Source of the DNA: Dermatophagoides farinae
Taxonomy: Eukaryota > Arthropoda > Arachnida > Sarcoptiformes > Pyroglyphidae
Direction: 5' to 3'
NCBI RefSeq assembly: GCF_024713945.1
Contig: NW_027461518.1
Location: forward strand, 124,001 to 188,000
DNA length: 64,000 nt
Part shown: positions 1 to 64,000 of the stretch, in pieces
Position numbering within the stretch: position 1 is the stretch's first letter
Layout: each line of letters begins with the position of its first letter
Made by a program: the position numbers and the translations under genes
Notes under the pieces: model-generated
The model's input: only the letters and a program-made list of their open reading frames with translations
The model's database searches: none
What the model was told of the DNA's origin: nothing

Positions 1-1758
1 AACTACTTTCTAGCTTTTGTTGTAAGAAAGAAATCTAACGTTTCTGAAGTATTGAATTGTCGAACTGAGAATAGTTTGCTTAAATACACGAATGTATTGT
101 GCTTAGAATCGTATTTGGCTACAGTTGTTTGTGCAGAGGTAAAGTTTCAACAAGATTTACATTTCATTTCTACTAATATCAGTAACAACTGTTTCTCTTT
201 AAGCTCAGTTATAAGTAATTCTGTTGACGAAAGCATTAACATTGTTTTGAGAGATTTAGTCAAAAATTATATTTTTGTTCCTTCACTTGAAGTGGCCTAT
301 GAAATCGTTTCCCAGTTCGACTGGTATAGCTGTGTTATAGAGGATGGCACGATTCTCGATCGAAATTGTGTTTTGAGACCCTTCAATGATTTTAAAAAAC
401 ACAACTTGAAAAAATTCAAGGTTTGGCAAGCATTGAAAAATTGTTTCAAGCTAAATTTACCAATGTTGAACAATGAACTAGTGTCTGATAATGAAACGCA
501 ATTAGACGAGGCACTTCAGAAAACTTCAAAAAGTATAACAAGTGAGATCAGGTCTGACTTGAGCTTTTCACGTTCGACTGATGAAATGAGTCTCAATGAA
601 AAAATTTCTCTGCACAAAAAACTAGATAAACAAATCCGTAAATCAGAATTAGAGATACAACAGTGGAAAAAGTCCTACAGCAAGCTTTTAACTCATGAAG
701 AAGATCAATTTTTGTTATTGAAAAATGTAAAACAAATGGACGAACTCAAAAACTATCAAGTAAAAATAAAAAAACTAAAGCATAAGTTCAGCGAAGAACT
801 TGTTGCTCTCAATAAAAAAGACTTGAAGAAAAAGTCTGGCCCAGAATTGCAGGACTATAAAAACAACGTTGACAAAATATATTACTTAGAAAGACAAGCA
901 AAGTTGCAAACAGAAATTCAGCAAATAGAAACTCAATGTATAATGTTTGACAAGTATTTCGCAAAACAAGTAAACATGCTTGAAAACGAATTGACTGACG
1001 AGTCTATAGAAAATATTAAACACGTTTTGGGGGAAAATGTCAGATTTACCATGAATGAAAAAACTAAACAAAACATACTAGATATTTTGTTTAGCTTAAC
1101 TATGACTCAATTAGTTGAGATTCGTCAGTTTTTGAAAAACAAAATATTTTCAATTAGCAACAGCACCAGCGTGAGCAGCACTCAATTGAAATCTAACGAA
1201 AGTCACATAAAAAAATTGTATGCGGAGTTTGATGTGCTTAGTAAACAGTTAATGCGGGCTGCAGAAATTTTTAATAGCATTTTAGAAATCAACACCATGT
1301 TTGTAAAGTTTTATTGTGAACTCGCTCAGGATAAGTTCAACAAACTGATGCTGACTTTAGATTTGAACAATTACATTATAGATTTAAAAGTTGATGAGAA
1401 TGGGCAGGTGTCAGAGCTTGCGCTACTTGACAACAAACAAAACATTTCCGCTGTCAGCACCCTAAGTGCTGGGCAGCGGACGCTTTTAGGGCTGTGCTTT
1501 ATAATAGCGAACTATATTCATGCTGTTTGCGTTTTCATATTTGATGAAGCTGATTCAGCACTGGACTATACAAACAAAGCTATTTTTACTGAGTTCCTTA
1601 CAAAGCTGAAGTGCCAAGTTATCACAACCAGTTTGTGTGACACGATGAAAAATGACGTAAGTTGCCACTACCACTTAAACGTTATTAATAAAAGTTCAAC
1701 CGGCACTTTAATGAGCAAGGACAAATTGTTGCCAAATAGCATCAATTATTTGAATTAA
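1..1758 (+). CDS. SMC-family ATPase, C-terminal part (SMC2-like), 5' truncated by window
   Basis: The frame is open from base 1, so the 5' half of the gene lies outside the window. What is seen is the end of a hinge (a post-hinge stretch GTILDRNCVL near residue 115), about 250 residues of Lys/Glu-rich coiled coil, and a C-terminal ATPase lobe. The lobe has a signature motif LSAGQRTLLGL near residue 490 and Walker B VFIFDEADSALD near residue 515. SMC proteins form the ring ATPases of cohesin, condensin and SMC5/6. The order coiled coil, signature, Walker B fits an SMC and not RAD50, which is encoded separately here. GQRTL resembles the GQRSL of SMC2 more than the GQKSL of SMC3, but the subfamily call is weak. 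The usual Gly-Gly of the signature is Ala-Gly. A spliced gene on the same strand starts only 41 nt after the stop. Confidence 0.8.
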   Translation, partial: NYFLAFVVRKKSNVSEVLNCRTENSLLKYTNVLCLESYLATVVCAEVKFQQDLHFISTNISNNCFSLSSVISNSVDESINIVLRDLVKNYIFVPSLEVAYEIVSQFDWYSCVIEDGTILDRNCVLRPFNDFKKHNLKKFKVWQALKNCFKLNLPMLNNELVSDNETQLDEALQKTSKSITSEIRSDLSFSRSTDEMSLNEKISLHKKLDKQIRKSELEIQQWKKSYSKLLTHEEDQFLLLKNVKQMDELKNYQVKIKKLKHKFSEELVALNKKDLKKKSGPELQDYKNNVDKIYYLERQAKLQTEIQQIETQCIMFDKYFAKQVNMLENELTDESIENIKHVLGENVRFTMNEKTKQNILDILFSLTMTQLVEIRQFLKNKIFSISNSTSVSSTQLKSNESHIKKLYAEFDVLSKQLMRAAEIFNSILEINTMFVKFYCELAQDKFNKLMLTLDLNNYIIDLKVDENGQVSELALLDNKQNISAVSTLSAGQRTLLGLCFIIANYIHAVCVFIFDEADSALDYTNKAIFTEFLTKLKCQVITTSLCDTMKNDVSCHYHLNVINKSSTGTLMSKDKLLPNSINYLN

Positions 1759-1799
1759 ATTTTTATATTTGTCTGAATTTTAAGGATTCAACGTTCTAA

Positions 1800-2347
1800 A
1801 TGAATGAAGATTTCAGCAATTTTACAGACAACGAAGGCAGGGTTTATGTATACAACGAGGAGTTAGACGAAAATCGTAAGTCCGATACATTTGACGTTTT
1901 GCAGAAACTTACTACACGACTTATGTGGATACACAGCAAAAAGTAAATACTGAAGCCATATATAATTTGAGTTTTGATCGCGTTCTACTTTCGTCGTCAA
2001 ACTACGACGAAGTCTGGAGCAAATTTCATAGCAACTGGGCTTCGATCGATTTTTGCATTGAAGCGTCTCAATGTTCTATCAAAAAAGACGGTTACGAGCT
2101 CACTAAGCAATACAAAGATCGAATTATAATGCAGATTTACAAGGAAATGACTGAAAAGTTTTCTTCGATAAACAGTAATATCGAGCCAAACATTGTTTTT
2201 CCGCTCGATTACTTCACGCAGCTGTCCAACATAACTAACTTTGAGCGGTTCAGCATGGGAAACGAAGAGGGCCCACAAACTAGAGATGAAATCATTAGTT
2301 TCATCAACAAAATTAAAGAATACAATTTGAGTCACATCATAAATTAG
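1800..2347 (+). CDS. Unknown protein, two exons
   Basis: I do not recognise this gene. An ATG at 1800 opens a short first exon (MNEDFSNFTDNEGRVYV). Read straight through, that frame hits a stop soon after 1940. Removing a 29-nt intron at 1876-1904 (GTAAGT...TTGCAG) joins it in phase to the long downstream frame, giving about 172 residues. The product is soluble, acidic and mixed-helical, with no signal peptide or membrane segment that I can see. The stop codon at 2345-2347 directly abuts the stop of the convergent gene at 2348. It follows the SMC gene by 41 nt on the same strand. The intron and frame are supported by sequence; no function is proposed. Confidence 0.65.
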
Positions 2348-3136
2348 CTACGCAATAGTCAGCGAAATGTCGTCCAGACCCCACGACGCCAAGCAATTGT
2401 CAGTTTCATTGAGGTCGGTAGAAAATTCAATCTCGATTGTAGATTTGGAATGAGCCACTATGACGTCAAAGTTGTTCGACATCCTGTCGGGGTACAGGTT
2501 CCCGCAGACGTTGATTCCGTTTTCAAAACATTCTTTTTCATTTTTTTTCGTACACCAGCTGTGAGTCAAAGCTTTCACCGGAGTTCCATCTATTTTAATT
2601 GCAAACTGATTATTTTTCCATTTGTCGAAAAAATGAACTAAACCACGCAGACGAACGAATCGATGGAACGGCAGTTCTGCCGTTTTTCGAACGCTTTTCT
2701 GCCCGCCCAGCAAACAAGGGCCTCCCAAAAAAATGTTCAGCTGATTGTGGCAGTTTGACACATCCTGGAAACTGTAGTTGGCAAACTCAGTCTCGAAGTG
2801 GTCTTCGAAAACGACTTTCCAAGGAAAAATGTTGCTGGAATTCACATTAACGTTGTCTTTGACGTAGAGACGGTCGATGTTAACCGTCTCATGTTTCGAA
2901 ATTGAAATTTTGTTTCCCTGAGAGTTGGTGAGCTCAAAGCCCGTTGGCTTCATCGTCATGTCGAACACGTCTTTGTCGTCTCCAATAGGGGAAAGCGGAT
3001 TTTGCTTTTTGTTTTTCTTAAAGCGGATTTTGGAAAACTTATTTTTCCCGTCATCAACCATTAACCTGGCAGACACCAAAATGGGTGTTAGGAAAACGCA
3101 AAATGCCCAAAACAAGTTCGCATATGTCAGGTTCAT
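2348..3136 (-). CDS. Secreted jelly-roll-like (MAM/lectin-like) protein
   Basis: This 262-residue protein starts with a clear signal peptide (MNLTYANLFWAFCVFLTPIL, cleavage near VSA). A basic Lys/Asn linker follows, then a domain from about residue 100. That domain has paired cysteines and ends with SWGLDDISLTI, a sequence typical of MAM-like or carbohydrate-binding jelly rolls, where an Ser-Trp-Gly-x-Asp/Asn block closes the fold. Similar secreted proteins are common in alveolates, so a surface or extracellular-matrix role is plausible but inferred. There are at least two N-glycosylation sequons. The gene is a single exon and converges with the upstream gene with no intergenic base between the two stop codons. 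Its start faces a 112-nt spacer before the 3' end of GINS2. Confidence 0.6.
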   Translation of the reverse strand: MNLTYANLFWAFCVFLTPILVSARLMVDDGKNKFSKIRFKKNKKQNPLSPIGDDKDVFDMTMKPTGFELTNSQGNKISISKHETVNIDRLYVKDNVNVNSSNIFPWKVVFEDHFETEFANYSFQDVSNCHNQLNIFLGGPCLLGGQKSVRKTAELPFHRFVRLRGLVHFFDKWKNNQFAIKIDGTPVKALTHSWCTKKNEKECFENGINVCGNLYPDRMSNNFDVIVAHSKSTIEIEFSTDLNETDNCLASWGLDDISLTIA

Positions 3137-3248
3137 TGACTGAAAAGTCGAAGCGTTGCGTATCTACTTGTTTTCCACGTTTACAACGGCGTTTTCGTTG
3201 TTTAATTTGCAATCTACTCTTAATTTTTTTAAATCTATAATTATTTAA

Positions 3249-4021
3249 TTAATAAAACCTACAGTCTGAGTGTTTTTCGAACGGTTCACTAATTTTTAAT
3301 TCGTCCTTCAAGAGCTGATTCAGCGTCAGAGACATTGGTTCGTTGGACGCGTCCGTTGAACGAACATAATTTGCCACTTCAGTTTGAATGAGAGGCCGTT
3401 CGAACGCCGCAATATTGGTGGCCTAATTTTAGTTAAGTCAGTTAACTTACGTTAATGTAATAATTTTTTGTGAAAATTTTGTTATCTATAAATTTTTGGA
3501 TTCGACACTTACATTTGGTGATTTTTTGTTTTCGCAGCTGCGTAAGCACTTCGAAATGTTTCATAATCTCCTTTTTTATCATCAACAATGCTTGGTCGTT
3601 GAGTTTTTTCAAAGTTTGAATTTCTTTCCACTCCACATCTTTGTAACTGAAAAATTTATTTATCGGCAACTTACTTGTCAAAAAAAATATTGGCCAGTTC
3701 GTAAAAATATAAGTCTGGCACTTCCTTCAGCGACTCAGTTTTGTTCTCGAACATTATCCATTTTTTCAATTCTTCGATGGACAGCCATTCATACGGAACT
3801 AGTTTGATGTATTGGTATTCAAGCAGTATCTTGCAAATCGTCACCGGAAGCTGAGCTCGATCCCCCACGTGATATGGACCCAAATTTGGCAGCAACGGAC
3901 AGTTCACGCGTTCCAAAGGTTTTACAAAGGTTACAGAAGCGTTACACAAAATTTCTGCAAAAAAACTTCGTTCATTTTCAGACAAAAATCCCACTCGGCG
4001 ATGACCCGTAGACAACCACAT
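3249..4021 (-). CDS. GINS2: DNA replication complex GINS protein PSF2
   Basis: PSF2 is a subunit of the GINS tetramer, which joins CDC45 and MCM2-7 in the replicative helicase. Exon 1 begins MWLSTGHRR and then shows the PSF2 hallmark FLSENE, a NLGPYHVG block, PVTICKILLE, and the LVPYEWLSIEELKKW motif. Three short introns (3647-3674, 28 nt; 3486-3512, 27 nt; 3423-3450, 28 nt; all GTAAGT donors) join exon 1 to the second helical segment (DVEWKEIQTLKKLNDQALL) and to a tail ending at 3249. The spliced protein is about 240 residues, longer than the roughly 185 of most PSF2 proteins because of a tail of about 70 residues that I cannot match to the family. The last two introns rest on splice signals and phase only. 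The family call from exon 1 is strong. Confidence 0.75.
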
Positions 4022-4237
4022 TAAAAAAGTTTGAGCTAAAAAAAATAAAATAAGTTAAATATAATTAAGTTTATATGCGATTTTTATCTGGATCACAACA
4101 AAAAAAAGACAAATAGTTTTAATAAATTATAATAGAAGTAAATACTTGATGAAGGTATTATTAACATTTAATTAAGTAGTAGGAGACCAGTTTTAAATTT
4201 ATCTCATCTCGTTCTCATCAATTAGTTTAGCTTGAAC

Positions 4238-5398
4238 ATGAATTTTAGTTTAGTTTATTACAAAGGTACCGCAGGAAAGTTGTGTTCCATCCACTATAGA
4301 AATGGATACGAACCGCTGCAAATACCTTTGAATGAGAAGTTTAAATATACAAGGTTGATTTCTGAAACTGTTTTAATTCCTCAAGACATTCTTTTATTGA
4401 ACATCAAACTTAACAGCGGCTCGGTTGTGTTCGCTGAAATTGACGAGTCGACATGTTGGTGTCTTCCTGTAACTAAGCCCTTGAAAGGTTGCTTGATGCA
4501 TATGAAGCAAGCCGATGAAAACGTGCACAGAGCAGTCGAGTTTAACGCTGATCAAATTTGCAAAAGCAGTTCGCCCAGCGTGGACCACAAAATCGTACCA
4601 ATTACTAGTATCGTGAATTTCAAATGTTTGAAAGCGATCGAGTGCAAATTAATGTTCAAAGTCAGCAAAGAAGTCCTTATGCAAGCGCTTGATGCCTTGT
4701 GGGACAAAAATAAGTATTTGTTCTTCGCAATGGACGAGAGAACCAATGAACTCACGTTTCACTACGACGAAGGAGCGTCGTCCACTTTGTTGCAGGAATT
4801 AGACTTCAACCTCGCATTTTTCAGCAAACAACCGCAACAATTCAGGCAGAAATTACGTCCAAACACGTATTCTCCAAAACATACTTCTAGTCAACTATCT
4901 AGTCCTTGGACGCGGACGCCTATATTAAAGCAAGATTTAGACCCGAAAGACTTTCCCAACGAATATATTACAAAGTTTCTGATTCACGAGAGCGTTCTCG
5001 GCTGCATCCTAGGAAAACAGGGAGAAAATTTGTCTATGCTGGCTAAAAAATACAAAGTAGAAATAAGAATTTTTCCAAATGAAAATAGCAAACGCTGTAT
5101 TGTAATCATAACTCAAAACAAAGCATCCGCTGATGCCGTGCGGGCGCACTTAGAATACGTCACGCAAACCTTTTTAATTCCTGATGATTCAATAAAAAAA
5201 AATCTGCTTCAAGTCTTTGAAACAGACACAATCAGAAAACTTTGTTCTCCTCCCGGGATATACTCCATTCTATTCAAAGTAGAGTCTGGCGAGCTTATAA
5301 TACTGGGGCTAGCCAAAGCAATTTACCATTTTGTAAACAAAATTAATGTTGTCTATTCGAAATTTACTGACCAGAATTTTAAAAAATATGATCTGTAA
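4238..5398 (+). CDS. FMRP-like RNA-binding protein (Tudor/Agenet-like + KH domains)
   Basis: The order of segments parallels the fragile X family. A beta-rich N-terminal Tudor/Agenet-like region (residues 1-110) has a CCWW-like CWCLP motif. A KH0-like region follows (about 115-200). Next is a KH domain with the GxxG loop GKQG at residues 259-262, preceded by FLIHESVLGCIL, which mirrors FVREDLMGLAIG. A degenerate second KH region reaches the C-terminus (LIILGLAKAIYHFVNKINVV, like the helix after KH2). It lacks the long C-terminal RGG tail of animal FMRP, and its 386 residues are shorter than the usual 550-630. FMRP binds mRNA and polysomes and represses translation; that role here is inferred. 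I use the ATG at 4238; an upstream TTG is in frame. The FMR1 family is best known from animals and close relatives, so this gene is taxonomically odd beside the alveolate-like genes. Confidence 0.55.
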   Translation: MNFSLVYYKGTAGKLCSIHYRNGYEPLQIPLNEKFKYTRLISETVLIPQDILLLNIKLNSGSVVFAEIDESTCWCLPVTKPLKGCLMHMKQADENVHRAVEFNADQICKSSSPSVDHKIVPITSIVNFKCLKAIECKLMFKVSKEVLMQALDALWDKNKYLFFAMDERTNELTFHYDEGASSTLLQELDFNLAFFSKQPQQFRQKLRPNTYSPKHTSSQLSSPWTRTPILKQDLDPKDFPNEYITKFLIHESVLGCILGKQGENLSMLAKKYKVEIRIFPNENSKRCIVIITQNKASADAVRAHLEYVTQTFLIPDDSIKKNLLQVFETDTIRKLCSPPGIYSILFKVESGELIILGLAKAIYHFVNKINVVYSKFTDQNFKKYDL

Positions 5399-5606
5399 CT
5401 AGAGATCCTTCAGTTGCCACGCTTGGAGACGTTTCTATCTTCAGGTCGTTCTCTGAAAGAAGATTTCACTTTTTTATATGAATGTTTATTTACAGTTTAA
5501 TTTGCATAAAATAAGTAACACATATGCCATAAAAATGTGTCACTCTCCACCTCGGAGTTATCCGACATACCAGTAAAAAATGGTTTCAATTTTATAACTG
5601 TATGCG

Positions 5607-6272
5607 TCAGTTGTAGGATTGTGAAATTCGATCCCACATCTTGTGAATTTTCTCCAACGCTTGCGAGCGTTTCAAGTGCGGATACTTGATTTTGTAAGTT
5701 TTGAGTTCTTCCTCAATGAATTGCTTTTTAGCTGTAGCTACAGACTTTTGTTGAGCGTAAATGTTGTTATCACGCGCGCTACCAACGTTTAGTTTCGCCA
5801 GTCCGGCCAGCGTGTCGTCCAAATTATTGGTGGAAATTGTTTCTATTCCAGCAGATAGATCGTTGTAAGTCGCTGATCGAATTGTTTGGTTCAAGTTTTC
5901 GGTCACCTCGAAAGTCTCGCCAGTCTTCTTTAAAATCTTTTTGTTAGCGTCCAAAAATCTTCGCATCTGCATTTCGGCTATTTGAGCCCGCGTCATCTTG
6001 GTTACCGAACCACTGCTACTTTGCTTGTTGTCTTTCAACATTTGCAGCTCCATTGCTTCGAGATGCGCTTTTTCGTTCTTTTTCTCCTGTTTCTGAGCTA
6101 ATTTCTCTTCGTTCTTTTGTTTGCGTTGCTCTTTTTTTAATATGTGTTTGTCATTGTCCACCCATAAGGCGTCTTCCTTAGCTTTCCGCTCAGCTTCCAT
6201 TTTGGTTTTTTTTTGTTCGCTTTTTCGAGCTTTAGCCTCGACTGATTTCATGTTGACCCTAGGAGGGGCCAT
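5607..6272 (-). CDS. CCDC124: CCDC124/Lso2-like ribosome-associated factor
   Basis: The 221-residue, very Lys/Glu-rich protein starts MAPPRVNMKSVEAKARKSEQ. It then has the family block DALWVDNDKHILKKEQRK, a long charged helix, KMTRAQIAEMQMRR, and a C-terminal block FIEEELKTYKIKYPHLKRSQ ending in a Trp. Human CCDC124 has the same order (YWKDDDKHVMRKEQRK, VTRAQIE, LPRLKQENPNMRLSQ). The family binds idle 80S ribosomes near the decoding centre and the GTPase-associated centre and aids recovery from stress or hibernation. It is a single exon. The same-strand gene downstream in the window (RAD50) ends 468 nt beyond its start, and an inverted repeat lies just upstream of the ATG. Confidence 0.8.
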   Translation of the reverse strand: MAPPRVNMKSVEAKARKSEQKKTKMEAERKAKEDALWVDNDKHILKKEQRKQKNEEKLAQKQEKKNEKAHLEAMELQMLKDNKQSSSGSVTKMTRAQIAEMQMRRFLDANKKILKKTGETFEVTENLNQTIRSATYNDLSAGIETISTNNLDDTLAGLAKLNVGSARDNNIYAQQKSVATAKKQFIEEELKTYKIKYPHLKRSQALEKIHKMWDRISQSYN

Positions 6273-6740
6273 TGCTGAGCATTCAAAAACGAGTTAAGGT
6301 GAAGGCGGTATTAAATTGATTGATAAAGTCTTCGCTTCAGCGGCACCTTAATTGCTTTGGAGAAATTAAGAAATTAATATTAAATAATAAACGCAATAAT
6401 TTCGTTTCAGAAACTATAATTATGCATGTGCTAAAAGATGCTGAATTTATTCGCCGTTGCATTTAGCATTTTTCAGTCTCCTTCAGAGTGATTTATCTAC
6501 TATCGATACTAGTTTTTCATTAAGTTGTTGTGATTGCTTCAATTTCATATTATACACGAGACTAGTCCTTAGTGAATTCTTTTTTTACTTACGTACCATA
6601 GTGATATTACACCGGACAACCTAATCTATTTTAGGGTAATTTTTTTGCATATTACAAGAAATTGCTTTTTAGCTTAAATTATTTGAGTACATTTTCTTAC
6701 GCAACTGTAAAGTGCAATAAAAAATTGAAAGTGTTAGCAG
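6273..6740. other. Intergenic spacer with an inverted repeat
   Basis: This 468-nt spacer lies between the start of the CCDC124-like gene and the stop of RAD50. No open frame of note is present. The CCDC124-proximal end has a perfect 8-bp inverted repeat. The rest is A+T-rich with several oligo-T runs, and it probably holds the 3' end of RAD50 and the promoter of the CCDC124 gene. Confidence 0.6.
6294..6351. repeat. Inverted repeat / possible hairpin
   Basis: TTAAGGTG at 6294-6301 is exactly mirrored by CACCTTAA at 6344-6351. Inside the loop there is further partial pairing (GAAGGCG against CGCTTC). It sits 22-79 nt upstream of the CCDC124-like start codon, so it could be a promoter element, a 5' leader structure or an unrelated small RNA. 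The pairing is seen; the function is not known. Confidence 0.45.
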
Positions 6741-9700
6741 CTAAATGATCGATTGGTAAATCTCACTAAAGCCACCGTGAGCCCGCTTAACGTTATAGTA
6801 GTAGTTAGCAACGCATCTTGTGCGAAGCAGTGAAACGAAATTTTCGTCATGAGTTATCAAAATGAGCTGAAAATTATTGTGTCTATTTTGCAACATTAAA
6901 ATTTTCGCCAAGGCTTCGGCTAGCGACTCGCAGTTCTTTGCATCTAAGTTCGTGGTCGGTTCGTCTAGCGCGAACAAGTGACACTTTTTCGAGATAACTT
7001 GCGCTATAGCCAGCCGAATTATCAGCGAAGCAATGACCTTTTGACCGGCGCTGCAGCGTCCTTTCATAGTGACGGGAACGTTAGACTTGTGCATGATCAC
7101 TCGGTAGTCGTACGATTTGCTTTCTGATTCGGCATTGCTTTCAATGCTGATGTAGTCTATGTCTGAGTTCGAGTATATTTGCGTCCACAGTTCGCGAAGT
7201 TTCAAGTTGATGTCCTGCATTTGATGTTTATGGAACTGAATGATAGCTTTTTCAAAATTGCTAGTGTAGTTTGCTAGGTCTGCGATTAGTGCTTTTGTCG
7301 TTTGCTGTTTGGTCAACAACGACTTGTGTAATACGAAAATATCATCAGAGTAGTGTGATTTGAAATTTCGAAGTTCCTCATCCTGCTGTGTAATTGCTTT
7401 GCAAAGTATGCTGATCTTGCCTGTCTGTAAGTCGCATTGTTTGGATATTTCGCGCAACTCGCTCGTACGTTCGTTTAATTCTTTCTCAACTTCTCGATGT
7501 AAAGTTTCGCTGAAATTCAATTGCGTTAGCTGACGGTTTACTTCGTGTAATTCAATATTTTTCAACAAAAGTTGGGGGTCAACAGCGTTCAATTGTGCTG
7601 TTAGACTGTCGTGCCGGCATTGCAGTTCGTCGGTTTCTGTCGTCAATTCATTTATCTTCGTCACGTTATAGTTTAACTTTAAAATTTCATTGTTGAGTTT
7701 CTCGAATCTCTGTTTTTCAACCTTGAGCTGTGAAATGCTCGAGTTGTTATTTTTTATCAAGTTAAACACCGAAATCGACTCATTAACAGTCTTCTCAATA
7801 TCGCCTTCGATATTTGAAATTTCAGCGTTCAATTTGTCTACGCTGTGTTCACACTTTATTGAAGCCAGCTCTTCTTTTTTCTTTTTCATCATTGATGTAA
7901 AAAAGTGTTTTCGTTCTATTTCTTGTTTGACCGAATTTAAGTCAGTTTGAAGACTTTTTACCTTGTCTTCCCCTTCTTCCAGCCTTTTGATGTTTTCGTT
8001 TATCTCACTATTTAAGTTGTCGAGAGTTTGAATTTGAAAGTTTGAAGCCGATCTGTCAGTGACAGGCGTCGGCTTGTTCTGAGTTGAACTGTTAGTTTGA
8101 GTTTGCTCTGCTGTCAAAACATTTATCAGTTCGGTTGTTTTCTTGTATTGTACAAGCTTCGTAAAATAATCGCAAAATTGTTTTAAACTTGAAAACATAG
8201 TTAGTAATCCATGACTGTTTTCGTCAGGATTAGGTGTATTTTCTTTATTCATGTTTTTTGCGCAGTATAAACAGTCCATAACTTGATTGAAAAGCTCGCG
8301 GAATTCGTTGTTTCTGACTAAATCGAATAAAAGTTTCACGTCGTCCAAACGGCATTTAGATAGGGAGTTAGTGGCTGTTTCTTTCTCAATCATTTTTGTG
8401 AATTGCTCGATGTTTTTAGCATCGTTCAAATTTAAGATTCCATAAGCAGTAACTATTTCGTTGAAGCGGGCCTGGAGCTGTTCCAAATGCGAAAATTCCT
8501 CTGTTATATGCGAATTTTGCAGCGGGATGAGATAGTTTAGTAGCAGGAACAAAACTTCATAGCTTACGGAACTGAATTTACGACCTACCGAGCTCATCTC
8601 CAAACGTTCGACCTCCAACTCCAGTTCTTTCGCCTCAGACAACAATTTCTCAATGTTGGGTATGTAATATAGAGAACTTTTTTTTGTTTGGAGCGACTTT
8701 AGCGTGTTTTTGACTTCCGCATTTTTGGCGTTTAGCAAGTTTAGACTCGTTTCCAGTTCATCTTGCTGAAAACTGTCGTTCTCTGTCAAAGTGAGCTTGT
8801 CGGTTAACTGCTTTATTTCGCACGAAAGTAGCTCGTGTTTTTTGCTCATAGACATTGTATCGATAAGCAACTGTTTTTTTATAGCTACAAGATTTCTTTT
8901 TTCTTGGACTCCTTTCTGCAAGTTTGCATATTGTTTCTCTAAATCAGAAGTGCTGCTCGTCAACGAGTCAATATTGCTTTGCAAATCCTCTATTTTTTTA
9001 GTGATTAGTGCGGGGGAAAAATCAACGTTTACGTTTGGAAAAAGTTCTTGTAGTTTTTGTTTCAGCTTTTTGTAATGAGCGAGTAAATCTCTGTTTGCTT
9101 TCAAAACGGTGTTTAAATCATCACGCTCTACTACGAGAGCTTTATGTTTTGATAAAACTTGTTTTGACTCCTCTACTGAGATTCCTGATACTGAAGATTG
9201 CGCTAATGGCGAAGAAAAAGTTGAACAAATTTGTTCTTTGCAGGCCAGTAACTTATCGTAACTGCGTTTTAGCTGAGTTAAATTGTTGTACTGCTCTAGG
9301 GTTTTATCCACCTGATCGTGTAAACTTGTTTTTTTTTGTTGCAGATCAGTGAGAATGGCGTTTTCATCCGTAAAACTCGACTCTAGAAGCGTTTTTTTCT
9401 CAATCATCTTGTTGTACTGCTCTATGTCTTTGGTGACGAGCAAAAATTCCGTCTCTAACTCTTTATCAAGTTTAGCATATTTTTTGCGTACCGAGTTCAA
9501 TGTGTCCAACGCCTTGGCATACATACTGTAGCCAAAAAGCTCGTCAAATTTCTTCTTCAACGTTGCACTGTCCGCCATTGGCCAGAGGTTATCTTCTTGG
9601 TGGCAAAACAAAACGTTGTTGATCATTGAAGGCGTGGTTTTCAAAAAGTTCATGATTATCTTGTTGGTTTCGGTTTGTTTATGGGCGTACACTTGGCTTT

Positions 9701-10085
9701 CATTATTGTTTAAGTACAATGTGGTATCGCCAGACTTGTACGAGTATTTTTCAGCATTTGTGTGCAACGTCCGCGAAACTGTCAGTGTGAAGTGCCGTCT
9801 GATCAACAAAGAGGTTTCGTCGTTGCCCTCCAGCTTCAGCCGGATTTCGCCTTTGACTGCGGATGTAGCCAGCAGAGACGGATCGTGCAAAAAGTATTTG
9901 CCCTTTCCCGTGTCTGGAGGCAGTTCCCCAGTCAATGCAGTTCTGATGCATTCTATTATCGTGGTTTTTCCAGCGCCATTTTGTCCGCAGATTAACGTTA
10001 GCGGTTTTAAAAAATGAATCGTGGCTATTTCATCTGGTTTGAAAGAACGTATTCCCGAAAATCCCAGTTTTACTAGATAAACCAT
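6741..10085 (-). CDS. RAD50: RAD50 DNA double-strand break repair ATPase
   Basis: This intact, intronless RAD50 of 1,114 residues is shorter than the usual 1,300. Walker A is GQNGAGKTT near residue 36. Long coiled coils follow on each side of a zinc hook CLYC near residue 603. The C-terminal lobe has the signature CSAGQK and Walker B LFALDEPTTNLD near residue 1045, then an H-loop LILITHD. RAD50 works with MRE11 to tether and process DNA ends. The start ATG gives the canonical N-terminal strand (LVKLGFSGIRSF). The gene is divergent from the RRM gene, with 120 nt between start codons. The shortening lies in the coiled coils. Confidence 0.95.
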   Translation of the reverse strand: MVYLVKLGFSGIRSFKPDEIATIHFLKPLTLICGQNGAGKTTIIECIRTALTGELPPDTGKGKYFLHDPSLLATSAVKGEIRLKLEGNDETSLLIRRHFTLTVSRTLHTNAEKYSYKSGDTTLYLNNNESQVYAHKQTETNKIIMNFLKTTPSMINNVLFCHQEDNLWPMADSATLKKKFDELFGYSMYAKALDTLNSVRKKYAKLDKELETEFLLVTKDIEQYNKMIEKKTLLESSFTDENAILTDLQQKKTSLHDQVDKTLEQYNNLTQLKRSYDKLLACKEQICSTFSSPLAQSSVSGISVEESKQVLSKHKALVVERDDLNTVLKANRDLLAHYKKLKQKLQELFPNVNVDFSPALITKKIEDLQSNIDSLTSSTSDLEKQYANLQKGVQEKRNLVAIKKQLLIDTMSMSKKHELLSCEIKQLTDKLTLTENDSFQQDELETSLNLLNAKNAEVKNTLKSLQTKKSSLYYIPNIEKLLSEAKELELEVERLEMSSVGRKFSSVSYEVLFLLLNYLIPLQNSHITEEFSHLEQLQARFNEIVTAYGILNLNDAKNIEQFTKMIEKETATNSLSKCRLDDVKLLFDLVRNNEFRELFNQVMDCLYCAKNMNKENTPNPDENSHGLLTMFSSLKQFCDYFTKLVQYKKTTELINVLTAEQTQTNSSTQNKPTPVTDRSASNFQIQTLDNLNSEINENIKRLEEGEDKVKSLQTDLNSVKQEIERKHFFTSMMKKKKEELASIKCEHSVDKLNAEISNIEGDIEKTVNESISVFNLIKNNNSSISQLKVEKQRFEKLNNEILKLNYNVTKINELTTETDELQCRHDSLTAQLNAVDPQLLLKNIELHEVNRQLTQLNFSETLHREVEKELNERTSELREISKQCDLQTGKISILCKAITQQDEELRNFKSHYSDDIFVLHKSLLTKQQTTKALIADLANYTSNFEKAIIQFHKHQMQDINLKLRELWTQIYSNSDIDYISIESNAESESKSYDYRVIMHKSNVPVTMKGRCSAGQKVIASLIIRLAIAQVISKKCHLFALDEPTTNLDAKNCESLAEALAKILMLQNRHNNFQLILITHDENFVSLLRTRCVANYYYNVKRAHGGFSEIYQSII

Positions 10086-10205
10086 CGTTGTAACCGAAAC
10101 TAAAGTTAATGCATTTTCTTATATTTTAATTAACTTATCATATTATTTTTTGCTAGGCCAAGATAAAATTTTTTAACAATCGCAGTCAGAATTCCCATTA
10201 TGTAA

Positions 10206-11519
10206 ATGAAAAAACATCAGTCTCACTATTTGCAGCGTAATCTCATTGATTTAGAACGCAAAACCCTGTTTCTAGATTTTTTAAACCCGAAAACGCTTGA
10301 AAGTGACCTTGAATACTTCATCAAAGACCATTTCAAAAAGCCATTTCAAATTCGAATTGTCCGAAATCCAACTGGAGATTGCAAGGGATTCGGATATGTC
10401 ACTTTTTCGTCGCGCTCTGATGCGCTCAAAGCAAAAAAAATTTTACACGGAGCTAATGTATGCCAGTCGATAATTAGGGCTAGGTTTAGCAAAGCCAAAA
10501 AGCTTGAAACTCAGCCCAAGTCGCTGTTTGTAGAGCTTGCTGATGTTAGCTACAAGAATTTTGAATCTTTGCTGATAGAGATCAAGAAAAACTCATGCTT
10601 CACGCCATACATAGAAGAAATAATCGATATCAGGACGGGCAAAAAAAGGCCCATAAAAACCTTCTTTGTCGACCTGGCAAATTCCGAGGTCACTCAAAAA
10701 CTTCTCGCACATGAAAAAAAAACTGTAGGAAACGCAGCTGTTACAATTGAAATCGCTGTTCCGCTAGTTTCCAACACTAAAACCGTTACTACAAGCGCGG
10801 AAATACCAGACTTTGACTTATGCAATGTGCAGTACGCGATTCAAATTAACGAAAATCTCGATCCAGTAACTGCAGATCGAATTATACAGCTTATCCAGCA
10901 ATACTGTCCAGACCTTAAGCCGCACTCGAGCAAAAAAGACAGTGATAAAACCAAGTTGTGTTTGGAATTCGCGAACGAAGCTGAGTTGTTATTGATCCAG
11001 TCGTTGTTACCCGTTATTTCAGTGCAAAATAGAGACTATAAGTACACCATCGTGAATTCTGTCGACAAGCAAGCGCCGAAAGCGTACAATAAGAAAAGTC
11101 ATCGATATTTCGTCAAGGGTTTGCGATCAAACAGTTCGATTGGTGAGCTCAAACACAGATTGAAGGAGAAATTCAAAAACGTGGAAGTTGACGTTTTCGG
11201 ACGGCGCTCAAATTACGCAGTTGTTACACTTTCGTCGAGTGAACCGAGCGAAACGCTTTTAGCTTCGCTCAAAAACGTTTTTAGCAACAATCAATGTGTG
11301 ATAGTTGAACCCTACCAAAATCAACATCTTCCTTTCTTTAAACGACTGCACTTGAAAGTGGACGAATGCGAAGAAAAATCAATTTGCGAGCCAAAAAAAA
11401 AAATTAAAATAGTCTTTAATCAAAACAAAAAAATAAACTCGCCCGACCACGGCGAAACAAATGACGCTAAAAATATCGACAATAATAATTCTTTACGGTT
11501 ATTTCTCGGGCTAAATTAA
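10206..11519 (+). CDS. RRM-domain RNA-binding protein
   Basis: The first 85 residues form an RRM, with RNP2 TLFLDFLN and RNP1 GFGYVTF near residue 62. Weaker RRM-like segments follow, around residues 100-180, 200-270 and 290-370; each has the alternation of short strands and helices but poor RNP motifs. The tail is Lys-rich (KKKIKIVF). Multi-RRM proteins of this layout include nucleolar RBM28/Nop4, Mrd1/RBM19 and SART3/Prp24; I cannot choose between them. The gene ends with TAA, and an in-frame ATG for the next ORF follows 3 nt later, so the two may share a transcript. Confidence 0.6.
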   Translation: MKKHQSHYLQRNLIDLERKTLFLDFLNPKTLESDLEYFIKDHFKKPFQIRIVRNPTGDCKGFGYVTFSSRSDALKAKKILHGANVCQSIIRARFSKAKKLETQPKSLFVELADVSYKNFESLLIEIKKNSCFTPYIEEIIDIRTGKKRPIKTFFVDLANSEVTQKLLAHEKKTVGNAAVTIEIAVPLVSNTKTVTTSAEIPDFDLCNVQYAIQINENLDPVTADRIIQLIQQYCPDLKPHSSKKDSDKTKLCLEFANEAELLLIQSLLPVISVQNRDYKYTIVNSVDKQAPKAYNKKSHRYFVKGLRSNSSIGELKHRLKEKFKNVEVDVFGRRSNYAVVTLSSSEPSETLLASLKNVFSNNQCVIVEPYQNQHLPFFKRLHLKVDECEEKSICEPKKKIKIVFNQNKKINSPDHGETNDAKNIDNNNSLRLFLGLN

Positions 11520-11522
11520 TTA

Positions 11523-11999
11523 ATGCAACACGTCACCGTGTGTAACACAGTGATGTACCGAAACTTTGTATCTTCGCTACGCTTAAGCGAAAAACAAGCA
11601 AGTTCGCCACGTGATATCTATCTGGGAAATTTTTATTTGAACTTGGCGAAGAACTACCTGGCACAATTGCAAAAAAAAAAAGATAATTACTTAGGAAAAA
11701 ACACATCTATCAAAAAATTGACCACCTTTACATTTCAGGCTTTTTTTGGTTATACACCCGTGATGGCGCTTATCAATGCTGAAAAAGAAATTCTGGAAGT
11801 CTCGCTTGAATACACGGGCTGGCTCAAGCAGTATGTAAACAACGTTAGCACGGACGACAAGATGATCGAAAATATCGCGGACATCAAATGTGCAGCCGAA
11901 AACTTGGTGAAGGGTATACTGCAATTTAGTAATTTGGACTTGGAAACACAGTCCAAGTTCAACTCACATAAGATAAGCATTCTTATAATGTTAAATTAA
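11523..11999 (+). CDS. Unknown 158-residue protein, in frame directly after the RRM gene
   Basis: I do not recognise this protein. It is mostly alpha-helical, with a Lys-rich stretch near residue 45 and no signal peptide or transmembrane segment. Its ATG lies 3 nt after the TAA of the RRM gene and in the same reading frame (TAA-TTA-ATG). It could therefore be a second cistron, a readthrough extension of the RRM protein, or a product from its own promoter inside the RRM gene. It converges with BUB3, with 17 nt between the stops. Nothing in the sequence indicates a pathway. Confidence 0.55.
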   Translation: MQHVTVCNTVMYRNFVSSLRLSEKQASSPRDIYLGNFYLNLAKNYLAQLQKKKDNYLGKNTSIKKLTTFTFQAFFGYTPVMALINAEKEILEVSLEYTGWLKQYVNNVSTDDKMIENIADIKCAAENLVKGILQFSNLDLETQSKFNSHKISILIMLN

Positions 12000-12016
12000 C
12001 AGCAGAGCCAATTAAA

Positions 12017-13000
12017 CTAACTACTGGGCTTGTAAATCACGATTTGCGAAAATTTCATTTCTGAGGCCGTCGGCTCGTGCGTGCCGTCGAAAGACACGGC
12101 CAACGCGAACTCGTTGGTCCGTTTGTTATACGCAGTGCTAGTAATACTCGTTGAAAAAGGTTTTTTCAAATGCCACATACGTTTGCGATTTTTTCCATCC
12201 CAGCAAGCAATGCGGCCGTCACCTCCAACCGTGGTGAAAACGTGGCTGTCTCCCTTGAACGTGATTGCATGGACAGGATACGCATATTCCATGCCACTGG
12301 AGTCGTCCTTCACCCTGTGGCATTTAAACGAATAGTTCTCTCGCTTCTCTTCTGGGTTTGGATCAAAGTACTGATAATAAACACGCCCTTCGTGCGTGCC
12401 AACTGCATACCCCGTGCCGTCGGGAAAGGCAGTCAAAGAAGACGGCATATAGTTTATCGCGTCGTAAATTACGTCTAGTGGTTTCGTCAGCATGCGAAAA
12501 TCGTATATCGTTATGTTGTTTGCCGCATCGGCAATCACTATTTTTTCGTTGACAGTAGACACGCCTGCAACATCCATACCGTAAACCTTACTCTCGATCG
12601 GAAGCTTGTAGCGCAAGTTAGACGTTCTCAAATCCCATACGCAAACTGTTTTATCCCAGCTACCGGTTAATAAACAACTTTTCGAAGGTAAGTACCTGAT
12701 GTGAGAAATAGGATTAAAATGCAATCCGTAAAACGTTTCTGTTTCAGTGACAAAGTTGTACGATTTCACTGCATTTGATAAACCGCCAAACGCAACGTTT
12801 TGCTGGTCGTGCAGGAACTCGACGTCTAGTGCGGGGTCAGAAGTGGAAAATATGTTCAACATCTTGTTTGCACTAGTGTCGTAAAGCCTTACACTACAGT
12901 CGAAACTACTCACCAATAAGTGGTGTTCATTAGCCGGAAAAGGCGACGATTTTAAAGACGTAATGGGTCCATCTGGAGGTCTTTGTATGTCGAAACTCAT
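12017..13000 (-). CDS. BUB3: Mitotic checkpoint WD40 protein BUB3
   Basis: This single-exon WD40 propeller of 327 residues has the usual BUB3 length. BUB3-specific blocks are visible: an N-terminus PPDGPITSLKSSPF, the first blade LLVSSFDCSVRLYDTSAN, the blade LLTGSWDKTVCVWDLRT, the block EGRVYYQYFDPNPEEK, and FKCHR followed by YPVHAITF. BUB3 brings BUB1 and BUBR1/MAD3 to phosphorylated MELT repeats on KNL1 at kinetochores. The paralogue RAE1 was considered, but the FKCHR block and the EGRV..YFDP block favour BUB3. It is convergent with the unknown ORF ending at 11999. Confidence 0.85.
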   Translation of the reverse strand: MSFDIQRPPDGPITSLKSSPFPANEHHLLVSSFDCSVRLYDTSANKMLNIFSTSDPALDVEFLHDQQNVAFGGLSNAVKSYNFVTETETFYGLHFNPISHIRYLPSKSCLLTGSWDKTVCVWDLRTSNLRYKLPIESKVYGMDVAGVSTVNEKIVIADAANNITIYDFRMLTKPLDVIYDAINYMPSSLTAFPDGTGYAVGTHEGRVYYQYFDPNPEEKRENYSFKCHRVKDDSSGMEYAYPVHAITFKGDSHVFTTVGGDGRIACWDGKNRKRMWHLKKPFSTSITSTAYNKRTNEFALAVSFDGTHEPTASEMKFSQIVIYKPSS

Positions 13001-13139
13001 TTAAATTTGTATCTCTTCTACATACACGCTTTTTTTGTTCGATATTATTTTTTTGAGCAACTTAATTCTAAAACAAATATTAATTTTGATACTTTGAAAA
13101 TACGAAATATTTAGCATTTATTAAATCTTTTCGCTGCTG

Positions 13140-13895
13140 CTAAGTCTTATTGGCTCTGCGGCCGGTGAATTCATTGAGCTTGCGCTTTTTTTGTAAAAAC
13201 TCCATTCGAGATAATATGTTGTCTTTACTTTTGTTCGACGCAAGTAAAGTTTCTCTGTTGCTCGCAGTAGAAGTAACATTATTCCAATCCAGCTTTGATT
13301 TTTCAAGAGTCGTAACTTCTTGAGAGTTTTCGAGGTTCAGCGCATTTCTAATAGCTACGCAGTACTGATCATCTTGAACGTCAACAACACTTTGGGTCTT
13401 GTCGCGCAAGTTTACTTGCAGTGTGAATTGCTTACCTCCGAATTTGACTATTTTAGTAATTGTTTGGTTCATTTCAGCGTCTAACCTTTTCAGTATCTCT
13501 TGAGATTTTTTTAAAAACTCTGGGTCAACAGTGGAGCTCAATGTATTAACCAGTGGCTTTCCATTTAGATCTGAGTCACTTTCTTTATTGGGATTTTGTA
13601 AGACAGAAAGTTCATTAAATTTGTCTTCTACACTACAGTCCAGGTTTCTGCCGATGGGTTGTTGTCCATTGACATAAAGAACAGTTTCAAAAATTTTTGG
13701 CTCTGATGTGTTCTGCACTAATTGTTCATATCTTTTTTCAGCTATACTAACAAGTTTTCCTCTATTGGCTTCGTCTTCATTTTCTTCTTCAGACTCTGTC
13801 AGCTCAAAATTTGAATCAGATGCAGATTCGCTACTAACGTAATCTTCATCGTCACTGCTATGAAGGTTGCTAAAGTAGTTGTAGCTTTGATTCAT
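13140..13895 (-). CDS. BCNT-C domain protein (CFDP1/SWC5-like)
   Basis: The 251-residue protein has a Ser/Asp/Glu-rich N-terminus (SSDDEDYVSSESASDS). A C-terminal segment follows: KSKLDWNN, then KDNILSRMEFLQKKRKLNEF. This matches the BCNT-C signature (K-S-x-x-D-W, then a helix with F-L-x-R) of CFDP1 and yeast Swc5. Those proteins are subunits of the SRCAP/SWR1 complex that deposits histone H2A.Z. It is a single exon. The same-strand Bet1-like gene ends 48 nt upstream of its start codon. Confidence 0.65.
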   Translation of the reverse strand: MNQSYNYFSNLHSSDDEDYVSSESASDSNFELTESEEENEDEANRGKLVSIAEKRYEQLVQNTSEPKIFETVLYVNGQQPIGRNLDCSVEDKFNELSVLQNPNKESDSDLNGKPLVNTLSSTVDPEFLKKSQEILKRLDAEMNQTITKIVKFGGKQFTLQVNLRDKTQSVVDVQDDQYCVAIRNALNLENSQEVTTLEKSKLDWNNVTSTASNRETLLASNKSKDNILSRMEFLQKKRKLNEFTGRRANKT

Positions 13896-13943
13896 TCTGC
13901 GACCAAATGTGAGCTGAGAAAATTTATTAGTAAAACCTTTGCG

Positions 13944-14339
13944 TCAAAATTTATGGTAAATCTTGGATAAAATAGTCAATACAAAAGAAATTAAATAATA
14001 TAATAAAATCATAAAAATAACTATAAAAGCCAAAATCCAAATCTTCTTGGCATAACTATAGGTATTTAAATAAATGACTTTATTTACCGAAGTTGATATT
14101 CGGTTTGACAACGTGTTCAAGCCATTTTGCTAAAATAAATCAAACTATAGACTTACCATCATGGTAAAAAACACGTTTGATTCGACAACATCTTGATTTA
14201 TTTGCTCAGATAGCTTTTTCAGTTCAAAAATTTTGCTTTCCAGTATGTTCAAGTGTTCTTCGTTTTTTTGCCGTAGTATGTCGACTACTATATCGTTATG
14301 TACATTACTTTTTTGACTTGTTCTGCGTTCAACATGCAT
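13944..14339 (-). CDS. Bet1-like Qc-SNARE, two exons, tail-anchored
   Basis: Exon 1 encodes MHVERRTSQ followed by a heptad SNARE helix (KNEEHLNILESKIFELKKLS). A 27-nt intron at 14130-14156 (GTAAGT...TTTTAG) joins in phase 0 to exon 2. Exon 2 completes the helix and adds a hydrophobic anchor (WILAFIVIFMILLYYLISFV) near the C-terminus. The order short N-tail, SNARE motif, linker, single tail anchor and the ELKKLSEQINQDV block match Bet1/Sft1 SNAREs of ER-Golgi and intra-Golgi fusion. The position where Bet1 carries the zero-layer Gln appears to be Ser (VESN against KTQN). I start at the ATG at 14339; an in-frame TTG lies upstream. The protein is about 120 residues, the usual size. Confidence 0.65.
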
Positions 14340-14462
14340 GTTGAGCTGGAACAAACAACATTGAGAATTTAATAAAATTTAAATAAAAACCATTAATTAC
14401 TGCCAAATAAATTAATAATCGGAAAACTACAAAAATTAGCTATATTTTTTAGATCTAAGCAA

Positions 14463-15326
14463 ATGAACGTTTACAAAGCTGTATTACTCGATTTGGATGG
14501 TGTTGTTTGGACTAGATATGGAGCTATTGATAAAAGTCCTGATGCTACGCACTTGTTCAAGGAAAACGGTATAAAGGTGTTTTACTTGACAAATAACAGT
14601 CATCGTAGTCAGCAAGAAACATTTGATAAGCTAGTTTCTTATGGCTTTTACGTCGAGTCGCTTGCAAACATTGTGACAAGCCCGTTCTTGACATACAAAC
14701 AGCTCGAATACGATGGCGTTAAAGGTAAAGTCCTCGCTTTGGGGTCGAAAACACTGCTTGTCGAGCTTCAAAAAAATCCAGATTTGCAACTCGTTTCTTT
14801 TGTAGATTTGCAAATGAATCAAGTCCAAATTAAACATACACTAAATGATCAAATAGCAGCAATCGCGCTGGGGTACAAGTCAAACTTGTCCTACTATGAA
14901 ACGGCCGTTGTTCTTTCAATCGCCACGATAAACAAGTGTAAGATATACCTGACCAATCAGGATGTGTTTTACCCTGCAGGAAACGAAATTATGCCCGGAA
15001 CAGGTTCGTATTTGTCTTGTATCACAATGCCGCATGAAATTCTCAATGACAAAATAGTTGTTTGCGGAAAACCAAATGTGCTTATTAGTGAACATTTAAA
15101 AAAAATGTTTGCGTTGGAAAAAACTGAAGTGGTCATGGTTGGCGACAATTTAGAGACAGACGTTAAACTTGGGATAAACTGTGGTTACAGAAGTGTACTC
15201 GTAGAAACGGGCGTGCATTCGAGAGCAGATGTTGAAAAGCTTAAAATTAAGCCCAGCAAAATATTTAAATCGCTGTATGATATGGCTTGTAACGTTAACA
15301 ATGAGCGCGAGCAAGTTAACTATTAG
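14463..15326 (+). CDS. HAD-superfamily phosphatase (phosphoglycolate/4-nitrophenyl phosphatase type)
   Basis: The 287-residue protein has HAD motif I LDLDGVVW at residues 9-16 (nucleophile and acid aspartates), motif II FYLTNNSHRS near residue 42, a Lys near residue 202, and motif IV VMVGDNLETDV near residue 225. The C2 cap between motifs II and III and the CGKPN block place it in the HAD-IIA group of PGP, PDXP and NagD-like enzymes. These hydrolyse phosphoglycolate or pyridoxal phosphate in the cytosol; the substrate cannot be read from the sequence. It is a single exon. The stop lies 8 nt from the stop of the convergent NHP2 gene. Confidence 0.85.
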   Translation: MNVYKAVLLDLDGVVWTRYGAIDKSPDATHLFKENGIKVFYLTNNSHRSQQETFDKLVSYGFYVESLANIVTSPFLTYKQLEYDGVKGKVLALGSKTLLVELQKNPDLQLVSFVDLQMNQVQIKHTLNDQIAAIALGYKSNLSYYETAVVLSIATINKCKIYLTNQDVFYPAGNEIMPGTGSYLSCITMPHEILNDKIVVCGKPNVLISEHLKKMFALEKTEVVMVGDNLETDVKLGINCGYRSVLVETGVHSRADVEKLKIKPSKIFKSLYDMACNVNNEREQVNY

Positions 15327-15334
15327 CTTTTAAA

Positions 15335-15817
15335 TTATTGAAGAAATTTTTCAGCGTCAAAGTACTTGTTTATTTTCAATATTTCCTTTAAACATTTCAT
15401 GTACGACTTGTAAATGGGTGATTCAACGTCAGGTTGCAAGACAAATACTCCACTTGTTGGACGGTTCGAGTTACAGTGAGCACCGATTAAATATTTATTG
15501 TTTACAAACGCGTAAGGGACTTTTTTTTCTTCAGCAAAAACAGGAAGATGTGCAGCTACCTCGATTGGAAAAATATCAGCAGCTATAAAAATGATTCCTT
15601 TAAAATCCTTTCTCAGCAATTTGGTTATTTCTGATATTCCCTTCTTAAAAACTAGAGTAGAATTCTTTTTTTTCGACGAATTGACTTTGTCTAATTCAGC
15701 GCATTTTTGCAGCAAATTGAAACAGCGATTTGTCAGTTTTAACGTAGCCAAAGGTACAGATATTGGCGATACTTCAGAAATTTGTGAATATTCCTCTGGG
15801 TTAATTTCTGTGCTCAT
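15335..15817 (-). CDS. NHP2: H/ACA snoRNP protein NHP2 (L7Ae family)
   Basis: This 160-residue L7Ae-type protein has FKKGISEITKLLRKDFKGI followed by IIFIAADIFPIEVAAHLPVF, then VPYAFVNNKYLIGAH and a RPTSGVFVL strand. These match the kink-turn-binding core of NHP2, an H/ACA box snoRNP subunit needed for pseudouridylation and telomerase RNA. The fold could also fit SNU13 or uL8-type proteins, but the extended N- and C-termini and the PIEVAAHLPV block favour NHP2. Its start lies 129 nt from the start of the divergent SEP-domain gene, so the two may share a promoter. Confidence 0.75.
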   Translation of the reverse strand: MSTEINPEEYSQISEVSPISVPLATLKLTNRCFNLLQKCAELDKVNSSKKKNSTLVFKKGISEITKLLRKDFKGIIFIAADIFPIEVAAHLPVFAEEKKVPYAFVNNKYLIGAHCNSNRPTSGVFVLQPDVESPIYKSYMKCLKEILKINKYFDAEKFLQ

Positions 15818-15946
15818 TGTGATTTTAACGCTTTTTTAAAGCAATTTTTGTCTTAAATAATTAAAACATTTCGCTCAAATTTAGTAAATAAATAATTTCG
15901 CTTTTAGTAAAAATTTATATCATCACACTGTTTTAAATTCTAAACT

Positions 15947-16262
15947 ATGAAGATTTTGTAAGTTAACAGTTTCAAACTGCTTTTTTAGTGGATTTTCCGA
16001 CTTGGCGGAAAACTCTAGTTGTAACAGCTTTACACATCAACGAACTGGCCCTGATAACGCGAACTCAGTTCACTTTATCTTGTATAAAAACGGATTTCTC
16101 GTCTACAACAAATTTTTCGATTTTGCTGACGTCAACAACATCAGAATGTGGGAAGAAATTCAATCAGGCCAGTTTCCAAAAGAATTGGTTCATTTACAAG
16201 ATCATCGTAAAGGCTCGGTGTCTGCTCAAATCTCCGAAAAAAACGAAATGTATGAGCCTTGA
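15947..16262 (+). CDS. SEP-domain protein (p47/Shp1-like), two exons
   Basis: A three-codon first exon (MKI plus two bases) is joined over a 31-nt intron at 15958-15988 (GTAAGT...TTTTAG) to a second exon ending at TGA 16262. The 94-residue product contains a SEP domain: FILYKNGFLVYNKFFDFADV, then MWEEIQSGQFPKELVHL. In p47/NSFL1, UBXN2 and Shp1 this trimerising domain precedes a UBX domain that binds p97/CDC48. Here the protein stops soon after the SEP domain and no UBX domain follows before the next gene, so a p97 adaptor role is only inferred. The short protein could be a naturally reduced cofactor. Confidence 0.65.
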
Positions 16263-16605
16263 TCAATTGTTTCTATTACAACGCTAATTTTAATAAATTA
16301 TGTAAATTTTAATTGTCGATTGACATTTGTGTCACATCATCAAACGGTCCATAAATTAATGAAATTGTTAGCCACTGCAACTTTTTTCGCAGATCAGAAA
16401 ATTATTTTTCAACAATTTGCGCAAAATATTCGTAGTTTTTTCATAATTAAATTTAAAAATATTTATATTATTAAGCATATTATGCCTAGAGAAATAAAAA
16501 CTGATAGATGAATAAAATATAAAATCAAATTTTGAAATACATAAGACTTTAATTTTATAAAGCTATCGGTTCAAATACTAGTGGTTAACTAAAATTTTAC
16601 AAAAC
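16263..16605. other. Intergenic spacer, no gene seen
   Basis: This 343-nt spacer between the SEP-domain gene and RPN1 is strongly A+T-rich. A 63-codon frame from a TTG at 16320 lacks any recognisable domain and does not supply the missing RPN1 N-terminus in frame. I see no RNA gene. Confidence 0.5.
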
Positions 16606-19080
16606 ATGTTGATCGAGTCGTTTATTACTGAAAATTTCGACAAATTGTACGAAGAAAACAAACTTCATGATATTCTCACGTATCAAATGTCATGGTTTAC
16701 AAGTATGCGAGCAGTTGATTACGTCTCAGCTATTTCCATGTATAGCACAGATATGAATTCCTATAAAAATTTACTTCATTTATGTTACAATATCTGTGTT
16801 CGTGACGGCAGTTTAAGCCGTGCCTGTGAGTTTGCTATAAAATTAAAAGACGTAGAACTTTTGAAAGATTTGATTAAAATTTGCACAGACGTAGAATACA
16901 TTCCCAACTCAGTTAAAAATCACTCTATTCTTAACGATTTGAGTTGGTCCCCCTTTGTCAGAGTATGTTACTATTTAAACGACGAAGATAAAATTGTCCA
17001 GGAACGTGAGACACGAAAAATAATGCTATTACAATTACTGTTTCAAATATCATCGTCAGGACTAATGTATAACTGTTCTGACTTAGAATTACTTGAATCT
17101 GAAGACACAGGGAAATACACAAACATATTGTGTTCGAACTACTTAGGCGAAATGATGGCATACATCATAAAAGAGTTGGAAATCGAAGATGTTAAAGGAT
17201 TAGAAAAAATATTTAAACGAGAGGGAAATAAATCCTCTTCTTTTTCGGAAAATCAAAATAACAAGAGTTTCATGAACGCGCTAGGTTCAGCTTTGGTGCA
17301 TTATGGTTATGGCAAAGATGCGTTATTGAGTGTTGATGATCAAGCATTCATATCGACTACGCGAGATAAAAGTATGATCTCAGCTGTGGCTTCTTTAGGA
17401 ATTTTGAACGCTTATAAAATTGAGGAAGGAATTACCATTTTAGACAGGTTTCAATACTCTGAACTGCCGGCGGCTAAGGCTGGTTCTTGTCTAGGTTTTG
17501 GACTTTTATTTTCCAATATGAAAGACGAATTTGAAACGGCTTTAAATCTTATCTGTCCGTCTCTTGATTCTTCTAACTTAGACGAAATAGCTAATGCTTG
17601 TTTGAGTTTGGGATTTGTATACATGGGTACTCAAAAAGCGGAAATAGTTCAATTATTCTATCCTATAATACTTACTTATTCTGAACCAAATCGAATAAGT
17701 TTGTGCGCAATCGCTTGTTTGAGTCTTGGTATGATTTATCTAGGTTCAGCAGACGAATCGGCTTCAGAAATGATTTTACAGTTTATTATTGACTGTTCAA
17801 AACCGACGACTGCGCAAACGGACATCTATAACGCATCGCTCGGTCTCGCCTTACTGTATTTCAGACGAGGTCTCGAAGTCGAAGGCTTATCTATTATTCT
17901 GAAAACCATTGAACATCCCATTGGGGAATATACACTGGAGCTTGTCAATTCTTTTTCAACTGTAGGTTATTCCAATATCATCGAAGTTCAAAAAACAGTA
18001 GAAAAGGCCATTGCAAGCAGTCGATTGATTAACTCACTCGAAGATTTGTATATTAAAAACAAAAAACTAGCCGACATGGAGTCTCAAATAAATCAAAATA
18101 CCTCACAAGAAACTCCAGAAAATCAGCAAGAAGAATCTATTTCAGATAACACCGAGCCTCAAATGCCGACCAAGCAAACTCAAAGTCAAGAAAAAACAAA
18201 CCCTTCCGATAACGATTTGGAAAATCGATATCCAATAAACAATGTGGCAGACCACTTTTTATCTCATTTACCAACAATTCACGTTTTATCAATTTATATT
18301 AATTCGTTTAATGACGTTGTATCACAAGAAGTAATTATCACATTTTCAAACCACTTCCTTCAGCTCGACAATGTGTTTGCGAAGCGAGCCATCCCGATAG
18401 GATTGAGCTTAACATTTGCTTCAAACCCAAATCCATTTGTTCTTGACATTCTAGCTAAGCTAACTCGTAACGAAGATGGCCACATAGCTATAAACTCTAT
18501 CATCGCAATTGGAATTGTAGCTGCAGGAACTAACAACGTTCGAGCGATGAACATTTTAGTAGCTCTGACTTCATACTACTCAAACGACCCCAATGCAATA
18601 TTATCAATTGAATTTGCTCAAGCTTTGATATATAGTGGAAAAGGTTTGTTGACTGCTTCGCCGCTAAACGAATACAATGGGCTAATTAACGAACGAAGAT
18701 TGGCTTTTCTTCTGGTATTTTTAGTTCAAATCATGATGCACAAAGAAGGAATGCTCACGAATAAACTACGCGAGCTTTTTTTCACAATAATCCCTTCTTT
18801 GTATCCACGATGGTTGATAACGCTCGATTCTGACCTTAAACCAACACCGGTTTCTGTAAGAATAGGTAAACCGCTGGACACTGCAGGTATGCCTGGAAAA
18901 CCCAAAGTAATTTCAAGCTTTTATTCGCATCAGGCGCCAGTAATTCTGCAGCAGACTGAAGCTGCAGAGTTAAACACGGGTGAATACCAGCTGTTTGCTC
19001 ATACGTTGACTGGTATCGTTTTGTCGAGAAAAACCCCTCCTCATCAACTCAAAGAAGCAAACCACGTAGTTGAAATCTAA
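16606..19080 (+). CDS. RPN1: 26S proteasome regulatory subunit RPN1 (PSMD2)
   Basis: RPN1 is the large base subunit of the 19S particle that docks ubiquitin receptors and shuttle factors. PC repeats are visible as repeated ALG/AGS-type helical pairs (SLGFVYMGT near residue 335, SLGMIYLGSA near 370, IGIVAAGTNN near 635). The toroid is followed by FAQALIYSGKGLLT and the C-terminal block PVSVRIGKPLDTAGMPGKPK, and the protein ends in the EGFVILRKN-like GIVLSRKTPP. A Gln/Glu/Thr-rich insert lies near residues 485-545. At 824 residues it is shorter than the usual 900-1,000; the N-terminal region typical of PSMD2 is abbreviated. It is a single exon with an ATG at 16606. Confidence 0.9.
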   Translation: MLIESFITENFDKLYEENKLHDILTYQMSWFTSMRAVDYVSAISMYSTDMNSYKNLLHLCYNICVRDGSLSRACEFAIKLKDVELLKDLIKICTDVEYIPNSVKNHSILNDLSWSPFVRVCYYLNDEDKIVQERETRKIMLLQLLFQISSSGLMYNCSDLELLESEDTGKYTNILCSNYLGEMMAYIIKELEIEDVKGLEKIFKREGNKSSSFSENQNNKSFMNALGSALVHYGYGKDALLSVDDQAFISTTRDKSMISAVASLGILNAYKIEEGITILDRFQYSELPAAKAGSCLGFGLLFSNMKDEFETALNLICPSLDSSNLDEIANACLSLGFVYMGTQKAEIVQLFYPIILTYSEPNRISLCAIACLSLGMIYLGSADESASEMILQFIIDCSKPTTAQTDIYNASLGLALLYFRRGLEVEGLSIILKTIEHPIGEYTLELVNSFSTVGYSNIIEVQKTVEKAIASSRLINSLEDLYIKNKKLADMESQINQNTSQETPENQQEESISDNTEPQMPTKQTQSQEKTNPSDNDLENRYPINNVADHFLSHLPTIHVLSIYINSFNDVVSQEVIITFSNHFLQLDNVFAKRAIPIGLSLTFASNPNPFVLDILAKLTRNEDGHIAINSIIAIGIVAAGTNNVRAMNILVALTSYYSNDPNAILSIEFAQALIYSGKGLLTASPLNEYNGLINERRLAFLLVFLVQIMMHKEGMLTNKLRELFFTIIPSLYPRWLITLDSDLKPTPVSVRIGKPLDTAGMPGKPKVISSFYSHQAPVILQQTEAAELNTGEYQLFAHTLTGIVLSRKTPPHQLKEANHVVEI

Positions 19081-19277
19081 CTCTTTGATTTGGTTGATAC
19101 AATTTTGTCATAAGGCATGTGTATATGGATGAATAGTAATAAACATGCGGTCTCTCTTATGGACTATTCATAATTTCATTGTTATAATGCATTATTTACA
19201 AGTAATATATTGTTTTGTTTATACTAAGTCGTTGCATGCTTATTACTAGGAGCAGTAAAAATTCTATTACATCGAAA

Positions 19278-20409
19278 ATGGTAATGGAGCTAAACGATAA
19301 GTTTGGGCTTGTAACGGAGCATCAAAAGATGCTGAATCAGTTTACAAAAGAATTAGAACGTGAGTTTAGGGTATAACAATTGTGTAGTATTAAATGAAGA
19401 AGTAGTCAAACACGAACCGTACAATTTTGAAAAATGGAGTAATGAGTCGAAATACACTCATCCAGACCATTTTGAGCTAAGAGTAGTCGTTGACATCATA
19501 AAATCGCTACTGTTCATTGAACTGCCCACAGAAATGACACAAAACTTTTCAAAAGAAGTTTTGGCATTTATCCAGTACAATCAGAATCGGCAGCTTCTTT
19601 TTGTTCTCAATTCAATCGTGCCGCTTATAGAAGCTCCTGTCTCAGATGAATTATCTCACCAGTTGATAACTAATTTGCACACAGAAATCGTGCATGAGCT
19701 CTGTAATAAACACCAGAGAGGCTACATTGATCCAAGTTTCTACATTAAACCAATAAACTCTGACTGGGACAGTTTATACCATTTTGTCCCCGGATCAGTT
19801 CCAGCAACAATTGATTACAATAGAACGCAACCTACTCCACTTTTGGAGTCGCACAACAAACCATTAACAAGACAAACATCGGAATTCAAAACAGATGTGC
19901 CTTTTGGAAGCACCTTGAGCCTGGACAATTTAGCGACCAGCTCCAATCCGCTTTCTATGTCTGCCATGTCCAAAAGCAACAACCTGGCAGGTCTGCAAAA
20001 TCAAATCAAGAACATAGCAACCAAAAACTCAGAGGAACAAGTAAATAACTCAAAACCGAATTTCTCTTCGTCTATACGCGAAAGTTTTGTTATACCAAAA
20101 TCCATACACAATATTCTAAACAATAACAAGAATTCTGTTCGATTTACTGAAATAAAAGACAATCACAGTGACTCACGTCTGCTTTCAAAAAGTCTTAAAA
20201 CGTCGCGGTTTTTGACAGAAAAGCCTAAAAAAAATATTGCACAACCGAAGGCAACATCGTCTGCAAAACAAATACCCAAGAAAAATTTAATGAGCAATAA
20301 AAAAATAGACAGCCAATCAATTAAATCGTTGTCCTCAACGAAATCGTCTCTTTCACCGCCAATTACGAAATCTAATATCAAACTTGATTCTGCAGTAAAA
20401 AAAGGCTAA
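19278..20409 (+). CDS. Unknown protein, two exons
   Basis: I do not recognise this gene. An ATG at 19278 opens a 27-codon exon (MVMELNDKFGLVTEHQKML). Its frame ends in a stop shortly after, unless a 28-nt intron at 19360-19387 (GTGAGT...TGTAG) is removed, which joins it in phase to the long frame. The first 150 residues of the 368-residue product look helical and ordered (FELRVVVDIIKSLLFIELP). From about residue 170 the protein is disordered, Ser/Asn/Lys-rich and basic (many KS, SSTK runs). No signal peptide or membrane segment is seen. It follows RPN1 on the same strand after 197 nt. Confidence 0.6.
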
Positions 20410-20636
20410 ATCTCAATTTAAGTTTAACTTTAAAAAATTTGAAAAAAAAAAATGATATTCTATAAAAAGTTCCGTTAATGTATCAAAGATTAAAGCTACA
20501 CAATACTCTAGTCATTTAATCTACCAAATAAAAGTTATAGCCGAAATAGCAATACTCGCATGTTACGCAATTAAATAACATGCCGAACTCTATTTAGACA
20601 CAATTAATATTTGAATATACTGTTAAAATAAATCTA

Positions 20637-22562
20637 ATGAAATTCATTAGTTTTGCTCGAGCTGCAACAGTATTCTCTCTAAATGTATTGCTATCTAACG
20701 TTTCAACCAACATACTTGTACTCTCTTTGTTGAGAGAGAAATTTCTCTTTACAGATAAACGAGACGCACAACTGCTAACTCATGACAAGATAATGTTAGA
20801 GAGACAACTCGAAAGTTTAGACCACACTAGCGATCACTACCGCATAGTCAACAAAGTCGTTAGCTCTATGTATGAGAGAGACTGGAATTTCAGCTCACCG
20901 ACATGTTCTCTGATTGAGGAGGCACCAAATAGTCAGCCAAAAGATCAAAAACTTTACGTTAAATGGAACTTTATACATTTTCACGACTCCTTTAAGGACA
21001 AAGTAGCACTGAAGCTCAGTTTGATTCCTGTTATCATGTCCATTATGAGTTACCATTGCGGAGGTCTAGTTTTCGAACTTATGGCGTTGATCTTCAAATA
21101 CCTAGTCAAGCTCCATTTTTTGTACTTCTTGGTATTTTCCGGACTTTTGATGTTTTTTTACACCAGGTTTTCAACGGCTGGGCTTATTTTGATGAACATA
21201 CCAGCAACTACCATATCAGACAAAACTGAAAATTTTTTAGACATCCCGTCCTTCAAGTGTTATACACTAATCAAGAAAATCATTTACGAACTCAGCATAA
21301 ACGTATCGAGTTTATTCTTTTTTTTAATCTTCCTCGAGTCTTTAAACAAGGCGCACGCTTTAAACCAGAACATTACTGTTTATGTCATAGTAACTTGTTC
21401 AGCACTTTTGCTAGTATTTTTTATATTCATTAATTACTACTACAAAGTCAAACGCAAGGAAGAATACTTAAAATCTTATCATACGTTTGAAAGAACGTAC
21501 ATGTCTACAGATTCGATTATCATTCCGGCTCTTGTAGACGAATCAATTATAGAAATTACCCAACACAACGATTTGAGCATGCTTCATTTAGATGATGAGC
21601 TTAGCGATCAGTCTAGTATGGAAAATTTCGCTAATGACACATATAATTGTCCCAATCCTATTGTATCTAGACATCCATCCATTGTCTACGATAATTATTT
21701 AAAAAGGAATTCGGACTCTTCTAATTCATTCAACAAAACAATAGAAACAGAACAAAAAAGTTCTAGCTTTCTGTCGAAACATTTTGGAATTAAGAGCCTT
21801 TATTTTTTTACAGCTGCCAATGTGATTTGCTTTGTATTGATGAAGTTCAGTATTTACTCATTACTAGAACTGCTCGTAGATTCCATGTTCAATCGAAAAA
21901 AAAATTTAATTCTTTTTTTGAGTTTGTTTTCGTCGTTGCTGGCTTCGCAAGGAGTCATAAAACTTATTCTATCCCCCATACTGAAGTACACCATCGCATC
22001 AGTTATTTGCATTTTAGTTCTAGTAGTAGCCGGGTTCGAACATATATTTTATCTGTTGTCAAAATCTGAAGAATCAACTTTGAACTTAGGCACTACAGAT
22101 TACACAACTATTTACATGATTACTCTTATTATTCCGCTGTTAGAAATATTCTATCAGCATTTCGTCAGTTCAATCACTACAAGACTTCAGTTGGCCTATA
22201 GTCACGAAGTTTTGTTAAAGTATTTTAATTTTATAGCTGGCATGATGCTAATTCCTCATGCCATCGGGTCAATTCTTTGTTCTACTTACAGGCACTATGC
22301 CTTGACCAACAGATTAATTTACTGTGTTTATTTAACAGTGCTAATACTTTGTTATTTAATACACAAGAATTATTTATATTATAAAAAAGATCAAATAACA
22401 TATAACGATAATTCTTCATTAATCTTTTCAGACGCTACTTTCTTCCAGCAAGAAGAAAATCAGGAATATAATAGGTATTTATCAGAACAACAGAGCAGTT
22501 TACTTTTTGCTAAATGGAAACAATACAAGCAAGACGAAAATATGCTTGCCACAATTAATTAA
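20637..22562 (+). CDS. Polytopic membrane protein (transporter-like, about 10-12 TM)
   Basis: The 641-residue protein has a hydrophobic N-terminus, then two blocks of membrane segments. The first runs from about residue 130 to 275 (for example LHFLYFLVFSGLLMFFYT and VYVIVTCSALLLVFFIFI). The second runs from about residue 385 to 585 (for example YTIASVICILVLVVAGFEHI). They are separated by a hydrophilic, Ser/Asp-rich central loop of about 110 residues. Two blocks around a large cytosolic loop resemble MFS-type carriers, but no family signature such as the loop 2-3 motif is visible. It is a single exon. Location (plasma membrane or internal) and substrate cannot be read. Confidence 0.55.
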   Translation: MKFISFARAATVFSLNVLLSNVSTNILVLSLLREKFLFTDKRDAQLLTHDKIMLERQLESLDHTSDHYRIVNKVVSSMYERDWNFSSPTCSLIEEAPNSQPKDQKLYVKWNFIHFHDSFKDKVALKLSLIPVIMSIMSYHCGGLVFELMALIFKYLVKLHFLYFLVFSGLLMFFYTRFSTAGLILMNIPATTISDKTENFLDIPSFKCYTLIKKIIYELSINVSSLFFFLIFLESLNKAHALNQNITVYVIVTCSALLLVFFIFINYYYKVKRKEEYLKSYHTFERTYMSTDSIIIPALVDESIIEITQHNDLSMLHLDDELSDQSSMENFANDTYNCPNPIVSRHPSIVYDNYLKRNSDSSNSFNKTIETEQKSSSFLSKHFGIKSLYFFTAANVICFVLMKFSIYSLLELLVDSMFNRKKNLILFLSLFSSLLASQGVIKLILSPILKYTIASVICILVLVVAGFEHIFYLLSKSEESTLNLGTTDYTTIYMITLIIPLLEIFYQHFVSSITTRLQLAYSHEVLLKYFNFIAGMMLIPHAIGSILCSTYRHYALTNRLIYCVYLTVLILCYLIHKNYLYYKKDQITYNDNSSLIFSDATFFQQEENQEYNRYLSEQQSSLLFAKWKQYKQDENMLATIN

Positions 22563-22728
22563 TATTATAAACTATTTCTTCTTAAATAATAACGTAAACT
22601 AGTCTTTCCATTGCATTTTTAAGTAACGCCTTCGTAAGCAATTATATCTATGCGCGCAACACAAATGTAATAAATAAATATTTAATAGATAATTATCAGC
22701 ATATGTCCTAAAACTATTTAGTAAGGAA

Positions 22729-24930
22729 ATGAACCATCAAGAGCACAATTCAAATGGTAAGCCGTGTTCATCGACCAATTTTAGTGTATCACAACCAAAA
22801 TAATTCAATTCCTCACAATTATATTAATAACCAAGATTCACTTATCTACGAAAACCCTAACATTGAATATACTAGAAATAATTTTTCGTCAATGATTTCT
22901 AGCTCTCATGCCGTCCACATGCAGAACAATCATCCTTCTCAACTAGCAGGTAACCACCAACAAGTACTCAATATGCATCAACCTCACATGGTTAACAAAC
23001 ATCATGGTTCACTTCCTAACAACCCTAACAGAATTTATAATCCACATCTTGATCGAAATACTCCATTAGACGCTCATGCTGCACAACGACGAATGACACC
23101 CAATCCGAATATTTACGTTATGCCCCAATATCATCAGAATCCACGCGCGAAACAAGTAAGAATGCCATGCTATCCGCAAAACCAGCAATATTATACGTAC
23201 AGAAACCAGCAAATGGGCAAAGGTCCAACAATTATACAAAACGAAAAAGAAGGTAGTGTATTCAGCCTCAATACAACTAATCCAAATCGATTCAATAACA
23301 TCGTCCCACAATCTGAAATTTTGCGCATGAACTACGTAAAAAGACCGCAAAAACCCATTTCTAATATGAATTATAATTATATGCCTCAGCAACACCCCAT
23401 GCAGCACGATAGGAACATTCCTGGCTCAGTCCGTAACGCTCCTATGTGGTCTGAACAACAACAACAGCAGCAATCTATGTACCAATATCAAAAGCTGTCT
23501 CCCGAATTGGTAACCAACTCCAATATGAATATATCTCAAGTTTCTCCATTCTCTCATGGCAGCAAACCGCATATGTATGCCCAACAGAACTCAATCAACC
23601 AAGCAGATGTTAAAATAATGCCTTCCACTGATACAATGACTATGGCAGAGCCAAATGTCCAATATATGGTAATGAATCAAAAGCCTATGATGTATTCGAG
23701 TTCTCAGCCCAATATGAAGCAAAATTATTACGCATCCAACATGCCCCATCAACGATTGTCAAATATGGACGCAACCAGTGTACACTATAATTTACCTGAA
23801 AACAACGTGACAGGCGAAAATAGTAATATAAAAAGAGATGTTTTTCAACCTAGCAGACCTAACGCTGCTTTGAGTGACGCAAACTATCTGAGCACGGCTG
23901 GAAAGACCTCATTACAAGAAGAAGTTACAAACAATACAAATGTCGACGAAAATATCTCAGACATTTACACTCCCTACAAGTACTTCAATAACCTGCAGCA
24001 AGAAGAAAACAACGATGATCAGTCACGAAGTATAAGCACTCCAGATAACGCTAAAAAAACCAAACTGAATAACAATGTTATCACCGTTTTTAATCAAGTT
24101 TTTAATTCACGAATCATTGCAGGAATCTCACTCTTAGACAAGGCAGCAGGTAGCGAAAATAGCTGGTTGCAGCTTGACAACTCAATTAAAGTAGACTCCA
24201 ATATAAATGGAACTAATGTTTCGTCAAACTTCAATTATTCTTATGCGGAAGTTTTCATGTATTCACACTTTTCTTCTATTGAAAATTCAGACAAAATCAA
24301 CCGTTTTTTGACTTATCTAGATAAAATAGCTGACAACTATTACAGATACATCTGCAAAGACGAATGTTGGCGAAATCTCAATACTTTAAACAAGGACAAA
24401 TCGTTCCTGCCTTCTTCCAAAAGCACCGGAAAAGAGATTTGGATAAGAAAATACTACATGCCTTTTCATTTGCAGAACATTTCTTGTGCAAGGATTTACA
24501 GCAAAAATTTTATTAATATTCAAGATCAGCTTGCTTGCAATTCAAGACTCGTGTCGGAAACGGCAGCCACGTCCAACTTTATTTTGTTTCTTCAAAACAT
24601 AGGGTACAAAATATATCAAGCTAATTCTATCTATTCAAGGGGAATTCTGTATAACATCGATCCAGGCACAGACAAACACATAATTCTGTCTGTATTCAAT
24701 CTTTACAAGGTAAGCAAACAACAATAAAATTCTTTTAGAATAATCAATTCACCAAAAGACTTTTCGAAAATTCTCTGTTAGTCGAGATAAAGTTGAGAAA
24801 TACAGATCCGAAAAACATTAGCTCGATAGCTAACTACCTGAAAGAATTCGCTGACAAGCTCAAGCCGTAAGTTCGTCTCAACATTCGAAAATATCCTTTT
24901 AGTTACGTGAAATTTGTTAAATTTAGCTGA
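22729..24930 (+). CDS. MED18: Mediator subunit 18-like protein, four exons
   Basis: Three tiny introns are placed. 22757-22784 (28 nt) joins MNHQEHNSN to the main frame. 24710-24738 (29 nt) and 24867-24902 (36 nt) join the last exons. The spliced C-terminus ends NSLLVEIKL...IANYLKEFADKLKPYVKF, matching the MED18 C-terminal beta-strand and helix (LVEV...L..FA..LKPLV). The MED18 beta-barrel occupies roughly residues 430-700. Before it is a 400-residue Asn/Gln/His/Met/Pro-rich low-complexity region with a poly-Gln tract, which the fungal and animal proteins lack. MED18 is in the Mediator head, contacting RNA polymerase II. The family call depends on the last two exons, so misplacing those introns would hide it. 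Confidence 0.6.
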
Positions 24931-25123
24931 CGTATATCGAACTTTTGAATAATAATTTTTCACAATACGCTTGTCGTAAACAAACTATTTAGCATGAACA
25001 AATAATTTAATAAATCGTTTCTAAAAAATAATGTTTAAACCGTGTTTCCAATAATTAATATATCTATCGTGATGCGCTTTGTTTTTCTCGGAAAATTTAG
25101 TAACTAACTCGCATTAAAATAGC

Positions 25124-26668
25124 ATGATCAAATTCAGTTATTGCTGTCTGACTTTAATTATCCAGTCTCTAATAAGTTTAGCCTTTGTTGATCAACACAA
25201 TTCGAAGTTGATTCTCAACGCTAAACCAAATTACTCAGTAAGTATAAGTAACCCAAATCACGGTTAGTTTCCAGAATTCATGATGTATAGAGTAGAACGA
25301 GTAAAAGTTTTGCTCGATCAAAGTTCAAAAGACAACATGAAATTTTTTTCCAAATTATCGAACGATAAAACAGTAAACGAGCAAGATTGTTTGAAAGAAA
25401 CGCGTTCAAATGATCAACTAAATGTAAAAATAAATAATTATTATAAGTTTGATCTGACTAAATATTTAAACAAAGATTTTCTAATTGTAGACCATAGCTC
25501 TAATCATAGCCAAGCTTTATGGGTACGAGAAGATCAGTTAATCATACAGATTAATCAGGATTTTGTTGGTGTGTCCACATTAATTAATAAAAATTATTTT
25601 TATAAACTTTGGACATTCACGTGCCAAGCAGAAATAGAAACGTTACTTAGTGAAAAAGCGTTTTCAGGACTTGTTTTCAACTACATCGATAAAAATAATT
25701 ACTGCTACAGTGTCTTTCGACAGAAAAACAATGAAAACGGAGTAGAGACTAGTTGCGTTCAACATGGTATTTTGAAAAATTTGCGCTTTTGCAACATCCA
25801 ACAAAACTTAAAAGATAAGATTGCTTTATTCATTTATTCAGACTTGGAAAAGTTCTCGATATATGTGAACGAGCGATTTCTGTGTGGATTCAACATTAAT
25901 TCAGCTAAGACAGATCAGAACTCCTCCGTCGGCTTGATAGTAAAGTTAACTACAGCACTATTTGACAATTTTATTATTAATAATTATGAATATTACGAGA
26001 AAAAATTATCTCCGAACCGCAAACACTTAGATGACAAAGAATACCAATTGATAAAAAAAGACAGTCAAGATCACAAATTTAATTCCAGCAGGCTCTGTTT
26101 ATTCAAGAATTTTTTCGACGTTTCATTAGACGACTTTTTCTTTACAACAGAAAAAGACAAAACCCGTTGGACCACGCTTGTGGTTCCTTCTACAGTATCA
26201 GAAGGTCTTGAAACGTCTTCACTCGTTTACAATTCGATCGAAAAAGACATTTCTTTTGTATTTGTTAAAAATTGGTATTGCAGAAACTATTCAGTTTTTT
26301 TCAAGTTGATTTTCAGCACAGACGGCTCGGCAGGGTTTATTCTTTATTTCGGCAAAGACAGCTACGTTACATTTGAACTGGTTTCGACAAGTGATCGGTT
26401 AGATATTTATTACTTTTATAATAGATCAATTTTAATCGACACCTTTTTCATAAAATTTCCTATTCGAGTGCAGCAGACATACGAAGTGAACATCACAAAA
26501 ATAGAAAATTTGTTTGAAGTATGCGTGGACAACGTCAAAGTCGCCACCACTGATAAAATAAAAACATCGCTTATGAACGGGGAAAGTTTTGAAGATCTCG
26601 AGTTTGGATTTTTTTCTAGCCAGACCCAAGTAATTTTTAGCCAAATACAATTTCTCGGAATATTTTAA
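25124..26668 (+). CDS. Secreted protein with two concanavalin-like jelly-roll domains
   Basis: Exon 1 starts at 25124 and encodes a signal peptide (MIKFSYCCLTLIIQSLISLA). A 30-nt intron at 25238-25267 (GTAAGT...GGTTAG) joins in phase to the long second exon. The mature part of about 460 residues appears to hold two similar domains, near residues 75-260 and 300-500. In both, strands such as KIALFIYSDLEKFSIYVNE and YEVNITKIENLFEVCVDN are followed by a block ending in FDNF or FGFFSS. This is the pattern of laminin-G/concanavalin or 3-keto-disaccharide hydrolase-like folds. No catalytic residues are evident. A role in binding glycans at the cell surface or outside is inference. Confidence 0.55.
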
Positions 26669-26887
26669 TTATTTAATATTTCAATATTATTTAAAATTAT
26701 TAGAGATTAATCAATTATATTTGTGTCAGAAAACGTTAAACTATAAACAATACTAAATATTAATAGAAGTCTGTTCATTAGTATACCGAAGTCAAGGTTA
26801 GACGAATCTTCCACTTGTCGTAAACTTACCAAGTTAATAATTCATTGTTGGTCTTAAGTATCAGTAATTTTCAGAACAGTAGAATAA

Positions 26888-27488
26888 ATGAAACCGTTGA
26901 TCGTATTAATAACATTTTATAATGTGCTTTCCAAGATCATTCATTTAACAAATCGCAATTTTCAGCACGATACGCAGTTAGGAAACGAAAATACTACCGG
27001 TCCATGGTAAGTTCAACAGACAAAACATACATTGATCTAGGTTTATCATGTTTTATCTGCGCAACTGCGAGCACTGCAAACAGATCATGAATGAATTAAA
27101 CATAGTGTCCGATCAGTTGGCAAACGACGTCAACGTAGGACTAATTGAAGGGTACGAAAATATATCGTTGTCGAATAGATTTGGAATTACTAAATACCCA
27201 ACATTTTTTTTTTTTACGAAAGGCCAGATGTATGAATACAATGACAAACGAAAGGCGGACTTCATGGTTTCATTTACCCAAGGAGGCTATCTGAACGCGG
27301 TCCCTATTGAAATACCAGCAGAAAAAAGCATTACAATGCTAATTCGAGATGAAATAGACGTCATCATGCGAGACATTTATTATGTTGGCATTACACGGCC
27401 AAAAGCTCTCATCGCTGTTTGTGCTCTGTCGATCGGCGCTATTTTGATTTTTCAAGTTATGATTAATTGTTTTATAAACTTATTTTAA
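26888..27488 (+). CDS. Membrane-anchored thioredoxin-domain protein (TMX/PDI-like), two exons
   Basis: Exon 1 (from 26888) encodes a signal peptide (MKPLIVLITFYNVLSKIIHL) and the start of a thioredoxin fold. A 34-nt intron at 27007-27040 is removed to give WFIMFYLRNCEHCKQ, the active-site strand with a CxxC of sequence CEHC. A conserved cis-Pro loop ITKYPTFFFF follows near residue 102. The C-terminus has one transmembrane helix (ALIAVCALSIGAILIFQV). The layout is that of TMX-type oxidoreductases of the ER, which act on disulfides of secretory proteins. The protein is about 188 residues. It lies between two secretory or membrane genes on the same strand. Confidence 0.7.
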
Positions 27489-27610
27489 TGATATTTATAC
27501 ACTACGCTATTTTTTATTGTTTTTATTTCACTTGAGAAAGTTTTATCGATTTAGGAAAACTTGAACAGATCAAAAATAATTTGGGAGAAAATTACTGATG
27601 TGATTGTCTG

Positions 27611-30472
27611 ATGAACGGTTCGATCAAATATCAGAATGTATCAGTTTTACACGACAAAAATCTAATTTTACACAACGTCAATGTATTTATTCCTGCAAAC
27701 GCCATATGTGCCATTGTAGTTTCAAACAACGACGAAAAAAACGCCATAACCAGTTTGGTTAAAGCCGAGTTGCACAAACGTAAGAAACAGACATTATACA
27801 TTGACTGTCAAGGTCGTCTTACTGACGACATTACAGTGTACCAGTGGATCAAAAAAAATTTGATTTTCAATGGATCAAAGAAATTAATTAAAAAACCCTT
27901 AATACGGAAAATTGCCAAAGACTACAAACTGCAGAAAAAACTTTACTATAAAATTTACAAGGCCAAAAATAGTCTATCGCTCAGTGACATGCATAAATGT
28001 ATGCTCACTCAGTGCTCAACAAACCATTATCAAAGCCTGCTGATAAACGAGCCTTTCAGCCTTTTTCCGATAGACGAGATCAGCTCACTGATCTCGATAA
28101 TTAGATATCAAATTATTTTACGAAACGGTTTCAGCTGCTTATTTTTCAATCAATTAAACGAAAAACTTGTAAAATATTTCGACTATTTTTTGTTTATTCA
28201 TGACAAAAAAATATGCTTTCAAGGCAACAAATTTTATCTGGAGAAATTTTCGCTGGACTGCTTGAAAATTTTAGATTTGAACCCAATCGATAATTGGAAC
28301 CAAGTCTCGGATTATCAATTTATATCAGAATACCACAGAGAAATCAGACACTATTACGAGAACTCTTACTACAGCAAAATTATAGATTTTGAAAATGAAG
28401 AGAGCAACCAGGAGAACAATAACGCTGAACAGGCAATAACCAATTCGCTCGCTGAAGTTGAAAGCAATCTGATTAATTTAGCAGTGGACACAAATGCCGA
28501 AACAGAAAATAACATTAACAATTCTACCTATTACAACCGAGAACCCACTATAAACGCCAACATTACTCAAAATTCTCTTTCTTATTTAAATACTGACAAT
28601 AACCTTCAAGGTAATGATAGGGTAAATTTTTACAAACGATTTATGCTTACTTGGGTGAACCAAGGAAACATTACAAACGACTCTTTGTTTTTAACCTCGT
28701 TTAAAAAAAAAGACGGACATCCTTTTATATTTTATCAATTCTTAGGTTTTTATTACTACGCTTTGATAACCAAAATTCAAAGAATCAAAACACTAATTTG
28801 CAAACTGCTTTTTATCGGTTTGTTTTCGATTTTATTGGGCAATTTGTATTACTACATCACAGATCAGCTGACTATTCCGGGTAAATCAAACGATTCCAGA
28901 ACGACAGTTAGTCAACTTATCGATAACTTCGATAACTCGTTTGTTTCTGAGTTGCTCGCACCTAATCCATTGATAAACCACCTGATTTCAGAAGTGCCTT
29001 ATACGGAAATGAAAAATTTCCACAAGCCACACGTGGCGGTAGGAGATGTAATAAAGATCATCAATTGTGTCGATCGACGGCTGATGAAAAGCGCCACATA
29101 TGCAAACGACTACAAACATTTCAAAGATTTCGATGTCCTCGAAGGCAAGAAATATGACTATTTGACAAAAGCTAAATTTATTTTGAAACTAGCCGATTAT
29201 GTTGCTCATGAATTTCCAATTAAAGAGCTGTGGCAAGTTTGCAAAAATGGTCACAATGGATTGAGTCCTGTCTCATGTATGTTGTGCTACGGTCCTCTAG
29301 GAGAGTTTCTAGAAATTTTTAACAACTGTAGCAATATTCCGCAAATTCCAGAAATTCCCTTTCAAAGTTGCTACAAACTTTTGAATATACCGCCATTTTT
29401 GACACCCAAATATCAGCTGAAAAAATCGATTGTTCCGAGTGAAGAAATATTATTGCAAACAGCAACAACTCAGTCTGAAGCTTCTACTATATCTACTAAA
29501 AATTTGCGAAATAATGACACTGATAAATTCATAGATAATTTAACAGAAAACGAAGATGAAAATTTAACTGACAACGAGGTAATTTTGAAAAAATTACTTG
29601 TAGAAACTGGCATATTTGGCGGCCAAAGTGAGTTGACCAATAATATAAAATCGCTCAAAGCCAGCCTTGTCAAGTGTGAACATAAGGGTTGTACCAAAAT
29701 ACAATCCACCGTTGTTTTTGTCCAAAAGATCTTGTACATTTTGATTAGATTGTCTATTGCTGTAGTTTCGATCGTCAATATCGGAGGCTTTTACGGATTG
29801 TTGCTATTTTTTGTCGGTTTCAATTTATTTGACAACGTCAGTGACAACATTAGGCACCGTCGTTATCACCATCAAAACATTATGGAAGGTAAATATAACA
29901 TCATCATATATACAACTACTGAACTGTTTATTCACCTAATAGACAGCATAATATACGGAATATTTTACGCAGTTTTAGGAGTTTATTTGTTCGATCTCAA
30001 GACAAATCTAAATCAATTCATTCGATTTGTTATTTGTTTGCACTCACTACTTTTTTCGTTGATCAATTTTAACGCAGTACTTAACCACATGTTTGGAGAT
30101 TCAGAACTTTTTATCTTCATTCTTCTTTCAGGTTTGTTCTTCATGTTTAGCAGTTGTGGATTATTTTTTAGAGAAAGCGATAGTAACATATTAATTAAAG
30201 TTTTGAATCAATTGAGTATATTCAAGTGGGCGTATAATGCTTTTATCATTAACCATACAAGCGAACAAACTTCGCTTGATTTGCCGGTTTTACTAAGAGA
30301 TGCAGTAATTGGAAGCCAAAACTATACTTACAATTATTGTGTGTTAATGAATTATTTCCTGAGCTTTTGTTTTATCATCAGCACGTTTCTAATCATTTTG
30401 TATAAAAGATTAGTTACTAAAAATAAGTTCACGATAAAATACAATTTAGAGAATCCGCAAACTATTAAGTAG
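27611..30472 (+). CDS. ABCG-type half transporter with degenerate ATP-binding domain
   Basis: The 953-residue protein is ordered NBD-TMD as in ABCG/White half transporters. The NBD (1-230) keeps the A-loop region and strand spacing. The Walker A position reads SNNDEKNA with no GK(S/T), the signature reads SLSDMHKC instead of LSGGQ, and Walker B reads LLINEPFS with Asn for Asp. A charged linker of about 160 residues follows, then the first membrane helices near 395-420 (LICKLLFIGLFSILLGNLYY). A long hydrophilic region with Cys follows (425-700), then five more helices from about 701 to the end. The membrane part resembles the ABC2 fold. If expressed it probably pairs with an active half or works without hydrolysis. 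The stop lies 1 nt from the convergent gene. Confidence 0.65.
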   Translation: MNGSIKYQNVSVLHDKNLILHNVNVFIPANAICAIVVSNNDEKNAITSLVKAELHKRKKQTLYIDCQGRLTDDITVYQWIKKNLIFNGSKKLIKKPLIRKIAKDYKLQKKLYYKIYKAKNSLSLSDMHKCMLTQCSTNHYQSLLINEPFSLFPIDEISSLISIIRYQIILRNGFSCLFFNQLNEKLVKYFDYFLFIHDKKICFQGNKFYLEKFSLDCLKILDLNPIDNWNQVSDYQFISEYHREIRHYYENSYYSKIIDFENEESNQENNNAEQAITNSLAEVESNLINLAVDTNAETENNINNSTYYNREPTINANITQNSLSYLNTDNNLQGNDRVNFYKRFMLTWVNQGNITNDSLFLTSFKKKDGHPFIFYQFLGFYYYALITKIQRIKTLICKLLFIGLFSILLGNLYYYITDQLTIPGKSNDSRTTVSQLIDNFDNSFVSELLAPNPLINHLISEVPYTEMKNFHKPHVAVGDVIKIINCVDRRLMKSATYANDYKHFKDFDVLEGKKYDYLTKAKFILKLADYVAHEFPIKELWQVCKNGHNGLSPVSCMLCYGPLGEFLEIFNNCSNIPQIPEIPFQSCYKLLNIPPFLTPKYQLKKSIVPSEEILLQTATTQSEASTISTKNLRNNDTDKFIDNLTENEDENLTDNEVILKKLLVETGIFGGQSELTNNIKSLKASLVKCEHKGCTKIQSTVVFVQKILYILIRLSIAVVSIVNIGGFYGLLLFFVGFNLFDNVSDNIRHRRYHHQNIMEGKYNIIIYTTTELFIHLIDSIIYGIFYAVLGVYLFDLKTNLNQFIRFVICLHSLLFSLINFNAVLNHMFGDSELFIFILLSGLFFMFSSCGLFFRESDSNILIKVLNQLSIFKWAYNAFIINHTSEQTSLDLPVLLRDAVIGSQNYTYNYCVLMNYFLSFCFIISTFLIILYKRLVTKNKFTIKYNLENPQTIK

Positions 30473-30473
30473 T

Positions 30474-30890
30474 TTATGTAGGTTTAGGCCTGGACTTGTC
30501 AATCAACCTATCTGGATTCATAGCTTTCCAATCGAGAGGCCTTTGTGACCAAGCAATTGGAATTCTCGACAATTCGGGTGTTACCGTGGTAATTCGTAAG
30601 GAATTGGGATGTTTTGAAAACTTAGACCTGTTCAGTACTTGCAGTTCATGATTTTCCTTTTTTGCTATTTTTTCAGACGTAAACCCTAAAAGGGCATTAC
30701 AGGAATATTCTGCGGGAACAGACTGTCCTGCCCAGTTCATGCAACAAAATTCCTGACTTCAAATTCGAACAGAGTACACTTACTCATCATCTTCAGTTGT
30801 AAACATTAATGCATTTTCACATTCTTTAGGAACGTTCGTACGTGCCTTGATCAGATTCGCCACCACCAGTAAAGTAATATACGCTATCAT
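30474..30890 (-). CDS. Small secreted protein, two exons
   Basis: I do not recognise this gene. Exon 1 encodes a signal peptide (MIAYITLLVVANLIKA) and a short mature segment. A 27-nt intron at 30757-30783 (GTAAGT...TTGAAG) joins in phase to exon 2, giving about 130 residues. The alternative acceptor 4 nt further on, TCAG, causes an immediate frameshift stop, so the less usual AAG acceptor is preferred. The mature protein has four cysteines (one in the first exon, two adjacent and one nearby) and a Pro/Arg/Trp-containing tail. It could be an extracellular or host-directed protein. The stop codons of this gene and the ABC transporter are separated by one base. Confidence 0.55.
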
Positions 30891-30968
30891 CAATAACTAT
30901 TGTTTAATTGTCGCTATTTTACACGTATTAAATTAAACATATTTTATTATAATAACTCAATCAAAGAT

Positions 30969-31622
30969 TTAAGAGTTTTTTTGTTTTTTCATCATCGATT
31001 CGTTTAATTGATCTTTTGAATAACGTTTTTCATGTGATTTAGCCGTGCCATTTTTATCAAACAAATAACTATCATGCGAATAGAAGGAATCTTCTTTGTT
31101 ATCGCTATTTAAAACAGAAGCTTGCATTGATGTAGATTCGTTGCCAGAATTTATCAATATATCAGTGTCATTATTACTAAAGTTTTCCGAACTTGGCACA
31201 CCGTCTGCATATTTTTTTTCAGATCGCTTTTTTTTATTTTCTAACAGTCCGATTGACTGTGCAAGTGACTCAACGAGTTCTTTATTAGCGTTGCTGACTT
31301 GAAAAGCGTAACTTGGTCCGTGAGTCAAAGCGATGGTGTAGTTCTCGACAAGGTCTGTCAAAAATTTTATAATATGCTTGCCAAAGAATCCATATAAACG
31401 ACTTGCGAGCCACCGACAACTCAATGGCTCTAAATGCCCGAATAATAGTTCTCGAATGTATTCAATTAGTACATCGTCAACGGTGAGCAAAAGTGTATGG
31501 ATCTCAAGAATCAGCCAAGGACTAATGTATTTAGGAGAAACCTTCAATTTTCTAAAATAAATTTCTACGTCTAATATTTCTTCAATCGTCTTGTGCTTGA
31601 AAACATCATCACATTCATTCAT
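30969..31622 (-). CDS. PWI-domain protein (SRRM1/SRm160-like splicing factor)
   Basis: Residues 25-105 form a PWI domain: KVSPKYISPWLILEIHTLL, then VLIEYIRELLF, then a helix ending FGKHIIKFLTDLVENY. It begins with the Pro-Trp of the motif (here PWL). PWI domains bind RNA or DNA and occur in the splicing coactivator SRRM1 and in PRP3. The C-terminal 100 residues are polar, Ser/Asn/Lys-rich and lack RS repeats; the tail ends in basic residues (MMKKQKNS). At 217 residues it is much shorter than animal SRRM1. It is a single exon and follows the J-domain gene on the same strand with a 59-nt gap. Confidence 0.65.
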   Translation of the reverse strand: MNECDDVFKHKTIEEILDVEIYFRKLKVSPKYISPWLILEIHTLLLTVDDVLIEYIRELLFGHLEPLSCRWLASRLYGFFGKHIIKFLTDLVENYTIALTHGPSYAFQVSNANKELVESLAQSIGLLENKKKRSEKKYADGVPSSENFSNNDTDILINSGNESTSMQASVLNSDNKEDSFYSHDSYLFDKNGTAKSHEKRYSKDQLNESMMKKQKNS

Positions 31623-31681
31623 ACTGTTTTCCGAAAAAAAATATGAACAAATTATTTAAAGTTAGCAAAAATATTACAAAG

Positions 31682-32763
31682 CTATAGCGATAAAGATTTA
31701 TAGGCTAAGTCCACTTTGGCAAATAAATTTTCACAATTTTTAATTTTGCATTTATCAGGGTGAATTAATCTTGCGATTTGCTTATAGTTTGCTTTACAAA
31801 CTTTAATTATAGAATTTCTCGAAGAAGATCGAATTACATTGGGTATTAATAATACATCGTAAGCATGAGCCTTACAATGCAAATTCTGAAGAAATTTGCA
31901 TAAAGCATCTTGGTTACTGAGCAAGAATGCAGACATATCTTCCGTAATAGAAATATTGTCGAATCTAAAATTACGGATTGCATCGTCAAAAAGTTTTTGT
32001 TGCGCCTCACGCTTTTGTTTGTTCGTCCATTCTTGACCAAAATTTATTTGTTCATAGGCGTTGTTTATTTGAATGCAAATATCACAGTCTAATTTGTTTT
32101 TTTGCGGAATAAAAGTGTGCCCAGCTTCACAAGTGTACAAGTTAATTATTTTATTGTTTCTATAAAATGTTTTGAGAATATACTTTCGTATGAACGCTTC
32201 CTTTGTAAAAATTACAATTTCATTTTCACACTCGCGGCACGGAAAGTTCTTTCCTACTTTGACTCTTCCGTGAGTAGAACAGGTTACTCTTTTAGTAGAT
32301 TCTGCATTAACAGTCGATTGCCTGCCAGCTCGGGAACTTGTAGAGTTTTTATCAGATGCAGAATTTACGGTCGACTGTCTGTTGCTACGAGTAAACTCAT
32401 TAGGCGAGTTGTTCATTTTACGCTTCTTTTCGTTTTCACGATAAAACTCGTCGATAGGTGGTCTTCGAGCACTGTTCAACAGACTCAGGGTTCGTTGACA
32501 CTTTTCTTGCAGCTCGTTCATTTTATCAGAATGAAATAACAACGACTCTCGCGCAGTTTCAATATCTTTCTTAGTAATGATAATACCAAACAAGGATGTT
32601 ATATTTTCATAATAGCTTTCGATTATTGAGTTACAAAAGTCAATATGATTACCTAAACTTCGAAAAATTTTAACTTATACTACACTTACGATTTTATAAA
32701 TGCTTCCGCTTCACGAACTTGCGCATTCGTGATTAATGATGTATTATTATCAGCATCAGTCAT
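31682..32763 (-). CDS. C-terminal J-domain protein with Cys-rich middle, two exons
   Basis: Exon 1 (MTDADNNTSLITNAQVREAE) is joined by a 32-nt intron at 32658-32689 (GTAAGT...TTCGAAG) to the main frame. The alternative acceptor TTTAG gives an immediate stop, so the AAG acceptor is used. The C-terminus is a J domain with HPDKCKI near residue 335 followed by FAKVDLAYKSL; J domains stimulate Hsp70 ATPase. Upstream are Cys pairs (CSTHG...CREC and CEAGH...CDIC), which probably bind zinc. J at the C-terminus with a zinc-binding middle is unusual. The frame also stays open upstream of the ATG at 32763 for about 20 codons. Confidence 0.6.
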
Positions 32764-32952
32764 ACTCTTATCTTTATAGTAGATACATTTTAAACAATAT
32801 TTTCTTTCCAAAAATTCTTGCAACTGAAAATAATTCTAAATATTATATCAACTTCGTATCCAGCTACGAAAAATATTAAACAAAATACTTATTTTTTATT
32901 CATAGCTTAGCAATGAATTTTGTGAGTTAAAATTGTTTATTGCGCATATAAA

Positions 32953-33441
32953 TTATTTCTCTTTTTTTTTCAGCATTTCTAATCGTCTCAATCGTTTTTT
33001 TCGCGCTTCTTGTTCAGCTATTGCAGCGAATTCAGCTTGTTCATTTTTCCAATTTTCATGAATTACTTTCCACTGATCAAGCCAATCTAGTTTCATTTTT
33101 TTAATATAGTTAGAGACACGGCGGAGCAGCACGTCTACTGCTTCCTTTGATTCTAAAGATAATTGCAAAAACTGCCTGATTCTCTTGACTAAATGGGCGT
33201 ACCAAATTATAAATTCAATATCTTCAGTTGCAGTATCCAAGTTTTTACCTCCTAAATATTGAAATTCATCAACCAACGGGAGAAAAAAATTCTTCCACAA
33301 TGACTTTGTGTGCTCCATTGACTCAGGCGCAAACGTTAAATGGATGTTTATTCTGTTCTTGGAAAACACAGTTGCTGCACTTGCTAAATTATCAACTTTA
33401 GCAGAAAACTCTGTCTGGTCTTTATCTGCGTTTAAAGACAT
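32953..33441 (-). CDS. Unknown helical protein
   Basis: I do not recognise this 162-residue protein. It is predicted to be almost entirely helical by its heptad spacing. A central Trp/Leu-rich region (YAHLVKRIRQFLQLSLESKE) is followed by a highly charged Lys/Arg/Glu C-terminal helix (ARKKRLRRLEMLKKKEK) that could be a coiled coil or a nuclear signal. There is no signal peptide. The ATG at 33441 and the TAA at 32953 bound a single clean exon, preceded by a 350-nt spacer to the divergent IQ-motif gene. Confidence 0.55.
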   Translation of the reverse strand: MSLNADKDQTEFSAKVDNLASAATVFSKNRINIHLTFAPESMEHTKSLWKNFFLPLVDEFQYLGGKNLDTATEDIEFIIWYAHLVKRIRQFLQLSLESKEAVDVLLRRVSNYIKKMKLDWLDQWKVIHENWKNEQAEFAAIAEQEARKKRLRRLEMLKKKEK

Positions 33442-33791
33442 CGTGATACGGAATAATTAAAGACACAATTTTTCTTTTGAAACGTCGTACAACACCCAAA
33501 TTTTCTATGATTTTGGTTTTGCATTGAACTTGGAAATACAAAAATTACGATATTAATAATAGAAAATTATTAAATCTATTTTATAGGTACACTTTGTCAA
33601 GTAAACGACTTAAATCGCTGCACATAATGCTTCAGTATTAGAACTGAAATTTAACATCGTCGCACACCATGAAATTCCCCTATTTCTAAAATAATTATGA
33701 ATTATTATGCAATATTGAGCAAATATTATACTGATCTCAGACACAATGTATCAGCACAAGCTGTTCAACAATATCTTAACCAGCACTATCA
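33442..33791. other. Divergent intergenic spacer with a short upstream ORF
   Basis: This 350-nt spacer between two divergent unknown genes is A+T-rich. An ATG at 33697 opens a 32-codon frame whose stop overlaps the ATG of the downstream gene (ATGA overlap). It could be an upstream ORF that dampens translation of the IQ-motif protein, or chance. No RNA gene is seen. Confidence 0.4.
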
Positions 33792-36700
33792 ATGAAAAAC
33801 GGAAATAACATCAAAAAAAAAAAGACCTACAAAAATGAACTTGAACATACTTTTCTCTCGTACCTTTGCAATAGATTTATCAATGGAGATTCTCAAAATA
33901 ATTCGAAAAATTCTTGTATCTCAATTGTACACAATGTATTATTAATTTATTCTAAGAAAAATCCTAGTTGCAATCTTCAAGGAGACGAAAACTTGTCCAT
34001 GTTGTTAAAAGACCTAGCAACTAAAATATTTTCCCAGTTCTTTTTAAAATCTGGTAATACAATAATATTTTGTATCAATAGACTTAGTAAATTAACTTTA
34101 GATTGCTCTTATCGTCTCAAAATTATATTTTTCAATGAATATATCAATATGCGTGGTTGTAATTTGGCAATTCAAAAAAATACTATAAAATTGTTTGAGA
34201 GATCGTATATGATAAATCAGGTTCTTTACAAAATGGCAGGTGTCCGAAAAAAAAACGATGAATGTGCATTGTATGGTATCGATGAAAATTTTTCGCTCAA
34301 ATATTCAAACGGAAAATTAGCGATCACTGATTTTTTCTCCCTAATCGTTTTACCTAGCATGTTTACAGAACAATCAAGTCTTTTACAAATTGATCTTGAT
34401 TTGATGAATACGATTGATTACTTTTTATATTTATCAGTTAAAGCTGGTTTAACTGACACAAAAAATATTAACCTGGTAAAGCTCAATCAAGTGCAAAAAT
34501 CTGATCAGTTCTCAGTTAAAAAAAATGATTTGATCGAAACGTACAAAAAAATACTTGTCAAATTTGAGTCATCTGAAAGTACAGCTACATTTGAAACGTT
34601 ATTAAAGCTAAACATTTATAATATTGTTCGTTCTATGATCTTTGAAAAAGAAGATGATGCCAAAAAAAAATTGGATACTTTTACTGTTACAGATTTAGCA
34701 AACACTAATGAGTTGCTATTTTTGATCACGCGATTAAAACTACTCCATATCAATTTTGACATAATAGCAGAAATACTTTATTCATTTTTTGCTGTTAGAA
34801 TTTTTCAGCATTGTGCTGAACTTTTAGATGACAAAAATTTGGACTCTGATAAATCATTAGATCTTGTTTGTTTCTTAATTCCGTTAGCTTTGCAAATGAA
34901 CAATAAAGAACGTCACTGTAGTCTGCTCAACAAAGAGATCTTGTTAAAATATTCCAAGAATTATCTTATTAGATTTATGAATTTTTGCGAGTATTTGTTA
35001 TACGATACACTAATACAATCAGTAAACAATCTATTATGTATCAGTTTGCAAATGCACAATGCTTCAGAATTTTCCGAACATTTAGTTTTTAGCAGCGTTA
35101 TGAAACCTAACAATCAATCTTTATTTATTAATGGTGAATTTGACTTCAACGTTATTTTTAGAACATTGAACGAAGAAAACATTGTAAACGAATCAAATTC
35201 CCATCTTTACGTCTCTCCACTAGAAAATGAAATAAACATTTACAACAGTGAAAAGCTTTTTGATGAACACTGTAAAAAGCTTTCGTCACCAAGTCTTTTT
35301 AGAGAAACCCAAAACGAAAGATTTGATCTGAATACGATTTATGAAAAAGTTTTTAGCCACCGGATAACTACATTGGAACACAGATTATTGTTGGCAGTTT
35401 TTTCTTATTGTAGTAGTACAGGTTTTAGTTCTGATTACCTCAAAAATTATCTACTGGAATTATCACCAAATGAAACTGAGAAAAAAACACCTTTGATTTC
35501 GACTAGCACCAAATACTCATGGTTTTACATTTTCGAATTCTGTGCAGTTAATGAAAATTATTCTGAAAAAGCTTATATACAGCTACTCGAAAAATTGAAT
35601 CAATACCAAATCGGTCAGACACTTAGGATAAAGTTAAACGGGTATCCTTACAAGTTAACGTTGATGGCTTTTTTCTACTACTACTACTCTTTTGTTCCTA
35701 AAATTTGCAACCAGCTTGCAACGTCCAAAGAAAATCTATCCTTGCAAGATGTGAAAACCTGGCTTTGTAGCACTGTCTTTTCTACTTCCGAACAGGGATA
35801 TGCATTAATAACTAAAAATCTTATAAAAGGCGAAAATATGCTTTTTTTATCAGCTGATCAATATTCTCATCTCAAGAATTACTACGATATGTTTCAAAAC
35901 TATAATGCATTTATTTTACAAAACTGGCTTAAAGTTAACTTTCAACGTAAATTGTTTAAGAAGAAAATACGTAGCATTATTATTATTCAAAAAAGTCTGC
36001 GGGTTTGTTTTGAACGACAGAGGCATATTCGAAACTTATACTTGCAAGAACGAGCACGTCTTCTTTCGCATTTTAAACTGAAATTCACTTCCAAACAACT
36101 TAAAAAGCGTCGATATACACCAAGACCTGTCTTTACGGGTTTCAAAAGTAAACAGTACGAAAAATACTTGAGAACGAAGCTGTTAAAAAAAGTCAATTAC
36201 AAAGACTACTTGTTTTTATGTAAACTATGGCCCTCAAGCCGTTTAAATACGGGGTTACGCAGTCGAAAGCTAAAACAAAGAGATATACATACGAAGAACA
36301 AAGAGTCTGATATTTATTTGCCGTCGGACGCAAAATTTAACACTTCTACCGAAGAAATAAATGAAGCATCTACTTCAGAAGAAACTTGTTCAACTAGATG
36401 CAACAAAAATCGATCGGCAGAATCAAAAAATATTTTTCTTAAGTCGTGGACTAAAGAGCAGCAGCTGACTTTGAACAATTTCTCAGCACCTGAAAAACGG
36501 TGGTGTGCTTGTAAGAGGATAGATAATCGAATTAGTTCTTACTGCGGACGTTACATACGAATATTGCACTACAAACTGGAAAGATTGCAAAATATTAACG
36601 AATTGATAGCAAGCGAAAACCAACATTTAAAAAATGTGAGCTCGTCGAAAAAAACAGCTGATCGTAAAAACTTCGCCAAAATCTTAAACATGAATACACA

Positions 36701-36899
36701 AAAAAAACTGATACGTAAACGTAAACCACAAGAGAAAAAAATTTCTCTGCGTTTTATTTTTGAATCAATAAAGTTGAAAATCAAAGGGTTAATTAGAAGA
36801 ATAAACTTGACAAAAAAAAAGTCTAAAAATAAAGTAAACTTGCTTGTAAAAGACAGCGATATGCTAGGCTTATACAAAATAAAGCTTTGTCCTGGCTGA
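33792..36899 (+). CDS. Large unknown protein with an IQ-like motif
   Basis: This single-exon protein of 1,035 residues matches no family I know. Residues 1-690 look like a helical, hydrophobic-rich soluble repeat region without signature motifs. Near residue 725 a basic IQ-like motif (IIIIQKSLRVCFERQRHIRN) suggests calmodulin or light-chain binding. The last 300 residues are strongly basic (Lys/Arg-rich) and probably disordered or nucleic-acid binding. IQ motifs after a large helical region occur in cytoskeletal proteins such as ASPM and IQGAP, but no calponin-homology or GAP domain is visible, so I make no assignment. Confidence 0.6.
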   Translation: MKNGNNIKKKKTYKNELEHTFLSYLCNRFINGDSQNNSKNSCISIVHNVLLIYSKKNPSCNLQGDENLSMLLKDLATKIFSQFFLKSGNTIIFCINRLSKLTLDCSYRLKIIFFNEYINMRGCNLAIQKNTIKLFERSYMINQVLYKMAGVRKKNDECALYGIDENFSLKYSNGKLAITDFFSLIVLPSMFTEQSSLLQIDLDLMNTIDYFLYLSVKAGLTDTKNINLVKLNQVQKSDQFSVKKNDLIETYKKILVKFESSESTATFETLLKLNIYNIVRSMIFEKEDDAKKKLDTFTVTDLANTNELLFLITRLKLLHINFDIIAEILYSFFAVRIFQHCAELLDDKNLDSDKSLDLVCFLIPLALQMNNKERHCSLLNKEILLKYSKNYLIRFMNFCEYLLYDTLIQSVNNLLCISLQMHNASEFSEHLVFSSVMKPNNQSLFINGEFDFNVIFRTLNEENIVNESNSHLYVSPLENEINIYNSEKLFDEHCKKLSSPSLFRETQNERFDLNTIYEKVFSHRITTLEHRLLLAVFSYCSSTGFSSDYLKNYLLELSPNETEKKTPLISTSTKYSWFYIFEFCAVNENYSEKAYIQLLEKLNQYQIGQTLRIKLNGYPYKLTLMAFFYYYYSFVPKICNQLATSKENLSLQDVKTWLCSTVFSTSEQGYALITKNLIKGENMLFLSADQYSHLKNYYDMFQNYNAFILQNWLKVNFQRKLFKKKIRSIIIIQKSLRVCFERQRHIRNLYLQERARLLSHFKLKFTSKQLKKRRYTPRPVFTGFKSKQYEKYLRTKLLKKVNYKDYLFLCKLWPSSRLNTGLRSRKLKQRDIHTKNKESDIYLPSDAKFNTSTEEINEASTSEETCSTRCNKNRSAESKNIFLKSWTKEQQLTLNNFSAPEKRWCACKRIDNRISSYCGRYIRILHYKLERLQNINELIASENQHLKNVSSSKKTADRKNFAKILNMNTQKKLIRKRKPQEKKISLRFIFESIKLKIKGLIRRINLTKKKSKNKVNLLVKDSDMLGLYKIKLCPG

Positions 36900-37107
36900 T
36901 AGAAAAAAAAGTCACGATAAATTCATTACGCGTGCACCGAATAACGTTGAAATAAACGTTTTAGACAGTTAACGAGCGGAAAATAGACAGTTTCCCTAAA
37001 AACAAAATATCGCTGTATTATACACAAGATATAACGGCGCACTAGAAAATTTTGTTTTGTCGTTAATACAATTAATACCTGGATTCAAAAATTTATTTAA
37101 TTAAAAA

Positions 37108-37554
37108 ATGCCTACTAGACTACACAAGAACCGTAGTAAGAGAGGACACGTTTCTGCTGGTCACGGACGTGTTGGTAAACACAGAAAGCATCCCGGAGGT
37201 CGTGGTAACGCCGGTCCTCAACACCACCACCGTATCAACATCACCAAATACCACCCAGGATACATTGGTAAGCACGGAATGAGACAATTCAACCGTGTTC
37301 AGTCCAGGCACTTCACTTCCAGCATCAACGTCGAACAAATCTTCAGTCTTCTCACTAAAGAAGAACAAGCGAAGATCGTCAACAGCAACTCAATACCAGT
37401 CATCGATGTCACTAAGGCTGGTTACTTCAAAGTTCTTGGTAAGGGTGTCGAGTTTGACCGCGCTATGGTCGTCCGCGCTCGTCAATTTTCCAAGTTAGCC
37501 CGTGAAAGAATCGAGGCTGCCGGCGGAAAATGCGAATTGATTGGCGAAATTTAA
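37108..37554 (+). CDS. RPL27A: 60S ribosomal protein uL15 (RPL27A/L28)
   Basis: The intact 148-residue uL15 begins MPTRLHKNRSKRGHVSAGHG, followed by the family core GRVGKHRKHPGGRGNAG, HHHRINITKYHPGY, and the C-terminal VLGKGVEFDRAMVVRARQFS. It is a component of the large ribosomal subunit near the central protuberance. Codon choice is strikingly C/G-ending (for example CAC, AAG, GGT, ATC) compared with neighbouring genes, as in highly expressed genes. The 208-nt upstream spacer carries two copies of TAGACAGTT. It lies 319 nt from uL2 on the same strand. Confidence 0.97.
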   Translation: MPTRLHKNRSKRGHVSAGHGRVGKHRKHPGGRGNAGPQHHHRINITKYHPGYIGKHGMRQFNRVQSRHFTSSINVEQIFSLLTKEEQAKIVNSNSIPVIDVTKAGYFKVLGKGVEFDRAMVVRARQFSKLARERIEAAGGKCELIGEI

Positions 37555-37873
37555 ACGTTTTGGTTGATCAATGTTATATACATGTTTATTAAATTCTACA
37601 TTGTGTATTTTTTGAATCGAAATGTCAATAATTTTGTTGTTAAATCACTCTTTATCTAATAAATTTAAACAAAAATTTTATGTCTAAAAATTAACGCAAA
37701 AAAAGTTAGCCAAAGCTGCGGACTTGTGCGAGCTTGACACAGTACACGAAAAGCGTTAAGAGGCAAAAAAGAGGGTGTTTGAATAATATAATAATTAGTT
37801 TCAAATTATTTTCGACGTAACGTATTTGAAAATTTGAATATATTTTTATTTCGTCTTTCCTACTAAATACAAA
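37555..37873. other. Intergenic spacer between two ribosomal protein genes
   Basis: This 319-nt stretch separates uL15 and uL2 on the same strand. It should hold the 3' UTR of the first gene and the promoter of the second. It is A+T-rich, with a more G+C-rich patch near 37695-37775. No ORF or RNA gene stands out. Confidence 0.5.
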
Positions 37874-38647
37874 ATGGGTCGTGTAATCAGGGGACAAAGA
37901 ATTGGAGCAGGCTCTATTTTTCGAGCTTCAACCTGCAAAAGACAAGGCGCCGCCAAACTCCGAGTTTTGGATAGCATCGAAAGAAAAGGGTACATTCGCG
38001 GAACTGTTGTTGACATAATGCACGACAGCGGTCGTACTGCCCCTTTAGCCAAGGTAGAGTTCAGAAACACAGTTAATCATGGCAAGCAAACCGAATTATT
38101 CATTGCCTCCGAAGGTATGTACACTGGCCAGCAAATATACTGCGGTTCCAAAGCCAAGCTCGATGTCGGCAACATCATGCCTCTCTCCAAATTCCCAGAA
38201 GGTAGCATCATCTGCAACATCGAAAGAAGTGCTGGAGATCGTGGCAGCATTGCCCGCGTAAGCGGTTCTTACGCCATCGTCATCGGGCAGTCACCAGACA
38301 AGACTAAAACTAGAATCCGACTCCCATCCGGAATCAAGAAAACGCTTAAATCCGACTGCCGCGCGCAAGCTGGTATCGTCGCCGGAGGTGGTGTCGCCGA
38401 CAAGCCCATTCTCAAGGCCGGTACTTCTTACTACAAGCACAAGGCCAAGAGAGGAGCTGTATGGCCACGTGTACGTGGTGTAGCCATGAACCCTGTTGAT
38501 CACCCACACGGAGGTGGTAACCACCAACACATTGGTCACGCTTCCACTGTAAGCAGACACGCCCCACCAGGACAAAAGGTAGGTCTCATTGCCGCCCGCC
38601 GAACTGGTCTTATCAGAGGTTCTCGTTCGCTCAAGCAGAATGATTAA
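37874..38647 (+). CDS. RPL8: 60S ribosomal protein uL2 (RPL8)
   Basis: The intact 257-residue uL2 begins [18 protein letters not shown] and carries the invariant block around the peptidyl-transferase-proximal histidine ([18 protein letters not shown]), then [15 protein letters not shown] near the C-terminus. It binds 28S rRNA close to the catalytic centre. An unusual [11 protein letters not shown] replaces the common GRGAPLAKV. Codon bias is the same C/G-ending type as in uL15, and clear of introns. Phylogenetically the protein is ambiguous: the C-terminal block resembles both alveolate and fungal versions. Confidence 0.97.
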
Positions 38648-38778
38648 ATTTAAATTTACTCTAGACAGTTTTTCGTTTAATTTTATAGTGTAGTCTATTT
38701 ATGCAATTTATATATAAACATGCCAACAACTTGTGCAGAATTTAAAGTCGCACTTACCTAATGCATTTATAAATGCCA

Positions 38779-40887
38779 TTAAGAAGAAACCTTTGAGTTT
38801 GTGGGCTGAAACGTGCTGATGGAGTTTGTGGCGCCAGCTTCTTCGGGCATCGACTTGATGTGCTCTCGGAGCTCATTCATAAACGAGACAGGATCGATAT
38901 TGCAGTCTGACAAGATTTTTACGAACCATTCGTCAATATCGTTACAGCCATCTAAATCCAGCATTAATGGCATGGAAATAGTGTGGTTAGACGAATTGTT
39001 TTGCAGTACGCTAATTCCATTTGTGACTACACTATAAAGTGTATCCAAGCCCGCGCTGTTCCAGTCAGTAAGCAATTTGAGCTTGCGCTCAATCGTCAGA
39101 TGACTGGTAAATAACGAAGCTAGCCGGTCCAAATCAGACCCCAATAACTCCTTGCCGTAGGGAATGAAAACTTGAATGACATCGCGGTTTTTCAAAAATA
39201 AGCAACTTTCATAATAAGTGTAGTTTGGCAGCGTTGCACGATAAAATAGATTTAGAGGCGAGAAAGTCTCGGAAGAATCTGTGCTGCTCCTGGACTTCTG
39301 TTCCCATAGCTTACGCGTGATATAAAGCTGTTTTCGACACCAACGCTCGTCTAAAATGCAATTGTAGGCTTCTAACGCCAAAAATTTTGCTTGTCTTTCT
39401 AAAGGTGAGTCAGTCGGAAAAAATACTAAGTCACACACATTAAGTTCCGCGTTGTTTTTCCATTCAGCGTCCAAGTCTCCACGGTATGCCATAAATCCGG
39501 AGATAGACACTTTTAGGTTCTGCACGTTTGGCGGATACATCGCTTGGTACTTCAAATGCCGAGGAGGCTCGGGCAACTCATACTCCTCAAGTTCTTCCTC
39601 GGTTAAACCTTCAGTGAAGTAAGACACATATTTCTGAAAAGAAATCACATTGGAACTTGAATAAACTGACTCGATTACTGCAGAGTCCGCTTTTTTGCTA
39701 AATTCAAACGCACCGGAAAGCGAGTCCTTATTTTTTTTTTCGTCAAGAAATACAGGCAGGGGCACCTCCTCGACTACGGGTCTAAATTTGGAAGATCGCA
39801 CGACGTCAAAACCTAAATCATTATAAATAGGCGTATAGTCTGGTACGCCTGTGTTTGGGTCATTATTCTTGAGAATATTTAAGCGAGCTTCCAAGGCCTC
39901 GTATCCGTATTTATACAGAAAGTCGCGGCACGGCTTAGTCTTATCGAAGTTACACAAAGAATCTAACTCGTAGTAACGCGCTTCACATTCCTCTTTCGTC
40001 TTGATAGGTAGCTCTGGCGGCGTTACCTGCGTTATCCAGGTTTTTATTTCGCCCCAGTTTCCTAAACCGTATTTTCCTAAAGCTTCAAGCAAAACGATAT
40101 CTTCTGACGCGCTCCAATTTCCTGGAAATAACCTTTTACGGCCTAAGTAAACTAAAAAAAATATATGAGATATTTTATGTCCTTGCGACTCTGCTGCAGT
40201 TAACATACATCTTTCGCAAATATCGTAGTCTGCGCATTCCAAACACCTCATTCTAACACTATAAATATTGATCAGACGGTTGCAGTAATTGCATTCCACA
40301 CCTTCTCCTACGCGCGTGTCACTGTTTTCTTGTCCGTAAACTTCGCAGATCCACTTTTCGACAATTTTACGAGCCCTTTGTGTCACAGGGTCGTCAGACA
40401 ATGGGAGACTTGCGAATATGTCTGTGATCAACGAGCGTTGAATGGGATAAAGAACCGCTAGCTCTCCGCATTCGTTAATTAAGTTTATGCCTGGAAATGA
40501 TTTCGAATAAATTCCATACAATTTTTCGTCAATAAACCCCGTGTCGCTGTACTGCGCAACGAAGGTGTCAGAACCGGTAGGGGCTTCGTTATTGACATCA
40601 TTTGTCGAATTTTCTTCGGAGTGAAGACCGTTTTCCGGCTCATTGATCTTGCAATATGTCGATTTCACTAGTTCAGTGATATAGTTGACGTCAACATTAA
40701 ACTTTGCTTCTAACTCGAGATAATTTTTAGCTTCGTAATTTAAATACTCAACACAACTACTGATAAATTTTGGTAATAAATCCTGTAAAATTTCAGAATC
40801 TGATCTTAAAAAAGAATTTTTTATGTTTACTTTATTATCTTCTGTACTGCCAGCGTTTTTCGTAATACACCAAGGATTAAATAACAT
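38779..40887 (-). CDS. ADA2: SAGA/ATAC adaptor ADA2 (TADA2-like)
   Basis: The order ZZ finger then SANT/Myb identifies ADA2. The ZZ finger begins ECNYCNRLI near residue 197 and ends with C-x-x-C and H (DICERCML...GHKISH). The SANT domain is GNWSASEDIVLLEALGKYGLG near residue 258. An ADA2-specific region follows (residues 430-580: VSGFMAYRGDLDAEW and RFKFLA-like AKFLALEAYNCIL). ADA2 activates the GCN5 acetyltransferase. It has an unusual N-terminal extension of about 190 residues before the ZZ finger, and I do not see the C-terminal SWIRM domain clearly. It is a single exon of 702 residues. Confidence 0.8.
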   Translation of the reverse strand: MLFNPWCITKNAGSTEDNKVNIKNSFLRSDSEILQDLLPKFISSCVEYLNYEAKNYLELEAKFNVDVNYITELVKSTYCKINEPENGLHSEENSTNDVNNEAPTGSDTFVAQYSDTGFIDEKLYGIYSKSFPGINLINECGELAVLYPIQRSLITDIFASLPLSDDPVTQRARKIVEKWICEVYGQENSDTRVGEGVECNYCNRLINIYSVRMRCLECADYDICERCMLTAAESQGHKISHIFFLVYLGRKRLFPGNWSASEDIVLLEALGKYGLGNWGEIKTWITQVTPPELPIKTKEECEARYYELDSLCNFDKTKPCRDFLYKYGYEALEARLNILKNNDPNTGVPDYTPIYNDLGFDVVRSSKFRPVVEEVPLPVFLDEKKNKDSLSGAFEFSKKADSAVIESVYSSSNVISFQKYVSYFTEGLTEEELEEYELPEPPRHLKYQAMYPPNVQNLKVSISGFMAYRGDLDAEWKNNAELNVCDLVFFPTDSPLERQAKFLALEAYNCILDERWCRKQLYITRKLWEQKSRSSTDSSETFSPLNLFYRATLPNYTYYESCLFLKNRDVIQVFIPYGKELLGSDLDRLASLFTSHLTIERKLKLLTDWNSAGLDTLYSVVTNGISVLQNNSSNHTISMPLMLDLDGCNDIDEWFVKILSDCNIDPVSFMNELREHIKSMPEEAGATNSISTFQPTNSKVSS

Positions 40888-41140
40888 AAAACACGCAATT
40901 TCAACTCAAAACAATCCCATTCTCTTCTTGAAAAATTTAAATATTATCCAAGTCTCTATTTAGAATAAAGTTTTGTACAATAAATGCATATCACTTCACT
41001 TCCATCAAAATACCAATTTTATTTATTTACTAATTCAGCATAAATTAGTAATTAATTTACATTTAGGCTCAAAAAAAAATTTTCTATGATTTACAGTTCG
41101 CTTAAGAACTTGAAAAATAAGGTAAATTTATATAACGAGC

Positions 41141-41626
41141 CTAAGTTGTAAAATACGCTGATCGTCGAAACTGCTCAATCTCTATTGGATTTTCGCCGCT
41201 TGTGGCGAGATAATATTCTTGATCTATTAGTTGATCCATCGAAGTAATTTTTACAAATTCACGGTTATATAGAGCTCTGCAAGGACCACCGAACAATGAA
41301 AGCTTTTCAGATACAAGCCGCAAAAAAACCTTCAAAGAAGTAAAAGATTCAGGGATTAAGAATTGTTTGCCTCTGTGTGTGCAGTCTGCATTTCTAAATA
41401 TTAAAATAGTTTTTGGGCTAACTACTTGAATCCCGTACAACTGCATTCCTAAAGTCCCATACATCACGGGCGACTTATAAGTAGAAATCCATGATTTTTT
41501 CTTTAGGCTTTGAACGTCGGAATTTTGAGTTTTTGTTGCGTCACGACTAATTGCAGTACTTTTTTTTTCTAGTAATCGTTCAAAAACATTTTTTGAAAAA
41601 TATTCATCTGTCTTAGTTAGAACCAT
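41141..41626 (-). CDS. Doublecortin-domain protein, possibly apicortin-like
   Basis: The second half (about residues 75-150) is a DCX domain: ILIFRNADCTHRGKQFLIPE, then LVSEKLSLFGGPCRALYN, then ending in YYLATSGENPIE, like the YVASGRE of doublecortin. The DCX domain binds microtubules. The first 40 residues contain VFERLLEKKS, like the VFxRL start of the partial p25-alpha motif found before DCX in apicortin. The usual Thr-His-Lys...Arg-Phe-Asp continuation of p25-alpha is not visible, so apicortin is a guess. Apicortin is a conoid-associated protein of apicomplexans and also occurs in Trichoplax and some chytrids. It is a single exon of 161 residues. Confidence 0.6.
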   Translation of the reverse strand: MVLTKTDEYFSKNVFERLLEKKSTAISRDATKTQNSDVQSLKKKSWISTYKSPVMYGTLGMQLYGIQVVSPKTILIFRNADCTHRGKQFLIPESFTSLKVFLRLVSEKLSLFGGPCRALYNREFVKITSMDQLIDQEYYLATSGENPIEIEQFRRSAYFTT

Positions 41627-41778
41627 AACTTGAAGTCATGGTGCAACGAGTAAAACAGTATGACTAAGTCTGGGCAACCGTCATAATTTTAAATATATTA
41701 TCAGAAATTGGATTAATTCTTTAATTGATAAGAAATTTTTAAATTATTCATTTACCTATCGTCCAGAAACAAACTTTC

Positions 41779-42702
41779 ATGGATATTCATACAGAACGTT
41801 CTCAACTTATAAATAAATTTAAATCAGCTGTACGACCATTAGAAAAACAACTGCAAAAAGGTCGCCTTCCAGACAAAGTACGCGCTCAATGTGAAGAAAA
41901 ACTAGCTGAATTAAAAGCAACTCATTTAAAAGAGCTCGAAGAATTCGACAAAAAAAACGAAATTGTCACCAAAGCAAAACACAACCAAGAAGAACACGGA
42001 TCGGACACGGCAATCGCTTCAACTACAGATCAGGTAATCGATTTTAACGGTTTGAGTGTCACTGCATTAAGAAAGGAATGTGAAATTCGAAATTTATCTA
42101 GCTCAGGAAACCGTGAACAGTTGTTAACAAGGCTGTATACTTCAGTCGACGCTATCTTAGCCATGAACGAAAAATCGATTTCAGAAAAACGCTGTATGCA
42201 GGGCGAAACTGAAAAACTAGCCGAAGATCTACTGATTAAACAAAAAGTTCAAAAAGCTCGTCACAGGTCTGATGAAAAGAGCAACAAAGAGAAAAAAGCT
42301 TGGAAAAACTCTCATAATAACATGGTGCTAGAGAACGAAGGAGACGCTGAAGCAGAACAGGTAAGACGTCAGAAAGAGTCAAACAACAACAACGAGTTTG
42401 AAAAGAAACGAGACTTCATCATCGGGGTTTTACCAAAATTACTATTTAAAAACAACTTTAAGCTTTACCTAGACGAAATAGCTAAAGCTTTCGAAGCTGC
42501 CAAGATATTCAACTTTTCAGCTGAAATGCTGGGGTATTCTTCGTTAGAGGAATGGGCTGAATCGCTCCCGGCTGATTGCTGTACATATGTTCGTTCCAAA
42601 CAACGATTGTATCACATTACCGCGTGTATTAGCGACCAAGAAGATGACGATAGCGAAAATTCAGAAGACGATGAAATCGAATTCGAGGAAAATGAAGAAT
42701 AA
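41779..42702 (+). CDS. SAP-domain protein
   Basis: Residues 90-125 form a SAP helix-turn-helix (LSVTALRKECEIRNLSSSGN, then REQLLTRLY), a motif that binds A+T-rich or matrix DNA. Before it is a Lys/Glu-rich coiled coil, and after it a charged region (EEDNEEE-like at the end). A helical block near residues 220-285 (VLPKLLFKNNFKLYLDEIAK, then SLEEWAESLPADC) looks like a winged helix or LOTUS/OST-HTH domain. SAP plus LOTUS-like occurs in RNA/chromatin factors, but I cannot name the protein. The tail is acidic (SEDDEIEFEE). Confidence 0.6.
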   Translation: MDIHTERSQLINKFKSAVRPLEKQLQKGRLPDKVRAQCEEKLAELKATHLKELEEFDKKNEIVTKAKHNQEEHGSDTAIASTTDQVIDFNGLSVTALRKECEIRNLSSSGNREQLLTRLYTSVDAILAMNEKSISEKRCMQGETEKLAEDLLIKQKVQKARHRSDEKSNKEKKAWKNSHNNMVLENEGDAEAEQVRRQKESNNNNEFEKKRDFIIGVLPKLLFKNNFKLYLDEIAKAFEAAKIFNFSAEMLGYSSLEEWAESLPADCCTYVRSKQRLYHITACISDQEDDDSENSEDDEIEFEENEE

Positions 42703-43153
42703 AAATAGCATAATAAATAAAATTTCAAAACCTTTGCTAATTTATTTCAGTTTTACTCTGCACTTGCTCGAGGCAGATTATTGCTGCAGCAACGTATTTT
42801 TTGCAGCTAAAAACTTGTGCAGTTTGATTTAAATTTAATTAACACATTTTAGCTAATATCTAGCTTTCCAAGCCGTATCATGAACGATTCTCTACTTGAA
42901 TCTGCGAGTTTTATTAACGTTATAACCGCTTTATAAGCTTTTTCTATCACTTTCATTTATTAAACGACGTTGTAACTAGGTGTTAGTTTGTGCAATTGTC
43001 TCACAGCTAGGTCTCACTATAATCAATAATAATCGGTATTATTTGAATTAATTTTTTTTTGAACGATTAATGAATGTAAATACCCATAAAAACATTGACT
43101 GTCGTTTTGCGTTGTAGATGATTTTCACAGATTAAGTACTTGCATACCATTCA
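42703..43153. other. Intergenic spacer, no gene seen
   Basis: This 451-nt spacer separates the SAP protein from the acidic unknown. An 81-codon frame near 42587-42832 overlaps the SAP gene and is a shadow. The rest is A+T-rich with a small G+C patch near 42890-43030. I see no tRNA, snRNA or snoRNA. Confidence 0.5.
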
Positions 43154-46009
43154 ATGAGTCAGCCCGTGGAAGCTGTGCAGCAAAACAATACAGCTAAACC
43201 TAGAACCTACAAATATCAAATAGGTCCGTGGTTTGAAACGAATATCACTGCTGACTTAATATATGACGTTTACGCTTTACCAGCAGAATTTAGAGAAGAT
43301 ATACGCGTCTTAATTTTGCAAACACTGCATGGTGATGCCAGTATTTCAAAACTAACTTGCAATTCAAATGAAGAATGCTGCTGCTTGTCTTGTTTCGACA
43401 AATTACTCAAAGATTGTTTGCTCTTGTCTAGCAATCAGTCAATAATGATAGAAGGCGTTCAAGCTTCGAAAATCTTACCTCGTTTTGTTTGGTTTCGTCA
43501 TGAACTACTGCGATTATATGAGAGACCGTCAGTTTTAGACTTGAACGAAGAAGAAGAAATAGACGATGAAGAGACTAGCGAAGACGATATGGACGAAGTC
43601 CCCTTAGTCGAGCAAATCGAGGATTCTCAAGAAAATGTGCTTTCCGACGATGAAGAAGTAGAAAAAAACCAACTAGATGAAGAACAAAACTTTAACAAGA
43701 TTTCAAACGAAGCAAATCCGTTACAAGTAACAAGCAAGAATAATAACATTAAGATTTTACTTTTTGATGAAAACCTAGATCAGAACGAGTCGCAACTAAT
43801 ATCAGAGATGCCCAACACTGGTATTGTCGATCCTATAGGTAGATTTGATATCGCGGTTAGAGATATTCAATTTAGGTTGGCTAAACATGGAATATTAGCT
43901 GACCCAAAATCTTATCGAAGTACGAGGGGCAAAGAAGAACTGTATGACTTGAACGACCCTTTTATTGATGACACCGGAGATATGGCAGACGTGATTTCTG
44001 ACTACTCTGCCGAGTCTAATAGTGAGGTAGAGGAAGACGTGAACGAAGAACCCTGGAATAGCGACATGGACGAAATTTACGAAAACAATCATCATTATTT
44101 TTGCTTCGACAACTTTAGTGAAGAGGAAGAGGAAGACATTATTCAAAGAGACGAAAATGACAAAAGAATAATTAAATGTTATGAATGGCTAAAACCTACA
44201 AACCTCCCACTCATTTACAATCCCAAACTTTGGTATATTTCAAGCAAAAGGACACAGCTTCCTGTTTTCATACATTTATTTTTCAAAGCGTTAGAATACG
44301 CTTTATCACTAAAAAAGACGCAAATCCTACAGAAAAGTGTTTTTGACCGTTTTGAATGGGTTATTGTAGATGAAGAAGCCCAAAGCCTGAAGCTTAATGA
44401 AGAAGCTGTTCAATGTATCACTAAATTAATATCAAACATAGTTCACTGTACGTTTGAAAGTTTTCTCGTTTCATTTTGGTTTCAGTATGTGCCAGATAGC
44501 AATGTTACCATTCCCTATTTTGTTAAATACATAAAATACAATGACATTCAAGACCCTTTCGTTCATGGATTTTGTCCTTCAGACCCTTATAACTTTGAAA
44601 TAATTTATTCTATTCTGTCGAATGTAGTCACACCGTATGCGCCTGAGAAATCTCTCTGTCGAAAATGGTATTGGATTGCAATTTTTGAGCACACTCTACG
44701 TTGTTTTAAAACACTTGAAGAACACCTGCTTGCTTATTGCAAGAAAGATCCAAATCTAGTTTATTCAAGAATAAAGTCCAACTCCCAGTCTAACAAAGAT
44801 GGATCGTCCACGGCTGAACAAACTTCTGCCTCAGTCAGCGAAAAAGGTCTGTTTGTGTCTGGTTTATTACCTGAAATTGCTTCTGATGAGCATTTGGCAA
44901 ACGCTTTTATTTTCGCTTACAAACAGAAATCTCGAATAGCAAAAGCAATGTTAAACGACGATATGATAGTTCCTGCTATTTTACTCATGATTCAGAAACC
45001 TGCACCTGATAAACTTTTGCCAACATACACCAAAGAAGAAGCTGAAAAGATAGTGAATTCCAACATCGGAGAGTACGCTCAAGCTCTATTCTGTGATTAC
45101 CCAGAAATCGCTTCACTGATTTATAAGTTAGCACAAAACGTGAACAATACTGTCGATCAAGAAAATTCAAGCAACCTGCAGGAAATTAATCTCGAAGTTT
45201 TAACGTACAAAAAAACTCCAGAAGAAAGAAGCTGGGATGTTGGTTCATCTTCAATAGCCAGATATAAAAAACAGCGGGGAAGAAATCTTATTGTCGAGCT
45301 GGTCAACAACTTAAATTCAAAATTAATTAATAGTATAATGGCTTGTCCGTTCCAATTTCCAGTTAAGTTTTTTGTCTCTACTTTGTATAAAGGAGAAAAC
45401 ACTCTTGTTTTTTTAACATTGCATGACTTCAAAAATTTATTTGAGGTTTCTATTCGCTTTGACTCCACTTATCCTAAAGTACAAGACGCTTGTTTAGACA
45501 AAGAACTCGAGTTTACAGACATTAACCGGATTTTAGACTACATTGCTGACAAAGGGTTCCAAATCGAAGGCAGATCGCGCTCAATGACCTATGTAGGTTT
45601 TGACAACAAAATTAAATCTTACTGTTTGCTCTTATTGCCCAATGATTTGCAACATTTATCTACAAACGCGAAAATTGAAAACTATTCAGAACTTTTAAAG
45701 CAAACTCAAGGCTCTCTTAAAACCAGGCTCAATTTATTAGATGTAATATTGTTTTTATCATATTTGCACGCTGACAACTCAGGAAATTTTGATATTAGAT
45801 ATCTTTTTAGCTGGGATGTCGTAAAAGAAAACAGGAACTTTCAGATATACTTAGAAAAAAACATTCATCACGCAGTCGTTTACTCCAGGAATGAACCAGA
45901 AGACCTTTGGTTAAGGTTATTAGACAGATTTTTTACAACTCAGTTTACTCTGGCTAAAGTTATTCACAAGCACTGGCATACAATGACAGTAAATGCAACG
46001 CATAAATAA
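43154..46009 (+). CDS. Large acidic unknown protein
   Basis: I do not recognise this single-exon 951-residue protein. The first 130 residues look folded (Cys cluster NEECCCLSCFDK near residue 76). Next is a 200-residue acidic, disordered region (EEEEIDDEETSEDDMDE near 130 and EEEEEDII near 320). The rest is helical with many aromatic residues. The C-terminal part (residues 640-950) has a folded look with strands (RFDSTYPKV...). No catalytic motif is visible. Acidic linkers of this kind are common in chromatin or RNA-polymerase-associated factors, which is a weak hint only. Confidence 0.55.
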   Translation: MSQPVEAVQQNNTAKPRTYKYQIGPWFETNITADLIYDVYALPAEFREDIRVLILQTLHGDASISKLTCNSNEECCCLSCFDKLLKDCLLLSSNQSIMIEGVQASKILPRFVWFRHELLRLYERPSVLDLNEEEEIDDEETSEDDMDEVPLVEQIEDSQENVLSDDEEVEKNQLDEEQNFNKISNEANPLQVTSKNNNIKILLFDENLDQNESQLISEMPNTGIVDPIGRFDIAVRDIQFRLAKHGILADPKSYRSTRGKEELYDLNDPFIDDTGDMADVISDYSAESNSEVEEDVNEEPWNSDMDEIYENNHHYFCFDNFSEEEEEDIIQRDENDKRIIKCYEWLKPTNLPLIYNPKLWYISSKRTQLPVFIHLFFKALEYALSLKKTQILQKSVFDRFEWVIVDEEAQSLKLNEEAVQCITKLISNIVHCTFESFLVSFWFQYVPDSNVTIPYFVKYIKYNDIQDPFVHGFCPSDPYNFEIIYSILSNVVTPYAPEKSLCRKWYWIAIFEHTLRCFKTLEEHLLAYCKKDPNLVYSRIKSNSQSNKDGSSTAEQTSASVSEKGLFVSGLLPEIASDEHLANAFIFAYKQKSRIAKAMLNDDMIVPAILLMIQKPAPDKLLPTYTKEEAEKIVNSNIGEYAQALFCDYPEIASLIYKLAQNVNNTVDQENSSNLQEINLEVLTYKKTPEERSWDVGSSSIARYKKQRGRNLIVELVNNLNSKLINSIMACPFQFPVKFFVSTLYKGENTLVFLTLHDFKNLFEVSIRFDSTYPKVQDACLDKELEFTDINRILDYIADKGFQIEGRSRSMTYVGFDNKIKSYCLLLLPNDLQHLSTNAKIENYSELLKQTQGSLKTRLNLLDVILFLSYLHADNSGNFDIRYLFSWDVVKENRNFQIYLEKNIHHAVVYSRNEPEDLWLRLLDRFFTTQFTLAKVIHKHWHTMTVNATHK

Positions 46010-46114
46010 TATAATAAGCTATATGGATTCACTATTTTATTTCTTTTTTTTATATTTTGTGAAGAAAAAAAACTTATAAATTTTGGAGGCGTCTTACTTC
46101 GCTCATATTTTACA

Positions 46115-46837
46115 ATGCATAAAATTGAACTCTCCGAAGTTTTATCGCAAAGTTTAGCGCAAAATAAAACAACAGATGCGAAATCAGTTGAAAACTTGTA
46201 TAAATTAATCGTTGCTATTAGAGCCCTGCAAAAGAATATTGATGCAGACAAAGCTAACTTAGAATTAGCAATCAACAAGGATTTAGCTTTTTACGGAAAG
46301 TGTGATCCTTGCATGTTGCAAAAGTACAAGAGTTTTGAAAATTGTAACGAGTCTGAGGTTCAAGATGAAATTGAAAATGACGTTCGCGCTACCCAGCAAA
46401 CAACATTGACCAATTTAAAGTCAGACATTAAAAAAATGAAGTTATTTTCTATGCCACAGTACATTGTCGAAAACGTATCTTGCAACGATATATTGAACGA
46501 TTTGATGTCAAATAAATTAATTGATAAAAAGATGTATTTCAGCAACAGCCAAAATAATACACATTTGACTGATGAAAATAAAGAATACAGCGATGGAAAC
46601 GAACTAGATTTCAGCTCTGATGATACATCGCCTGCCGAAAGTTCAGATTCCAATCTGGACCGTATTTTGGAGGAACAATTCAAAAAAGAAAGCATTGACA
46701 TTAATTCAATCTCTTCATCTGAAGATGCGTCTGAGAACGACGATTTTTCTTCAGACGAAAATAAACAATCATCAGCCAGCGAATTAGACGAAGAAGTTTC
46801 TCTTGACGACGAAATATTGGACGAGCTTTATAAATAG
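46115..46837 (+). CDS. Unknown protein with acidic serine-rich tail
   Basis: I do not recognise this 240-residue protein. The first 130 residues are helical (LIVAIRALQKNIDADKANL; a CxxC at residues 67-70, CDPC). Residues 140-240 are rich in Ser, Asp and Glu with repeated SS(D/E)-type clusters (ISSSEDASENDDFSSDENK), typical of casein-kinase-2 substrates. There is no signal peptide or membrane helix. It follows the acidic 951-residue gene on the same strand with a 105-nt gap. Confidence 0.5.
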   Translation: MHKIELSEVLSQSLAQNKTTDAKSVENLYKLIVAIRALQKNIDADKANLELAINKDLAFYGKCDPCMLQKYKSFENCNESEVQDEIENDVRATQQTTLTNLKSDIKKMKLFSMPQYIVENVSCNDILNDLMSNKLIDKKMYFSNSQNNTHLTDENKEYSDGNELDFSSDDTSPAESSDSNLDRILEEQFKKESIDINSISSSEDASENDDFSSDENKQSSASELDEEVSLDDEILDELYK

Positions 46838-47098
46838 ATACTAATCTTCCCAATGCAGTGTAGGATGAATTCGTCAAACTTTATTTTTTTTTTGACTAAC
46901 TTTCCCAACAGTACTTATAGGATAAGTTCACTGTCCCACTTATGTTGGGAGTTGTCTGTTGTACTAGTATTTTACAGCTACTCGCAATAGTTGAAATTTT
47001 ACCCCTAAAACTAATTTGGGAAATAAGAAAATTCATCAATTTGACTAGATTTAGCAACCTTTTGAAAATAAAGAGAATAAACACATACCTAATAACTA

Positions 47099-48869
47099 AT
47101 GGTTTCTCTTAAAAAATTCTTTGTCGGAACTTTTGTTTCGTTTTTGGTAAAAGCGACTGTTCCTGACGTTATCGAAAATAGGGTCTTATATGTCGACTTT
47201 GGGACTAATCAACTCAACAATGAAATAACAATGTTGACTTTGAATCCTGAGTGCTTATACAATTTAAATACTACAACGGAATATAATTTGAAACTGCAAT
47301 CTGCACATAATTTTTCTCATAGAACAAATGGAAAAAACATGAGTAAAAAGTCTTCCGCGGTTCAGTCAATTATTGAAACCATAAACTACAAGCTATCTGA
47401 ACACAGCGGTATTTATTCTCGAAAGTTAATGTCATACCTCGAAACACCCATTGTTGAGTACGAGTTTTTAGAAAATGTTGACGTCTTACTAATCAAAAGT
47501 AAATCAAAAGTTGAAAATAAAATTAAACTACTGCAAATTTTAGAGTCTGTCCCATGTAATTTAGATTCACCTAGATTTGACAGATACAGACCACGGGAAA
47601 TTGACCCAAAAATAGATTTCGACGTTTTTAAAAAGTACAATGAGTACTATAACAAATGGGATCCAAAGTATCAACGAAAAGAGGAATACATAGAAATTAT
47701 CGAGTCACACTTCAACGAGCTGTCTGGTATCAAAATGTTTAAGCGCCCCAATGACCCGCAATTCTATGACCAGTGGCACTTATTCGGGCCCGATCAACTT
47801 GAAAAATATGGAACAGATGTTGTCAGCACCTGGGAAGCCATTTTAAACCATCTTTCGCAAATTTACGACCAGCCAGCCGCAGCGTTTTTTGAATATGGAC
47901 TCAACCTTGAACCTATAGAGGTAGCGTTAGTTGACAGTGGTTGCTCCATGCACAATGATTTGATCGAACGACTTGCCTACATTGAACATTGTACTTTCGG
48001 CCAAAAAACCTATTTTGACCCCGTTACTCAAAAGATAAAAGGATGTTTTGGCCACCATTTCGGTGACAACCTGCCTGACCCTACAAACGACACTGCAAAC
48101 CACGGAACACCTGCCGCTGGAATAGTTGCTGCGAAGTCAAACAACAACATTGGCATAAGCGGAATCTGTCCAAGCTGTAAGGTTGTATGTTTAAACATAG
48201 TAAACAGTAAAAACGGGAAAATCGCAACTAGCTCAATCATAAAAGCTATTGACTACATTATTGAACGCAAAATCAAAGTTTCCAACCACAGCTACGGCGG
48301 ATTCGGAAGCGACATGACAGAACAACGAGCTTTCCAAAAACTTCACAAAACTAACAACCACCTCGCTTTCACTGCAAGCGGAAACGCAGGTTGCAACATC
48401 GGTTGCAATAACTACAACTATTGCCCTCGCAAATGTCTAACCAAGAGCCACTGGACACCTGCAGAGTTCCATATTGATTCTTTAATTACTGTTGGGAGCA
48501 CAGACCGAGAAGGAAACGTTTCTATGTTCAGTAATGTAGGAGATCAAACCGTCGATTTATTCGCTCCTGGTAACAATATTGTATCACTCTCTAATTTAAG
48601 CCCCAATAAATTGGTTGTAGTGAGCGGTACCAGCTTTAGTTCGCCTATCGCTGCAGCCATAGCAGCACTACTTTGGAGTTCCATACCCACTGCTACACCA
48701 GCGCAAGTCAAAAAAGCGTTACTACTAGGCGCTATTCGATATGATCATTTGAGATGTAAGTTTATTATTGCAAAAATTATCCTTAGATTATTCCATCATT
48801 CCAGGTATTATAAACGCATTGAATTCGTATAAAATATTACAGTCTTTAGTGTTAGAAAATACATACTAA
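47099..48869 (+). CDS. Subtilisin-like serine protease, secreted, two exons
   Basis: A signal peptide (MVSLKKFFVGTFVSFLVKAT) is followed by a prodomain of about 250 residues and an S8 catalytic domain. The catalytic Asp is in LVDSGC (near 280), His in NHGTPAAG (near 336), oxyanion Asn in TASGNAGC (near 427) and Ser in SGTSFSSP (near 513). Paired cysteines suggest an extracellular enzyme. A small 3' exon encodes GIINALNSYKILQ, ending at 48869, joined by an intron starting at 48756. The acceptor is either 48786 (31 nt, matching the others) or 48804 (49 nt); both keep frame. It lacks a P domain, so it is unlike furin/kexin convertases. It could process surface or secretory proteins. Confidence 0.85.
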
Positions 48870-49056
48870 CCACCAATTGATAATTAATTGTTATAAATTT
48901 ATTATATTTTTTTAATAACAAAATTATTATTCTCAAAATAAAGCCTCTTTAAGTTTAAATAAAACGAGCAAGATAACTATATAAAATTTTCATTAATCAA
49001 GTGGACTATACACCAGCCATTTATCATTTTATATCTCACATTTTCGGACAGATTGT

Positions 49057-49470
49057 ATGTCTTTCCAACTGCACAGACTCAAGTCAGGCTGGGCCGTTGA
49101 CCAAGCAATCGTAACGGAAAAAAACAAGTTAGTTGTCGTGCGTTTCGGTCTTGACAATCACCCCAGCTGCATGATCATGGACTACATGCTCCACAAAGTT
49201 AAACCTATTGTAAGAGAACTAGCCAACATCTACACAGTCGACATTGATGACGTCCCTGACTTCAACGAAATGTATGAACTTTATGACCCACTAAACTTGA
49301 TGTTTTTTCACCGAAACAAACTAATCATGATCGATATGGGTACTGGAGACAACAATAAAATCACCGAACCTTTCAAGGATAAACAACAACTTATTGACGT
49401 TATTGAGTTAGTTTATAGAGCCGCCACCAAGGGCAAAGGTTTAGTTGCCTATGACGTTTTTCTAAAATAA
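49057..49470 (+). CDS. DIM1: U5 snRNP thioredoxin-like protein DIM1
   Basis: The 137-residue protein is an intact DIM1/TXNL4A/Dib1. It has a thioredoxin fold without catalytic cysteines: VVVRFGLDNHPSCMIMDYML replaces the CxxC strand, and the family block YELYDPLNLMFFHRNKLIM is followed by IDMGTGDNNKI. The usual VRFGHDWDPTCMKMDE pattern is recognisable although diverged. DIM1 is in the U4/U6.U5 tri-snRNP and controls its activation. Length matches the 142-residue human protein. It is a single exon and converges with the unknown gene ending at 49483, with 12 nt between stops. Confidence 0.92.
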   Translation: MSFQLHRLKSGWAVDQAIVTEKNKLVVVRFGLDNHPSCMIMDYMLHKVKPIVRELANIYTVDIDDVPDFNEMYELYDPLNLMFFHRNKLIMIDMGTGDNNKITEPFKDKQQLIDVIELVYRAATKGKGLVAYDVFLK

Positions 49471-49482
49471 ATCCGTTGCTAT

Positions 49483-50034
49483 TTAATTATTTGACAAGGA
49501 AAAATCCACATCAGCCAATTTTTCTTTGATCATCGTATCCAATCGCTCCAAAGACTGATTCAATGTAGGTTTCGTTTCAAAGTTGTATTTTTTTTTACTT
49601 ACATTGCAAAATGCATTGTCGTATAAATATTTCACATCGCAGTTTTTAACAACCCAAGAATAAGAAATCTCGTTGGGCAAATTCAATTGAAAATTTGTAC
49701 GCGTCTCAACGAGGTCACCGTTGATTGTAGTTTCATTGATTCTATTTTTTTTTAGTTTAGAATTCAAAAAGTAACCAGATATCAAAGAGTCGAACATATC
49801 ATGATACGTGTCTTCTATCATGGTTGCAGAGCTATCATCGAAAATTTCTTTTATTTTCAACTTCTCTAAGCAAGGCTCACCTAATTGATTTAATATATTT
49901 TTCTGTATCTCAAATATGACATTCCATTCTTCTGAACTGTCTTCAAGACTCTAAAATGTACTAGCATTCGCACTTACACAGACATATTGAAACCTCTCAT
50001 ACGTCTTCAAGCTTTTATATTTGCTTTCATCCAT
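49483..50034 (-). CDS. Unknown helical protein, two exons
   Basis: I do not recognise this gene. Exon 1 (MDESKYKSLKTYERFQYVC) is joined over a 27-nt intron at 49951-49977 (GTAAGT...TTTTAG) to the main frame, giving about 175 residues. A further candidate intron at 49555-49602 (48 nt, GTAAGT...ATCAG) lies in the main frame. It is a multiple of three and stop-free, so both spliced and retained forms would be readable. The protein looks helical, with leucine spacing typical of small kinetochore or complex subunits (LDTMIKEKLADVDF at the C-terminus), but no family was identified. Its stop lies 12 nt from the stop of DIM1. Confidence 0.55.
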
Positions 50035-50084
50035 TTATTCAACGCAAAAAAAAACTGATTAACTCTTATTAATATAATAAATTA

Positions 50085-51065
50085 TCAAGTCTTAAAAAGT
50101 TTGTCTATATCGTTTATTTCGGACTGTACGTCGTCAGGATGCGATATTAAGCCACAATCCTTTGTGCAGTGGTCCGAATCACATGATTTTGATTCTTCGC
50201 ATTTGTTACAGCATGCATTCTGTTTCTGCTCGCATGTCGAGTTATCGGTCTTATTTTTTTTGTCACAAGAATTTTCCGGTTCATTTTTTTTTTTAGAACT
50301 ACTTGTTTGATCATTTTCGGGCATAACTGGAGACTCACCTAGTTTAACACTTTCTGTTTCGAGTTCAACCTGAGCTTTGCCGACTTTAACGTTTCCGTTT
50401 TCGGACTTGCTTGGAGATTCGCTCGCTTTAACGCTTTCTTTTTTTTCTTCTTTAATTTTCTTTTCATCGGCTTGTTTTTCACTCTCTAAGGTATTCTTTA
50501 GTTTGTCAATTGCTTCTTTTTCAGCTAAAGAATTTTGCAATTCAATCTGTTCGGTCGAAATATCTGCTAAATCCATGTCGTTTTTAACTTCAGTTTCTAA
50601 AGTTTTTACCTTGCTATCCTGCAATTTCAATTTTTCCAATTCTTTTAATTTCTGTTCTTTTTCAGTTTCGCGCTTGGATTTTATTGCTTCCAGCATAGAC
50701 TTTTTCTCTTCTAGTTTTTCATCATCCATTTTTTTTAATTTATCTAATTTCATTTCTTCTATGGTTGCATTTTGGCGAACATCGTCCAAGTCAATTTTAG
50801 CGGCTTCAAACGCTTCAAGTGTTGCTAAATTAGCGTCATCTTCTTGATCTTTTTTTAATTCTGTTGAAGGATCAGAATATTTCTTGTTTTCCTTGCCTAA
50901 ATTTGGACTTACTGAATTTATTTTATCGATCCTTAGTCCTTTCAAATGCGGACGCTCGTTAGAATTATTAAAGTTTAAAGAAATAGTCTTTGCTCGATCT
51001 TGGTCGACTGTTAAAGACCTCACTGTCACCACCAATAAGTAATGTAAAATTAGTTTTCGCCTCAT
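50085..51065 (-). CDS. Secreted coiled-coil protein with Cys-rich tail
   Basis: The 326-residue protein starts with a likely signal peptide (MRRKLILHYLLVVTVRSLTV). A long Lys/Glu-rich coiled coil follows (residues 80-230), then a linker with short imperfect repeats (SVKASESPSKSENGNVKVG, SVKLGESPVMPEN; residues 215-260). The last 80 residues are Cys-rich, with about 11 cysteines (NACCNKCEESKSCDSDHC) and acidic and His residues. No family is recognised. Secreted coiled-coil-plus-Cys proteins are typical of surface or matrix proteins; that role is inferred. It is a single exon. Confidence 0.55.
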   Translation of the reverse strand: MRRKLILHYLLVVTVRSLTVDQDRAKTISLNFNNSNERPHLKGLRIDKINSVSPNLGKENKKYSDPSTELKKDQEDDANLATLEAFEAAKIDLDDVRQNATIEEMKLDKLKKMDDEKLEEKKSMLEAIKSKRETEKEQKLKELEKLKLQDSKVKTLETEVKNDMDLADISTEQIELQNSLAEKEAIDKLKNTLESEKQADEKKIKEEKKESVKASESPSKSENGNVKVGKAQVELETESVKLGESPVMPENDQTSSSKKKNEPENSCDKKNKTDNSTCEQKQNACCNKCEESKSCDSDHCTKDCGLISHPDDVQSEINDIDKLFKT

Positions 51066-51187
51066 TCATCAAACATTGCGCGTAAATTAAAAAATTATTC
51101 AAAAAAACAATTATTCGCCTAACTCAGATTTATTGACAGAAATGCTCGATAAATAAATCACAAAAGATTCTACAACAACAGATAAGT

Positions 51188-51959
51188 CTAAAATAATTTT
51201 AAGGGATAGCCGCGAAACTTACAGCAATTCTTCGTAAACAATATACTTTTTAACAAAAACACGATTTCTGGAATTTGATCGCAAACAGAAAACTTGTTTT
51301 GACCGAAATCGATTTTTATTAACGTGTTTAAAAGCCAATTCAAGAAAGAAGAACACAATAAATAAGTGGGATTTTTGAGTAATATAGAAGTTAATACATG
51401 TATTTCGAATTTCAAAAGCGTCAAAACAACGTCCGATAAATATAAAAAAGCCACATTTTTTTTTTGAAGCACACCAACGTCATACAATATGTCAACAAAA
51501 AATTTTTGTTGATCCTCAGATAACTCTAACGTTAACTTGTCAAAAGAAGTAAATATGTTGTACCAGAATAAACGACGACAATACCAAGGTTGCGAAACTT
51601 TTGTATGAGACGCAACGAGAATACTATTTATCTTATATTTAACAAAAAACTCGGCTTCAAAAACATCAAATTGGTAATCAACCAGCGAAATGCAATCGGA
51701 ACCAATGCAAATAGAACTTGGATCAAAATCGAAACAATCAAATTTAATGCCTTTTATAGAAGCCAACCTAGCTTCTAATGGCATTATAACATATTGAAAC
51801 TTCTGATCAGCGTAAATGTTTTTTTTTATTTGAACTAAATCCGTCGTATCAACCGAATCAAACTCAGATACAAAACAAAACTCAGAACTAGAACAAATTT
51901 TATAACAATGTAACGAATTTATTTAAAACCTACATTGTCCTTAATTGAAGTTTTTCCAT
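51188..51959 (-). CDS. Unknown protein, two exons
   Basis: I do not recognise this gene. A first exon from an ATG at 51959 (MEKLQLRTI) is joined over a 46-nt intron at 51888-51933 (GTAGGT...TTCTAG) to the main frame; the intron is the longest placed in the window and has a less typical donor. The product of about 240 residues has short hydrophobic stretches (VAFLYLSDVVLTLLKFEIHV) in a soluble-looking context and a Cys/Trp pair (QPWYCRRLFWYN). If the first exon is wrong, an internal ATG at 51784 (MPLEARLAS) would give a 198-residue protein. No function is proposed. Confidence 0.5.
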
Positions 51960-52121
51960 ATAATAAGTGCAAATAATTAAAGTTTCTTGTATGTCAAACT
52001 TTCACCAATAAATCGGAGCATATAATACGAAAACAAAAGAATTATTTGTAAAAAAAATCACATTTAAATACAAATTTTAACAAAATATTTTGTATTTTTT
52101 ATTGTAACGAAATGCCGCTAA

Positions 52122-54203
52122 ATGAGTTCAATAAATGATAATATTCCTGAAATAGAAAAATCAGAAAACTCAGCCACTACAACTTTGAACAGCGAAATTG
52201 ATAACAATAATGATATAATAGAACTCGATTTAACGAAAAAATCCGAAAAAATACAATTGTCAGACAAAAAGAGATTAGTATTCGCTTCAGACTTGAGTTG
52301 TTCAACAACAAACGCGAATGAATATAGCTTAAACCAAAAAACTTCTGACGACATTAACAGTATTACGATGGAATTGAAAACAGATTTAAAAATTGATGAA
52401 AGTACTTGCTTAATTAAAGACAATTGTGATCTGGAAGATGGAGAGATTTCAACTTATAAAACTGGAAGCACAACACTCAAGTACAACAGCGAAAACTTTG
52501 ATTTCTACACGTCAATGGTAGTGTTGAAAACAGGTCAAGCTACATCTGAGGATTATGGTACTTTAATTAATCCCTCACAAAATACATCAGAAAACAAAGG
52601 TGAAAGAGGTTTCAAAAGGATAATTTCTCAACTGAGAAGTTTGAGATCCAATAATAATAACCAAGCTGAACCTGTTGAAGAAAATTTAGACGATAATAAA
52701 CTTGAGCGAAAACAAGAAAACGTATTTGCTTTATTAGAAATGAATTCAGACAAAAGTGATAACGAAGAGTCTGTGTCTCAGGCATTTACATCGCCTAGAG
52801 AGGAGAGTGATTTGGAGGACGAAATCAATAGTTATTCTAGCATATGCGCAACTTTATCGTCATCTGAATCGTATGAAGTAAACATTGATAAATTCATGCA
52901 TAGAGCTAAACCAATTTCATCAATGCCATTTTCAAACTTCATGTTCAAACCAAATTGCCCTGTAGCCACATCTTGGCGCGAAAAAATCGGAACCGATATC
53001 ACAAAACTCTCATTTAGAGAAAGACTACACGAAGAGCTACTAGCTTTCGTTGGTTCAATCGATCTGACTTCATCTGACGATCATCATAGACAACAAATTT
53101 TTGCTGTTATAGTCCAACTGGCTTCGCGACTCTGGCGGCATTGTAAAATTATCACATTTGGTTCTTACGCAACCGGACTGTCTTTAAGAGATGGAGACAT
53201 TGACATATGTCTGCAAAACGTTCCTGTTCAGGGTAATCACCCCCATTCACTTTATGTATTAAAATCGCATTTATCTAGAATGCCTTGGTTTTGTTCAAAC
53301 ATCCACATAATAAACAAGGCAAAGGTTCCACTCTTAAGATTCACGCACGTTTCTTCTAAAATAAACGTTGACATCAGTTTAAACGTCGATTCTGCAATAT
53401 CGAGTACTTTTTTCATCAAAAACTACTTGTCTTTTTTAGCTCCCATGAGACCACTTATTTTATTTTTAAAATACATTCTGAAAATGAATGATTGGGCTGA
53501 TACGTATACTGGAGGAATTGGGAGCTTTTTGCTGTTTGTTATGTTATCTTTCCATTTCCAGCGTGAGTACTTAAATAATGAAAACTCTGCCGTAATTAAT
53601 CCCACTAATACTTCTAAACATTTCAAAGTTTTGAATAACTACTTTACTAAATTCGTGAATTATGAAGACACGTATCGAAACCTCGGAATAGAGTTGATTG
53701 CTTTTTTAAAACGATACGTCTCATTCGACTACCTTAACGAATCTATTGATCTCACTTCTAAAACTGGTACCAATAAAATAAATAAAATATTTTATGACGA
53801 TTATGCTGATATTAGTGAATTCAGATTTTCGATTATCTCTCCTATTTCGAAAAACGAAGACATTGGCAAGAAAACCTTTCAGATCCACGAAATTATTTGT
53901 TATTTCAAAAGACTTATCGATAGAATACAGTATATTAGTGAATTAGAACTTTATTATTTAGAAAACAATGACACAAACACTTTAAACCAAATAAGAGAAA
54001 AATCTATTCTCAGCTTTGTCTTCAGTGACATTGACCTTAACTATCATAACAAATTCAAACCCAAAACTCCAAATTTTACAGAGTACGACGTTTACAAACC
54101 ACACACGTTACCAGAAATTACAAAAAAACATTTCAAAGAAGCCAAACAACTAATTGATGAATTACTAGTGGAAAATAATTACAAATCTAGGTATTCAAAG
54201 TGA
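52122..54203 (+). CDS. Non-canonical poly(A) polymerase / terminal uridylyltransferase (TRF4/TUT type)
   Basis: The 693-residue protein has a disordered, acidic 260-residue N-terminus. Its nucleotidyltransferase domain carries the GS helix TFGSYATGLSL near 347 and the metal-binding DGDIDICL near 357-364. The third Asp lies in INVDISLN near 416. The central PAP-associated domain follows (GGIGSFLLFVMLSFH near 465 and the NYEDTYRNLGIELIAFLKRY block). Enzymes of this family add A or U tails to RNAs in nucleus or cytoplasm (TRF4/PAPD5, TUT4/7, Cid1). I cannot choose a subfamily without modelling; no zinc finger is evident. It is a single exon and converges with the ZSWIM7-like gene, with 24 nt between stops. 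Confidence 0.85.
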   Translation: MSSINDNIPEIEKSENSATTTLNSEIDNNNDIIELDLTKKSEKIQLSDKKRLVFASDLSCSTTNANEYSLNQKTSDDINSITMELKTDLKIDESTCLIKDNCDLEDGEISTYKTGSTTLKYNSENFDFYTSMVVLKTGQATSEDYGTLINPSQNTSENKGERGFKRIISQLRSLRSNNNNQAEPVEENLDDNKLERKQENVFALLEMNSDKSDNEESVSQAFTSPREESDLEDEINSYSSICATLSSSESYEVNIDKFMHRAKPISSMPFSNFMFKPNCPVATSWREKIGTDITKLSFRERLHEELLAFVGSIDLTSSDDHHRQQIFAVIVQLASRLWRHCKIITFGSYATGLSLRDGDIDICLQNVPVQGNHPHSLYVLKSHLSRMPWFCSNIHIINKAKVPLLRFTHVSSKINVDISLNVDSAISSTFFIKNYLSFLAPMRPLILFLKYILKMNDWADTYTGGIGSFLLFVMLSFHFQREYLNNENSAVINPTNTSKHFKVLNNYFTKFVNYEDTYRNLGIELIAFLKRYVSFDYLNESIDLTSKTGTNKINKIFYDDYADISEFRFSIISPISKNEDIGKKTFQIHEIICYFKRLIDRIQYISELELYYLENNDTNTLNQIREKSILSFVFSDIDLNYHNKFKPKTPNFTEYDVYKPHTLPEITKKHFKEAKQLIDELLVENNYKSRYSK

Positions 54204-54227
54204 AGACTTTTTTTACGGCTGGTTGAG

Positions 54228-54687
54228 TCAGTCAAAAATATCTGTAAGCGAGTATTCCAATTGCTTATTTGTAGTTTTTTTTGTTCTAATTAAAACGTAA
54301 ATTAAATGACTACATAGTCCTACCTGCTTTAAAAATTCATCATTTTTTTTGGCTTTTGCTTTTAGACACAAGCTACAATAAAAAGGTAAAACTAAAAAGA
54401 ATTGATCGGCGTCAGCAACCCGGTATGCATTATTTGATTGTATTATATTTATTTTTACAATTCCTAAATTGATGTTGATTATTTCAAGATCGAATTTTTT
54501 TCTAAAAAATATTAGTAAAAAAACATACAGTAGTAGCTTTTCAATTGAATTTTTTTGAACCAATGATGAAAGAAAATTTAACCTATTATAAACATCCCTA
54601 AAAATAACTTTTTCATTAAACACACCACTCGGTTTCAATTTTCCAATTTTCAAGAATCGAACCTAATATTAAATTTTGTTGATCCAT
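54228..54687 (-). CDS. SWIM zinc finger protein (ZSWIM7/SWS1-like), two exons
   Basis: An ATG at 54687 (MDQQNLILGSILENWKIETE) opens a first exon joined by a 28-nt intron at 54598-54625 (GTGTGT...TTTTAG) to the main frame, giving about 143 residues. That matches ZSWIM7 (140). The arrangement NSIEKLLLYVF, strands, then FYCSLCLKAK and a later CSHLIYVLI, and a final TNKQLEYSLTDIF mirrors ZSWIM7 (CSC..., CKHLLAVYL, DKQLTDILL). The first cysteine pair is C-x-x-C instead of C-x-C. ZSWIM7/SWS1 is a Shu-complex subunit aiding RAD51 in recombination. Its start lies 37 nt from the start of the divergent NDH2 gene. Confidence 0.45.
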
Positions 54688-54724
54688 AAAAATATTATTT
54701 ATATTTATAGGTAACCGCTCAAAT

Positions 54725-56476
54725 ATGAATGATTTCACTGATATTCCATATTTAAAGCTCACTTTTTCTAAGCTAGTAGATCCGAATAAAAGGTATTCGA
54801 AATTATGGACAAATGTTCTGAACAAATTAAAAAAAAATTCGAATGAGGCCGACAGTAAAAAAGAAAATGTAACTGTTTTAGGATCCGGATGGGCGAGTAC
54901 TACTTTTATTAAAAACCTTGATCCTAAATTATATCATGTGACACTAATATCCCCCCGTCCTTGGTTCACTATGACACCACTGTTAACAGCAGCGATCAGT
55001 GGACGAATAGGACTCCGTACTGTGATCAGTCCAGTCAGTCGTTATCTTTTTAAATATCCCAAGCGTGGATTTGAATTGATCAAGGGTGAAGCAGTTGATT
55101 ACTTAGGAAACAATACAATAAAAATAAAGACGAACTGCAACGAAGAAAAAATTCATAAATACGATAAACTAGTCATTGGTGTTGGTTCTGTTACGAACAC
55201 TTTTAGCATACCTGGAGTGGAAAAGCAAGTTAGTTTTCTAAAAACTATTGACGACGTTAGAGAAATCAGAGAAAAACTGTTTAATAACTTTGCCATAGCC
55301 AAAAACAGCAACCTTAGCCCAAAAGAAAAAGAAAAGCTTCTCAGTATCGCTATTGTAGGTGGTGGATTTGCTGGTGTAGAAACAGCGTTTGAACTACAAA
55401 ATCTAATAGAAACAGACCTGAAATTTATGTATCCAGATGAAGCTAAGTTTGCGAAAATATCTATTGTCGAAATGTTGCCTAACATGTTACCGATTTGTGA
55501 AAAATCAGTAAGTGAATTTGCAAACAAAACACTCGATCAACAAAAAATAAAGCGTTACAACAACTGCCGAGTGACGTCGGTTGACGCCGATGCGATTAAT
55601 GTTGTAGACAAAAGCTCTACGAGTTTCAAGATCCCGGCTTCACAAGTCATTTGGGTTAGTGGAATAATGCAAACATCTTTTGTAAAAAAACTTATTGATA
55701 AAATTGAACAACAAAAAGATAATCGATTCTTACTAGTAAATCCAGACTTGTCAGTCGTCGGAACTAAAGATATGTACGCTTTTGGAGATTGTTCTCGTCT
55801 AACTGTCAAGCCTTTAAGCTCAATAGTTAACGATCTGTTGGAAAAAGCAAAATCTGAAAATATCAACTTGTCAAACTGCAAAAGATTTATAAAGAATGTG
55901 TCAGAAATGTTAGTTTACAAAAACAATTATGTTCAACTACACAAAAACTATTTGAAGGACGTTTTAACTGATATACCAAATCTACCAGCGAATAAAGAAA
56001 CTTTACAAACATCACTAACTCAAATCGATAAAATGTACTCACCGCCTGGACCCACCGCACAGTCTGCATTTCAAGCAGGTCAATATTTGTCAAATAAGTT
56101 TAATTTGGGTAAAAAGAATCCTTTCAACTTGTTCGTTGCTCCATTTGCAGCTTTCAACTTTGGAACGATGACATATGTTGGTAAAAACGATGCAATTATT
56201 CAATATAATATCAGTAAATCATTGGCAAACAAGTTTAAGTTTTCTTCTATACTTTCAAATTTGTTAGTTGAGAGGAAAAAACCAATTATCGCAAAATTCG
56301 GTGGGTTTGGTACTGAATATATGCGACAGGGATATTATTTTACAAAACAAGTGAGCAGTTGGAATAAATTTTTAACTATCGGAGATTTGATCAAGTCTAA
56401 ATTTTCGTTAAGTGATTTAGTATCAGATGTAAATGAATCCTCTATTAATTATCATAGAAATTCAATTATAAACTAA
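54725..56476 (+). CDS. NDH2: Type II (alternative) NADH:ubiquinone oxidoreductase
   Basis: The 583-residue flavoprotein has the FAD-binding dinucleotide motif VLGSGWAST (residues 51-59). A ISPRPWFTMTPLL quinone-side block follows, then the NADH motif AIVGGGFAGVETAFE near 212, and the FAD tail motif MYAFGDC near 355. A GPTAQSAFQAGQYLS block lies near 445. NDH2 enzymes oxidise NADH on the inner mitochondrial membrane without pumping protons and often replace complex I in parasites. The first 45 residues could be a targeting peptide. It starts at the ATG at 54725; the 37-nt spacer to the divergent ZSWIM7-like gene leaves little room for a promoter. It converges with the helicase gene, with 33 nt between stops. 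Confidence 0.88.
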   Translation: MNDFTDIPYLKLTFSKLVDPNKRYSKLWTNVLNKLKKNSNEADSKKENVTVLGSGWASTTFIKNLDPKLYHVTLISPRPWFTMTPLLTAAISGRIGLRTVISPVSRYLFKYPKRGFELIKGEAVDYLGNNTIKIKTNCNEEKIHKYDKLVIGVGSVTNTFSIPGVEKQVSFLKTIDDVREIREKLFNNFAIAKNSNLSPKEKEKLLSIAIVGGGFAGVETAFELQNLIETDLKFMYPDEAKFAKISIVEMLPNMLPICEKSVSEFANKTLDQQKIKRYNNCRVTSVDADAINVVDKSSTSFKIPASQVIWVSGIMQTSFVKKLIDKIEQQKDNRFLLVNPDLSVVGTKDMYAFGDCSRLTVKPLSSIVNDLLEKAKSENINLSNCKRFIKNVSEMLVYKNNYVQLHKNYLKDVLTDIPNLPANKETLQTSLTQIDKMYSPPGPTAQSAFQAGQYLSNKFNLGKKNPFNLFVAPFAAFNFGTMTYVGKNDAIIQYNISKSLANKFKFSSILSNLLVERKKPIIAKFGGFGTEYMRQGYYFTKQVSSWNKFLTIGDLIKSKFSLSDLVSDVNESSINYHRNSIIN

Positions 56477-56509
56477 ATTTAAATACATAAAAACCGTATT
56501 ATAAAAATA

Positions 56510-58627
56510 TTATATTTTAATGTCAACAATATTTGATTTCAAATTTTCATAAGTTAGCCTCTTTTTCGATAGTACTCTAACTTGTGTAGATTTACTTTTT
56601 TTATTTATTGCAGAATGATGTTTACTAAAGAAAGAAGTTTTATTGAATTTTCTTTCTTTAGGCTTTCTATCACTAAAGTTAGTTCGATGTATTCTATTTG
56701 TGAAAGCGTTATTATGAGAACTTGGTTTATAATCTTCATTATGCGAGTATCCTAATTCTTTAGGACTTTGTCTCAAGAAAAGACAACCGGCAAGTTTTCC
56801 TAAATGAAGTTTGCTAAAATCGAATATGGCTCTTAATTCTTTTTGATAACATCTGTAATCTTTAATTGTTGACAAAAAAGCTTTAGTACCAAATTCAAGC
56901 AGCTTAGGCTCTTTTTGTACTTGAACGCTAAACCTAGATACTAAGTAATCTAACGTTCCCTTGGGTCTTAAGCACTTTAAAAATTCGGGTAGTAAGCTGG
57001 CAGGACTACCGGGCTGAAACAACTTCAAAATTTTACTTTCATTGGTCACTGAAATATCAACGTTTCGTATTTTATTTTTAATAATTTTGGTAAATCCTTC
57101 TTCGTGTGAATTTAAAAGTGTTACTGCTGTGCCAACTTTTCCCAATCTAGCGGTTCGTCCGATTCTATGAATGTAGTCAACAAGCTCGATGGGCGGTTCA
57201 AATTGAATTATAAAGTCTAAATTGTCAAAATTTAAACCTCTAGCAGCTACATCGGTTGCAAAAATTATACAGTGATCTTCCGTTTTATTTATTTTGATTA
57301 AGTGTGCAGATCTTTCTGCTGCTTCCATTGCACCGTGTAATTTGAAAAATTTAACTGAATCAAATAGGTGCTGATCAGACGTGGTTTCTTCGAGTTTTAC
57401 AGACTCTTGATTGATTTTGTCAAACAATAAACTGTTAAGTTCAGCGTCTTCAACTTCAGACATTACTTTTTTGTATTCTTGTTGTATTTTCATGTTTTTC
57501 TCAGTTTCGCTTTTAGGCTTGTCACTAGGTGGTAACGGCCATTTCAAAAATGGGAATAAGTAAAAGAAGTAATCAATCAACTCACAAGAGTTTGCAAAAA
57601 CTAATGTTTGTTTTTTCGGTAGTTTTTTTCTATGCAACAGTAAACAAATAAGCGTCAATAATTTGTACTTGTTATTTTCGTGTATGATAACGCTTTTTTT
57701 CAAAGAATCAGGAATAGACCACGATATTTCTTTGTTTGAATTTTCGTCTAAAGAAGAGTTATCTATTTCGTTGTAATTGACTATCCATTTCGCATCTTTA
57801 ATGATGAAGAAATTTGCCGTTTTAGTGATTTCTTTAGATAACGTGGCAGATATCAAAATGCAGTGAAGTTCAGACTTAATTTGATATTTTTCAAACTTTT
57901 TTTCGTCTGCTTCTATATCGTATTCGTCGGGAGACGTGTTTTCTGCTTCTCTTCTTTGCTTCAAAATATTGAATATTTTTTTGAGTTTATTTTCAAATCC
58001 TAAATCTAAAAGACGGTCTACCTCATCAATTATAATAGTATCTAAATATTTAATTCTAAGTGAAATAGTGGTTTCCAAGTGATCAGTTAATCTTCCAGGG
58101 GTGGAAATCAAAATGGTTATGCCTTTGCGTAACGAGGATTTTTCAGATTTTTTTTTCGCGCCGCAAATCAATGCAAAAGTAGTTATCCAGTAGTGAGTAT
58201 TGGTTAGTTGTTTGGCTAAGTTCTCAATTTGAACACACAACTCTCTGGTTGGCGCTAAAATCAAAATCCGGGTGCCCAGACTTCTGGGACTCACGACCGT
58301 TTTCAAGTCGTCAGGTTGTAAAATATTTAAGCTTATAAGTTTCTTACGAACAGACTCATCAGAGTGTATCAATCGATTTATTGCTGGAACCAAATATGCA
58401 AGTGTCTTTCCTGAACCGGTTTCTGCTTGTATAAATGTGTCTTGAAAATCTGTGGGAGGCAAAGCCTCTAAAGCAAGTTTTTGAATTCGCGTTACACGGT
58501 TAAAATTTAGATGACTTAACTGATTTTTTAATCTAGTCTCTAAAGTTTTGAAATCTTGAAACGAATAAGTTGTTAAAACAGAATTATTTTGTGTTTCTTT
58601 AGCATCGCCAGTATTTTTTTTAGTCAT
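56510..58627 (-). CDS. DBP7: DEAD-box RNA helicase DDX31/DBP7
   Basis: The 705-residue helicase has Q motif RIQKLAL, motif I AETGSGKT near residue 69, PTRELC, motif Ib STPGR, motif II DEVD, motif III SAT, and motifs V (ARGLNF) and VI (HRIGRTARLG). The DDX31/Dbp7 family has a long helicase core with an insertion before motif III and a C-terminal DUF4217-like block (LHLGKLAGCLFLRQSP), both visible here. Dbp7 acts in the nucleolus on 27S pre-rRNA for the large ribosomal subunit. The C-terminal tail is Lys/Arg-rich. It is a single exon. Confidence 0.85.
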   Translation of the reverse strand: MTKKNTGDAKETQNNSVLTTYSFQDFKTLETRLKNQLSHLNFNRVTRIQKLALEALPPTDFQDTFIQAETGSGKTLAYLVPAINRLIHSDESVRKKLISLNILQPDDLKTVVSPRSLGTRILILAPTRELCVQIENLAKQLTNTHYWITTFALICGAKKKSEKSSLRKGITILISTPGRLTDHLETTISLRIKYLDTIIIDEVDRLLDLGFENKLKKIFNILKQRREAENTSPDEYDIEADEKKFEKYQIKSELHCILISATLSKEITKTANFFIIKDAKWIVNYNEIDNSSLDENSNKEISWSIPDSLKKSVIIHENNKYKLLTLICLLLHRKKLPKKQTLVFANSCELIDYFFYLFPFLKWPLPPSDKPKSETEKNMKIQQEYKKVMSEVEDAELNSLLFDKINQESVKLEETTSDQHLFDSVKFFKLHGAMEAAERSAHLIKINKTEDHCIIFATDVAARGLNFDNLDFIIQFEPPIELVDYIHRIGRTARLGKVGTAVTLLNSHEEGFTKIIKNKIRNVDISVTNESKILKLFQPGSPASLLPEFLKCLRPKGTLDYLVSRFSVQVQKEPKLLEFGTKAFLSTIKDYRCYQKELRAIFDFSKLHLGKLAGCLFLRQSPKELGYSHNEDYKPSSHNNAFTNRIHRTNFSDRKPKERKFNKTSFFSKHHSAINKKSKSTQVRVLSKKRLTYENLKSNIVDIKI

Positions 58628-58766
58628 AAAAGAATGTAAAATAATAGTTGACTTCTATTAATAATGGCAAATCTTAAAGTTTTTTTCTTTTTTTAAGAAA
58701 AAAAAAATATTGCTTATTTTTCTGTTATTGTCATTACCGCTTTTATAAAACAAAATAACATTATAT

Positions 58767-61700
58767 TTAATCTGTCCGCCAGACTTTTCTGATATAATTT
58801 AATACACTAGTTATGAATACATATGATCCGTATTGATTTTCTATTTTGACAGCTAGTTTCAACATATGTCGCATGATTTTTAGTTCGCTTATTGTTGTTC
58901 TTTTTATCAAAAAACTTTTATACGAGGTACACTTCAATTTGTAATATTTTAGTGATCCATCATCCCAAAGTCCATAGAGTTCGTGTTCATGAATGTCGTT
59001 AATACTTTGTATAGTGGCCTGTGTTAATTGATGTAGATAATTGTTTTTACTTATTTGAGATTTCCGATTCTGAGCTATTTCTGGAGATATTTCAAATTTT
59101 GTTTTGGGAACTATTGAAAGTATATTTTCGTCTACCAAAATTTTACTAAATTTAGACAAGTCTTTCATGGTAGTCGGAATCGGATAAATTACAGCAATAT
59201 GATAAAGTGTAAAGCTTCCTTCTATTAACACAATACAACGCAATAATAATTGTAGTTTAACATCGAAGTTCTCGAAAATGGATTCTAGCTCGTTTAAAAG
59301 TTTTGGAGGAGCGGGCATTTGTTCAAGTTCTTTGAATAAGTAATTGTCGAGCTCTTGGATGGGGTAATCATAGTTGTGATTGATGCCAAATTTTTTGAAA
59401 ACTTGCTGGGTCTTTAAAACATGTCGAATGTATATTTTGTCAAGTAAACTAAAGAATTTGTTAGAATTACTCCAAACAAAACAATATTTTTCGTTTGTAC
59501 GAAATTTGGTTTCAAGCAAAATATATTCCATCGGTCCTGGTATCCAATTTACAGCCGGGATTAAGTCTTTTTCACAATTGTTTTTATGCCAGACTGTATT
59601 TATAAAATTTTTAGTAGGAACAATGGCTAAATCTTTAGTTTTATGTGTTCTAAAGTAGAAATGTTTGGCTGCTACATTGTAAGTTATGATATTATTTGGG
59701 TATTGTTCGAAAAATCTTGAAATAAATAATTTAGTTATTATTTCGGACGTAGAACATGTTCCTATTAAACTATTCATAAGTTCTTTTTCAGCGTATGTTT
59801 GATAATTAATAATTTCATAGTCTGATTCTTTCAGCTCTTCGTCTTTGAATTTGATGTAGTCTTTAATTTGATCACAAAGATAGTAAACATTTTTAATTAG
59901 TTTAAGAGAATTATTTTCTACGTAATGAAATAGTACATTTGGAATTTGAGAAGGATTTAAATTGAACAAGTGAGCTATTATAGCTTTAATCTCTGAAGAA
60001 GACAAATACTTTAGTTTAAAATACATACTGCAGGCTCTGGCTGACGATTCTATATAACTGTATTCGGGACGAAGGTTTTCAGGATTACTGATTTGTATGC
60101 AGAATACAAAAGTTGGCTGAGGAATCACATAATTTGGTTTACAGTCTATACAAGGTTTTTCATTCGAATTCCCCAAACACCACTTACAGTAATTGCTGTG
60201 GGATTCACGCCATTCAACTAACTTTGCAAACTGCTGATTCATGCGTGACTGCCGAAGTTTCATTGCATACACAGATAAATTTTTCATCAACTGCCAGATA
60301 TCGCCAGAAGAAGGATCTATTTTCATGTTTTTATTTGATATCTCAAAAATCAAAACTGTAGGAAACCAAAATGAAAAATTGTGAATCAAAGATGTGAGTA
60401 TTGATAAAATGATTTTTCTAGTTAACTTAATCTCAGTTGATAAGACTTTGCTAGTTAAAATATCTTGCTCTGTATTTTCTAAAATCGAGTTATTCTTAAT
60501 GTCATAATCTAATTTAAAAAGTTTGAACAAACTAGGGAGAAACAAATGTAAAGAAGGGTGAACAAATTCTTTTGCAAGTTTAATTAAAGACTTGTTTGGT
60601 AAAAGTCGTGTATGCTTATACAATTTATCGATTTCTTTATAGGAAATAGATATTAGCTTCATAAATATGGTTCTGAAAACGTAGTATGGAACGTAAGAAA
60701 CCGGTAAGTAACAATCTTCTGGTAAAAAAGAAATCCGAATCATTCTTCTTTCCCGTTTACTACATAGCAGATTGAAAATATGCATGTATTCTTGGTTTCC
60801 AGATGTATCGGATCCTTCAATCAAACAAACTCCTCCTAAATGAAATGGCTCTTGTAGATGTGGCAGCCAAGGCTCATATGAATACCATGGGTAGTTGACT
60901 TGTAATTCTTCGTATTTTGAAATCGGCCAGTAATCAAATCCAACGACAAACGGACGAAATCTATATTTTGGAAAAATAAGAGAGCGAATTCTATGTAAAC
61001 ATTTCCACTGGGGGATTAAAAGTCTGGTATCTATTGAAATTCCATTAGATTCATAAATATTGTCTGTGAGGCTCCAAATATTAATATCATGTGATTTTCC
61101 TTTAACCGGAATAGCAGGTAACGGTTCACATACAACGAAATGATTAATAAGGTTGTAAGTTGCTTCGTCGATAATTATTTGATTAGACTTAGCTGCGGTC
61201 ATGAGACGTGCAGCAAGATTTACTGTATCTCCTAAAGCAGTTTTTTCTCTCCTAATACTACTTCCTATAATACCAATCCAAGCTAGACCTGTTGATATAC
61301 CTATTTCAACCGTAGATAGACTACTATTGAAAATAAATTTAAGTCGTAAAGCAAATATTACGGCTCTGATAGCATCGTCAGAATGCTTGTTAGGTGGACA
61401 TCCAAACAACGCTAAAATAACCATTCCCTTATCATCAACCATCATTTTGTTAATATTGAACTGTAAAATATCAGCCAAAACTTGACATTGCAAAAAAACT
61501 CGATTTAAAAAAATAATGATCGAATCATCTAAAGTTTTCAATGAACTACAATGGATGAACATTATTGTTAATTTGAGTATTTCGTTATCAAATACGTTTA
61601 AACCAAGTTTCAAACGTGAAATGACTTGATCAGGGACAAAATACGAAAGAAAGCCTAAGGTTTTGTATGATAAATTGAGTTTAACTCCTGACCGGGGAGT

Positions 61701-62621
61701 GATTTTATTACTTAACTGAGATTTTAATTTATAGTAATTTCCATATTCATTTGACTTGAAAAAGTATTCAAATTCGAAATCATTTGAACAGTGCAGATAA
61801 ACTGATTGACACACTACAGTTTCTCTGTGACTGGCTCGACTTTCCGCTAAAGCTACTGAAGAAATTGCTTCACTAGTTATTAAATGTTGATATTTCATCT
61901 TGTATCCTCCAAGCAACAACAGATTCAGTACGTTGAAACTTACACCGATATGAAGATTGAAAAAATGATTTTGAAATGGCGTGGGAAACTCACTCATTAT
62001 TTCATGAAGGTCTAGACAACACTGTAAAGCTAAGTAACAAGCCGTCTTCGCCGAATCATATCTGTACGAGTAGTCAACTAATCTCGAATTAGGTTGAACC
62101 GGCCAAATAACCATCAAAGCATCGCCTGCAAATTGTATTATATCACCTCCCCAATAATTCAAAATTAAAATAATTGAACTCATATATCTGTTTACCGCGT
62201 TTCCAAGCAACTCGGCCCCGTTATCATGCAGACAAAATTTCTCACATAGACGCGTAAAACCGCTAGCGTCACATATTATTATGGCTGCGGGAAACTGAGA
62301 TATGAGAGGACGAAATTTGAAATTGGAAATTAAAGTATATTCCTCGAGCATGCACTTCGGAATAAAACTCATATAAGACTTGATTAGTTTTGTGCAAGCA
62401 GTTGTTACACTCTTCTCATCTAGTACATCTAAAACTTGGTTTTCGTCTTTGGTATTTACTTTGTTTGTGTAATGTTCTTCTAAAAAAGACTTTTCACATA
62501 ATCCTAAATAGTACATCAAATTAGACTCTGAGGGTTCTATAATCATAAATCCAGCATTGTCTAAAACTTTGTTTTTGACGCAAAAATATTTGGTTACATC
62601 GAAAATTTTGCTTTTTGTCAT
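58767..62621 (-). CDS. Soluble-type adenylyl cyclase (two class III cyclase domains)
   Basis: The 1,284-residue protein has two class III nucleotide cyclase domains in its first 560 residues, as in ADCY10 and apicomplexan AC-beta. C1 has the metal-binding Asp in IICDASGFTRLCEKF and a second in GGDIIQFAGDALMVIW. C2 has GMVILALFGCPP and VEIGISTGLAWIGIIGSSIR then TALGDTVNLAARLM, but its first metal-ligand position reads His (FIHCSSL). A region with a degenerate P-loop (LIEGSDTSGNQ) and a long helical C-terminus follow. Soluble cyclases make cAMP and respond to bicarbonate and calcium. It is a single exon, 5' end at the ATG at 62621. Conserved bicarbonate-site residues were not checked. Confidence 0.85.
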   Translation of the reverse strand: MTKSKIFDVTKYFCVKNKVLDNAGFMIIEPSESNLMYYLGLCEKSFLEEHYTNKVNTKDENQVLDVLDEKSVTTACTKLIKSYMSFIPKCMLEEYTLISNFKFRPLISQFPAAIIICDASGFTRLCEKFCLHDNGAELLGNAVNRYMSSIILILNYWGGDIIQFAGDALMVIWPVQPNSRLVDYSYRYDSAKTACYLALQCCLDLHEIMSEFPTPFQNHFFNLHIGVSFNVLNLLLLGGYKMKYQHLITSEAISSVALAESRASHRETVVCQSVYLHCSNDFEFEYFFKSNEYGNYYKLKSQLSNKITPRSGVKLNLSYKTLGFLSYFVPDQVISRLKLGLNVFDNEILKLTIMFIHCSSLKTLDDSIIIFLNRVFLQCQVLADILQFNINKMMVDDKGMVILALFGCPPNKHSDDAIRAVIFALRLKFIFNSSLSTVEIGISTGLAWIGIIGSSIRREKTALGDTVNLAARLMTAAKSNQIIIDEATYNLINHFVVCEPLPAIPVKGKSHDINIWSLTDNIYESNGISIDTRLLIPQWKCLHRIRSLIFPKYRFRPFVVGFDYWPISKYEELQVNYPWYSYEPWLPHLQEPFHLGGVCLIEGSDTSGNQEYMHIFNLLCSKRERRMIRISFLPEDCYLPVSYVPYYVFRTIFMKLISISYKEIDKLYKHTRLLPNKSLIKLAKEFVHPSLHLFLPSLFKLFKLDYDIKNNSILENTEQDILTSKVLSTEIKLTRKIILSILTSLIHNFSFWFPTVLIFEISNKNMKIDPSSGDIWQLMKNLSVYAMKLRQSRMNQQFAKLVEWRESHSNYCKWCLGNSNEKPCIDCKPNYVIPQPTFVFCIQISNPENLRPEYSYIESSARACSMYFKLKYLSSSEIKAIIAHLFNLNPSQIPNVLFHYVENNSLKLIKNVYYLCDQIKDYIKFKDEELKESDYEIINYQTYAEKELMNSLIGTCSTSEIITKLFISRFFEQYPNNIITYNVAAKHFYFRTHKTKDLAIVPTKNFINTVWHKNNCEKDLIPAVNWIPGPMEYILLETKFRTNEKYCFVWSNSNKFFSLLDKIYIRHVLKTQQVFKKFGINHNYDYPIQELDNYLFKELEQMPAPPKLLNELESIFENFDVKLQLLLRCIVLIEGSFTLYHIAVIYPIPTTMKDLSKFSKILVDENILSIVPKTKFEISPEIAQNRKSQISKNNYLHQLTQATIQSINDIHEHELYGLWDDGSLKYYKLKCTSYKSFLIKRTTISELKIMRHMLKLAVKIENQYGSYVFITSVLNYIRKVWRTD

Positions 62622-62920
62622 ACCTTACTATAATATAGTGTTCACGTAATTTTGATATCAGCAAAATGGCGTTAATCAAACGTGTTTAATTCATTGAAAA
62701 AAGTTGTTTAAGTGTTATTTCATAAAGTAATGCTTTTTCAAGTGTAAATTACATTAATATCGTTCCATTATTTCAAGTTTCAGAATGATTAGGTTTCTGA
62801 AAAATGAAAATAAAAATTTGTATTATCAATAATTATTTATATTAGCTAGTGCTATATAAAATACGACACCATTTGAATAGATGTATTAATAGTATATTGG
62901 CTTATAAATTCTAAAAAAAA

Positions 62921-64000
62921 TTATAATTCATCATCTTTTCGAGGAGTTGCTGGTTTAACTTCAACGTAATTTTTGAATCTAATATTTCCAGACTCCATTT
63001 CATTTATAAGGTTAACAACATTGTTAACGCTCAGTTCGTCTTCTAAAACAACATATTTGTTGGGACGAGCTCTGTATAATACAGGTTTGTTATCTTTGAG
63101 CAAATTGTTCCACTTAGAGTCACTTTCAATATTGACCCAGCTAAAGGTGTATTTGATCGTGGATTTGGTGTACCTCTTAATAAGTGTTTCATATATTTCT
63201 TCTATTTCAGAAGGAACTTCATTTCCCTTTATAGGCTGAATGATGCATACGTGTGACTTAGTTCTTTTACAAAGCTGATTTTCCGTGACATCGTTTAATT
63301 CCTTGAATAATTTTTTATTTTGTTGTGCAGATTGTTTAGATTTGTTTTTATCAACATTAGAAAAAAGGTCATTGCTGATATTTGACTCGGCGTAGGTGTT
63401 TAAAAACTTGTGCATATCGAAATACTTGAATGGGCCCTTATACATGTAAACCTGACTGGTGTTTAAATTGTTGTTTGATACTTTAATAATTAACTTGTTG
63501 AGAGAAGGCTTGCCAACCCTCATTCTAGATGCGACATCTTCTGAATTACAAATAGCGAAAAGTAGCTTGTCATCAAATGAGTGAGCGAGAGATTTCAGGA
63601 AAGGAGGAATTCTTAATTTTTTTGAAAACAAAAAAACTTTCGAGTATCTGTTGTCACTCTCTAAAAATTTTTTTGCGTCAGCGATTGACGATATTTTCTC
63701 GACTTTCGCTTCCGCTATTTGATTTTTTAGTTCGCCGGCCAGATCATGCACGTTATCTGTTTCTACCTCGAATTTTGGCATCGGAAGTCGTGGGTACATA
63801 TACACAGCGTAGTTCTTAGTTCCTAAGGGTTGTCCTAATTCTTTTTTACATATAGTTTGATACTTAGAACAATCCAAAGTCGCTATGGTTGCCAAACCGT
63901 TTAGCTTTTCAAACAAAGGATTTATGACATTTTTAATATATTCTGTAGCTTTTTTTGAGCTGTCATGAAAAACGACTAAGCCTCCATATTTTACTAATTC
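62921..64000 (-). CDS. Thioredoxin-fold (PDI-related) protein, 5' end beyond window
   Basis: The frame stays open to the last base (64000), so the N-terminus is missing. The visible part begins with a thioredoxin domain (LVVFHDSSKKATEYIKNVIN, later YAVYMYPRLPMPKF with a cis-Pro). The position of the usual CxxC reads DSSKK, so this domain lacks the redox cysteines. A second thioredoxin-like region follows (VFLFSKKLRIPPFLKSLA near residue 125) and then a helical linker. The layout resembles PDI-type or DNAJC10/16-like ER proteins with inactive b-type domains. No KDEL-type retention signal is seen; the tail ends RKDDEL, which is a KDEL-like DDEL and could retain the protein in the ER. Confidence 0.6.
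   Translation of the reverse strand, partial: ELVKYGGLVVFHDSSKKATEYIKNVINPLFEKLNGLATIATLDCSKYQTICKKELGQPLGTKNYAVYMYPRLPMPKFEVETDNVHDLAGELKNQIAEAKVEKISSIADAKKFLESDNRYSKVFLFSKKLRIPPFLKSLAHSFDDKLLFAICNSEDVASRMRVGKPSLNKLIIKVSNNNLNTSQVYMYKGPFKYFDMHKFLNTYAESNISNDLFSNVDKNKSKQSAQQNKKLFKELNDVTENQLCKRTKSHVCIIQPIKGNEVPSEIEEIYETLIKRYTKSTIKYTFSWVNIESDSKWNNLLKDNKPVLYRARPNKYVVLEDELSVNNVVNLINEMESGNIRFKNYVEVKPATPRKDDEL

Follow-up and report, generated by a model that had tools for sequence, protein, structure and literature searches.

Open reading frames in this 64-kb window (the whole stretch of DNA analysed) break at several places where the removal of a very short GT...AG segment restores them. What are these segments, and to which organism do they belong? 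From the sequence we favour, with a probability of about 0.9, the reading that they are spliceosomal introns of the ordinary GT-AG kind, almost all 26-36 nt long, from an undescribed apicomplexan co-assembled with the house dust mite Dermatophagoides farinae.

Short introns in the window

The original prediction placed eighteen introns in the window. GT...AG was found at all 18 coordinates, each on one strand, with nine sites per strand, lengths of 27-46 nt (median 28.5) and a GTAAG donor at 15 of the 18 sites. The description of these introns as uniformly tiny and spliceosomal stands for 16 of them and extends to 22 high-confidence introns outside the window; one of the remaining two is not supported and the other is neither kept nor rejected (see below). 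Our final gene model recovered 15 of the 18 exactly. Since 15 of the predicted introns were used to seed this model, recovery inside the window is not independent, yet the 28-nt intron at 19360-19387 (+ strand, GTGAGT donor, margin 7.2) was recovered although absent from the seed.

The other recovered introns on the + strand are located at 1876-1904 (29 nt, margin 5.6), 15958-15988 (31 nt, margin 10.4), 22757-22784 (28 nt, margin 3.2), 24710-24738 (29 nt, margin 7.4), 24867-24902 (36 nt, margin 1.5), 25238-25267 (30 nt, margin 5.4) and 48756-48786 (31 nt, margin 4.0). The first interrupts gene 1800-2347, whose weak PRP39-like match (Pfam HAT_PRP39_C 7-114, E 1.1e-4, below the curated cut-off) covers the junction at aa 26. 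The intron at 15958-15988 lies in a gene whose SEP domain is downstream of the junction, and that at 48756-48786 near the 3′ end of a subtilisin-like protease gene, where homology is uninformative because the junction falls beyond the Pfam match. On the - strand, the Psf2 (GINS) gene carries three introns, at 3423-3450 (28 nt, margin 14.8), 3486-3512 (27 nt, margin only 1.8) and 3647-3674 (28 nt, margin 15.3); further introns are found at 14130-14156 (27 nt, margin 5.0), 30757-30783 (27 nt, margin 6.7), 49951-49977 (27 nt, margin 3.3) and 32658-32689 (32 nt, margin 5.1), the last in a gene with a DnaJ-like C-terminus whose DnaJ match is below the cut-off and distant from the junction. The two weak margins among the 15 are those of 3486-3512 and 24867-24902: an earlier run with a flat length distribution omitted the former and preferred 24867-24926 to the latter, whose 3′ end is uncertain.

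Three predicted sites were not called. The 34-nt segment at 27007-27040 (+ strand) is kept as a probable intron because splicing extends the match of its thioredoxin-domain gene and adds a start codon (ATG 26888). With the segment removed, the match has E 1.8e-12 over profile positions 2-99, as against E 1.5e-10 over 23-99 for the open frame downstream of the acceptor alone, a gain of about 6 bits and 21 profile positions. A control starting at the next ATG (E 2.4e-4) overstates this gain and was set aside, the post-acceptor open frame being the fairer control. The candidate at 51888-51933 (46 nt, - strand, donor GTAGGT) has open frames on both sides and a first exon of only 26 nt, and it is this site that is neither kept nor rejected. 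Finally, 54598-54625 (28 nt, - strand, donor GTGTGT) is unsupported: the coding score is near zero on that strand, and the segment is flanked by two + strand genes.

Beyond the predicted sites, the gene model gives candidate introns at 45989-46018 (+ strand, 30 nt, donor GTAAAT, margin 8.4), where two genes may have been joined in error, at 51188-51222 (- strand, 35 nt, margin 3.8) and at 3235-3262 (- strand, 28 nt, margin 6.5), probably a false join of Psf2 and the next gene. A weak candidate lies at 3140-3184 (- strand, 45 nt, margin 2.2), just before gene 2348-3136. In some gene models, neighbouring genes have been wrongly merged.

The majority of window junctions fall outside recognised domains. 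In Psf2, Elf1 and a prenyltransferase, matches span the junctions, and removal restores both the frame and the homologous protein. The junction at aa 116 of Psf2 is within the PSF2 match (45-130, E 7.9e-8), and the prenyltransferase match runs over three introns of 28, 29 and 30 nt. Boundaries, size class and the restoration of frames and domains are thus read directly from the DNA, and we would expect these introns to be spliced in RNA.

Intron calls outside the window and pattern density across the assembly

Frame breaks could also arise from assembly or read errors, or from pseudogene lesions that GT...AG segments fit by chance; three of the 18 predicted donors are off consensus and at least one predicted site is not supported, as this explanation would have it. 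Gene finding was evaluated on 126.7 kb outside the window, with intron length free between 12 and 120 nt, a codon model trained on all stretches and splice-site weights taken from the window only. Among the 37 calls, 19 measured 25-36 nt, whereas ten permuted motifs gave 1-7 calls in that range, so that the length peak is absent from the controls. Calls longer than 40 nt occurred at the control rate (16, versus 13-27 with permuted motifs); rare longer introns are thus neither demonstrated nor excluded. Two other runs were dropped: one that used only GT..AG and a flat length distribution was underpowered, giving 5 introns in 84 kb, and one with a lax prior (95 calls) lacked controls.

A high-confidence set of 37 introns was then defined by dropping calls with a margin below 3 or a non-GTA donor, as well as those longer than 46 nt, the last because calls above 40 nt occur at the control rate. 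This filter removes 19360-19387, 3486-3512 and 24867-24902 and leaves 12 of the 18 predicted introns in the set; 3235-3262 is counted too, so at least one of the 37 probably stems from a false merge. The set has a median of 29 nt (range 26-39), and its 22 members outside the window a median of 29.5 nt (range 26-39). GTAAGT, which fits the extended donor consensus of U2-type introns, is the donor in 28 of the 37, in a set where GTA was required by selection and the donor was favoured by the model. The original prediction described many introns as close to the 5′ or 3′ end of the gene. Of the 30 high-confidence introns whose gene models are complete, 17 fall within the first 20% of the coding sequence and 4 within its final 20%.

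A test for which no gene model is needed was made on the whole assembly with the pattern GTAAGT-N15-19-TTTTAG, corresponding to 27-31 nt. The twelve small contigs C11-C22 (3.6 Mb) contain 135 matches and the ten large contigs C1-C10 (58.8 Mb) contain 25, a density about 88 times higher on the small ones. With the same donor and acceptor spaced ten bases further apart, the counts were 15 and 32, respectively, a ninefold drop on the small contigs and no drop on the large ones. A reversed-pattern control gave 697 and 850 matches in two runs, exceeding the pattern itself; it was unmatched in composition and was not used, contigs and spacings being compared instead. This density and its dependence on spacing, together with the absence of the length peak under permutation, make errors or chance a very unlikely source of the segments.

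Origin of the contig

The window contig was deposited within the D. farinae genome assembly, so the introns might simply be the mite's own. Several observations speak against this. In a profile search of the assembly contigs, the single alveolin match and all four AP2 matches (three above the cut-off and one below) are on small contigs; each of the two profiles also matches 1 of 14 bacterial or archaeal control genomes. The small contigs carry a second Prp8 and further tubulins, and their open-frame cover is 0.52-0.92 in ten 10-kb stretches, compared with 0.00-0.51 in seven stretches of the large contigs, on which the short-intron pattern is rare. The only mite intron inspected, in an alpha-tubulin gene on C2, measures 67 nt. 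Ownership by the mite is thus extremely improbable and, because the alveolin and AP2 matches are located on small contigs, the window contig is, judged from its sequence, of non-mite origin. That the contig does not come from the assembled animal was not visible to the original prediction from the window alone.

The owner is most likely an undescribed apicomplexan, a single-celled parasite. It would have a gene-dense nuclear genome and live inside the house dust mite or in association with it; its parasitic or symbiotic life and its exact place within the Apicomplexa are points that we infer. A different alveolate, such as a perkinsid or chromerid relative, would leave the introns just as real, and AP2 domains and alveolins are not exclusive to Apicomplexa. 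We consider such an owner improbable in view of the closest structural entries. In the PDB, NDH2 is matched best by an entry that we take to be from Plasmodium. For uL2 the top match is an entry of unknown source, scoring over two stretches, and the second and third are presumably Plasmodium and Toxoplasma entries. Beta-tubulin matches best an entry assumed to be from Toxoplasma and next one assumed to be from Tetrahymena, a ciliate. In the same direction, another mite, Caparinia, has yielded a gregarine 18S sequence (PMC6321676).

Apicomplexa taxa are also reported from house dust in the accessible part of PMC10321240. In the literature searched, we found no paper that reports an apicomplexan from this D. 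farinae assembly, and the available main text of PMC5244568 and PMC10376638 does not name Dermatophagoides. No telomere repeat was seen by eye at either end of C15 and C19 (four of four ends, 300 bases each) or at the start of C21; the 3.35 Mb of C11 and C14-C21 is therefore not a genome size, and we make no claim to the smallest apicomplexan. If an apicomplexan owner is correct, about 3.6 Mb of an undescribed member of this group lie within the chromosome-level assembly of a mite that is a major source of allergens. A neglected branch would thereby gain a ready-made genomic resource, and mite gene lists could be misled by the contamination.

Branch region and splicing machinery

Spliceosome proteins of the same organism are encoded on these contigs. 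On C14, a sister contig of the window contig, Prp8 is encoded by a single open frame (2341 aa), and the window itself contains the Dim1 / U5-15kD gene (49057-49470, + strand; Pfam DIM1, E 4.1e-52), whose product is a component of the spliceosome. These genes also bear on the idea that the segments are removed from the DNA in the course of development, as happens in ciliates with the short internal eliminated sequences. Those are of similar size and bounded by TA repeats, unlike the GT...AG boundaries found here on the gene's own strand; with spliceosome proteins encoded as well, elimination is scarcely credible, and we retain spliceosomal introns.

The absence of an obvious branch point, as originally described, agrees with k-mer counts in the 37 high-confidence introns, in which no branch-site motif stands out. 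Position-wise, however, A is over-represented from -13 to -10 before the acceptor, with 77 of 148 positions against a permutation mean of 52.3, and depleted at -6 (5 of 37; permutation mean 13.0). T is enriched at -9 to -4 (134 of 222 positions; permutation mean 90.6), a result that is partly built in because columns -7 to -1 belonged to the acceptor model. U1, and after it U6, would bind the strongly conserved donor (GTAAGT in most introns). The most likely place of the lariat adenosine is the A-rich stretch that precedes the acceptor by 10-13 nt and leads into a short T-run and TAG.

Matches to the U2 and U6 families were found on large contigs only, in searches that scored just 46 out of 3769 candidates for U2 and 48 out of 7910 for U6, and with an incomplete small-contig set in both cases; the core patterns of both RNAs likewise occur on large contigs only. 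Rfam gave no match in the window or in seven more stretches. One of 56 relaxed U6 matches fell on a small contig (C11:101544), did not resemble a U6 gene when read, and was set aside. We mention, as a speculative and rather doubtful extension, that this organism may be strongly reduced and have essentially one intron size class, a strongly conserved donor, a branch fixed by distance only, and U2 and U6 diverged past the usual cores, with splice choice governed by geometry more than by branch-site pairing.

Comparison with known short introns

A size class near 28 nt is already known in an apicomplexan, and the dust-mite organism is most likely a further case. The available part of PMC9250747 gives the short introns of the gregarine Porospora cf. 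gigantea a median of 28 [27-30] and a mode of 28, at 1.8 introns per intron-bearing gene. Shared with the dust-mite contigs are the intron length, a gene-dense apicomplexan genome and a specific donor consensus. According to the same source, the A at -6 is strongly conserved in the Porospora short introns, whereas ours are depleted in A there and have their A-rich stretch at -13 to -10; the GC content is 54.3%, against 34.9% in the window; and the short class amounts to 71-72% of introns, the remainder being longer, whereas longer introns are not demonstrated in the dust-mite contigs. Babesia microti, compared by description only, has introns that are likewise tiny and apicomplexan but shorter, at 20 bp (cited in PMC9250747).

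Outside the Apicomplexa, the parasite Mikrocytos mackini also has a narrow size class, but it is a rhizarian and its introns are all of 16 or 17 nt (PMC10245619, available part). In Stentor coeruleus, the accessible text of PMC9505925 describes AU-rich tiny introns that, as here, have no strong branch-site consensus; they measure 15-16 nt and their branch A is almost always at position 10 or 11, while our A-rich stretch spans about four positions. Beside such lengths, and the Porospora median, the original remark that these introns come close to the smallest size on which a spliceosome can work is overstated. If the apicomplexan reading is correct, one can ask how the branch site is chosen in introns so short, and whether the size class of about 28 nt, now seen in both Porospora and the dust-mite organism, was inherited or arose convergently among apicomplexans.

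Short introns inside and outside the window

At all 18 sites where tiny introns had been placed by eye, GT...AG is present on one strand, with lengths of 27-46 nt (median 28.5); 15 of the 18 begin with GTAAG, in agreement with the claim that most donors do so. A gene finder (dicodon model, both strands, explicit introns), iterated on all 190.7 kb, recovered 15 of the 18 sites, two of them weakly. It missed 27007-27040, which is probably an intron judging from the encoded protein: its removal gives a start codon and a longer thioredoxin match (E = 1.8e-12, versus 1.5e-10 for the downstream frame alone), a gain of just about 6 bits. Likewise outside the recovered sites, 51888-51933 is a candidate only, and 54598-54625 is not supported as an intron. 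The gene model proposes four further candidates, without homology confirmation: 3140-3184, 3235-3262, 45989-46018 and 51188-51222.

In a held-out run on 126.7 kb outside the window, with donor and acceptor weights from 15 window introns only, a length term flat from 12 to 120 nt and a codon model trained on all stretches, 37 introns were called, 19 of them of 25-36 nt. When the splice-site columns were permuted, ten control versions called 21-36 introns each over all lengths, with 1-7 in the 25-36 nt range. The iterated model yielded 73 introns in all 190.7 kb (58 of at most 46 nt), from which a score margin of at least 3, a length of at most 46 nt and a GTA start selected 37 high-confidence introns of 26-39 nt (median 29). 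Fifteen lie within the window, including 12 from the original prediction, and 22 outside it (median 29.5 nt). Among the 37, 3235-3262 probably stems from two genes falsely joined.

As for protein homology, the Psf2 match (45-130) includes the 3647-3674 junction. The Elf1 gene that flanks the window on the right carries a 30-nt intron (L019, 7303-7332) with its junction at aa 37, spanned by the Pfam match over 2-76; the protein also matches solved Elf1 chains. In a prenyltransferase beta gene (L022, on C18), the Pfam match to residues 42-359 of the typed piece crosses introns of 28, 29 and 30 nt. The remaining window junctions fall outside recognised domains, except for one PRP39-like match below its cut-off.

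The pattern GTAAGT-N15-19-TTTTAG has 160 matches in the whole assembly: 25 on the large contigs C1-C10 and, by subtraction, 135 on the small contigs C11-C22 (0.42 versus 37.4 per Mb). With the longer spacing N25-29, 47 matches were found, 32 and 15 respectively (0.54 versus 4.2 per Mb). C12 and C13 also hold the shorter pattern (9 and 2 matches). This search works without gene models, and it shows both whose introns these are and their narrow size class.

Splicing signals

The donor is strongly conserved, with GTAAGT in 28 of the 37 high-confidence introns. As for the reported lack of an obvious conserved branch point, k-mer enrichment gave no standout motif, but A peaks at positions -13 to -10 from the acceptor, independently of the model because these positions lie outside the training columns. 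An A occurs within -14 to -9 in 37/37 introns, which is weak evidence alone in AT-rich sequence. The branch A would lie about 11 nt before the acceptor. Genes for Prp8 and Dim1 were found and point to a spliceosome. Parasite U2 and U6 were searched for and not found; they may be missing from incomplete contigs, overlooked at first look, or divergent.

Origin of the small contigs

C11-C21 are apparently about 3.6 Mb of an apicomplexan inside the D. farinae assembly GCA_024713945.1; the window corresponds to C15:124001-188000. The stretches read are gene-dense, and alveolin (one match) and AP2 (four matches, three over cut-off) are located on C11, C14, C16 and C19. The best match of the C19 beta-tubulin is a Toxoplasma entry; that of NDH2 is one from Plasmodium. 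C22 encodes proteins that by eye look animal-mitochondrial. Telomeric sequence is absent at the contig ends read (C15, C19 and the start of C21). The paper on the assembly gives 10 pseudochromosomes and states that potential contamination was removed (PMC11074847).

Several divergent alpha-tubulin-like genes, named by eye, occur in L003, L005, C11:236115-236756 and C17:110143-110772. L032 holds two adjoining, divergently oriented genes with alveolin-like sequence and one small intron apiece; just one of the two has a match to the Pfam alveolin family. Cysteine-rich repeats at L022 8331-9999 (-) and L025 1-617 (+), which resemble oocyst wall proteins, match no Pfam family at cut-off. L020 959-3034 (-) encodes a chitinase-like protein (GH18-like, by eye) with a hydrophobic start, and window 58767-62621 (-) a large protein that contains an adenylate/guanylate cyclase domain. 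ARAGORN (bacterial settings) found no tRNA in 164 kb of small-contig sequence (the window and L016-L025), and in 134 kb nothing reached the Rfam gathering score.

Comparison with known short introns

The short introns of Porospora have the same size as those described here but carry a conserved A at -6, which our introns lack. Still shorter introns are described in Mikrocytos (PMC10245619) and Stentor (PMC9505925). It is the genome hidden in the assembly that was unexpected; the introns themselves, sharing their size class with Porospora and exceeding those of Mikrocytos and Stentor in length, are therefore a new case of an already known kind.
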